Positions 1 to 35,102 of a stretch of DNA of 35,102 bases are shown here, piece by piece (position 1 is the first letter of the stretch; each line of letters begins with the position of its first letter). The translations under genes were made by a program, and so were the position numbers. The notes under the pieces were generated by a model that was given only the letters and a program-made list of their open reading frames with translations, had not been told where the DNA came from and ran no database searches. The stretch spans positions 1-35,102 of the forward strand of contig JAEUPB010000047.1 of the NCBI GenBank assembly GCA_016789955.1, written 5' to 3'. Source of the stretch: Rubrivivax sp. (GTDB taxonomy: Bacteria; Pseudomonadota; Gammaproteobacteria; Burkholderiales; Burkholderiaceae_C).

Positions 1-1
1 G

Positions 2-1429
2 GTGGGGGGGCGGTCCCGGACCCTGGCGCGCCGGGTCCACACCCGCGTGCGCCCGGCGGTGGGGGGGGCCGTCTGCGCCCCCCCCCGCCTGGGCCCGGCC
101 CCCCCCGCCACCCGGGCCCGCGCCGATACGCACAAGTTCGCCGAACTGCTCGCCCGCCACGCCGGGTACTACGCGCGGCAGATGGCCGCCCTCGCGGCGG
201 AGCACACCGGAGACCACCGGCCCATCGTCGCCGCGCTGCAGGCCGAGATGGCCAACGGCCGGCAGGCCTGGGCGCACGCGGTGGCCACGCAGCGCGGCGA
301 TTCGGTGCTGGGCATGTGCCCTGCGTGGCGGCGCTACTTCATGGCCGTCGGCCGCTTCGAGGAAGGCCACCGGCACTTCGAGGCGGCCCTCGCGCTGGGC
401 GATCGGGCGGAGGTGGCGCGGGCCCGTGCGGAGGCCCGCGCGGCGCTGGCGTGGCTGGCGGTGGCGCGCCACGATGTCGACGGCGCCCGCACGATGGGGC
501 GCCGCGCGCTGGACGAGGCCGAGCTCGTCGGTGCCACGCACCTGATCGCCGACTGCAGCCTCACGCTGGGTGTCGCGCTCGCCGAGCAGCTGCGGTTCGA
601 CGACGCGCGGCCGTGCTTCGAACGCGCGCTGGAGGTGGCCAGCCGGCATGGTCACCGCAGCGAAGCGGCGCGGGCGCTGAACAGCCTGGCCACGCTGGCG
701 CTGCGGCGCGGAGACTACGGCGAGGCGCATGCGCGGTACGAGCGTGCGCTGGCCGCGTTTCGCGACCTCGGCGACCACACCAACGTCACCCGCATCCTGA
801 TGAACACCGGCACGGCCCGCATGGGGCAGCTGGACTGGCCGAACGCCCGGGAGGCGTTCGAGCAGGCGCTGCGCTACGGGCTCGCGCACGACGTGACCTC
901 GTTGCTGGCCCCCATCGAGTTCTCGCTGGGCGCCACCTTGATCGAGCTCGACGAGCTCGACGCCGCGGCCAACAGCCTGGCGCGCGCCCGCGAGCGTTGC
1001 CGCGCGCTGCGGTTCGACAGCTACGAGATCAAGACCGAGTACTACCTGGCGCGCATCGCGGCACGGCGCGGCCACCACGCCGAGGCCGCGCGGGCCCTGC
1101 TGTCGGCGGCGCGCCGGGCGCACGCGCAGGCCTGGACGCTGGACCTGCAGTACATCCTGCTGTTCGTGGCCGAGCTGCTGCGCGACATGGGCCACACGCC
1201 TGACGCGCGCCGCGTGCTGCGCGGCCTGGCCGCCACGACGGCGGCCGACTCATCGGTGGGCCGGATGGTCGCGGCGTGCCTGCACACGCTGCCGGTGGTG
1301 GCTGCTGCCGGCGCAGCGCCGCCCGACGTGGCCTTCGGCACGATGACCAGCCACCTCGCCCACAGCGGCGATCTCGACGACTTCCTCGCCCGCCTGAGCA
1401 AGGCCCCAGCGGCCGTGCCGGCAGCCTGA
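2..1429 (+). CDS. TPR-rich C-terminal part of a regulatory ATPase-like protein (5' partial)
   Basis: The frame is open from the window edge, so the N-terminus is missing. From about residue 45 the protein is a run of helical repeats of TPR type, for example FERALEVASRHGHRSEAARA, then YERALAAFRDLG and FEQALRYGLAHD, each about 35-40 residues apart. The segment near residues 45-60 (FAELLARHAGYYARQM) resembles the join between ATPase and TPR regions in AfsR/LuxR-like and cyclase-linked regulators, so the missing part was probably an NTPase with a signalling or DNA-binding domain; this is inference. The first 120 bases are packed with G and C homopolymer runs and their translation is low-complexity, so residues 1-40 may be a sequence-end artefact. 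Family confidence is good for TPR and low for overall role. Confidence 0.6.
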   Translation: MGGRSRTLARRVHTRVRPAVGGAVCAPPRLGPAPPATRARADTHKFAELLARHAGYYARQMAALAAEHTGDHRPIVAALQAEMANGRQAWAHAVATQRGDSVLGMCPAWRRYFMAVGRFEEGHRHFEAALALGDRAEVARARAEARAALAWLAVARHDVDGARTMGRRALDEAELVGATHLIADCSLTLGVALAEQLRFDDARPCFERALEVASRHGHRSEAARALNSLATLALRRGDYGEAHARYERALAAFRDLGDHTNVTRILMNTGTARMGQLDWPNAREAFEQALRYGLAHDVTSLLAPIEFSLGATLIELDELDAAANSLARARERCRALRFDSYEIKTEYYLARIAARRGHHAEAARALLSAARRAHAQAWTLDLQYILLFVAELLRDMGHTPDARRVLRGLAATTAADSSVGRMVAACLHTLPVVAAAGAAPPDVAFGTMTSHLAHSGDLDDFLARLSKAPAAVPAA

Positions 1430-1444
1430 GCCGCGCGGCGTGCG

Positions 1445-1699
1445 TCAGGCGGCCAGCCAGGCCCGTGTCTCTCGGCGCAGGTGCCGTGCACGCGTCAGCT
1501 GTCGAGCGATGGCCTTGGTTGTCCAGACCAGCCTGTTGAGCCACGCCGCGAGGAAAGGCAATCCGACGAGCACGGCCAGTACCGCCAGAGTCCGCCATGC
1601 GGATCGCCACACGCGCGTGCGCATCTGCACAGGGGCCGTCCACGCCAACGCCACACGCTCGCGCGGCCCGAGACGGCGCATTTGGCGCTCGCGGGCCAT
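1445..1699 (-). CDS. Small membrane protein, C-terminal part (84 aa)
   Basis: The frame has its own ATG at 1699 and encodes one clear membrane helix (TLAVLAVLVGLPFLAAWL) preceded by an Arg-rich segment, consistent with positive-inside topology. It overlaps the end of the upstream frame (1495-1998) and most likely is the true C-terminus of that protein after a frameshift, although an independent 84-residue gene cannot be excluded. The last residues, HLRRETRAWLAA, closely match the last residues of the neighbouring hydrolase (FLRRETRAWLED), and the match is also visible in DNA (1452-1480 against 2022-2050). No function can be assigned. Confidence 0.4.
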   Translation of the reverse strand: MARERQMRRLGPRERVALAWTAPVQMRTRVWRSAWRTLAVLAVLVGLPFLAAWLNRLVWTTKAIARQLTRARHLRRETRAWLAA

Positions 1700-1998
1700 C
1701 GGTCCATGTGGTACGCCCAGGGCGGCAGGAAGAAGTACGGCACCTGCAGCGCTTGCACCACGGCGGACAGCGGCAGCCCCAGGTCATGCATCCGCCACAG
1801 AAGCAGCCCGGCCACCACCGAAAGCACCAGCAGCGCCAGGAAGCAGCCGGCGCCGGCCAGCGCCATGGGCGTTGCGGTTCCCCGCAGGAGCGGCCCCAGG
1901 TCTGGAACCGCCTTCGCCAGCGCCGCGCCACCCCCGATCACTTCGCAGGCGGCAATCACCTTGAGCAGCGTGCCGATGTCGTCCTCCTCTCGCCGCAC
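1495..1998 (-). pseudogene. Small membrane protein, N-terminal part; probably frameshifted into the ORF at 1445-1699
   Basis: I do not recognise the family. The useful part of this frame covers about 95 residues after 1977, with a hydrophobic helix (AGAGCFLALLVLSVVAGLLL) followed by an aromatic stretch (PYFFLPPWAYHM). Past about 1695 the same frame becomes Arg/Trp/Cys-rich and reads like a shadow, while the frame of 1445-1699 becomes protein-like and supplies a second membrane helix. The simplest reading is one protein of about 175 residues interrupted by a frameshift near 1690-1700. The start is also odd: a perfect AGGAGG at 1983-1988 sits 5 nt before ATC (1975-1977), with no ATG; the only nearby conventional start is GTG at 1998, inside a region with no obvious ribosome binding site. 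Confidence 0.4.
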
Positions 1999-2011
1999 GG
2001 GCCCGGCAGTT

Positions 2012-3019
2012 TCAGTCCTCCAGCCAGGCCCGCGTCTCGCGGCGCAGGAACTCGGCATCCACCGGGTTGTTCACCGGGTTGCCGGCGCGGTGCCCGTGGA
2101 TGCTCGGGATCGGCCGCAGCGCGGCGTGGCGCAGGTGCGGCAGCTCGGCCTCGTTGTCGGCCACGCGGAAGTAGAGGTCGGTGGCGCCGGGCATCAGCAG
2201 CACCTTGGCCTCGATCGCGCGCAGCGCTCGCGGCAGGTCGCCGCCGTACAGCGGGTTGTCGCTGATGTCCCCGGCGTGCCAGCACAGCGCCTGCGCGTAC
2301 AGGTTGGCAGCCTTGCGCAGCGCCCAGCGCGCGTCCCACTGGTTCTGCAGGAAGCTCTCCAGGTCGGCCTCGGTGGCCAGGTGCAGCCCGGCGCGGTAGT
2401 AGTCCTGGCTCAAGGCCCAGCCCGCGTAGATGCGGCCAAAGGCGCGAATCGTCTTCACCGGTTCCGCGCTGAACCGTCCTTCGCCCAGGTACTCCGGCGC
2501 GGCTTCCAGCACCGCCAGCAGGCCGCGCAGGAACACCTGGTTGTGCACGGCGGTCTTCGCGCTGCCGCACACGGCCACGATGCGCTCCACCGCGCCGGGG
2601 AACGCCGCGGCCCAGTGGTACGCCTGTTGCGCGCCCATCGACCAACCGTAGACGCAGGCCACGCGCTCCACGCCGAACACCTCGGCCAGCAGGCGCCGCT
2701 GCGCATGCACGTTGTCCCACGCGGTGACGAGCGGCGGGTAGCTGGCGCTGTTGGAGGGCGACGTGGAGAGCCCGTTGCCGAACATGTCAGGCTGCACGAT
2801 GAACCAGCGCGTGGGGTCGAGGATGCCGACCGGGCCGATCAGCCAGGTGAGTTCCGGCGTCAGCGCCGAGTAGCTGGTGGGATAGACGATGACGTTGTCG
2901 CGCGCCGGCGAGAGCGTGCCGTGGGCGCGCCAGGCCAGCCGCGCGTCGCGCAGCGTGCCGCCCTCGAGCAGCGGCAGGTCACCGAGGGCGAGCACGCCCT
3001 CCTGTGTGGGCCAGGTCAT
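2012..3019 (-). CDS. Alpha/beta hydrolase of the homoserine O-acetyltransferase (MetX-like) family
   Basis: A 335-residue protein with the alpha/beta hydrolase layout of MetX-like acyltransferases. The nucleophile elbow is GWSMG (around residue 130), so the active-site Ser is within VYGWSMGAQQ; the PTSYSA and NPLYGGD segments and a late Asp (PGATDLYF) plus His (SIHGHRAGNP) fit the remaining catalytic triad. True MetX proteins make O-acetyl-L-homoserine from homoserine and acetyl-CoA in methionine synthesis; this one is shorter and stands alone without metW, so it may act on a different acyl ester. The ATG at 3019 is preceded by GGAG about 7 nt upstream. It is divergent from the vapB gene at 3157, with 137 nt between. 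Family confidence is high, substrate is unknown. Confidence 0.75.
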   Translation of the reverse strand: MTWPTQEGVLALGDLPLLEGGTLRDARLAWRAHGTLSPARDNVIVYPTSYSALTPELTWLIGPVGILDPTRWFIVQPDMFGNGLSTSPSNSASYPPLVTAWDNVHAQRRLLAEVFGVERVACVYGWSMGAQQAYHWAAAFPGAVERIVAVCGSAKTAVHNQVFLRGLLAVLEAAPEYLGEGRFSAEPVKTIRAFGRIYAGWALSQDYYRAGLHLATEADLESFLQNQWDARWALRKAANLYAQALCWHAGDISDNPLYGGDLPRALRAIEAKVLLMPGATDLYFRVADNEAELPHLRHAALRPIPSIHGHRAGNPVNNPVDAEFLRRETRAWLED

Positions 3020-3117
3020 GCGGGGGCTCCGGCAGGCGGTTGTTCAGCTGGTCCACCGACCCCGCGAGGTCGGCGAGCCTCGTGCGCACGGATTGTGCGG
3101 CGACGCATCCGTGGTGG

Positions 3118-3160
3118 CTGTCGCAGCGACAGTACAGAAATCTGTATCATGTTTGCATGA
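3118..3160 (+). promoter_or_regulatory. Three abutting perfect dyads over the vapB1 start (candidate operator/promoter)
   Basis: Three perfect inverted repeats follow each other with no gap: CTGTCGC-A-GCGACAG (3118-3132), TACAGA-AA-TCTGTA (3133-3146) and TCATG-TTTG-CATGA (3147-3160). The third contains the ATG of the antitoxin. A -10-like TATCAT (3145-3150) lies 6 nt before the ATG and no Shine-Dalgarno sequence is visible, so the transcript may be leaderless. VapB antitoxins, alone or with VapC, usually repress their own promoter by binding such repeats; that binding here is inference. Confidence 0.6.
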
Positions 3161-3402
3161 AGACCACCTTGAACCTCAATGATCAGCTCCTGGCCGATGC
3201 CAAGGCGCTCGCCGCGCAGCAGCGGATGAGCCTGACGCGCCTGATCGAGGAAGGTCTGCAGATGCGACTTCGCGCGCAGGCAGGTTCCACCAAGCCCGTC
3301 CGGATCCGCCTGCCCGTTTTCAAGGGCCGCGGCGGCCTGGTGAAGGGTGTCGATCCGCTGAGCAACAAGGCGCTGCTCGAGGCGCTGGGCGATGACGCCT
3401 GA
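3157..3402 (+). CDS. vapB: VapB-type antitoxin
   Basis: An 81-residue protein beginning MKTTLNLNDQLLADAKALAA, the ribbon-helix-helix pattern typical of VapB antitoxins (short beta strand, then two helices with LIEEGLQMRL). The C-terminal half (VRIRLPVFKGRGGLVKGVDP) would wrap the toxin. VapB neutralises the VapC ribonuclease and autoregulates the operon. The ATG at 3157 was chosen because it starts the canonical MKTT motif; the longer open frame upstream has no family similarity. The stop lies 11 nt inside the vapC frame. A second, separate VapBC pair is present at 25.0-25.7 kb and starts with the nearly identical MKTTIELPDDLL, so the two antitoxins belong to the same subfamily. Confidence 0.85.
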   Translation: MKTTLNLNDQLLADAKALAAQQRMSLTRLIEEGLQMRLRAQAGSTKPVRIRLPVFKGRGGLVKGVDPLSNKALLEALGDDA

Positions 3403-3829
3403 CGTCAACGTGCTGGTGGCTGCATCGCGCACCGATCATCCCCATCACGCCGTCGCGCGGGCCTGGCTCGAGCAGACCGTCCGGACTGCCGTTACCGGTG
3501 CAGGCTTGACGCTGATGCCGATGGTGCTGGTCAGCTTCCTGCGGTTGGTCACCAGTCCGAGGATCTTCCAGGTGGCCACACCGATCGAAGACGCGGTGGC
3601 GTTCGTCGACGCGCTCCTGGCCTCGCCTGGCGTGCACCTCGCGCCACTCGGCCCGGAGTGGTCGAAGCTGCGACAGCTGTGCCTCGACAAGCGATTGAGC
3701 GGAAACGATCTGCCTGATGCCTGGTTGTCGGCAGCCGTCGCGCATCTCGGCGAACACCTCGTCAGCTTCGATCGAGACTTCCGCAGGCTCCTGCCGCGCG
3801 GACAGTTCACGTTGCTCGAGCCTGCATAG
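3392..3829 (+). CDS. vapC: VapC-type PIN-domain toxin
   Basis: A 145-residue PIN-domain ribonuclease. The first acidic residue is in MTPDVNVLVAA (Asp4), and the acidic cluster near the C-terminus is GNDLPDAWLSAAVAHLGEHLVSFDRDF, matching the GN-L-x-DA and SxDxDF patterns of the Mycobacterium-type PIN subfamily. The usual Glu before FLRLVTSPR is Ser here. PIN toxins cut RNA (often tRNA or rRNA) with Mg2+ when the antitoxin is lost. The start overlaps the antitoxin end by 11 nt, so the two are translationally coupled. It converges on the EamA gene with 27 nt between the stops. Activity is inferred from family only. Confidence 0.85.
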   Translation: MTPDVNVLVAASRTDHPHHAVARAWLEQTVRTAVTGAGLTLMPMVLVSFLRLVTSPRIFQVATPIEDAVAFVDALLASPGVHLAPLGPEWSKLRQLCLDKRLSGNDLPDAWLSAAVAHLGEHLVSFDRDFRRLLPRGQFTLLEPA

Positions 3830-3856
3830 CGGCATCCGGAGTCCAGCGTATGCCCC

Positions 3857-4795
3857 TCACTCCGCCACCGTATCCGCCTGCACCGCGCTCACCGGCCGAT
3901 GCTTGTCGGCCGCCGCGCGCACGTTGAGCCACGCGGTGGCGGCGCCGCAGATGCCGATGATCGCCATGCCCACCCAGCCCCAGCCGTCGGGCGTGACGGC
4001 GAACACCACGTAGCCGGCCAAGGCGGCCACCGCGAGCTGGGTGTACTGGAACGGCATCAGCGTCGAGGCCGGGGCCTTGCCCAGCGCCATGATCAGCATC
4101 AGGTGGCCGCTGGTGCCCAGCACGGCCACGGCCACCAGCGCGCCCACCTGCAGCGCGGGGGCGGCCATCAGCGTGCCGATCGGGTCGGCCACGCTGGCCA
4201 GCAGGATCGGCGTGGCGATGGTCACGCCGGTGGCGCCGGTGTAGAAGTTGGTGGTGAACGGGTCTTCGTGCGGCGCGTAGCGGCTGGTCATCAGCTGGAA
4301 GGCCGCGTTGGAGAAGGCCACCGCCAGCGGCAGCAGCGCCGCCCAGCCGACGATGCCGCTGCCCGGCCGGATGACGATCAGCGCGCCGACGAAGCCGCCG
4401 GTCACCAGCGCCCAGCGCAGCGGCGACACGCTTTCCTTCAGCCATGCGCGCGCCACCAGCGTGGCGACGACCGGGCTCAGCATCGTGATGGCGGTGAACT
4501 CGGCCACCGGCATGCGGCGCAGCGCCGCGAAGGCCATCGCCGACGAGAACGCCAGCAGCGCGCCGCGTGCGATCTGGAACATCGGGTTGGCGGTGCGGAA
4601 CGAGCGCTGCGGCGAGAGCGCGATCCACGCCGACATGATCATCGCGTGCAGGCCGTAGCGCGCCCACAGCACCAGTGCCACGGAGAAGGTCGCGCCGACG
4701 TAGCGCACCGTGGTGTCCATCGTCGCGAACGCGCTGGCCGCGCCGATCACCAGCGCGATGCCGAGCAGGGGCTGGGGGTGGTTCGGCGACGACAT
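3857..4795 (-). CDS. DMT-superfamily (EamA) transporter
   Basis: A 312-residue integral membrane protein with the duplicated EamA architecture: about ten hydrophobic segments in two halves (first half from LLGIALVIGAASAFATMDTTVRYV, second half from WAALLPLAVAFSNAAFQLM). The end of the first repeat carries the characteristic AITMLSPVVATLVARAWLKE and the IVIRPG turn. Family members export amino acids, nucleosides or other small metabolites across the inner membrane; nothing local fixes the substrate. The start ATG at 4795 gives an N-terminus of normal length. Genes on either side are convergent (vapC) or remnants, so it appears to be a single-gene transcription unit. Confidence 0.85.
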   Translation of the reverse strand: MSSPNHPQPLLGIALVIGAASAFATMDTTVRYVGATFSVALVLWARYGLHAMIMSAWIALSPQRSFRTANPMFQIARGALLAFSSAMAFAALRRMPVAEFTAITMLSPVVATLVARAWLKESVSPLRWALVTGGFVGALIVIRPGSGIVGWAALLPLAVAFSNAAFQLMTSRYAPHEDPFTTNFYTGATGVTIATPILLASVADPIGTLMAAPALQVGALVAVAVLGTSGHLMLIMALGKAPASTLMPFQYTQLAVAALAGYVVFAVTPDGWGWVGMAIIGICGAATAWLNVRAAADKHRPVSAVQADTVAE

Positions 4796-4847
4796 GCCCC
4801 AAAGTGTGCCTGCGCCGCGCGGGGCGGCTCTCGTCTCAACGCCCGGG

Positions 4848-5010
4848 TCACGCCGGCGTCAGCGCACTCCACAGCGGCACCGCCTCGATGCCCGCCTCCA
4901 GCTCGCAGCGGTGCCGGCCCTGATGGACCACGTACAGCGCATCCAGGCGCACGTCGTCGATCGCGATGCGCATCGACTTGGTCACGGCGTGGCCCTCCCA
5001 GCTCGCGCCG
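4848..5010 (-). pseudogene. Remnant of an AAA/DUF4143 ATPase (3' end with in-frame internal deletion)
   Basis: The minus strand encodes WEGHA joined to VTKSMRIAIDD and then a tail ending EAVPLWSALTPA. Both parts match the intact ATPase at 28749-29906, whose own tail ends EAVPLWSALTPP, but the 46 codons that separate WEGHA from TVTKSMR in the intact gene are absent (138 nt, corresponding to 28887-29024). The DNA match is close: 4850-4985 pairs with 28751-28886 and 4986-5010 with 29025-29049. No promoter or complete domain remains, so this is a dead fragment of a second copy. Confidence 0.8.
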
Positions 5011-5054
5011 GTGCCGCTGTGGCCGGCGAACGTCGAGGCCAACCGGCCGGCGCC
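5003..5054 (+). pseudogene. 52-bp remnant of an amidohydrolase 5' region fused to the ATPase remnant
   Basis: The segment is identical over about 41 bases, and nearly so over 52, to 26966-27017 inside the amidohydrolase gene (coding VPLWPANVEANRLA there). It begins exactly where the ATPase similarity ends, and the eight bases TCGCGCCG (5003-5010) are shared by both parents, which marks a microhomology junction. The result is a scar made of two genes that are neighbours 22 kb away in this same window. Confidence 0.75.
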
Positions 5055-5114
5055 CGGCTCCCTCTAGGGAATCCACGCTGCAGCGGCCCCGACCCGCTGC
5101 CGATACTCGCCGGC

Positions 5115-6059
5115 ATGTCCGCCGCGCGCAACATCGACCTGGTGCTGCTGGAGTGCTTCGACGCGCTGCTGCACGAGCGCAGCGTCTCGCGCGCCGCCGA
5201 GCGGCTGGGCGTCTCGCAGTCGTCGGCCAGCGAGATGCTGGCCAAGCTGCGCGACCGCTTCGACGACCCGCTGCTGGTGCGCACGCGCGACGGCCTGGCC
5301 CCCACCGCGCGCGCGCTGGAATTGCGGCCGCAGGTGCGCGAGGCGATCGACCGCCTGCGCCAGCTGCTGGCCGCCAGCAAGGGCTTCGACCCCGCCACCA
5401 GCGACGAGACCTTCCGGCTCTGCACCTCCGACTACACGCAGCTGCTGCTGATGCCCACGCTCACGCGGCTGATGCTGGCCGAGGCGCCGCACTGCACCGT
5501 GGACGTGCTGCCGGTGCACATCCTGCGCGTCGAGCAGGCGATGGATGCCGGCGACATCGACCTCGCCATCGCCTACTACCCCGAGCCCCCGCCCAGCCTG
5601 CGCCGCAGCCCGCTGTTCAGCGACCGCTACGTGTGCATCGCGCGTCCGGGCCACCCCGAGGCGGTGTCGCCGCTGTCGGCCGAACGCTTCGCGGCGCTGC
5701 CCCACGTGCGCGTGGCCCCCAGCGGCCTGACCTACTTCAGCAGCGTGGTCGACCAGGCGCTCGAGTCGCTGGGCCTGCAGCGTCGCATCGCCGTGTCCAG
5801 CCCGCACTTCCTGCTCGCCGCCCAGCTGGTGTCGCAGACCGACCTCGTGCTGGCGCTGCCGCTGCGCGCGGCGCGGGCCCTGGCCGCGCACTTCGCGCTG
5901 CAGGTGATCCCGATCCCGATGCCGATGCGCACCATCGATCTCTCGATGTACTGGCACGAGCGCTGCCACCACAGTGCCCCGCAGCAATGGCTGCGCGAAC
6001 GCGTGCGCCGAATCCTCACGGCGCAACCGGCCGAAGGCAGCGACCAGGCCGCTGCCTGA
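5115..6059 (+). CDS. LysR-family transcriptional regulator
   Basis: A 314-residue LysR regulator. The N-terminal winged helix-turn-helix spans about residues 5-65 (CFDALLHERSVSRAAERLGV then QSSASEMLAKLRDRFDDPLL and RTRDGLAPTARA), and the effector-binding domain covers about 90-300. The NIDLVLLECFDALLHERSVS start and the DFTQ-like SDYTQLLLMP turn resemble the NahR/NodD/PcaQ-like branch that often senses aromatic or other carboxylic acids. It is convergent with the last gene of the 18-gene catabolic operon (19 nt between stop codons) instead of divergent from its first gene, which is unusual for LysR but still makes it the likely pathway regulator. ATG 5115 was chosen because it gives the canonical N-terminal length; the upstream open frame crosses the chimeric remnant. 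Confidence 0.85.
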   Translation: MSAARNIDLVLLECFDALLHERSVSRAAERLGVSQSSASEMLAKLRDRFDDPLLVRTRDGLAPTARALELRPQVREAIDRLRQLLAASKGFDPATSDETFRLCTSDYTQLLLMPTLTRLMLAEAPHCTVDVLPVHILRVEQAMDAGDIDLAIAYYPEPPPSLRRSPLFSDRYVCIARPGHPEAVSPLSAERFAALPHVRVAPSGLTYFSSVVDQALESLGLQRRIAVSSPHFLLAAQLVSQTDLVLALPLRAARALAAHFALQVIPIPMPMRTIDLSMYWHERCHHSAPQQWLRERVRRILTAQPAEGSDQAAA

Positions 6060-6077
6060 CTTGCGGCGGCGCTGCCG

Positions 6078-6869
6078 TCAGGCGAACCGCACCGACACCC
6101 CACCCAGCCCCTCGATGCGCGCCTCGAAGGCGTCCCCGGCGCGGGCCGGCACCATGGGCCCCAGCGCACCGGTGAGCACGATGTCGCCGGCACGCAGCGG
6201 GTCGCCGCGGCGCGCCAGCGTGCGCGCGAGCCACGCCGCGGCGTTCAGCGGGTGGCCCATGCAGGCGCTGCCGACGCCCTCGCTGACGCTCTCGGCGCCC
6301 CGCGTCATCACCATGCGGGCCTCGCGCAGCGCGATGCGGTCCAGCCGCACGGGGTCGGCGCCGAGCACGAACGCGGCCGCCGACGCGTTGTCGGCGATGG
6401 TGTCGAAGAGCCCGATCTTCCAGTCGGCGATGCGGCTGTCGACGATCTCGAGCGCTGCGAGCGCGAAGGCGCTGGCGCGGATCACGTCGACCACCGTCGC
6501 GTCGGGGTTCGGCACGTCGCGCTCCAGCACCAGCGCGACCTCGGCCTCGACCTTCGGCTGGATCAGCGTGGCCAGCGGCACGGCATCGCCGTCGCCGTGG
6601 CTGGTCGATGCCCACAGGTCGCCGAAGTCCGGCGAGTCCACGCCGAGCTGCCGCTGCACCGCCAGCGACGTGAGCCCGATCTTGCGGCCGACGACACGGT
6701 CGCCGCCGCGCACGCGGCGGTCGCGGTTGATGCGCTGGATGGCGTAGGCCTCGTCGGCGGTGGCGGGCGCGCCGGCGGCCGCGGCGGCCTCGCGCAGCGG
6801 CGCGATCGGCCGGCCGGTGGCGGCGGCCTCCCACAGCAGGTCGGCCAGGGTGATGCGGGGATCGGTCAT
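6078..6869 (-). CDS. 2-oxopent-4-enoate hydratase-like protein (MhpD/FAH superfamily)
   Basis: A 263-residue member of the fumarylacetoacetase superfamily, hydratase/decarboxylase branch. Visible motifs are GRKIGLTS (residues about 62-69), the metal-binding Glu pair in KVEAEVALVLERD, and DSRIADWKI followed by DN-A. Relatives (MhpD, XylJ, DmpE) add water to 2-hydroxypenta-2,4-dienoate after meta ring cleavage. It is the last gene of the operon, and its start overlaps the stop of the NIPSNAP gene as ATGA (6866-6869). No ring-cleavage dioxygenase is present in the operon, so the substrate may be a dienoate formed another way or the enzyme may hydrolyse or decarboxylate a 2-oxo acid. Confidence 0.8.
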   Translation of the reverse strand: MTDPRITLADLLWEAAATGRPIAPLREAAAAAGAPATADEAYAIQRINRDRRVRGGDRVVGRKIGLTSLAVQRQLGVDSPDFGDLWASTSHGDGDAVPLATLIQPKVEAEVALVLERDVPNPDATVVDVIRASAFALAALEIVDSRIADWKIGLFDTIADNASAAAFVLGADPVRLDRIALREARMVMTRGAESVSEGVGSACMGHPLNAAAWLARTLARRGDPLRAGDIVLTGALGPMVPARAGDAFEARIEGLGGVSVRFA

Positions 6870-7222
6870 GGCAATTCGTCAGGGGGTTGGGTCATGGGTT
6901 CGGGCAGCCGGCCGACGCCGGGCACGTGCTGCAGCAGCCGGTTGTGCTGCGAGACCACCCAGCCCTGCTCGCCGGTGGCGCGGCGGTAGCCCAGCCAGCG
7001 CGCGTCGGCGTACAGGCGCTCGCGCCGCCGCTCGCGGTCGGCGGCGTCGGCGTAGGCCCACTGGTGCACGAAGGTATCGAGCTCGCCGTCGGCGCCGGTC
7101 CAGTACGCCAGCGGCTCGCCCAGGTGCTCGCGCATCAGTGGCAGCGCCTGCTCGAGGTGCCACGCGAGGTAGCGCGCCAGGCAGCCGGGGCGAATGACGT
7201 AGGTGCGTTCGTCGACCAGCAT
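6866..7222 (-). CDS. NIPSNAP-family protein (copy 1)
   Basis: A 118-residue ferredoxin-like (dimeric alpha/beta barrel) protein of the NIPSNAP family. It opens with MLVDERTYVIRPGCLARYL and has the family patterns GELDTFVHQWAYADAADRERRR and a late VSQHNRLL. These small proteins often sit in catabolic operons and are thought to act as accessory or monooxygenase-fold proteins, with no reaction established for most. A paralogue lies at 16945-17268 in the same operon, with the matching WAYEDAADRDRRR. ATG 7222 was chosen because it matches the start of the paralogue (MLIDLRIYTFHPG); the longer frame is a shadow of the Bug gene. The stop overlaps the hydratase start. Confidence 0.75.
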   Translation of the reverse strand: MLVDERTYVIRPGCLARYLAWHLEQALPLMREHLGEPLAYWTGADGELDTFVHQWAYADAADRERRRERLYADARWLGYRRATGEQGWVVSQHNRLLQHVPGVGRLPEPMTQPPDELP

Positions 7223-7227
7223 CGCCG

Positions 7228-8196
7228 TCAGTCGGTGCTGCGGATGCCGCGGCTGCGCAGGAACGGGCCCCACTTCTGCAGGTCGCGCTTCACGGTGTCG
7301 GCCAGCTCCGCGGGCGTGCTGCGTAGCGGCTCGAGGCCGAGCGCCGCGTAGCGCTCCTTCACCGCCGGCAGCTCGAGGATGCGCATCAGCTCGCGGTGCA
7401 CGCGCTGCGCCGCATCGGCCGGCATGCCCGGCGGCCCGAACACCGCGTACCAGGCATCGGCCTCGAAACCGGGCAGGCCCGACTCGGCCATCGTCGGCAC
7501 CTGCGGCCACGCCGGCAGCCGCTGGCGCGTGGTCACGGCCAGCGCGCGCAGGCGGCCGTCGCGCACCAGCGGCGCGACCGCGGCCACGCTGTTGAACATC
7601 ACGTTCACGCGGCCGGCCATCAGGTCGGGCATCGCCTGGCCCGAGCCCTTGTACGGCACGTGCGTGGCCTGCACGGCCGCCAGGCTCTCCAGCAGCGCGC
7701 CGGCGATGTGCTGCATCGTGCCGTTGCCGGCCGACGCGTAGGTCAGCGCGCCGGGCTGCGCGCGGGCGGCGGCCAGCACGTCGGCCACGCTCTTCAGCGG
7801 GCCGGCGGCGGCACTCACCAGCATCAGCGGCGTGCCGGCCACCAGCGCGATCGGCGTGAAGTCGCGCTGCGGGTCGTACGGGAAGTTCGGGTACAGCGCC
7901 GGGTTGATCACGTGCGTGGCCGCGGTGGTCACGAGCAGCAGGCCGCTGTCGGGTGCGGCCTTGGCCACCACGTCGGCGCCCACGGTGCCCCCGGCGCCGC
8001 CCTTGTTCTCGACCACCACGGTGCCGTAGGCCCCGGCCATCTCCTGCGCGAACAGCCGCGCCAGGATGTCCGGCGCGCCGCCGGTCCCGTAGGGCACGAC
8101 CAGGCGCAGCGTGCCGCCCTGCGCCCGCGCCGGCGCTGCGGCCGTGCCGGCGAGCGCGGCCGCCAGCAGCCCTTCGAGTGCGTCGCGGCGGTTCAT
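7228..8196 (-). CDS. Bug-family (TctC-type) extracytoplasmic solute-binding protein
   Basis: A 322-residue periplasmic binding protein. The N-terminus MNRRDALEGLLAAALAGTAA with AxA near residue 24 is a signal peptide with a twin-Arg pair. Family hallmarks follow: RLVVPYGTGGAPDILARL, VVVENKGGAGGTVGAD, YASAGNGTMQHIAG, HVPYKGSGQAMPDLMAG and the NVMFNS strand. Bug proteins bind small carboxylates and normally feed TctAB, or act as sensors. No tctA or tctB gene is in the window, so this is an orphan, which is common in Burkholderiales. Its start overlaps the SDR stop as ATGA (8193-8196), and it lies 5 nt before the NIPSNAP gene, so it shares the Liv transporter operon. Confidence 0.88.
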   Translation of the reverse strand: MNRRDALEGLLAAALAGTAAAPARAQGGTLRLVVPYGTGGAPDILARLFAQEMAGAYGTVVVENKGGAGGTVGADVVAKAAPDSGLLLVTTAATHVINPALYPNFPYDPQRDFTPIALVAGTPLMLVSAAAGPLKSVADVLAAARAQPGALTYASAGNGTMQHIAGALLESLAAVQATHVPYKGSGQAMPDLMAGRVNVMFNSVAAVAPLVRDGRLRALAVTTRQRLPAWPQVPTMAESGLPGFEADAWYAVFGPPGMPADAAQRVHRELMRILELPAVKERYAALGLEPLRSTPAELADTVKRDLQKWGPFLRSRGIRSTD

Positions 8197-8921
8197 ACGA
8201 GCCTCCGGCCGCCGTCGACGTCGAGCACGGCGCCGGTGATGAAGGAGTTGCTCGCGCACAGCAGCACCGCGGCGGCGATGTCCTCCGGCGTGCCGACGCG
8301 GCGCACCGGCACGATCTCGGCCATCGCCTGGTAGGTGCGCTGGCGTGCGTCGTCGGGCAAGGCGCGGTCCCAGTACGGCGTGTCGATGAAGCCGGGCGAG
8401 ACGGCGTTCACGCGCACCGGCGCCAGCTCGCGCGCCAGCGGCCCGACCATCGCGTGCAGCGCGCCGTTGCCCGCCGCCATCGCCGCCATGCCGGGGATCG
8501 CCGCGCGCGCGGCGGCGCCGGTGACCCAGGTGATCGAGCCGTCGGCCAGGTGCGGCAAGGCGGCCATCGTCGTGCGCTGGAAGGGCCAGAACTTGCCCTC
8601 GAAGGTCTTGCGCAGCGCGGGCTCGTCGAGGCTGCGGTAGGGGCCCACCGCGCTCGTGCCGCCGATCGACACCACGAGGTGCCGGAAGGCGCCGTGGCGC
8701 GCGTACGCGGCGCGCAGCGCGGCCTCGTCGCCGGCATCGACGCTCTCGCCGACGGTGCCCGCGGGCAGCTGCCGCAGCGCCTCGGCCACGCGCTCGGCCG
8801 AGCGGCCGGCCACGATCACCGTGGCGCCCGCCTCGGCGAGCGCGCGTGCGCACGCCAGGCCGATGCCCGAGGTGCCGCCGTAGACCCAGGCCTTCTGGCC
8901 TGCCAGGGGAAGGGTGTTCAT
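8193..8921 (-). CDS. SDR-fold protein lacking the YxxxK catalytic pair
   Basis: A 242-residue short-chain dehydrogenase fold. The cofactor motif GGTSGIG is at residues 15-21, and the C-terminal PEDIAAAVLLCASNSFITGAV and DVDGG patterns are normal. The active-site helix reads GMAAMAAGNGALHAM (144-158): where classical SDRs have Tyr and Lys four residues apart, this protein has Met148 and Asn152. The preceding Ser strand reads ITWVTGAAAR, also without the usual Ser. It is therefore probably not a classical dehydrogenase; it could be a divergent reductase or a binding subunit. It lies 4 nt after the Rossmann gene and overlaps the Bug gene start. Fold confidence is high; activity is doubtful. Confidence 0.85.
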   Translation of the reverse strand: MNTLPLAGQKAWVYGGTSGIGLACARALAEAGATVIVAGRSAERVAEALRQLPAGTVGESVDAGDEAALRAAYARHGAFRHLVVSIGGTSAVGPYRSLDEPALRKTFEGKFWPFQRTTMAALPHLADGSITWVTGAAARAAIPGMAAMAAGNGALHAMVGPLARELAPVRVNAVSPGFIDTPYWDRALPDDARQRTYQAMAEIVPVRRVGTPEDIAAAVLLCASNSFITGAVLDVDGGRRLV

Positions 8922-8925
8922 CGTG

Positions 8926-9561
8926 TCAGGCTCCGCGTCGGAGGAGATGGAAGGCGTGGTCGCGCGTCAGGCCCATGCGGTACGCGCCGAGGATCCACAG
9001 CAGCGCCAGCGGCTCGAGCAGCCGCGCCAGCTCGAGCGGGCCGGCGTCGATGGCCTCGAAGCCGATCGCCGTGGCGAGGTCGGCCACCACGGCCTTGGCG
9101 GCCGGGTCGTCGCCGGCGACGTACATCGCCGCGTGGCGCCCGGCCAGCACCGGGTCGTCCATCACGTTGAAGCCGGTCGAGTTGAAGGCCTTCACCACGC
9201 GCGCGCCGGGCGCCCAGCGCTGCACCTGCTCGCCGCCGGAATCGGTGTGGCCGACCTGCAGCTTCAGGTCCGCGCCGATCGGGTTGGTGGCGTCGATCAG
9301 CACGCGGCCGTCGAGCGCGCCGCACTCGGCCAGCGCGGCCTGCGTGGTGGGCCACGGCGTGGCCAGCAGCACCGCGTCGGCGTCGCGGCAGGCCTCGGCG
9401 TTGGTGGCCAGCCGGCCGCGGCCGGCCGTCTGCATCACCAGGCCCTGGTACTTCTCGCGCGCCGGGTCGCGCACGCCGAAGGCGATGTCGTGCCCGGCCG
9501 CAGCCCAGCGCTTGCCGAGCGTGCCGCCGACGTTGCCGGCGCCGATGATGGCGATCTTCAC
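8926..9561 (-). CDS. NADP oxidoreductase, F420-reductase-like Rossmann protein (copy 1)
   Basis: A 211-residue protein starting with GTG (9561) as VKIAIIGAGNVGGTLGKRWA, a clear dinucleotide-binding GxGxxG. The rest matches the NADP-oxidoreductase/F420-dependent (FNO-like) family: VLLATPW, IDATNP, GHTDSGGEQVQRWAPGARVVKAFNS and EPLALLW. FNO proteins transfer hydride between F420 and NADP in archaea and actinobacteria; Burkholderiales are not known for F420 synthesis, so in this context the partner is more likely a different substrate. The start overlaps the stop of the AMP-ligase-like gene as GTGA. A paralogue with the same central block is at 16294-16920. Confidence 0.8.
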   Translation of the reverse strand: MKIAIIGAGNVGGTLGKRWAAAGHDIAFGVRDPAREKYQGLVMQTAGRGRLATNAEACRDADAVLLATPWPTTQAALAECGALDGRVLIDATNPIGADLKLQVGHTDSGGEQVQRWAPGARVVKAFNSTGFNVMDDPVLAGRHAAMYVAGDDPAAKAVVADLATAIGFEAIDAGPLELARLLEPLALLWILGAYRMGLTRDHAFHLLRRGA

Positions 9562-11219
9562 GGGGTGGCCCCTCCTGCACCGGCCAGCAGCCGTTGCGCG
9601 TAGCGGTTGCGCACGATCGCGCGGCGCAGCGCCAGCGCCGGCGTCAGCTCGCCGTTGGCCGCCTCCAGCGCGCGCGGCAGCAGCACCGCGCGCACGATGC
9701 GCGCCGCCTGCGGCAGCCGCTGGTTGGCCTCGGCCACCGCGGCGTCGACGAGGCGGCGCACCTCGGTGCTCTCGGCGTAGCTGCGCAGCGTGGTGTAGGC
9801 CAGCCCGTGGCCGCGCGCCCAGTCGCGCAGCGTCACCTCGTCCAGCTCCACCAGCGCCGTCACGCCGGTGGCCGGCCCGCCGACGGCCACGGCCTGGTTG
9901 ATGTACGGGCTGGTCATCAGCTCGGCCTCCACGGTGGCCGGCGCCAGGTGCGTGCCGTCGGGCAGCGTCAGCAGGTCCGCCGCGCGGCCCACCAGGTGCA
10001 GCTCGCCGCCCTGCAGGTGCACGAGGTCGCCGGTGGCCACCGCCGTGCCGTCCACGGTGACGACGAGGCGGCCGTCGGCGCCGATCGCCGGTGCATACGG
10101 CTCGAAGACCTTCAGCGCGGGCTCCGCCGCCTGCGCGAACACGGCCACCGGCCCGGCCGCCTCGGCCAGCGCGTACAGGCCGCGCGTGTCGATGCCCAGC
10201 CGCGCCAGGAAGCGCGCGCTGGCGGGTGCCATGCGTTCGTAGCCGGTCAGCACCGCGCGGCACGCGCCCAGGCCGAGCGCGTCGGCCACCGGGCGGCCGA
10301 CCAGCGTGCGCAGCAGCGCGCCGGGCCGCTCGCGCGCCGACCAGCGCTGGATCAGCGCGCGCCGCCAGCCGCCGGCGCGGCTGGCGCGGGCCGCGGTCTC
10401 GCGGCGCAGCCGGTCGAGCAGCCGCGCGGGGATCGCCACCACCTGCGGCGCGCATTGCCGCATCTCGGGCACGCCGGGCAGGCGGTCCTCGCCGAAGCAG
10501 GCCACCGTGCCCAGCAGCACGGGCGCGACGACGGCGTGGAAGTGGCCGATCGGGTCGGCCAGCCCGAACAGGCTGACGCAGCGCTCGCCGTCGCGCAGCC
10601 CCAGCGGCGCGCGCGCGGCCACCTGCCGGCGCAGCGTGGCCTGCGACACCGGCACGCAGCGCGGTTCGCCGAACACGCCGGCGCTGAAGAGCACCACCGC
10701 GGGCGGCGGCGTGGCCGCGGCCTCGGGCGCCAGCGCGGGCGTTGCGTCCAATGTGGACAGCGGCCGCACCCGCAGGTGCTGGTAGCCGCGCGTGCCCTTG
10801 GGGTCGATCACCCACACCGCGCGCAGCCCGTCCAGCCGCGTCTGCATGTCGGCGATCTTGTCGACCTGCTCCTGGTCCTCGGCGACGAAGGCCACCACGC
10901 CGGCCTGCTGCGCCTGGTTGGCCACGCCGCCCGGGGGCAGGGCGGGGTTCAGCAGCACCGGCACGAGGCGCGCGCGCTGGCAGGCCAGCACCGCGAGCAC
11001 GGCCTCGACACGCGCGCCGCTGACCACGCCCACCGCCTCGCCCGGCTGCAGCCCGGCGGCGCGCAGGCCCGCGGCCATCTCGCCCACGCGCGCCTCGGCG
11101 TCGCGCCAGCACAGCCGCTGCCAGATGCCGTGGCGCTTCTGCAGGTACGCCAGCGCGTCGCCCGCGCCGGCGGCGCGGCGTGCGAGCTCGGCGTCGAGCG
11201 TGTCGGTCAGCTCAGCCAC
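9558..11219 (-). CDS. Degenerate AMP-binding (acyl-CoA synthetase-like) protein
   Basis: A 553-residue homologue of long-chain acyl-CoA synthetases of the kind found in Liv-type operons. Domain order is normal (large N-domain, hinge near 410, small C-domain), and ATGDLV (395-400) and GRAADLL (411-417) are present. Key residues are lost: the nucleotide P-loop, usually TSGTTGxPKG, reads FSAGVFGEPRC (178-188), and the C-terminal catalytic Lys in GELTPTLK is Ala in GELTPALALRR (523-533). Adenylation is therefore unlikely as in normal ligases; a role in binding an acyl group or assisting the transporter is possible. It overlaps livF by 13 nt and the next gene by GTGA, so it is tightly co-expressed. 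Confidence 0.75.
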   Translation of the reverse strand: MAELTDTLDAELARRAAGAGDALAYLQKRHGIWQRLCWRDAEARVGEMAAGLRAAGLQPGEAVGVVSGARVEAVLAVLACQRARLVPVLLNPALPPGGVANQAQQAGVVAFVAEDQEQVDKIADMQTRLDGLRAVWVIDPKGTRGYQHLRVRPLSTLDATPALAPEAAATPPPAVVLFSAGVFGEPRCVPVSQATLRRQVAARAPLGLRDGERCVSLFGLADPIGHFHAVVAPVLLGTVACFGEDRLPGVPEMRQCAPQVVAIPARLLDRLRRETAARASRAGGWRRALIQRWSARERPGALLRTLVGRPVADALGLGACRAVLTGYERMAPASARFLARLGIDTRGLYALAEAAGPVAVFAQAAEPALKVFEPYAPAIGADGRLVVTVDGTAVATGDLVHLQGGELHLVGRAADLLTLPDGTHLAPATVEAELMTSPYINQAVAVGGPATGVTALVELDEVTLRDWARGHGLAYTTLRSYAESTEVRRLVDAAVAEANQRLPQAARIVRAVLLPRALEAANGELTPALALRRAIVRNRYAQRLLAGAGGATP

Positions 11220-12016
11220 CGCTTGGCCGCCCGGTAGTGCTTGACGTCGCGGAAGCTCTTGCGCGCGCCGCTGCCGGCGGCGCCGCCGCCGAGGTAGAAG
11301 TTCTTCACGTCGGGGTTGTCGGCCAGCGCCGCGGCCTCGCCCTCCAGCATGATGCGGCCGCCCTCGAGCACGTAGCCGAAGTCGGCGTGCGCCAGCGCCA
11401 CGCGCGCGTTCTGCTCGACGACGAGCAGGCTCACGCCGGTGTCGCGGTTGATGCGCCGCAGCGTGCCGAAGATCTCGGCCACCACCTTGGGCGCCAGGCC
11501 GAGCGAAGGTTCGTCCAGCACGATCAGCGACGGCCGCGCCACCAGCGCGCGGCCGATCGCGAGCATCTGCTGCTCGCCGCCGCTGAGGTAGCCGCAGACG
11601 TCGCGCTGCCGCTCCTTCAGCCGCGGGAAGAACGCGTAGACCTCGTCGAAGGTCTTCGGCACCGGGTGGCGGCCGCCCAGCGCGTTGCAGGCGGCGACCA
11701 GGTTCTCCTCCACCGTCATGTCGGTGAACAGCTGCCGCCCCTCGCGCACGTGGTACAGGCCGCGCCGCGCCAGCAGGTGCGGCGCCAGGCGCGTGGTGTC
11801 GTGGCCGTCGAACATCACCTTGCCGCCGGTGATCGCGCCCTTCTCCAGCGGCAGCAGCCCGGTCACGGCCTTCAACGTGGTCGTCTTGCCGGCGCCGTTG
11901 GAGCCCAGCAGCGCCACGATGCGCCCGCGCGGCACCCGCACCGAGAGCCCCTGCAGCACCTGCAGCACGCCCTGGTAGGTGACGTCGAGGCTGCTGACCT
12001 GCAGCGCCAGGTCCAT
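11207..12016 (-). CDS. livF: LivF-type ABC transporter ATP-binding protein
   Basis: A 269-residue ABC ATPase. Walker A is GSNGAGKTT (38-46), signature LSGGEQQ (144-150), Walker B LIVLDEP (164-170) and EQN (201-203), where Gln replaces the switch His as usual in LivF. With LivG it powers import of a branched-chain-amino-acid-type or aromatic-acid substrate through LivHM. The protein carries a C-terminal extension after NFYLGGG that ends SFRDVKHYRAAKRWLS, longer than E. coli LivF (237 residues); basic tails of this kind are common in Liv operons that also hold an AMP-ligase homologue, as here. It starts 10 nt after the binding-protein gene and overlaps the ligase-like gene. Confidence 0.9.
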   Translation of the reverse strand: MDLALQVSSLDVTYQGVLQVLQGLSVRVPRGRIVALLGSNGAGKTTTLKAVTGLLPLEKGAITGGKVMFDGHDTTRLAPHLLARRGLYHVREGRQLFTDMTVEENLVAACNALGGRHPVPKTFDEVYAFFPRLKERQRDVCGYLSGGEQQMLAIGRALVARPSLIVLDEPSLGLAPKVVAEIFGTLRRINRDTGVSLLVVEQNARVALAHADFGYVLEGGRIMLEGEAAALADNPDVKNFYLGGGAAGSGARKSFRDVKHYRAAKRWLS

Positions 12017-12026
12017 CGCGGCGCGC

Positions 12027-13241
12027 CTACTTGCGGTCGACGTTGAGCCAGCCCGACACCGGCGTCGGCACGAAGTCCTTCGCGGCCTCGAAGCGCACCA
12101 CCTGCGCCACCGGGATGCTGTTGCCGGAGAACGTGACCGGCGCGCCGACGATGCCGCCGGTGTCCCAGTTCTTCGTCGCGCGCAGCGCGTCGCGCAGGCC
12201 CTCGCCGGTGAACGGCTTGTTCTGCGCGATCGCCTCCTCGGCCGCCTTGGCCAGCAGCATCATCGACATCCACCCCTGCATGTAGTAGATGTCGGGCACG
12301 CCGTCGTACTTGGGGTCGCGCTTGCGGCGGATCTCGTCGATCGCCTTCAGCATCGCGCCGCTGGCGCCCGTGGTGCTCCACGCGTAGTTGCTCACGCCGA
12401 GGAAGCCGTCGGCCGCCGGCCCGGCGCGCTTGAGCAGCGTGCGCGAGCTCTCCCAGAACGTGCCCATGAACTGCGTCTCGAGCTTGTAGTCGCGCGCGAG
12501 CTTGATCACCTCGGTGAAGATCGGCGCGCCGCCGAAGCCGTGGATCAGCGTGTAGTCCGGCCGCGCCTGGCGCAGCTTGATCGTCTCGGCGGCGACGTCC
12601 ACGTCGCGGAACTTCAGCTCGGCCACCAGCACGAGGTCGATGCCCAGCGCGGCGGTGCGCTTCCTGATGTGCTCCAGCGGGTCGCGACCGAACTCCGACG
12701 CGCTGTGGATCACCGCGAGCCTGGGCCTGCCCGAGCCCTTGAAGTTGGCCTTGACGTACTGCAGCAGCACGTCGGCGGCTTCGCTGTAGTTCGGGCCGCT
12801 CATGAAGTGGAAGCCGTACTTCGAGGAGTCCTCCAGGTCCGACGCGTACGACGTGGAGGTCATCAGCACCTTGTAGCGCTCGTTGTTCTCCTGCGCGGCG
12901 GCGCGCACGAAGCCGGTGCCGTCGCCGAACACCGCCACCGGCTTGTCGGCGGCCATGAACTTCTTCCAGCCGGCGATTGCCTGGTCCACCTTGTACTGGG
13001 TGTCCTCGACGAGGAAGCGGATCCTGCGGCCCTTCACGCCGCCCTTGCCGTTGACGTGCTCGATGTAGTCCTTCATGCCCTCGAGCTGGTCCTTCGCGAC
13101 GGCGGCGAACGGGCCGGTGAGCGGCAGCGTGGCGGCGAAGACGATGTCGTTGGCCTGGGCCTGGGCCTGCGCCGGCAGCGCCGGCAAGGCCAGCGGCGCT
13201 GCGGCGGCGAGGGCCACCACGTGGCGGCGGGTGAGCGTCAT
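12027..13241 (-). CDS. Liv-type ABC transporter substrate-binding protein
   Basis: A 404-residue periplasmic binding protein of the leucine/isoleucine/valine type (type I fold). The signal MTLTRRHVVALAAAAPLALP with AQA-AQA cleavage sites carries a twin-Arg pair. The mature part begins NDIVFAATLPLTGPFAAVAK, the usual first strand, followed by RRIRFLVEDTQYK and later PDIYYMQGW. Members of this group with long mature chains often bind aromatic or other carboxylates instead of leucine, so the ligand is uncertain. ATG 13241 was chosen because AGGAG lies 8 nt upstream and it gives a complete signal peptide; the longer frame would hide the signal. It lies 25 nt after livM. Confidence 0.88.
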   Translation of the reverse strand: MTLTRRHVVALAAAAPLALPALPAQAQAQANDIVFAATLPLTGPFAAVAKDQLEGMKDYIEHVNGKGGVKGRRIRFLVEDTQYKVDQAIAGWKKFMAADKPVAVFGDGTGFVRAAAQENNERYKVLMTSTSYASDLEDSSKYGFHFMSGPNYSEAADVLLQYVKANFKGSGRPRLAVIHSASEFGRDPLEHIRKRTAALGIDLVLVAELKFRDVDVAAETIKLRQARPDYTLIHGFGGAPIFTEVIKLARDYKLETQFMGTFWESSRTLLKRAGPAADGFLGVSNYAWSTTGASGAMLKAIDEIRRKRDPKYDGVPDIYYMQGWMSMMLLAKAAEEAIAQNKPFTGEGLRDALRATKNWDTGGIVGAPVTFSGNSIPVAQVVRFEAAKDFVPTPVSGWLNVDRK

Positions 13242-13266
13242 GCGTGTCTCCTGTGGGTGTCGTTCG

Positions 13267-14343
13267 TCAGTGACGGAAAGGCCAGACCGCGAGCTGCATG
13301 CGCGCACGGCGCACGATCTCGGCCAGGCCGTAGGGCTCGAAGAGCAGGAAGCCGACGATCAGCAGCCCGAACACCAGCTCGCGCAGCGACGCCAGCACGA
13401 CCGCGAAGCGCGCCGGGTCGGCGCCGGCGTAGAGCGCGCCGAGTGCCTTCAGCACCTCGGGCACGCCGACCATGAACACGCTGCCGAGGATGGCGCCCAG
13501 CACCGAGCCGAGGCCGCCGACGATCACCGCGGTGAGCTGGAAGATCGACGCGGTGAACGTGTACTGCTCGGGGTTCACGACGAGGAAGAAGATCGCCATC
13601 AGCGCGCCGGCGATGCCGGCGTAGAACGACGCGATCGCGAAGCTCAGCAGCTTGGTGCGCAGCAGGTCGATGCCCAGCACCTCGGCGCTGTAGTCGCGCT
13701 CGCGCACCGCGATGAAGGCGCGCCCGATGCGGGTGCGGAACAGGTTGCTCGCGAACACGCACATCGCGAACGCGATCGGCACGATCAGCGCGTACAGCTT
13801 GGCGTCGGTGTCGAGCTTCGTGAAGCCGAGGTCGGGCGAGGGCATCGGCAGCCCTCGGTCGCCGCCGGTCACGCCCTCCCAGTGCTGCACGACGAACAGG
13901 AAGATGAACTGCGCCGCCAGCGTGGCGATCGCGAGGTACAGCCCCTTGATGCGCAGGCTGGGCAGGCCCACCAGCACGCCGGCCGCCGCGGCCAGCAGGC
14001 CGCCGAACGGGATCGCCAGCCAGAACGGCCAGCCCCAGCTGCCGGCCGCCACCGCGCAGCCGTAGGCGCCCACGCCGTTGAACGCGGCGTGGCCGATCGA
14101 CAGCAGCCCGGTGTAGCCGGTGAGGATGTTCAGCCCCACCACGCTGATCACCGTGATCGCCGTCAGGCAGGCCATGTAGACGCCGTAGTCGCCGGCCACG
14201 AGCGGCAGCACGACGAGTGCGATCGCCAGCGCCGCCAGGCCGCCGCGGCGCAGCGGCGTGTCGAGCCGGCGCTGCGCGTCGGCGTGGCTCAGGGGCAGCA
14301 CGCCGAAGCGCGGGCCCAGCAGCGAGAGCTTGGACACGCTCAT
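13267..14343 (-). CDS. livM: LivM-type ABC transporter permease
   Basis: A 358-residue inner-membrane permease with about nine hydrophobic helices. Family motifs are ISVVGLNILTGYTGLLSIGHAAF near residue 70-90, the ABC coupling segment IGRAFIAVRERDYSAEVLGID, and a late TAVIVGGLGSVLGAILGS. It pairs with LivH to form the translocation channel. The start ATG at 14343 overlaps the livH stop as ATGA (14340-14343), so translation is coupled. The N-terminal 35 residues before the first helix (through LRRGG) are cytoplasmic, as in relatives. Annotation is secure. Confidence 0.92.
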   Translation of the reverse strand: MSVSKLSLLGPRFGVLPLSHADAQRRLDTPLRRGGLAALAIALVVLPLVAGDYGVYMACLTAITVISVVGLNILTGYTGLLSIGHAAFNGVGAYGCAVAAGSWGWPFWLAIPFGGLLAAAAGVLVGLPSLRIKGLYLAIATLAAQFIFLFVVQHWEGVTGGDRGLPMPSPDLGFTKLDTDAKLYALIVPIAFAMCVFASNLFRTRIGRAFIAVRERDYSAEVLGIDLLRTKLLSFAIASFYAGIAGALMAIFFLVVNPEQYTFTASIFQLTAVIVGGLGSVLGAILGSVFMVGVPEVLKALGALYAGADPARFAVVLASLRELVFGLLIVGFLLFEPYGLAEIVRRARMQLAVWPFRH

Positions 14344-15212
14344 ATGCGTTCGATCTCCTTGCGGCCGAACAGCCCGTGGGGCCGCACCAGCAGCACCAGC
14401 AGCACCACCGCGTAGGGCATCACCTCGCGCCAGCTGCCGCCCAGGTAGGCGCCGGTCATCGCCTGCAGCCAGCCGATCACGAGACCGCCGACGATCACGC
14501 CGGCCAGGCTGTCGAGCCCGCCGACGATCAGCACCGCCAGCACCGAGAGCGCGAGGTCGCCCAGGTGCGGCGTGAGGTTGTTCAGCGCCGCCAGCAGCAC
14601 ACCGGCCAGCGCGCCGGTGGAGGCCGCCAGCCCCCAGGTCGCGGCCGAGATCGCCGGCACGTTGATGCCCACCGCATAGGCGTTGCCCGGGCTGGAGGCC
14701 GCGGCGCGCATCGCCACGCCGCCGCGCGTGTAGCGGAACCAGGCCAGGCACGCGAGCACGATCGCGAGGCTGACGACGAAGGTCCAGAAGATCCCGCCGG
14801 GCAGGAGCATGTCGCCGATGAAGATCGGCTTGCGCGGCAGCAGCTCGGGCAGCGCGCGCTGGTCGGGCCCGAACGCCAGCCCGGCCGCGCCCTTGAGGAT
14901 CAGCCCGAGGCCCACGGTGGCCATCACGATCGACAGCGTCGGCTGCCCGGCCAGCGGCCGCAGCACCACGCGCTCGACCAGCGCGCCGAGCGCGAAGCCG
15001 GCCGCCACCGCCGCCGCCAGCCCCAGCGACCAGTGCAGCCCGGCCATCTGCGTGACGGCGAGGAACACGTAGGCGCCGACCATCATCAGCTCGCCCTGCG
15101 CGAAGTTGAAGACGCCGGTGCCCTTGAACACGAGCACGAAGCCGAGCGCCACCAGCGCGTACATGCCGCCCGAGGCGAGGCCGACGAGCGAGTACTCGAC
15201 AAACAAGTTCAT
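14340..15212 (-). CDS. livH: LivH-type ABC transporter permease
   Basis: A 290-residue permease beginning MNLFVEYSLVGLASGGMYALVALG, the typical LivH start, followed by FKGTGVFNFAQGELMMVGAY and the coupling-loop region TRGGVAMRAAASSPGNAYAVGIN. The C-terminal VIVGGLDSLAGVIVGGLVIG matches the duplicated motif found also in LivM. It forms the membrane channel with LivM and is energised by LivG and LivF. Its ATG overlaps the livG stop by 4 nt, and its stop overlaps the livM start by 4 nt. Confidence 0.92.
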   Translation of the reverse strand: MNLFVEYSLVGLASGGMYALVALGFVLVFKGTGVFNFAQGELMMVGAYVFLAVTQMAGLHWSLGLAAAVAAGFALGALVERVVLRPLAGQPTLSIVMATVGLGLILKGAAGLAFGPDQRALPELLPRKPIFIGDMLLPGGIFWTFVVSLAIVLACLAWFRYTRGGVAMRAAASSPGNAYAVGINVPAISAATWGLAASTGALAGVLLAALNNLTPHLGDLALSVLAVLIVGGLDSLAGVIVGGLVIGWLQAMTGAYLGGSWREVMPYAVVLLVLLVRPHGLFGRKEIERI

Positions 15213-15976
15213 CTGGCCTCGCCCAGGTACGCCTCGATCACCGCCGGATCCGCCGCCACCTCGGCCGGCGTGCCCGAGGCCAGGCGCTGGCCGAAGTTCA
15301 GCACGTGGATCTGGTCCGACAGGTCCATCACCATGCCGATGTCGTGCTCGATCAGCAGCACCGTCACGTCCCACTCCTCGCGCACGTCGAGGATGTAGCG
15401 CGACATGTCCTCCTTCTCCTCGCGGTTCATGCCGGCCACCGGCTCGTCGAGCATCAGCAGTCGCGGCTTCATCGCCAGCGCGCGCGCCAGCTCCACGCGC
15501 TTCTGCAGCCCGTAGCTGAGCGCGGAGACCGGCGCGTCGCGCCAGTCGGCCAGATGCAGCAGGTCGAGGATGCGCTCCTCGATCTCGCGCCGCAGCTCGG
15601 CCTCTTCGCGCGCGGCGCGGCCGGCGTACCACGCGGCCGCCAGCAGCCCGGTGGAGAGCGTGTGGTGAGCGCCGAGCTTGATGTTGTCCAGCACCGTCAG
15701 GCCGCGGAACAGCGCGATGTTCTGGAACGTGCGCGCCATGCCCAGCGCGGCGCGCCGGTTCGGCTTCACGCCGGTGATGTCGGCGCCGTCGAAGCGCACG
15801 CCGCCCTGCTGCGGGCGGTAGAAGCCCGAGATCACGTTGTACAGGCTGGTCTTGCCGGCGCCGTTGGGGCCGATCACCGAGGTCACCGTGCCCGGCTCGA
15901 CGGTGATCGTCACGTCGGTGAGCGCCTTCACGCCGCCGAACGCGAGCGACACGCCCTGCACCGCGAGCAGGCTCAT
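15209..15976 (-). CDS. livG: LivG-type ABC transporter ATP-binding protein
   Basis: A 255-residue ABC ATPase with Walker A GPNGAGKTS (36-44), the Q-loop ARTFQNIALF, a signature LSYGLQKRVE (153-162, the LivG form of LSGGQ), Walker B LLMLDEP (173-179) and the switch His in IEHDIGMVM (His211). The long insert after NIKLGAHH is typical of LivG. It is preceded by the muconolactone-isomerase-like gene, whose TGA overlaps this ATG (15973-15976), and followed by livH with the same kind of overlap. Confidence 0.92.
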   Translation of the reverse strand: MSLLAVQGVSLAFGGVKALTDVTITVEPGTVTSVIGPNGAGKTSLYNVISGFYRPQQGGVRFDGADITGVKPNRRAALGMARTFQNIALFRGLTVLDNIKLGAHHTLSTGLLAAAWYAGRAAREEAELRREIEERILDLLHLADWRDAPVSALSYGLQKRVELARALAMKPRLLMLDEPVAGMNREEKEDMSRYILDVREEWDVTVLLIEHDIGMVMDLSDQIHVLNFGQRLASGTPAEVAADPAVIEAYLGEAR

Positions 15977-16284
15977 CTCGCCGGGCCGCCGTGTTCCGGC
16001 GCGAACAGCGCCGTGTAGCCGGTCCACGGCAGGAGCCGCGAGACGTCGAAGGCGATCAGCCCGTCGCGCACCATCGGCAGCCGCGCCAGCGCCGCCTGCG
16101 CGTCGGCCAGGCTCTCGCACTCGAGCGTGACCAGCGAGCCGGGCCGGTCCGGGCACATCTGGATGCTGCGCACCACGCCTTCGCTGAGCAGCTGGTGCGC
16201 GGCCCGGGCCTCGGCGGCGGCGTGCGCGGCCAGCTGTTCCGGCGTGGTGCCCGGCAGGCGGCGCGAGAGCGCGACGAATTGCAC
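15973..16284 (-). CDS. Muconolactone delta-isomerase-like small protein
   Basis: A 103-residue ferredoxin-like protein. The pattern LVTLECESLADAQAALARLPMVRDGLIAFDVSRLLPW matches the second half of muconolactone isomerases (family pattern: SIFDVES...L...LPLF...I.VTPLARHP). MIases shift a double bond in the beta-ketoadipate pathway as a decameric ring. The first half is less typical, so it may be a related dimeric alpha/beta-barrel protein with another substrate. It lies 9 nt after the second Rossmann gene and overlaps livG by 4 nt, so it belongs to the same transcript. Confidence 0.6.
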   Translation of the reverse strand: MQFVALSRRLPGTTPEQLAAHAAAEARAAHQLLSEGVVRSIQMCPDRPGSLVTLECESLADAQAALARLPMVRDGLIAFDVSRLLPWTGYTALFAPEHGGPAR

Positions 16285-16293
16285 CGCCAGCCC

Positions 16294-16920
16294 CTAGCGC
16301 CGCAGCAGCCCGAAGGCGATGCCGCGGCCCATCTTCTGCACGATGGCGAGCTTGATCCACACCATCGCCGCCGGCTCGAGGTAGCGCGCGTCGGCCAGCC
16401 CGCCCAGGTCCAGCGGCTCGAAGCCGAGGTCGGCCGCCAGCCCCGCGGCCACGGTCTTCGCGCCGGCGTCGCTGCCGCAGTACACCATCGCCGCGCGGCC
16501 GCCCGGGTAGGCGGGCTGGGCCATGTTCTCCCAGCCGGTGGTGTTGAAGATCTTCACCACCTTCGCGCCCGCGGCCCAGCGCTGCACCTGCTCGGCGCCG
16601 CTGTCGGTGTGGCCGAGCGCGAGCCCGAACGCGGGCGTCAGCGGGTTGGTGGCGTCCAGCAGCGGCTTGCCGGCGAAGTCGCCCGCCGCGCGCAGCGCCT
16701 CCTCGGTGCCGCCCCAGGGCGTGGCCAGCACCACCGCGTCGGCGGCGGCCACGGCCGGCGCGATCGGGGCCGCGGCGGCGCCCGGCGTGCCGGCCAGCGC
16801 GGCGCGCACCTTGTCGCTGCCGGGGTTGCGTGCGGCGTAGGTGACGGCATGGCCCTGGGCGGCCCAGCCGCGGCCCAGCGCCTGGCCGACGGGGCCGGCG
16901 CCGATGATGGCGATCTTCAT
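16294..16920 (-). CDS. NADP oxidoreductase, F420-reductase-like Rossmann protein (copy 2)
   Basis: A 208-residue paralogue of the protein at 8926-9561. It starts MKIAIIGAGPVGQALGRGWA with the GxGxxG loop at residues 7-12, then VVLATPWGG, DATNPLTP and GHTDSGAEQVQRWAAGAKVV, then KIFNTTGWENM. The shared GHTDSG-EQVQRW block shows a common origin, but the N-terminal cofactor surroundings differ (AARNPGSDK against GVRDPAREK), suggesting different roles or partners. It lies 24 nt after a NIPSNAP gene and 9 nt before the MIase-like gene. Confidence 0.8.
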   Translation of the reverse strand: MKIAIIGAGPVGQALGRGWAAQGHAVTYAARNPGSDKVRAALAGTPGAAAAPIAPAVAAADAVVLATPWGGTEEALRAAGDFAGKPLLDATNPLTPAFGLALGHTDSGAEQVQRWAAGAKVVKIFNTTGWENMAQPAYPGGRAAMVYCGSDAGAKTVAAGLAADLGFEPLDLGGLADARYLEPAAMVWIKLAIVQKMGRGIAFGLLRR

Positions 16921-16944
16921 CTCGCGGTGCCTTTCTCTCGACGC

Positions 16945-17268
16945 TCAGCGGGCCCAGGCCCGCGGCGAGAACGCGGTCGGCTTCAGCAGCCGGTTCTCCT
17001 GGTGCGCGATCCACGGCAACGCGATCGCGCCCAGCCGCTGCCACTCGGGGTCGGCCCACAGCGCGGCGCGGCGGCGGTCGCGGTCGGCCGCGTCCTCGTA
17101 GGCCCAGGCCTGGATCAGCTGGTTCAGCACCCCGGTCTCGCTGGTGCTGTAGAAGATGCAGGTGCCGCAGTGCTTCGTCTGCAGCGGCAGGATCTCGGCC
17201 TCGCTGAGCTTGAGGAACTCGCCCAGCTTGCCGGGGTGGAAGGTGTAGATGCGCAGGTCGATCAGCAT
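16945..17268 (-). CDS. NIPSNAP-family protein (copy 2)
   Basis: A 107-residue NIPSNAP protein: MLIDLRIYTFHPGKLGEFL at the start, GVLNQLIQAWAYEDAADRDRRR in the middle and AHQENRLLKP near the end. It is a paralogue of 6866-7222. In this half of the operon the NIPSNAP gene stands directly before a Rossmann gene, and both families are repeated at the far end, so duplication of a NIPSNAP-Rossmann pair is likely. Enzymatic function is not established for the family. Confidence 0.8.
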   Translation of the reverse strand: MLIDLRIYTFHPGKLGEFLKLSEAEILPLQTKHCGTCIFYSTSETGVLNQLIQAWAYEDAADRDRRRAALWADPEWQRLGAIALPWIAHQENRLLKPTAFSPRAWAR

Positions 17269-17289
17269 GGTGTGGGTGCCTCGTGGTGC

Positions 17290-17838
17290 TCAGCCCTGCA
17301 CGCCGACCATGCCCGGGTTCCAGCCCTTGTAGAACTTCTCGTACACGTCGGGCGGCACGACGATGCCGGTGTGCGGGTCGCCGCCGTGGTCGAAGATGGC
17401 GACCATGCAGCCGTCGTGCGCGTCGAGGTTCTCGAAGGTGCGGAACACGCCCGCCGGCACGCTGATCACGTCGAAGGGCGCCAGCTCGAGCGACTCCTCC
17501 AGCGCCTCGCCCCAGTAGACGCGGAAGCGCGCGTTCAGCGGCATGAAGACCTCGTTGTACGGATGCGAGTGCACCGTGGGCCGGATGCCGGGGCTCAGCG
17601 TGCTGATCGACAGGTGGAAGTTGTGCGGCTGCGCGATCGGCGCCGGCCCGCCCAGCCGGCCCGGCGAGACCACGTACGAGACGCTGCGCTTGCCGGCCTG
17701 CTGCTTCAGGTCGGGGAAGGCGCCGGGGTCGCCCTCGCGCTCGGCGAAGCGCGCCACGCGCGCCAGCATCTCGGCGCGCGAGCACGGCGCGCTGTGGCCC
17801 GGCGTGCGCAGGTGTTCGGGGCGGACGGCAGGGGTCAT
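17290..17838 (-). CDS. Cupin-domain protein
   Basis: A 182-residue single-cupin protein. The first cupin motif is HSHPYNEVFMPLNARFRV (90-107), with His90, His92 and Glu96 as metal ligands. The second motif reads VPAGVFRTFEN (127-137), where Arg or Phe stands at the place of the last His ligand. Metal binding may therefore be incomplete, and a ring-cleaving dioxygenase role is not supported. Small cupins near CoA ligases can be isomerases, decarboxylases or binding proteins. It overlaps the CoA ligase stop as ATGA (17835-17838). Confidence 0.8.
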   Translation of the reverse strand: MTPAVRPEHLRTPGHSAPCSRAEMLARVARFAEREGDPGAFPDLKQQAGKRSVSYVVSPGRLGGPAPIAQPHNFHLSISTLSPGIRPTVHSHPYNEVFMPLNARFRVYWGEALEESLELAPFDVISVPAGVFRTFENLDAHDGCMVAIFDHGGDPHTGIVVPPDVYEKFYKGWNPGMVGVQG

Positions 17839-19958
17839 GCGGGCTCTCCGGTCGGGGCGGGCGCGCCGACGACCAGCGCGTCCAGTGCGTACGCGCCCTC
17901 GGGCCGCGCCAGCACGGGGTTGAGTTCGAGGCCGGCCACGGTGTCGCGGCTGGCCCAGGCGATGGCCGACAGCCGCGCCACCTGCTCGGCCAGCGCGTCG
18001 AGGTCGGCCGCCGGCGCACCGCGCCAGCCGCGCAGCAGCGCGGCCACGCGCGTCTCGGCCAGCATCGCGCGCGCGGTGGCGTGGCTCACCGGCGCCAGCC
18101 GCACCGACACGTCGCCGAGCAGCTCGGTCAGCACGCCGCCGGCGCCCACGGTGACCACCGGCCCGAACACCGGGTCGCGCTGCGTGCCCACCAGCACCTC
18201 CACGCCGCCCTGCAGCTGCCGCGCGACGAGAAAGCCCTCGAGCCGCGCGTGCGGCAGGCGCGCGGCCACACGCTGCCGCATCGCCGGCAGCGCCGCGCGC
18301 AGCGCCGCCTCGTCGGTCAGGCCCAGCGCCACGCCGCCGGCCTCGGTCTTGTGCGCGATGTCGGGCGAGACGATCTTGAGCACCACCGGCCAGCCGATGG
18401 CCTGCGCGGCGGCGACCGCTTCGTCGGCATCGTGCACCCGCCGCTCGGGCGCGAAGGCGATGCCGCGTGCGGCCAGCGCACGCTTCGCGTCGGCCTCGGT
18501 GGCCAGCGGGCCCTCCAGCGCCGTGGCCGAAGCTGCTTCCCGCGCCACGCCAACCGGATCGGCGTGAGCGGCCATCGGCAACAGCGCCGCCAGCGACCGC
18601 ACCGCGGCCGTCGGGTCGGCGTAGACCGCGACGCCGTGCGCTTCCAGGTCGGCGGTGATCGCCGCATCGGCCAGCCCGACCGCGGCGAACGGCGTGGCCG
18701 CGTGGCGCTGCCGCAGCGCCAGCAGCGGGGCGTGCAGCTGCGCCCAGTGCGCCGGGTTGCGCGGGATGTGCGCCAGGTAGCACAGCACCGCGTCGTAGCG
18801 CCGCGCCTCCAGCGCCACGCCGGCGATGCGCGCGTAGGCCGACAGGTCGCCCAGGATGCCGGCCGAGGTGTCCACCGGGTTCTCGCCGGCGGCCAATGGC
18901 GCGATCGCCTGCACCACCTGCAGCGCGGCCGCGCCGATGCCCGGCAGCGCGAGCCCGTGCGCCTCGGCCGCGTCGGCCGCGAGCACACCGATGCCACCCG
19001 AGGTGGTGACCACCAGCAGGTCGCGGCCCTGGGATCCCGCGGTGTGCGGCGCCGCCTGCGGCAGCGCCACCGTGGCCGCGTACGCGGCCTCGACCAGCGC
19101 CTGCAGGCTACCCGCGCGCCAGGCGCCGGTTTCGCGCAGCACGGCGTCGAACACGCGGTCCTCGCCGGCCAGCGAGCCGGTGTGCGTGGCCGCGGCGGCG
19201 GCACCGGCCTGCGACACGCCCACCTTCATCGCCAGCACGCGCTTGCCGGCCGTGCGCGCCGCGTGCAGCGCGGCCGCGAGCTTGCGGCCATCGCGGCAGC
19301 CTTCGAGCGCCACGACGATCAGCTGCGTTGCCGCGTCGTGCACCAGGAAGTCGATGCAGTCGGCGACGTCGACATCGAGCTCGTTGCCGGTGGCGACGAA
19401 GTGCGAGAAGCCCAGCCCGCGCTGCTGCGCCAGGCCGAAGAAGTACGAGCCGAACGCGCCGCTCTGCGTGGCCACGCCCACGCCGCCGGCGGCGGGCCAG
19501 GCGCCGTCGAGCGCGGTGGCGAAGGTGCCGAAGAAGCCGTCGGCGGTGTTGAACAGCCCCAGGCTGTTCGGCCCCAGGATGCGCACGCCGGCGTCGCGGG
19601 CCATTCGCTGCAGCCGCTGCAGCGCCTCGGCCGCGCCGGCGCCTACGCCGAAGCCCGACGAGAACACCTGCAGCGCCCGGGCGCCGCGCGCGATGCACTC
19701 GGCCGCGACCGCCGGCACTTGCGCCGCCGCCACCGCGACGATGGCCTGGTCGATCCCGCCCGGCACGTCGGCCAGGCTCGGGTACGCCGGCACGCCCTGC
19801 ACCTCGGCGGCGGCCGGGTTCACCGGCAGGATGCGGCCGCGATAACCGCCCTTCTGCAGGAACGCGAGCGGCCGGCCGCCCACCTTGTTGGGGTCGGAGC
19901 TGGCGCCGACGATCGCCACCGAGCGCGGCCGGAACAGCGGGTCGAGCGGGTGGGCCAC
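17835..19958 (-). CDS. Acyl-CoA synthetase, ADP-forming (acetate-CoA ligase family)
   Basis: A 707-residue fused alpha-beta NDP-forming acyl-CoA synthetase. Domains in order: CoA-binding Rossmann (PRSVAIVGASSDPNKVGGRP, 11-30), succinyl-CoA-ligase-like flavodoxin domains (ILGPNSLGLFN near 150; THTGSLAGEDRVFD near 260; TTSGGIGVLAAD near 320), and a C-terminal ATP-grasp domain (from about 480; GWPVVLKIVSPDIAHKTEAGG and VGTQRDPVFGPVV). It would activate the imported acid to its CoA thioester with ATP, giving ADP and phosphate, and is the most credible activating enzyme of the operon since the AMP-type homologue lacks key residues. It lies 9 nt after the enoyl-CoA hydratase gene. Confidence 0.88.
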   Translation of the reverse strand: MAHPLDPLFRPRSVAIVGASSDPNKVGGRPLAFLQKGGYRGRILPVNPAAAEVQGVPAYPSLADVPGGIDQAIVAVAAAQVPAVAAECIARGARALQVFSSGFGVGAGAAEALQRLQRMARDAGVRILGPNSLGLFNTADGFFGTFATALDGAWPAAGGVGVATQSGAFGSYFFGLAQQRGLGFSHFVATGNELDVDVADCIDFLVHDAATQLIVVALEGCRDGRKLAAALHAARTAGKRVLAMKVGVSQAGAAAAATHTGSLAGEDRVFDAVLRETGAWRAGSLQALVEAAYAATVALPQAAPHTAGSQGRDLLVVTTSGGIGVLAADAAEAHGLALPGIGAAALQVVQAIAPLAAGENPVDTSAGILGDLSAYARIAGVALEARRYDAVLCYLAHIPRNPAHWAQLHAPLLALRQRHAATPFAAVGLADAAITADLEAHGVAVYADPTAAVRSLAALLPMAAHADPVGVAREAASATALEGPLATEADAKRALAARGIAFAPERRVHDADEAVAAAQAIGWPVVLKIVSPDIAHKTEAGGVALGLTDEAALRAALPAMRQRVAARLPHARLEGFLVARQLQGGVEVLVGTQRDPVFGPVVTVGAGGVLTELLGDVSVRLAPVSHATARAMLAETRVAALLRGWRGAPAADLDALAEQVARLSAIAWASRDTVAGLELNPVLARPEGAYALDALVVGAPAPTGEPA

Positions 19959-19967
19959 GGCGCGGCC

Positions 19968-20771
19968 TCAACGTCCCGTGAAGACCGGCCTGCGCTTCTC
20001 GACGAACGCGGCCACCGCCTCGGCGTGGTCGCGCGTGAGCTGGCTCTGCGTCTCCAGCGACACGCCGTACTCGAAGGTGGCCAGCGCCAGCGACTTCAGC
20101 GTGTGGTTGATCGCCTTCTTCGTGCCGCGCAGCGCGAACGGCGGCAGCTTCAGCAGCCGGCCGGTGAGGTCGTCGATGCGCGCATCGAGCTCGGCATCGG
20201 GCACCGCGTGCGTGATCAGGCCCAGCCGCGCCGCCTCCGGCGCGCCGATGGTGTCGCCCAGCAGCAGCAGCTCCTTGGCCTTCTGGAAGCCGATCAGCAT
20301 CGGCCACATCAGCGCGCCGCCGTCGCCGGCCACGAGGCCGACCTTGACGTGCGGGTCGCCGATCACCGCGGTCTCGGTGGCGATCGCGATGTCGGCGTAC
20401 ACCGCCAGCGTGGCGCCCAGCCCGGTGGCGGCGCCGTTGACCCGCGCGATCAGCGGCTTCTCGAGGTCGAGGATCGAATAGAACAGCGCGCGCGCCTCGT
20501 TCACGGTGTCGTTCCACAGCGTGCGGTCGGCGATCTTGTCGGCCATCGCGCGGATGTCGCCGCCCGACGAGAACGCGTCGCCGGCGCCGGTGAGCACGAC
20601 GATGTCGCTGCCCTCGTCGCGCTGGGCATCGGCGAACACGCGCGAGAGTTCGTTGTGCATGCGCACGTTGGCCGCGTTCTTCACCTCGGGGCGGTTCATC
20701 ACCACCGTCAGCACGCGGCCGCGGCGCTCGAAGCGCAGGTGCTCGTAGCGCTCGAACCAGGCGTCGGCCAT
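19968..20771 (-). CDS. Enoyl-CoA hydratase/isomerase family protein
   Basis: A 267-residue crotonase-fold protein. It has the oxyanion-hole motifs AFSSGGDIRAM (about 66-76) and GAATGLGATLAVYADIAIAT (about 113-132), and GDPHVKVGLVAGDGGALMWP. The two Glu residues of classical hydratases (as in GGGCELA and the later PExxLG) are not seen; the HVKVGLVAGDGG form belongs to a distinct subfamily whose reaction is less certain. It would act on the CoA thioester made by the adjacent ligase. Its ATG shares one base with the SDR stop (TGATG), so the two are coupled. Confidence 0.85.
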   Translation of the reverse strand: MADAWFERYEHLRFERRGRVLTVVMNRPEVKNAANVRMHNELSRVFADAQRDEGSDIVVLTGAGDAFSSGGDIRAMADKIADRTLWNDTVNEARALFYSILDLEKPLIARVNGAATGLGATLAVYADIAIATETAVIGDPHVKVGLVAGDGGALMWPMLIGFQKAKELLLLGDTIGAPEAARLGLITHAVPDAELDARIDDLTGRLLKLPPFALRGTKKAINHTLKSLALATFEYGVSLETQSQLTRDHAEAVAAFVEKRRPVFTGR

Positions 20772-21523
20772 CAGCGGCCCCCGGCCACGGGCAGCACCGT
20801 GCCCGTGACATACGACGCCGCGCCCGACAGCAGCCAGACGATGGCCTCGGCCACTTCCTCCGGCCGGCCGGCGCGCTGCATCGGCATGCGCGTGGCGTAG
20901 CGCTGCAGGCGGCCGGCGTCACCGGCCTCGGCGTGGATGTCGGTCTCGATCAGCCCGCAGGCCACCGCGTTGACGCGGATGCCTTCGGTGGCCACCTCGG
21001 ACGCCAGGCCGTAGTTGAAGGCCTCGAGCGCCGCCTTCGCCGCCGCGTAGTGCACCAGCTCGCCCGGCGAGCCCGTGCGCGAGGCCATGGACGACACGTT
21101 GACGATGGCGCCGCCGGCGCCGCCGTGCTTCGTCGACGCGCGCCGCACGAAGGCCTGCGCGCACAGGAACGCGGCGTAGACGTTGACCTCGAAGGTGCGC
21201 CGCAGCACCGCCGGCTCCAGCGCCTCCACGCGGCCGATGCGGCCGGGCACGCCGGCGTTGTTGACGAGGCCCGCCACCGGCCCCAGCTCGCGGGCCACGC
21301 GATCGAACAGCGCGGCCACCTGCTCCGGCTGCGACACGTCGGCCTGCATCGCGGCGGCGTGGCCGCCGGCACGCCGGATGTCCTCGACCACCGCGCCGGC
21401 CGCCGCCTCGTTGGCGACGTAGTTCACCGCCACCTGCCAGCCCGCGGCCGCCGCCCGCCGCGCCGTGGCCGCGCCGATGCCGCGGCCGGCGCCAGTGATC
21501 AGTAAGATGGGGGGTGGGGACAT
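20771..21523 (-). CDS. Short-chain dehydrogenase/reductase, classical
   Basis: A 250-residue classical SDR. The NAD(P) loop is TGAGRGIG (10-17), NNAG is at 88-91, the active-site Ser is in NVSSMAS (142-148), and Tyr159/Lys163 are in HYAAAKAALEAF. C-terminal ASYVTGTVLPVAGG is normal. It oxidises or reduces a hydroxy/keto group, probably on a pathway intermediate. It is the first gene of the 18-gene operon. ATG 21523 was chosen because the Rossmann strand follows at once; no Shine-Dalgarno sequence is visible before it. An upstream in-frame ATG (21580) would overlap the FNR-type box and is unlikely. Confidence 0.9.
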   Translation of the reverse strand: MSPPPILLITGAGRGIGAATARRAAAAGWQVAVNYVANEAAAGAVVEDIRRAGGHAAAMQADVSQPEQVAALFDRVARELGPVAGLVNNAGVPGRIGRVEALEPAVLRRTFEVNVYAAFLCAQAFVRRASTKHGGAGGAIVNVSSMASRTGSPGELVHYAAAKAALEAFNYGLASEVATEGIRVNAVACGLIETDIHAEAGDAGRLQRYATRMPMQRAGRPEEVAEAIVWLLSGAASYVTGTVLPVAGGR

Positions 21524-21566
21524 GGCGGCCGGGGGAGGTGCTGCTCCGGGCCACTCTAGGCGCGCC

Positions 21567-21580
21567 TTGATGCCGATCAA
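21567..21580 (-). promoter_or_regulatory. Perfect FNR/Anr/DNR-type box upstream of the operon
   Basis: The sequence TTGATGCCGATCAA is a perfect match to the FNR-family consensus TTGAT-N4-ATCAA. It lies 44 nt before the start of the first operon gene. A -10-like TAGAGT is on the same (minus) strand at 21558-21553, only about 18 nt from the box centre, closer than in typical class II activation, so it could be a repression arrangement or the real promoter could differ. Binding is inferred from the consensus only. Confidence 0.5.
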
Positions 21581-21673
21581 AGATCGCGCAGGCGATGCCG
21601 GGTATCGGCGTTTCCGATGGCGGCAGGCCGCGGGTGCGTGTCGGGCGCCGTCGGCCTCGGCGCCCGCCGCCGG

Positions 21674-24600
21674 CTATCCCGGCGCCGCCCCCGCGACCTC
21701 GCCGCGCCCGGCCGCCCAGGCCGCGCAGATCTCGCGCACGGTCCCGTTCGCGGCCAGGTAGGTGGCCCGCGGCACCACGTCGGCATACAGGTCCGCCAGC
21801 GCGTTCACGCCCCGGTGCGCCGATTCCAGCAGGCCCGCGGCACGCGGGTCGCCCAGCGGTGCCAGCACCCGGTACAGGTGGAACTGGGCATCCCCCGAGT
21901 CCGACCATCCGCCGCCGGCGGCCACCTCGGCCAGCAGCGCCTCGGCGGCTTCGAGCGCGGCGACCGGCTCGCCGAGCTCGGACAACGTGCGCGCCACCCG
22001 GCCGGACTCGGCCCAGGCCATGGCCGGGTAGCCGCATTCGGTGAAGGCGCGGGCTGCCTCGCGGCCCTGGTCCAGCGCGTCGCGCCAGCGGCCCAGGGCG
22101 CCCAGCGCCAGCCGCGCGCCGCGGCGCGCGAAGGCCTCGCTGCGGCGGTCCGCACTGAGCTGCGCGAGGCGCAGGGCGGCGGTCGCGGTCTCCAGGGCGC
22201 CCGGGCCGTCGCCCACCTCGGCCAGTACGCCGGCCAGGTTGGCGCAGGCCATCGCCTTCAGGCCGAACGCGCCCACCTCGTCGCACTCTCGGATCACCTG
22301 CCGGTACAGGTCGCGGGCCGGGTCGAACCGGCCGACCGTCTCCTCGATGACCGCCAGGTTCAGCAGCACGTTCATCACCCCGTGGCGGTTGCCATGCCCG
22401 CGGTAGAGGTCGATGGCCTGGCCGAAGCACGTCAGCGCCTGCCCGAGGCGGTCGGCCTCCATGTGGTGCACGCCGGTGTTGTTGAGGATGTTGGCCTCGG
22501 TCATCCAGTCGCCCACCGAACGCGCGCGCGCCAGGCCCTGCTCGACGTGGGCCTGCGCCTGTTCCCGGCGGCCGAGGCGGGTGAGGCAGATCGACAAGGC
22601 GTCGTGCAGGCGTGCGGCCTCCGCAGGGGCGCGTGCGCCCGCCCGCGCCAGCAGGCCTTCGCCGAGCGCGATCGCATCCTCGTAACGGGCCTCGCGGATC
22701 AGCAGCCACGCCCGGCCATAGGCCACCGCCAGGCGCAGCACGTCGTCGTCCAGCTGCTCGGCCAGCGACTCCAGCGTGGACACGGCCTGCCCGTGCTCCA
22801 CCGACTTCGCGGCGCGCAGCAGCACCGCGGCGCGCACCTGGTGCAGCGTGACGAGGCGGCGCAGGTCGCGGCCGTCGTCCAGCGCCAGCGCACGGCCTGC
22901 ATGGGCCAGCGCCAGTGAGTCGGCCTGGCGCCGTCCCGCGTCCTCGGCGGCGCGCGTCCAGTAGAGCAGCGCCTGCTGCGTGTCGCCGCCGCGCTCGTGG
23001 TGCTCGGCGATCTGGCTCGCCAGCTCGTTCTCGCGCCCCAGGCCGCGGGCCTGCAGCCACTGCGCCACCTGCGCGTGCGCGGCACGCTTGTCGGCCTTGA
23101 GCACCGTGCCGTAGGTCACCTGGTGCAGCAGGTGGTGGCGGAAGCCGTACTCGCGCGTGCCGTCGAAGCTGCTCTCGGCCTGCGGCAGCGCCAGCCCGCG
23201 CGCGTGCAGCGCCGGCAGCTCGCCGGGCGCGCGCGCGTCGATCGCCGCCAGCGCCTCGTCCCAGAACTGCGCGCCCACCACGCTGGCCTGCTGCAGGCTG
23301 CGCCGCTGGCCGGCCTCCAGCGCATCCAGCGTGGCCTGCAGCACGCCCACCAGCGTGGGCGGCACCTTCAGGTCCGCGAGGCCCTCGTCACGCACGCGCC
23401 AGCGCCCGCCGTCGGTCTGGATGACCTCGGTGTCCACCAGCATCTGCAGCAGGGCCTCCATGTAGAACGGGTTGCCCGCGGCTTGCTCGCGCAACAGTGC
23501 CACCAGCGACGGCGAGGGCTCGGCCAGGCGCACCAGCAGCGCGGCGGCCAGCGCGTCGCTGCCGCCGGCATCCAGCGGCGACAGGTCGAGCCGCTCGTGG
23601 CGGGGCCAGGCGGCGCCCCACTGCGGCCGGCGCTGCAGCAGCTCGGGGCGGGCCGCGCACAGCAGCATCACCGGCAGCTCGGGCGCGGTGGCCACCACGT
23701 GGTCGAGCGCGGCCAGCGACTCGTCGTCGGCCCACTGCAGGTCGTCCATCACCAGCACGGTCGGCTGCGCGGCGGCCTGGTGGCGCAGCAGGCGCATCCA
23801 GGCGTTCAGGCCGCGCGCCCGCAGCTGCCGCACGTCGCGCAGGATGCCGGCGATGTGCGGGCTGGCGCTGAAGTCCAGGCCGACGAGCTGCCCCAGCAGC
23901 GCCGTCTGCTCGTCCGCGGCCTCGCCGTAGACCGCGGCCAGCCCGGCCACGAAGCTGGCCTGCGCCTGGGCCTGCGTGTCGCTGTCGCGCACGCCCAGGC
24001 GCCAGAACAGCAGGTCGCGCAGCAGGCCGTAGGGCTGGCCCTGGCCCTGCGGGTGGCTGGCGACCCGCCACGCGGTGCACGAGAGGCCGGTCCCGGGCAG
24101 CGCGGCCTGGAACTCCGACAGCAGCCGGCTCTTGCCCAGCCCCGCCTCGCCGATCACGGTGGCCGCGTGCACGCCGCCACCGGGTGCGCAGGCCGCGGCC
24201 ACGCGCTCAAGCAGCCGGCCCAGCTCGTCGCTGCGGCCCACCATCGGGCTGCCCGGGCCCTCGGCGCCGCGCCGCAGGGCGCGCAGGCGCCGCTCTCGGG
24301 CGCCCGTCACCACGAAGCTGCGCAGCGGCTCCTGCAGCCCCTTCACCGGCATCGGGGGCTGCTCCAGCACGTCGAACACGTCCTGCACCTGGCGGTAGGT
24401 GTCGATGCTGATGCGCACCGTGCCGGGGGCGGCCGTCTGCTCCAGGCGCGCCGCGATGTTCACGGCGATGCCGCGGATGGTGCGCTCGGCATCCACGCCG
24501 CCGCCCAGCAGCACGCCGCCGGTGTGGATGCCCACGCGCACGCCGAAGCCGGCGTGGCCGTGGCGCTGCTCGACCTCGGCACCCAGCGCCCGCCCCAGCG

Positions 24601-25003
24601 CCTGCAGGGCCAGCCCGCAGTGCACCGCGCGCTCGGCGTCGTCCTCGGCGCTGGCCTCGGCGCCGAACGCGGCGAGCAGGTTGTCGCCAGCGTACTGCAG
24701 CACCTTGCCGCGCTGCGCCTCGACGATGGCGGTGCCGCGCGCCAGCGCATCGTCCATCACCGCGCTGATGGCCTCGGGGTCCAGGTGCTCGCTCAGGCGG
24801 GTGGAGCCCACCACGTCGAGGAAGAGGATGGAGACCTGCTTGAGGGTCTGGGTGGGTTCGGCGGCCGGTGCGGCCGACGCGAGCGCGGCGATCTTCGCGC
24901 GCAGGCCGGCGATCGAGGCGTCGACCACCGCGTCGCCGAGCAGGGCGCGCTGGGCCTCGAGCGCCGCGATGCCGGCTTCGAGTTGCTGCTGCTCGGGCGA
25001 CAT
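21674..25003 (-). CDS. Adenylate/guanylate cyclase - AAA ATPase - TPR signalling protein
   Basis: A 1109-residue three-part protein. Residues 1-45 are coiled-coil-like. The class III cyclase domain (55-235) shows metal-binding Asp63 (ILFLDVVGST) and Asp107 (YAGDNLLAAFG), and the transition-state Asn182/Arg186 pair (AVNIAARLE), so it should be active. The ATPase domain has Walker A GEAGLGKS (285-292) and Walker B VLVMDDLQWADD near 425. The C-terminal 500 residues are TPR-like helical repeats (ALTCFGQAIDLYRGHGNRHG and others). Such proteins act as large cytoplasmic sensors making cAMP or cGMP. The ATG at 25003 lies 20 nt after the vapC2 stop on the same strand, so it may be transcribed with the toxin-antitoxin pair. 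It ends 150 nt before the catabolic operon. Confidence 0.85.
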   Translation of the reverse strand: MSPEQQQLEAGIAALEAQRALLGDAVVDASIAGLRAKIAALASAAPAAEPTQTLKQVSILFLDVVGSTRLSEHLDPEAISAVMDDALARGTAIVEAQRGKVLQYAGDNLLAAFGAEASAEDDAERAVHCGLALQALGRALGAEVEQRHGHAGFGVRVGIHTGGVLLGGGVDAERTIRGIAVNIAARLEQTAAPGTVRISIDTYRQVQDVFDVLEQPPMPVKGLQEPLRSFVVTGARERRLRALRRGAEGPGSPMVGRSDELGRLLERVAAACAPGGGVHAATVIGEAGLGKSRLLSEFQAALPGTGLSCTAWRVASHPQGQGQPYGLLRDLLFWRLGVRDSDTQAQAQASFVAGLAAVYGEAADEQTALLGQLVGLDFSASPHIAGILRDVRQLRARGLNAWMRLLRHQAAAQPTVLVMDDLQWADDESLAALDHVVATAPELPVMLLCAARPELLQRRPQWGAAWPRHERLDLSPLDAGGSDALAAALLVRLAEPSPSLVALLREQAAGNPFYMEALLQMLVDTEVIQTDGGRWRVRDEGLADLKVPPTLVGVLQATLDALEAGQRRSLQQASVVGAQFWDEALAAIDARAPGELPALHARGLALPQAESSFDGTREYGFRHHLLHQVTYGTVLKADKRAAHAQVAQWLQARGLGRENELASQIAEHHERGGDTQQALLYWTRAAEDAGRRQADSLALAHAGRALALDDGRDLRRLVTLHQVRAAVLLRAAKSVEHGQAVSTLESLAEQLDDDVLRLAVAYGRAWLLIREARYEDAIALGEGLLARAGARAPAEAARLHDALSICLTRLGRREQAQAHVEQGLARARSVGDWMTEANILNNTGVHHMEADRLGQALTCFGQAIDLYRGHGNRHGVMNVLLNLAVIEETVGRFDPARDLYRQVIRECDEVGAFGLKAMACANLAGVLAEVGDGPGALETATAALRLAQLSADRRSEAFARRGARLALGALGRWRDALDQGREAARAFTECGYPAMAWAESGRVARTLSELGEPVAALEAAEALLAEVAAGGGWSDSGDAQFHLYRVLAPLGDPRAAGLLESAHRGVNALADLYADVVPRATYLAANGTVREICAAWAAGRGEVAGAAPG

Positions 25004-25023
25004 GCGCCGCAGGATATCGTGCC

Positions 25024-25458
25024 CTATGCGACCAACGGATTGCGCACCGTGAGCGCCGGAAAGCGCGAGAAGTCCCGGTCGGCCGACCACAGCTCCGAGA
25101 CACCGTGCGACAGGCAGATGGCGGCGATGCGCGCGTCATGAACGGCCCCGCCCCGGCATTTGGCAGCCAGCGCCAGCGACTCGAGATGCGCCAGGTGCTC
25201 GTCCGCTTCGCCGATGAACGCAAGGTTGGGCAACGAGTGCAGCGCGCGCAGCTGCGCGAAGACGGTGGTGGTGGGTGTCGGGGTCTTGTAGATGCGCGGA
25301 TGCGTCACGATCGCGAAGAACTCGTGGGCGCAGGGCCAGGGGATCGCCCAGGGGCGCGGCCCGGCGGCCAGGGTCTCGACCACGGCGCGCGCGCGTTCGT
25401 GGAACGGCGAGTCCGAGCGGTGCGCGTAGACCAGGACGTTCGTGTCAACCGCGATCAC
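25024..25458 (-). CDS. vapC: VapC-type PIN-domain toxin (second pair)
   Basis: A 144-residue PIN-domain ribonuclease starting with GTG (25458) as VIAVDTNVLVYAHRSDS; Asp5 is the first metal ligand. Glu is present in CAHEFFAIVTHPRIY, and the distal acidic residues are in GGAVHDARIAAIC and ADRDFSRF. All four catalytic acids are thus visible, unlike VapC1 at 3392. The start overlaps the antitoxin stop by 14 nt (25445-25458), showing coupling. The longer frame upstream of the GTG simply runs through the antitoxin gene. Product is a toxin held by the VapB encoded just upstream. Confidence 0.87.
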   Translation of the reverse strand: MIAVDTNVLVYAHRSDSPFHERARAVVETLAAGPRPWAIPWPCAHEFFAIVTHPRIYKTPTPTTTVFAQLRALHSLPNLAFIGEADEHLAHLESLALAAKCRGGAVHDARIAAICLSHGVSELWSADRDFSRFPALTVRNPLVA

Positions 25459-25687
25459 GGTAGATCTCGTCGCGCACCTGGTCCCACCGCGTTGCACTGA
25501 ACTCGGGAGTCAGCCCGTCCCCCTGGAACGGCTGCACCGAGAACGGCGCGGCGCGCTTGCGCGCGCGCGAGCGCAGCGCTAGGCGCAGGCCCTCCTCGAT
25601 GAGCGCCTTGAGCGTGGAGTTCTCGCGCCGCGCCACGGCCTTGCTGCGTTCGAGCAGATCATCGGGCAGTTCGATGGTCGTCTTCAT
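25445..25687 (-). CDS. vapB: VapB-type antitoxin (second pair)
   Basis: An 80-residue ribbon-helix-helix antitoxin starting MKTTIELPDDLLERSKAVARRE, with LKALIEEGLRLAL as the second helix and an acidic C-terminal tail (PEFSATRWDQVRDEIYRDRG) for toxin binding. ATG 25687 is chosen because it starts the canonical motif; upstream translation is Arg/Pro-rich shadow. The gene is preceded by palindromes (25688-25722) that may be the autoregulatory operator. It resembles the antitoxin at 3157-3402. Confidence 0.87.
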   Translation of the reverse strand: MKTTIELPDDLLERSKAVARRENSTLKALIEEGLRLALRSRARKRAAPFSVQPFQGDGLTPEFSATRWDQVRDEIYRDRG

Positions 25688-25722
25688 ATGGGTCGCCCAT
25701 CTTGCGGATATGGGCCATATGG
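25688..25722 (-). promoter_or_regulatory. Palindromes upstream of vapB2 (candidate operator)
   Basis: Two perfect inverted repeats precede the antitoxin start: ATGGG-TCG-CCCAT (25688-25700) and ATATGG-G-CCATAT (25708-25720), the latter overlapping an 8-bp palindrome CCATATGG (25715-25722). On the coding strand CCATAT occurs three times. The AT-rich composition contrasts with its surroundings. By analogy with other VapBC loci, this is the likely autorepression site. Confidence 0.55.
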
Positions 25723-25827
25723 TAGCGGGCACGATGCACGGCGGCGGCGCCGCCTTCGATCGGCCCCGGCCGGTGGTCCTGCCGGACTGCCGGGGCCGAC
25801 GGGGACGACCACCACGCCTTCGGCCCT

Positions 25828-26631
25828 TCAGCGCTCGCCACCCCACGGGTCGCCCGCGCGACCCTCGGCCCGCCCGCGCCGACGGGCCGCCAGGATGCGC
25901 TGCTCGCGGAAGTACGCCGCCTCCATGTCGCGCGGCCAGTAGCCGAGCAGCGCGTGGCCCACGGGCATGGCCTCATAGCGCCGCATCACGCCGTTCCAGC
26001 GCGCGAGCAGGGCCACGGCCAGGCCGCAGAGGAACCCGATGCCATGCGCCACGAAGTTGACGCCATCGTCCTCGTCCAGCTTGCCGTGCTCGGAGATGGT
26101 CCGCGCCACGTCCATGCCGAACCACAGCAGCAGCAGCCAGATCGCGCTCAGGTGGAACTTGAAGACCGGGAACACGACGATCATCAGCCGCACGCTGCAC
26201 GGCTGCCGGGCGAACAGCACCGCATAGGCCCCCGCCACGCCCGCGATGCAGCCCGACGCGCCGACGCTCGGGATGTGCGAGGCCTCGTTGCCGAACACGA
26301 ACACGAGGTCGCCGAGGAACCCCGAAAGCAGGTACAGCACCAGGAACCCAAGCGGCCCCAGCACGTCCTCGACGTTGTCGCCGAACAGGTACAGGAACAT
26401 CATGTTGCCGAGCAGGTGCATCCAGCCCGAGTGCAGGAAGTTCGCGGTGAGGAACTGGAACCAGCGCGCGTCTGCGGGCGTGAGCCCGTAGCGCGTGTAC
26501 CAGGCCTCGGCGGCCTGCTCGGCACCCGGCATCGCGAGGAACACGCCGACGTTGATCGCGATCAGCGCGTACACCACCCAGTGCACGTGCTTGAGCGAGC
26601 TCTCTTCCTCCCAGGGCAGCAGCCAGATCAT
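25828..26631 (-). CDS. Rhomboid-family intramembrane serine protease
   Basis: A 267-residue rhomboid with about six membrane helices. The catalytic Ser126 is in GASGCIAG (124-131) and the catalytic His196 in NFVAHGIGF; HSGWMHLLGNMMFLYLFGDNVED (68-90) holds the conserved His/Asn oxyanion helix. It cleaves membrane-spanning substrates within the inner membrane. A cytoplasmic Arg-rich tail of about 35 residues (RRRGRAEGRAGDPWGG) ends the protein. The ATG at 26631 is preceded by GGAG 7 nt upstream. It is divergent from the amidohydrolase gene, with 267 nt between, where nothing else is evident. Confidence 0.9.
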   Translation of the reverse strand: MIWLLPWEEESSLKHVHWVVYALIAINVGVFLAMPGAEQAAEAWYTRYGLTPADARWFQFLTANFLHSGWMHLLGNMMFLYLFGDNVEDVLGPLGFLVLYLLSGFLGDLVFVFGNEASHIPSVGASGCIAGVAGAYAVLFARQPCSVRLMIVVFPVFKFHLSAIWLLLLWFGMDVARTISEHGKLDEDDGVNFVAHGIGFLCGLAVALLARWNGVMRRYEAMPVGHALLGYWPRDMEAAYFREQRILAARRRGRAEGRAGDPWGGER

Positions 26632-26898
26632 CGGAGGGCTCCGTTGCGGATGCCCATGCCGGGGCGGCGGTGCCATCGACGGATGCTCATGGTTCGTTGC
26701 TCCTGGCCGGGGCGCGGGCGCCCAGTGTCGCGGTGTTCGAGCGGAATCGCTCAGGACGATGGTCGGCGCTGACCGTTGCGGGGGCGTTGCGCACGCGCCG
26801 CCACCCGTGGCGGGGCGGGTCTGATCCATCGGCCGCCACCGCCACCCAGCGCAGAATCACCGCCGCCGGCGTTCCCGCCCGCCCGCACCGGAGGCCCC

Positions 26899-28269
26899 AT
26901 GCGCGACAGCGACCCCCACGGCCAGCGCCTGCCCATCAAGCTGGACACCACCTCCAACGGCGAGTTCGCGCCGGTGCCGCTGTGGCCGGCGAACGTCGAG
27001 GCCAATCGGCTGGCGCACGAGGCCGCGGCCGCGAACGCCAAGCGGCTGGGCCTCTCCAAGCGCGCGTTCCTCACCTCGGCCTGCGGCGCGGCCAGCACGC
27101 TGCTGGCCTTCAACGCGGCCAACGCCGCCGCCGGGCGCACCGGCGGCCTGTTCGAGCTGCCGCGTGATGCGGCGCTGGACCTGCAGCTCGCCCGCGCGCA
27201 GGTGGGCCCCGCGAAGCAGGAGTTCATCCTCGACGTGCAGGGCCACTACATCGACACGCCCAAGGGCAACCCGAAGAACGCCGACGTGTTCCTCAAGGAC
27301 GTGTTCATGGACAGCGACACCGACGTGATGGTGCTGTCGTTCGTGCCTTCATCGCGCACCGCCGAACCGGTGACGATCCAGGCCGCCGACGAGGTGCGCC
27401 GCCTGGTGGACAAGCTCGAGGGCACGCACCGGCTGCTGCTGCACGGGCGCGTCAACCCGAACCAGCCCGGCGACCTGGAGGGCATGGACGAGCTGCACGA
27501 GAAGTGGCGCGTCAGCGCCTGGAAGACCTACACGCAATACGGCCCGAACGGCCGCGGCTACTTCCTGCACGACGACGCGGGCATCCGCTTCATCGAGAAG
27601 GCGCGCGCGCTGGGCGTGAAGACCATCTGCATCCACAAGGGGCTGCCGTTCGGCGCGCGCTCGTACGAGCACAGCCAGTGCAGCGACATCGGCATCGTCG
27701 CCAGGCGCTTCCCGGACGTGAACTTCCTCATCTACCACTCGGGCTACGTCACCACCGTCACCGAGCAGGCCTACGACCCGAGCGGCACGCGCGACGGCAT
27801 CGACACGCTGATCACCAGCCTGCGCCGGAACGACGTGAAGCCGAACAGCAACGTCTACGCCGAGCTCGGCAGCACGTGGCGCTTCCTGATGCGCGACCCC
27901 GAGCAGGCGGCGCACGCGCTGGGCAAGTTGATCGTGGCCTGCGGCGAGCACAACGTGCTGTGGGGCACCGACTCGATCTGGTACGGCTCGCCGCAGGACC
28001 AGATCCAGGCCTTCCGCACCTTCCAGATTTCGCCGGCGCTGCGCGAGCGACACGGCTACCCGGAGATCACGCCGGCGCTGCGCGCGGGGATCTTCGGGAT
28101 GAACGCGGCGAAGGTCTACGGCCTCTCGCCCACCGAGGTGAAGCGCTACACCGCGGGCGACCGCGTCGCGCAGCAGCGGATGGCGTACCTGGAGCGGCCC
28201 GACCCGCATTTCCGGACGCACGGGCCGAAGACGCGGCGGGAGTACCTGAAGGTGGCCGAGTTCCCTTGA
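26899..28269 (+). CDS. Amidohydrolase-family (TIM-barrel) protein with internal Tat-like signal
   Basis: A 456-residue protein of the amidohydrolase-2 family. Probable metal or catalytic residues are in DVQGHYID (His116), AWKTYTQYG (Lys209), ICIHKGLPF (His246), LIYHSGY (His280) and LWGTDSIW (Asp358); the first motif has only one of the two His residues of HxH. Residues 52-78 (LSKRAFLTSACGAASTLLAF, then AxA) look like a Tat-type signal, but after a 50-residue leader, with Lys-Arg instead of Arg-Arg. GGAG 5 nt before ATG 26899 supports this start. A 52-bp piece of its 5' region is duplicated at 5003-5054. Substrate unknown; decarboxylases and lactonases are in this family. Confidence 0.8.
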   Translation: MRDSDPHGQRLPIKLDTTSNGEFAPVPLWPANVEANRLAHEAAAANAKRLGLSKRAFLTSACGAASTLLAFNAANAAAGRTGGLFELPRDAALDLQLARAQVGPAKQEFILDVQGHYIDTPKGNPKNADVFLKDVFMDSDTDVMVLSFVPSSRTAEPVTIQAADEVRRLVDKLEGTHRLLLHGRVNPNQPGDLEGMDELHEKWRVSAWKTYTQYGPNGRGYFLHDDAGIRFIEKARALGVKTICIHKGLPFGARSYEHSQCSDIGIVARRFPDVNFLIYHSGYVTTVTEQAYDPSGTRDGIDTLITSLRRNDVKPNSNVYAELGSTWRFLMRDPEQAAHALGKLIVACGEHNVLWGTDSIWYGSPQDQIQAFRTFQISPALRERHGYPEITPALRAGIFGMNAAKVYGLSPTEVKRYTAGDRVAQQRMAYLERPDPHFRTHGPKTRREYLKVAEFP

Positions 28270-28364
28270 GTTAGGGGTGCGCGCGCCGGCGCTGTCGGAT
28301 CCGGTCGCCACGTTCCGATTCCACCTATGTGCGACCGTCGTCGCAGCCCGGCGCCGCGCCGCGG

Positions 28365-28672
28365 GACGTGACGGCCGAGGTCGCGTGGCGCCTCTCCGAT
28401 GCCGATCTCCAGATCAACACGATGGGCTATGGAGAGACGACGCGGCGGGCGTGCATGGCCGCAGCGAAGTGACGCTGCGCCTGCCGAGCCTGGTGTCGAT
28501 CGAGCTCACGCCGGGCGCCTCGTCGTTGATGTCCGGCGGCACGGTGTCGCTGGTGGCGACGGGCACCTACAAGGACGACTCGACCCGCAACATCACGCCC
28601 CGGCTCGCCTGGGCCAGCAACAACGCGGCCGCTGCGTCGCCGGTCGCGGGCGAGGCCGGCACGACGGGCCAG
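28365..28672 (+). pseudogene. Decayed fragment of a BIG2 (bacterial Ig-like) surface protein
   Basis: Two BIG2-type pieces are recognisable in different frames. The first (28365 to about 28440) reads DVTAEVAWRLSDADLQINTM; the second (28463-28672) reads LVSIELTPGASSLMSGGTVS then LVATGTYKDDSTRNITPRLA and WASNN, the classical Ig-like sequence. There is no start, no signal peptide and no stop-to-stop continuity, so this is a frameshifted and truncated remnant of an extracellular adhesin-like protein. It fills the gap between the amidohydrolase and the ATPase; 28673-28748 holds nothing I can identify. Confidence 0.65.
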
Positions 28673-28748
28673 CGAGCGCCGCTGCCCGGATCGGTCACTC
28701 GTGCGCAGGAACGCGGTCCCGTCGGGTGTCGTCGGCCTCGGCACAGGC

Positions 28749-29906
28749 TCACGGCGGCGTCAGCGCACTCCACAGCGGCACCGCCTCGATGCCCGCCGCC
28801 AGCTCGTAGCGGTGCCGGCCCGGATGGACCACATACAGCGCGTCCAGTTGCAGGTCGTCGATCGCGATGCGCATCGACTTGGTGACTGTCGGCGCATCGC
28901 TGCGCTTGAACTCCACGCCGATGCGTCGATCACCCTGGATCATCAACAGGTCGAGCTCGGCGCCCTGGTGCGTGGCCCAGAAGTAGGCTTGCTCGGGCTT
29001 GGCCAGGCGCAGCACCTGTTCCAGGGCGTGGCCCTCCCAGCTCGCGCCGCAGCGCGGATGGGCCAGCAGGTCGGGCAACGTGCCCACGTCGAGCATGGCG
29101 TGCAGCAGGCCGCTGTCGCGGAAGTAGACCTTGGGCGACTTCACCTGGCGCTTGGCCAGGTTCTCGTGCCAGGGCTGCAGCTGCCGGACCATCAGCGTCT
29201 GCGTCAAGGCATCGAGGTAGCGACGAACCGTCGGCTCCGAGACGCCCAGCGATCGGGCGGGATCCGCGGCCGACCAGACGTTGCCGTGCACATGCGCCAG
29301 CATGCGCCAGAAACGCAACATCGCCGGGGCCGCGATGCCGATGCCCAACTGCGGCAGATCCACTTCGGCGTGCGAGGCGATCGCCTGCCGCCGCCAGGCC
29401 AGGCTGTCGGCATCGCTCCCAGCCAGGAAGGCCCGCGGGAAGCCGCCCCGCACCCACAGGCTGTCGGCACGCGCGGCGTCCCAGGATCTCTCGGCAGGGC
29501 ACACCTCGGTCAGGTCGAAGCCTTGCACCTCGACCACCTCGATCCGGCCGAGCAGCGACTCGCCGGCCTGGCGCAGCAGCGCCGGCGATGCGCTGCCCAG
29601 CAGCAGATACTGGCCGGGCGCATCGCTGCGGTCCATCAGGGCCCTGAGCGTGGGGAACAAGCCCGGTCGACGCTGCACCTCGTCGATCACCACCAGGCCC
29701 TCGAGCCGGGAGAGCGTGGAGTACGGCTCGGCCAGACGCGAGACGTCGAGCGGGTTCTCCAGGTCGAAGTAGCGTGACGACTCGGCGGACAGGAAGTGGC
29801 GCGCCAGGGTGGTCTTGCCGGACTGCCTCGGGCCGACGAGGACGACCGCGCGCGAACGGGCCAGCGCCCGGGCGACAGCGGCATTCAGCGAGGGGCGTGC
29901 GACCAC
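28749..29906 (-). CDS. AAA-family ATPase with DUF4143 domain
   Basis: A 385-residue protein: AAA_14 ATPase domain at the N-terminus (Walker A GPRQSGKTT, 25-33; Walker B LVVIDEV, 71-77; sensor-like LLLGSASPAL near 105) and a DUF4143 nuclease-fold domain at the C-terminus (FRDSGLLHAML, SWEGHALEQVL, AELDLLM and GVEFKRSD, where the ELD...EFKRS pattern resembles a PD-(D/E)XK core). The family is widespread and mobile, and its role is not settled. The start is GTG 29906; a -10-like TACACT ends 5 nt before it, so the message may be leaderless. A deleted 3' copy lies at 4848-5010. It separates a BIG2 remnant from a truncated HxlR gene, suggesting insertion. Confidence 0.85.
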   Translation of the reverse strand: MVARPSLNAAVARALARSRAVVLVGPRQSGKTTLARHFLSAESSRYFDLENPLDVSRLAEPYSTLSRLEGLVVIDEVQRRPGLFPTLRALMDRSDAPGQYLLLGSASPALLRQAGESLLGRIEVVEVQGFDLTEVCPAERSWDAARADSLWVRGGFPRAFLAGSDADSLAWRRQAIASHAEVDLPQLGIGIAAPAMLRFWRMLAHVHGNVWSAADPARSLGVSEPTVRRYLDALTQTLMVRQLQPWHENLAKRQVKSPKVYFRDSGLLHAMLDVGTLPDLLAHPRCGASWEGHALEQVLRLAKPEQAYFWATHQGAELDLLMIQGDRRIGVEFKRSDAPTVTKSMRIAIDDLQLDALYVVHPGRHRYELAAGIEAVPLWSALTPP

Positions 29907-29926
29907 GCGTCAGTGTAGCTTCAATC

Positions 29927-29961
29927 CATGAAATACGAACATGCCGTGTTGCTTTTTCATG
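29927..29961 (-). promoter_or_regulatory. Symmetric nested dyad upstream of the DUF4143 ATPase
   Basis: The 35-bp segment has the symmetric layout CATGAAA-N4-AACA-N5-TGTT-N4-TTTCATG and is AT-rich in a GC-rich region. It is 21 nt upstream of the GTG of the ATPase and just before its -10-like element. It could be an operator for a dimeric repressor. No known consensus is recognised. Confidence 0.35.
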
Positions 29962-30027
29962 TACCAGGGACCCGCACCTCCGCGAGAAAGGCGGCCCGGT
30001 CGTTGCGCATGCTGCGAACCACCGCCG

Positions 30028-30147
30028 GCGCAGGTCGCGCACGATCAGCAGCGACCAGGCGTCGCCCAGCAGTTCCAGGGCCAGGCTGATCGGGCAGCCG
30101 GATCGACGTGGGCGGCGTGCGGCGGGCGGGGCCATCACCGGCATCAT
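30028..30147 (-). pseudogene. Truncated HxlR-family regulator (N-terminal 40 residues)
   Basis: The frame begins MMPVMAPPAARRPRRSGCPI and continues SLALELLGDAWSLLIVRDLR, the unmistakable start of HxlR-type winged helix regulators (RRSGCP-x-AL-LxGDxWxLLIxRDL). After RDLR the similarity ends at once; the frame runs on into unrelated Arg/Pro-rich translation across the ATPase gene. About two thirds of the DNA-binding domain is gone, so no functional protein is expected. The intact palindrome at 30154-30174 is probably its former operator, or one shared with the neighbouring gene. Confidence 0.7.
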
Positions 30148-30153
30148 CGCAGA

Positions 30154-30174
30154 TCACTTGCCTTTCGCAAGTGA
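30154..30174. promoter_or_regulatory. Perfect palindrome (HxlR-type operator candidate) with overlapping promoter
   Basis: TCACTTGC-CTTTC-GCAAGTGA is a perfect 8-bp inverted repeat, 7 nt from the truncated HxlR start and 66 nt before the membrane protein gene. A plus-strand promoter fits over it: TTGCCT (30158-30163), a 16-nt spacer and TAGACT (30180-30185). An HxlR dimer bound here would block that promoter. Binding is inferred. Confidence 0.55.
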
Positions 30175-30240
30175 AACGGTAGACTGCCGCGGGCACCGGC
30201 CGGCGCATCGAGCGGGCCGGGCCCGCCGGAGGGGACCCCC

Positions 30241-30675
30241 ATGCGCAAGTCGTTCTGGATGGCCGTGCTGGCCTACCTCGTGCCGACCTTTCCGCTCGGC
30301 TACGTGTGGCACCTGGTGGCGTTCGCCGACCGCTACCACCAGCTGCAGATGTACCGCAGCGAGGTGATCATCCCGCTGGGCCTGGCCTCGATGGTGATCC
30401 AGGCGCTGGCGTTCGCGTGGGCCTATCCGCGCCTGTACCCGCCCGCGCGCGTGCCGTGGGTCCGAGGCGCCCTCGGCTTCGGCGGCCTGTTCGGCGTGAT
30501 GGCCTGGTCGTTCGTGGTGCTGCCGGTGGCGGCCAAGTACCGCATGGCGTCGGTGCAGGACTTCATCGTGCTGGAAACCTGCTTCACGGCGCTGCAGTTC
30601 GCCATCGTCTCGCCGCTGATCGCGCTGGCCCATCGGCCCGGCCGGCACCCAGCGGCGGCAGCCGTGTCGGCCTGA
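30241..30675 (+). CDS. Small four-helix membrane protein
   Basis: A 144-residue protein with four hydrophobic helices (starting near residues 6, 43, 78 and 113), for instance FWMAVLAYLVPTFPLGYVW and ALGFGGLFGVMAWSFVVLPV. I do not recognise the family with certainty; it resembles the small uncharacterised membrane proteins often paired with HxlR regulators. A strong GGAGGGG ribosome binding site lies 7 nt before ATG 30241, and the promoter overlaps the palindrome at 30154-30174. With the HxlR gene truncated, it may now be expressed without repression. Confidence 0.7.
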   Translation: MRKSFWMAVLAYLVPTFPLGYVWHLVAFADRYHQLQMYRSEVIIPLGLASMVIQALAFAWAYPRLYPPARVPWVRGALGFGGLFGVMAWSFVVLPVAAKYRMASVQDFIVLETCFTALQFAIVSPLIALAHRPGRHPAAAAVSA

Positions 30676-30688
30676 TCGCGGGCGCGCC

Positions 30689-31018
30689 ATGCCCTACGAC
30701 CCCCACCTGGCCGACCGGATGCGTGCGGCGCTGCACGCGCGCGCCGGGATCGTCGAGAAGAAGATGTTCGGCGGCTATTGCTGGATGCTGCGCGGCCACA
30801 TGCTGTGCGGCGTGGAAGTGGGGCGCTACATGTTCCGGGTGGGCGCGGCGCAGGAGGCGGATGCGCTCTCGCGACCCGGTGCCCGCCCGATGGACATCAC
30901 GGGCAAGCCCATGAAGGGGTTCGTCTGGGTGGATGCTTCGGCCGTCACCGCCGGCGCGGCGCTGGAGGGGTGGATCGATCTCGCTGCGCGGTACGTGGGC
31001 GGGCTGGCGCCGAAGTAG
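30689..31018 (+). CDS. TfoX/Sxy N-terminal-domain protein
   Basis: A 109-residue protein made only of the TfoX N-terminal domain. Diagnostic segments are KKMFGGYCWMLRGHMLCGVE and then YMFRVG and MKGFVWVDA. Full-length TfoX/Sxy controls competence genes with CRP in gammaproteobacteria, but single N-domain proteins like this one are common in other groups and of unknown role. It starts 13 nt after the membrane protein stop, on the same strand, so it may be part of the same transcript. 31019-31186 after it holds no gene. Confidence 0.85.
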   Translation: MPYDPHLADRMRAALHARAGIVEKKMFGGYCWMLRGHMLCGVEVGRYMFRVGAAQEADALSRPGARPMDITGKPMKGFVWVDASAVTAGAALEGWIDLAARYVGGLAPK

Positions 31019-31164
31019 GGTTCGCGAGCGATGCGGGTCGGAGTGCCGCTCGCCGCACCGCTGGCCGTGCGGGCGCAGACACCCGGTCGCGTGTCTCGCA
31101 TCGCCGACGTCTCTGGCGGCGCGGCGGGCCCGCAGCCAGTCGCCTTCGCGCCGGCCTTGCGCGA

Positions 31165-31192
31165 TTCGCCGTCGCGAACGACGACGTACTAT
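31165..31192 (+). promoter_or_regulatory. Candidate promoter with dyad for the XRE-ImmA/DUF4411 operon
   Basis: A -10-like TACTAT (31187-31192) is preceded by an inverted repeat TTCGC-CGTC-GCGAA (31165-31178) that covers the expected -35 position. XRE-type antitoxins commonly repress their own promoter through such dyads. The match to a -35 consensus is poor. Confidence 0.35.
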
Positions 31193-31221
31193 CCTTGTTC
31201 TGACTGTTGTTTGCTATCCCG

Positions 31222-32412
31222 GTGACCGAATCTGCGCCCGTCAATCCGAAAGTGCTTGCCTGGGCACGCACCGAGGGTGGCTGGCACCCGGAGCAAGTCG
31301 CCAAGACGCTTCACGTCAAGCCGGAGCGAGTCGTCGCCTGGGAGGAGGGCGCGCGCAAGCCCACGTTTCGCCAGGTGGAGAACCTGGCCCGCATGTTCCA
31401 TCGCCCCCTTAGCGTCTTCTTCCAGCCGACTCCACCCGATTTGCCGCCTCTGGCCGCCGAGTATCGGCGCCTGCCAGGGGTAGCGGTCGGCGCCGAATCG
31501 CCGTCGCTGCGTCTAGCGATCCGACAGATGCTGAATCGGCGCGCGCTGGCGCTCGGCCTGCTGGAAGATCTGGGCGAAGCCCCGCGACCTTTCGATCTAG
31601 TCGCGCACATTGTCGAAGGCCCAGTGGCCGTTGGAGCGCGACTGCGTGCAGCGCTTGGCGTTGCCATTGAGGCCCAATTGGGTTGGGGCAATGAGTGGCA
31701 GGCGTGGCGCGCTTGGCGTGACGCTGCCGAGGCCACTGGTGTGCTCGTGTTCCAGTTTGCGAAGGTGACGCTCGAAGAGGCGCGAGGGCTGTCGTTGTTG
31801 GATTGGCCGCTGCCGGTAGTGGGCATCAACGGCAAGGAGCGCGTGCCCGAGGCAAAGGCATTCACATTGATGCACGAACTCGTGCACCTGATGCTTGCGC
31901 GAGGAAACGAGGAAGAGCCGGCATTGACCGAAAGGAGAAGCGCAGCCGAGTGGTTGGCGGTCGAGCGTTTCGCCGAAGTCGCAGCAAGCCACGCCCTGGT
32001 GCCTGAAGATGCGTTGCGACAGGCCGTGGGGCCGGCGTCCACTCCAGACCGCACATGGTCTATCGCCGAAGTGCAGCGTCTCGCTCGCCGCGTCAGGATC
32101 ACACCGCTGGCGCTGGCCACCCGGCTGCGCGAGTCGGGCTTGATGTCGTGGCAGCGCTATCACAACTGGCGTACCGAGTGGGCAAGATTCGTCGCATCCC
32201 TACCCAATCGGGGCGGCGGATTCGCGACGCCTGCCGAGAAGGCCGTGGGGCGTACCGGCCGGCCCTTCGTGAAGTTGGTGCTGGAGTCCATGGACGCCAA
32301 CCGCATCACCTCGGTGGATGCCGCGCGTTTCCTCGATCTGAAGTTCCAGCACTTCGATCAGCTGCGCACGTTGTTGCGTGGACCCGGCGAAGGGAAGGAC
32401 GGCGATGCCTAG
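31222..32412 (+). CDS. XRE-family HTH / ImmA-IrrE metallopeptidase (antitoxin partner)
   Basis: A protein of about 396 residues. The N-terminal XRE-type helix-turn-helix (about 8-65: ARTEGGWHPEQVAKTLHVKP, then WEEGARKPTFRQVENLA) is followed by an ImmA/IrrE zinc-peptidase domain with HELVH at 218-222 and the distal Glu in VERFAEVAASHALVP. A third region (from about 305) reads NRGGGFATPAEKAVGRTGRP. Homologues with the same layout are paired with DUF4411 PIN toxins and act as the antitoxin/regulator. GTG 31222 gives MTESAPVNPKVLAWAR, the usual start; TTG 31207 is an alternative. The end overlaps the toxin gene by 8 nt. Base composition is lower in GC than in the operon, suggesting transfer. Confidence 0.85.
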   Translation: MTESAPVNPKVLAWARTEGGWHPEQVAKTLHVKPERVVAWEEGARKPTFRQVENLARMFHRPLSVFFQPTPPDLPPLAAEYRRLPGVAVGAESPSLRLAIRQMLNRRALALGLLEDLGEAPRPFDLVAHIVEGPVAVGARLRAALGVAIEAQLGWGNEWQAWRAWRDAAEATGVLVFQFAKVTLEEARGLSLLDWPLPVVGINGKERVPEAKAFTLMHELVHLMLARGNEEEPALTERRSAAEWLAVERFAEVAASHALVPEDALRQAVGPASTPDRTWSIAEVQRLARRVRITPLALATRLRESGLMSWQRYHNWRTEWARFVASLPNRGGGFATPAEKAVGRTGRPFVKLVLESMDANRITSVDAARFLDLKFQHFDQLRTLLRGPGEGKDGDA

Positions 32413-32899
32413 CGGCGGGGGCGAGGTCGTGTACTCAGTCGACACGAACGCCTTCATGGACTGGCAGGCGCGCTACTACCCGACGGATGTCTTCAAGAGC
32501 CTCGTTGCGCACATGGCCGGCCTGGTGCAGGCGAGCCGCCTTCAAGCCGCCGCGCTTGTACAAGAAGAGATTGATGCAGTCGGTACACCGGAACTCGTGG
32601 AATGGGCTAGGACCAACGCCGGCATCTTCGTGCCCACCAAGGCCCTGATAGCCGGTGCGCTGACCATTCAGGGCCAGTTTCCAGGTTTGCGCGATCCGAA
32701 GGCTGAGCATGAGGAAGCTGATGCCTACGTCATCGAGCTAGCCCGACTTCGCGACGGCATCGTAGTTACCCAAGAGACACCCGCGGCTGAAAAGAACCGG
32801 CCGCGTCGCACGCACTTCATTCCCGATGTCTGTCGCGAGCTCGGGGTTCCCTGCATCAGCCTGTTAGGGCTGATGCGGCGCGAGAAGTGGGCGTTGTGA
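32405..32899 (+). CDS. DUF4411 PIN-like toxin
   Basis: A 164-residue PIN-like nuclease of the DUF4411 family. Acidic candidates are Asp13 (YSVDTNAFMDW), Glu54/Glu55 (ALVQEEIDAVG) and Asp106 (HEEADAYVIELA), followed by the VVTQETPAAEKNRP and HFIPDVCRELGVPCISLLGL patterns of the family. The gene overlaps its XRE-ImmA partner by 8 nt (ATGCCTAG), the standard arrangement for this toxin-antitoxin type. The target is unknown; RNA cleavage is inferred from the fold. After it 138 nt contain no gene; a TTGACT (32983-32988) may be a -35 for the next gene. Confidence 0.85.
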   Translation: MPSGGGEVVYSVDTNAFMDWQARYYPTDVFKSLVAHMAGLVQASRLQAAALVQEEIDAVGTPELVEWARTNAGIFVPTKALIAGALTIQGQFPGLRDPKAEHEEADAYVIELARLRDGIVVTQETPAAEKNRPRRTHFIPDVCRELGVPCISLLGLMRREKWAL

Positions 32900-33037
32900 C
32901 CTGCGAGCAACGACCGGCTGGGTTGTCTGGCAGGCGACCTATCCGTCGACGCGTCAATCTACCGGAGCGGAATTGGGGTCTGTTGACTTGGACTCGGACT
33001 TCAGCGGCGGTCGCGCTGTATTGCGTCAGGTGAGCAG

Positions 33038-33946
33038 ATGAAGCTCTGGGTCGGCGTCACTGACAGGAACTGGTTCGAGTTCCTGCGTGCTCGTGCGCCT
33101 GAGGAGGTGAACTTCTGGCAGCCTTCGGCCAAACGGCGTGCGGCAATGCTGGAAGCGGGTGCGCCCTTTCTCTTCAAGCTCCATGCTCCCCACAACTTCA
33201 TCGTCGGAGGGGGTTTCTTCGTTCGCTACAGCGCGCTGCCGGCACGGCTCGCCTGGGAGGCCTTCGGCCTCAACAATGGAGTTGCCGACTACGCGGCGCT
33301 CAGGCGCCGGGTCGAGCAGTACCGGGCCGAGCCCGTAGCCGGCGACCCGGAAATCGGCTGCAACGTGTTGAACCGGCCCTTCTTCTGGCAGGAGGAAGCC
33401 TGGATTCCCGTGCCCGCCGACTGGGCTCCGAACATCGTCCAGGGCAAAGGCTACGCATCGAGCGAACCGGCTGGGGCACGGCTCTGGTCGGCGGTGTTGG
33501 AGCGTTTGGAGCCCGTGATGCCCGAACAGGTCACTGACTCGCCCCGGTTCGGAGCCGACTACCTGACGCATGCCCGATTGGGCCAAGGCGCGTTCCGCGT
33601 GCTGGTCACCGATGCCTACCAACGCCGCTGTGCCATCACGGGCGAACGGACCTTGCCTGTCTTAGAGGCCGCACACATCCGACCCTATGCGGAGAATGGA
33701 CCGCACCTGACGTCCAACGGGCTGCTGCTGCGCTCCGACTTACACACGCTCTTTGACCGCGGCTACATCACCATTGCGGACGATCTACGGGTACAAGTGA
33801 GCCGGCGCATCCGTGAGGAGTTCGCCAACGGGCGCGAGTACTACCAGCATCACGGGCAATTGCTCGCGGTCAGGCCGGGCTCGCGCCACGACATGCCGGC
33901 GCCGGACTTCCTGCGGTGGCATAACGAAAGTCGCTTCCTCGGATGA
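33038..33946 (+). CDS. HNH endonuclease with possible modified-base-reader N-terminus
   Basis: A 302-residue protein. The C-terminal HNH_2 domain is complete: CAITGERTLPVLEAAHIRPY (198-217) with catalytic His213, then NGLLLRSDLHTLFDRG (227-242) with Asn227 and His236. The N-terminal 150 residues (KLWVGVTDRNWFEFL, NFWQPSAKRRAAM, APFLFKLHAPHNFIVGGGFF) resemble PUA/EVE-like modules of restriction enzymes that read modified bases, but this is a weaker assignment. It would cut invading DNA. An AGGTGA site lies 6 nt before ATG 33038. The Mrr gene follows on the same strand after 28 nt, so the two restriction genes are probably co-transcribed. Confidence 0.8.
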   Translation: MKLWVGVTDRNWFEFLRARAPEEVNFWQPSAKRRAAMLEAGAPFLFKLHAPHNFIVGGGFFVRYSALPARLAWEAFGLNNGVADYAALRRRVEQYRAEPVAGDPEIGCNVLNRPFFWQEEAWIPVPADWAPNIVQGKGYASSEPAGARLWSAVLERLEPVMPEQVTDSPRFGADYLTHARLGQGAFRVLVTDAYQRRCAITGERTLPVLEAAHIRPYAENGPHLTSNGLLLRSDLHTLFDRGYITIADDLRVQVSRRIREEFANGREYYQHHGQLLAVRPGSRHDMPAPDFLRWHNESRFLG

Positions 33947-33974
33947 CGTAGCGCGTAGGCAAATGGAGAAGCGG

Positions 33975-34988
33975 ATGACTAGAAGTCCGATGTGGATGGT
34001 TCGCGCTGGAGAAGGTGGCGTGCACGTCGATGATTTCCGAACGGGGTCATACGTCGCCATTGGCTGGATCGAAATGGGCGACATGTCCACTCTGAATACG
34101 CGCGATCAGTTCGCCAAGGCGGTCGAGAAGGCGTATCCAGGTTCGCGCAAGATGCAGGTGGCCACCTCAGCAGGCCAAGCGTACCGTTTCGTGCGGGAGA
34201 TGAAGGTCGGTGACCGTGTGCTGACCTATGACCCCGGGCAGCGCGAGTATCTGGTCGGCACGATCGCCGGCGACTACACGTACAAGCCTGGCAAGGACGA
34301 CACCCACCCGCAGGTAAGGACGGTGAAGTGGGACGGTAGCGTTCAGCGCGATGCGCTGTCGGTGGCTACGCGCAACAGCCTCGGCGCCATCGCAACGCTC
34401 TTCCAGTTGCCCGCTGAAGCGGCTGAAGAGATCGAGCGGCTCTCGAACGGAAAGGTGTCGACGCCCCAGGCGGCCGCGAGCACGGTTGAAGAAGAGACGC
34501 AAGTCGAACTAATCTTCAAGGACATCCAGAGCAAGGCCTTCGAGTTCATCAAGGACAAGATCAGCCAGCTCGACTGGGAGGACATGCAGGAACTGGTGGC
34601 CGGGTTGCTGCGCGCGATGGGCTACAAGACGCGCGTCTCGCCGAGCGGCCCCGATCGGGGCAAGGACATCGTGGCTTCACCTGACGGCTTCGGCTTCGAG
34701 AGCCCGCGCATCGTGGTGGAGGTCAAGCATCGCACCGGCAGCGCAATGGGTAGCCAAGAGGTGAGGAGCTTTCTAGGCGGCCGACACAAGGACGACAAAG
34801 GGCTGTATGTCAGCACTGGCGGCTTCTCGAAGGATGCGCGGTACGAGGCGGAGCGCGCAAGCATCCCGCTCACGCTGATGGACCTCGACGATTTGGTGCG
34901 GGCGATCCTTGAGCACTACGAGCGGATGGATGCTGATGCGCAGCGGCTGGTGTCGTTGCGCAGAGCCTGTCCTGAATTTTGTGTGTGA
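33975..34988 (+). CDS. Mrr-type restriction endonuclease, C-terminus altered by IS insertion
   Basis: A 337-residue protein with an N-terminal reader-like domain (MWMVRAGEGGVHVDDFRTGS, AIGWIEMGD, GDRVLTYDPGQREYLVG; about 5-105) and a C-terminal Mrr nuclease domain. The PD-(D/E)XK core is Glu206 (MQELVAG), Asp231 (DRGKDIVAS), Glu249-Val-Lys251 (VVEVKHRTG) and Gln261 (SQEVRSFLGG), so catalysis should be intact. ATG 33975 was chosen because GGAGAAG precedes it; ATG 33963 is in frame 4 codons earlier. The last residues ACPEFCV are encoded by the end of an IS256-type element beginning near 34963, replacing the normal last few residues. Type IV (modification-dependent) restriction is likely. Confidence 0.85.
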   Translation: MTRSPMWMVRAGEGGVHVDDFRTGSYVAIGWIEMGDMSTLNTRDQFAKAVEKAYPGSRKMQVATSAGQAYRFVREMKVGDRVLTYDPGQREYLVGTIAGDYTYKPGKDDTHPQVRTVKWDGSVQRDALSVATRNSLGAIATLFQLPAEAAEEIERLSNGKVSTPQAAASTVEEETQVELIFKDIQSKAFEFIKDKISQLDWEDMQELVAGLLRAMGYKTRVSPSGPDRGKDIVASPDGFGFESPRIVVEVKHRTGSAMGSQEVRSFLGGRHKDDKGLYVSTGGFSKDARYEAERASIPLTLMDLDDLVRAILEHYERMDADAQRLVSLRRACPEFCV

Positions 34989-35102
34989 GGCATACCATGA
35001 CCCACAGGAGCATGTATGCCGAGCAAGGAACCGAGCAGAACGAAGCTGAGGAATGCCAGGATTGCCGCTGAGTCGGCGGCGTTGCCGAAGATCCCGAAGG
35101 AA
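34963..35102 (+). mobile_element. Left end of an IS256-family insertion sequence (runs off the window)
   Basis: At 34963 the sequence changes from Mrr coding to GAGCCTGTCCTGAATTTTGT, a terminal inverted repeat of the kind found at IS256-family ends, followed 50 nt later by a transposase start. The Mrr stop codon (34986-34988) lies within this repeat. The other IR and target duplication are outside the window. Confidence 0.7.
35016..35102 (+). CDS. IS256-family transposase, N-terminal 29 codons
   Basis: An ATG at 35016, preceded by AGGAG (35006-35010, 5-nt spacing), opens a frame MPSKEPSRTKLRNARIAAES and then AALPKIPKE to the window end. The LPKIPKE motif is typical for the N-terminus of IS256-type (MULE-like DDE) transposases of Burkholderiales, where PxIPKEL precedes the DNA-binding region. 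Only the first residues are visible, so family assignment rests on this motif together with the terminal repeat upstream. Confidence 0.65.
   Translation, partial: MPSKEPSRTKLRNARIAAESAALPKIPKE

Follow-up and report, generated by a model that had tools for sequence, protein, structure and literature searches.

The tph operon carries an orphan Bug-family solute-binding protein, TphC, inside a catabolic operon and without membrane subunits. According to PMC8556258, its residues T155, N197 and T242 contact the buried carboxylate of the ligand, and P86 and Q150 form or narrow the pocket. Liv importers linked to AMP-forming acyl-CoA ligases form another known arrangement, with a ligase-family gene adjoining livF, while the MhpD/DmpE 2-hydroxypenta-2,4-dienoate hydratases belong to a route that includes 4-hydroxy-2-oxovalerate aldolase. 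On a Variovorax plasmid (L110), an SDR, an ADP-forming ligase and a crotonase are encoded next to one another. No operon of the kind described below appeared in the titles and abstract openings of the literature matches listed, from a search that lay largely outside subscription papers.

The window (the whole 35,102-nucleotide stretch of Rubrivivax sp. DNA analysed here) contains exactly 18 minus-strand genes, g01 to g18, over positions 6078–21523, as called by codon usage. The gaps at successive junctions, in transcription order, are −1, 9, −4, 21, 24, 9, −4, −4, −4, 25, 10, −13, −4, 4, −4, 5 and −4 nt. Nine of the 17 junctions therefore overlap and no gap exceeds 25 nt, which confirms the tight packing and the nine overlaps described in the first-pass annotation. 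Scans of positions 5000–22000, which are weak for such signals, flagged no promoter-like site and one terminator-like site, on the plus strand (2.4 expected). Pfam and NCBIfam profile searches recovered the families named in the first-pass annotation, whose list covers 17 proteins; it had omitted the eighteenth gene, g13. It was correct that thiolases and acyl-CoA dehydrogenases are missing, as a search of all 18 proteins gave no such domain at E 0.001. Its further statement, that no oxygenase is present, can be upheld only for recognised families of oxygenases, since the cupin (g04) may have an activity of this kind.

The gene-order conservation check that had been suggested showed that the order is partly common to seven other Burkholderiales genomes, none of which has the identical set of 18. 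Because the order recurs in this way, the set is more than a chance assembly. The recurring core comprises an SDR (g01, 20771–21523), a crotonase (g02, 19968–20771), an ADP-forming CoA ligase (g03, 17835–19958), a cupin (g04, 17290–17838) and a NIPSNAP protein (g05, 16945–17268); a second NIPSNAP protein, g17, lies at 6866–7222. The first four of these are complete in L031 (genome G453), L033, L034 and L036 (genome G175), and in G137 they are spread over two contigs, L107 and L035/L069, whose joining we infer from the contig ends. The ATGA overlap of g03 with g04 is retained in L031, L033 and L036 and is not found in L034. G214 yielded no close core cupin, the best having 55% identity. The L036 cluster is followed, after a gap of 246 nt, by other genes that include acyl-CoA dehydrogenases. 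Plasmids were searched with six proteins, and the same set was present in none of the nine match neighbourhoods opened, which left out those of the NpdG-like, SDR2 and g13 matches. In four of the five crotonase plasmid neighbourhoods opened, acyl-CoA dehydrogenase genes adjoined the crotonase relative or lay close to it.

A LysR-type regulator gene (5115–6059, plus strand) lies outside the 18 genes and converges on the end of the operon. Orthologs stand beside the cluster in six of eight genomes, our own included: at 56–68% identity they adjoin it in the window, L031, G214/L037, L033, L036 and G137/L107, and are divergent from SDR1 in L033, L036 and G137/L107. The gene was not at the single readable cluster end in L034 or G448. 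At the other end of the operon, 68 nt upstream of the start codon of g01, a palindrome of the form CCGATA-N5-TATCGG occurs with two mismatches (21592–21608, minus strand), where 0.35 matches of this quality are expected by chance over the whole window. It lies about 60–80 nt before SDR1 in all seven readable loci, with no mismatch in L034, L036 and L107, one in L033 and two in the window, L031 and L146; the motif was defined on the first six of these loci (the window, L031, L033, L034, L036 and L107) and L146 was examined afterwards. It is a candidate LysR operator.

Control of the operon by FNR was also considered. A perfect TTGAT-N4-ATCAA, the FNR-type consensus, is present at 21567–21580, and a second site with one mismatch at 26552–26565. 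The assembly holds three perfect boxes, compared with none in a reversed control; of the other two, one falls within a coding sequence and the other immediately precedes a gene identified by eye as metallo-beta-lactamase-like. None of the other six loci has a perfect copy, forms with two mismatches occur only in L031 (by eye) and L146, and none was seen in L033, L034, L036 or L107.

Classical SDRs have a YxxxK active-site motif. The product of the first gene, SDR1 (g01, PRK06123/YgfF-like), has the sequence YAAAK at this site, which was found in six of six orthologs compared. Enoyl-CoA hydratases use two catalytic Glu residues, Glu144 and Glu164 of the rat enzyme. In g02, which is PRK07327-like, both positions (placed by motif) are occupied by Thr and His, and the Asp of a GLVAGDGG segment is retained. 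This active-site pattern was found in six of six orthologs, and g02 is 80–88% identical to its counterparts in five of the six other carriers searched (51% in G448). The crotonase label thus stands at the level of the superfamily; judged by these residues, g02 is not a classic hydratase.

The single-chain ligase g03 combines CoA-binding, flavodoxin-like and ATP-grasp domains and carries an HTG motif, whose His is the presumed catalytic residue. Its closest ADP-forming ligase relatives were 4-hydroxybutyrate–CoA ligase (8wzu), with which it aligns over nearly the full length and shares the HTG motif, 3-hydroxypropionate–CoA ligase (9y43) and DMSP lyase (7cm9). However, it scored only 320–366 bits against the named ligase models, which have cut-offs of 567–1300, and its substrate cannot be read from g03. 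The Variovorax ligase is 46% identical to g03, but the SDR and crotonase beside it are only 32% and 35% identical to ours, the ligase precedes the crotonase, and neither a cupin nor a NIPSNAP protein is annotated in the trio.

The operon encodes two solute-binding proteins. The Liv-type protein g11 (12027–13241) gave only distant, leucine-binding-like matches. The Bug/TctC-type protein g16 (7228–8196) resembles TphC in having no TTT membrane subunit in its operon, and its best solved relatives are terephthalate-binding proteins. In contrast to the tph operon, there is no terephthalate dioxygenase among the 18 proteins, and the five TphC pocket positions named above are all replaced in g16. On these pocket residues, we rejected g16 as a terephthalate binder. 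Because the g16 pocket lacks the buried-carboxylate contacts for terephthalate, its sequence favours a monocarboxylate. The pocket positions are identical in the window, L031 and L037, and L033 differs at one of 16. At the operon end in G137 stands a Bug protein whose pocket differs, Thr occupying the position of T155; the one in G448 is only 42% identical to g16. The suggestion in the first-pass annotation that the pathway is dedicated to one carboxylic acid is plausible. Four carriers share the Bug pocket, which speaks for it; against it, three clusters have no Liv importer, and in two a different Bug protein occupies the corresponding place.

The importer consists of LivG-type (g08, 15209–15976) and LivF-type (g12, 11207–12016) ATPases and LivH-type (g09, 14340–15212) and LivM-type (g10, 13267–14343) permeases. 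Its gene order is that of the Liv importers linked to AMP-forming ligases, and here too a ligase-family gene, g13 (9558–11219; PF00501 AMP-binding, 3.4e-31), adjoins livF. AMP-forming acyl-CoA ligases have a P-loop, TSGSTGxPK, and a C-terminal catalytic Lys. Unlike these ligases, g13 has lost both motifs, in four of four orthologs aligned, and an ADP-forming ligase (g03) is present instead. A Liv importer and ligase cluster of the known kind does occur in the same assembly (C97), where the paralog of g13 has an intact ligase motif. We concluded that g13 looks like a conserved, catalytically dead pseudo-ligase. The second SDR (SDR2; g15, 8193–8921, PRK07041-like) has the Tyr and Lys of YxxxK replaced in all six cluster homologs aligned, and is probably catalytically altered or dead. 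While the operon does contain two SDR family members, as first annotated, one of them appears to have lost its activity.

What does the operon do? On balance, the evidence tips towards a single LysR-controlled operon that imports a small acid, probably a cyclic or branched monocarboxylate, and degrades it in CoA-dependent steps. The acid would be captured by g11 and g16 and enter through the Liv importer, and g03 would convert it to its CoA thioester with ATP. Isomerisation or hydrolytic cleavage of the thioester, rather than hydration, would fall to g02, and oxidation or reduction of an alcohol or ketone to SDR1. The cupin, NpdG-like, NIPSNAP, YCII-like and MhpD-like proteins may carry out further or side steps, with g13 and g15 acting as non-catalytic or altered accessory proteins retained with the importer. 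What was computed is the order of the genes and its conservation in part, the LysR gene beside them, the palindrome and the residue losses; we infer each chemical step, the ligand class and a single transcript. The original proposal of an uncharacterised, coupled CoA-dependent uptake and catabolic operon gains support from the partly conserved order, the LysR gene and the shared palindrome.

The transport part of the cluster is exchangeable, and this bears on whether the genes serve one substrate. The L031, L034 and L036 clusters retain the core and have neither a Liv importer nor g13; no match to g13 at 1e-40 was found in G453 or G175. In addition, the same five genomes (our own, G214, G448, G002 and G137) carry g13 together with g14 and an SDR2 of the close type. 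The locus could thus be two units joined by proximity, an acid-degrading core (g01–g05 with LysR) and a separately evolved transport and accessory cassette (Liv, g13, g14 and g15), acting on different substrates. However, the cassette is placed and ordered alike in the window and L033, two loci from different families of the Burkholderiales, and in the L031 and L034 clusters a lone Liv-type binding protein is kept near the corresponding position. We consider two units unlikely, although this is the alternative to which we give most weight.

An aromatic, meta-cleavage-like route, with the cupin as the ring-cleaving enzyme and the MhpD-like protein (g18, 6078–6869, the last gene) acting on the dienoate, appears quite improbable. 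The cupin retains HxHxxxE, and on a Cupriavidus plasmid a distant homolog (31%) has genes annotated as dioxygenase and isomerase no more than 5 kb away. Furthermore, g18 closely resembles 2-oxopent-4-enoate hydratase (8ih6, 3e-84). On the other hand, g18 falls below the equivalog cut-off (321 versus 350 bits), and the 4-hydroxy-2-oxovalerate aldolase that the route needs was above cut-off in only one of seven carriers and not in our own genome, which is 79.6% complete; sub-cut-off matches occurred in all seven carriers and all 14 controls and are uninformative. The MhpD-like label thus describes a close sequence relative that mostly lacks its standard partner. Profile searches found no ring hydroxylase in the operon, and the second-motif His of the cupin (Arg133 in g04) is Arg in 15 of 15 sequences. 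The cupin label is itself weak, with a score of 21.9 bits where the Pfam cut-off is 27.2, although a relative in L107 exceeds the Cupin_2 cut-off; a PDB sequence search gave no useful match, and an AlphaFold2 model from ten sequences, with a pLDDT of 58.5, was of insufficient quality. The MIase-like label of g07 (15973–16284) is weak as well, since this protein is above the YCII cut-off (26.6 versus 24) but below that of MIase (23.3 versus 26.7). Least probable of all is a biosynthetic or detoxifying cluster. Several of the proteins have no known activity and two look catalytically dead, but a complete importer with two binding proteins, together with an ADP-forming ligase and a LysR gene, is from what is known of these families typical of the uptake and breakdown of acids.

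A more specific version of the favoured reading, uptake and CoA-dependent breakdown of an acid, is speculative, and we think it slightly less probable than the meta-cleavage route. It would be an oxygen-sparing route, with activation by the ADP-forming ligase and opening by the Asp-type crotonase and the Arg-variant cupin. The dead ligase and dead SDR, retained with the Liv importer, would sense acyl-CoA or serve as coupling subunits and so link import to the making of the CoA ester; in this strain the route may also be under FNR-type control.

The F420-reductase-like label given to the NpdG-like dinucleotide-binding proteins g06 (16294–16920) and g14 (8926–9561) is doubtful, as both score below the npdG cut-off and a CofD-family match was found in only one of seven carriers (and none in our own genome, 79.6% complete), with a model that also matches E. 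coli and is hence unspecific. Family labels alone would probably mislead for at least four genes (g02, g06, g13 and g15). A catabolic operon with two conserved proteins that resemble enzymes but apparently lack active sites raises the question of accessory roles for pseudo-enzymes in uptake. The locus is a compact, recurring module in which the regulator, candidate operator, binding proteins and core enzymes are all directly testable, and its substrate could therefore be found by screening the two binding proteins, g11 and g16.

The operon comprises 18 minus-strand genes running from 21523 down to 6078, a count from the first-pass annotation that a codon-usage gene caller applied to the window reproduced. 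It is tightly packed, as had been described, with overlaps at 9 of 17 junctions and a widest gap of 25 nt. The family names were supported by Pfam and NCBIfam, except that the cupin (g04) scores under the Pfam cut-off, and the earlier list of 17 proteins had left out g13 (9558-11219), of the AMP-binding family. A plus-strand LysR gene (5115-6059) converges on the operon end. Upstream, more than 150 nt away, is a minus-strand gene (21674-25003) whose 1109-aa product combines AAA and TPR domains with a class III adenylate cyclase domain; further upstream comes a PIN-domain gene (25024-25458). The window corresponds to contig C79 in a 5.26 Mb assembly (116 contigs, 79.6% complete).

The window order is SDR1, crotonase, ADP-forming CoA ligase, cupin, NIPSNAP1, NpdG1, YCII, LivG-H-M, Liv-type binding protein (SBP), LivF, g13, NpdG2, SDR2, Bug, NIPSNAP2 and MhpD-like hydratase, then the convergent LysR gene; none of the other genomes compared had an identical 18-gene set. 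G002 (locus L033) has a divergent LysR gene, the window's series from SDR1 to NIPSNAP1, that from LivG to SDR2, and then hydratase and Bug. In G137 the operon is split over two contigs, which we joined by inference: divergent LysR, SDR1, crotonase and ADP ligase on one, and cupin, Bug, NIPSNAP1, LivG-H-M, an extra SDR, SBP, LivF, g13, NpdG2, SDR2, NpdG1, YCII, SDR and Bug on the other. L031 (G453) runs from SDR1 to NIPSNAP1 as in the window, followed by a lone Liv-type binding protein, NpdG1, YCII, an SDR2-type protein, Bug, NIPSNAP2, hydratase and convergent LysR; L034 matches it as far as the L034 contig reaches, SDR1 through Bug. G448 carries ADP ligase, cupin, LivG-H-M, SBP and LivF at L032, and g13, NpdG2, SDR2, a different Bug, hydratase and SDR on C43, with no adjoining LysR; its closest crotonase is just 51% identical to g02. 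G214 has SDR1, crotonase and ADP ligase on C70, and g13, NpdG2, SDR2, Bug, NIPSNAP2, hydratase, SDR, LysR and a second cupin on C31; a search there for a close core cupin found none. L036 (G175) has divergent LysR, SDR1, crotonase, ADP ligase, cupin, Bug and NIPSNAP1 before other genes. The importer cassette is exchangeable, one of the operon's unusual points. g13, g14 (NpdG2) and the close SDR2 type co-occur in the same five genomes.

A second cupin, 51-54% identical to g04, adjoins the LysR gene in G137 (L107, 4129-4695) and G214 (L037, 6607-7158). The own genome, along with G137 and G175, has another, distant cupin type (~33%; L105, L108, L109), accompanied by separate LysR, Bug and NmrA-like proteins (by Pfam in L105 and L108 only, which also have an alpha/beta hydrolase). 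Own-genome contig C97 (L106) carries a paralogous Liv importer with crotonases and an intact AMP-forming ligase motif.

Low match counts in cupin and ADP ligase searches show that the operon is rare and patchy in occurrence. Scanning the species-genome collection with cupin peptides gave nine loci, seven of them in Burkholderiales MAGs and two in Alphaproteobacteria. In whole-genome searches, the 399 genomes sampled from the order included 4 (own counted) with a cupin of at least 77% identity and 34 with a match at E 1e-10. Within the genus, 3 of 81 genomes, own included, had it at 81% identity or above, a fourth (G214) had a 55% copy, and nine matched at E 1e-15; in the class-wide sample the single match at E 1e-35 among 369 genomes was the own genome. 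ADP ligase matched at E 1e-100 in 17 of 61 genomes (own counted), exceeding 50% identity, besides the own, in G002 only.

LysR orthologs accompany the cluster in six of eight genomes, own counted, and were not found at the one readable end in G448 and L034. A palindrome, CCGATA-N5-TATCGG (0-2 mismatches), lies 5' of SDR1 at the six loci from which the motif was derived, and was the sole or best match within 14 to 35 kb at the five loci scanned. At a seventh locus, L146, tested after the motif was set, the best match (2 mismatches) lies 59 nt before SDR1; it was not found in L037, which does not include the SDR1 start. The window copy (21592-21608) has 2 mismatches, with 0.35 such matches expected by chance over the window. 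We infer that LysR binds this candidate site. A perfect FNR-type box, TTGAT-N4-ATCAA (21567-21580), occurs in the window only among the loci compared, and at three sites in the own assembly. The other two lie directly before a metallo-beta-lactamase-like gene (L148) and within a coding region (L149). The latter locus (C114, 1-2390) has adjacent SDR, crotonase and acyl-CoA dehydrogenase genes and by eye resembles a cyclohexanecarboxylate (bad/ali) cluster.

Both hydratase Glu residues are absent from the g02 crotonase, as shown by the motifs GLGATLA and DPHVKVGLVAGDGG in 6/6 orthologs; one Asp is kept, as in isomerase-type crotonases. The cupin keeps HxHxxxE, with the second His replaced by Arg, in all 15 aligned sequences, paralogs included. 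In the Bug protein (g16), Met, Ser and Ala stand where residues of the terephthalate-binding TphC hold the buried carboxylate of terephthalate. Over 16 pocket positions, g16 is the same in the window, L031 and L037, with one difference in L033; the pocket of the Bug at the G137 operon end differs.

Also unusual are two conserved enzyme-like proteins that appear to lack active sites, g13 and g15 (SDR2). In the P-loop, g13 has SAGVFGEPR, GAGVHREPR or, in two orthologs, SGGVCGDAR, against TSGSTGRPK in the C97 paralog; Ala takes the place of the C-terminal Lys in 4/4 orthologs. YxxxK of g15 is replaced in 6/6 homologs. Two g13 comparisons gave dN/dS of 0.48 and 0.57 (crude Nei-Gojobori values at high GC), which show that g13 remains under constraint. 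These are among the highest of 16 genes measured, equalled or exceeded by both g07 (YCII) values, one g06 (NpdG1) and one g17 (NIPSNAP2).

Could the F420 and meta-cleavage labels describe function? F420 needs a CofD-family protein, which was matched in one of the seven carriers searched (a set excluding the genome of L034), by a model that also hits 10 of 14 control genomes, including E. coli; none was found in the own genome (79.6% complete). The aldolase that follows MhpD in the standard route was over cut-off in one of seven; sub-cut-off matches, seen in 7/7 carriers and 14/14 controls, carry no weight. Incomplete assemblies limit these negatives, yet G453 and G002 are 99% and 97% complete. 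Both labels are therefore unlikely to hold as function in most carriers.

The best-supported scheme is uptake and conversion of a carboxylic acid. The acid (probably one carboxylate) would be taken up, g03 (ADP ligase) would activate it, g02 and SDR1 would convert the activated acid, and the remaining operon proteins would carry out further steps. Literature searches (open-access; titles and abstract starts) found no operon with this gene set. Its families are known and occur in a combination for which we found no description.
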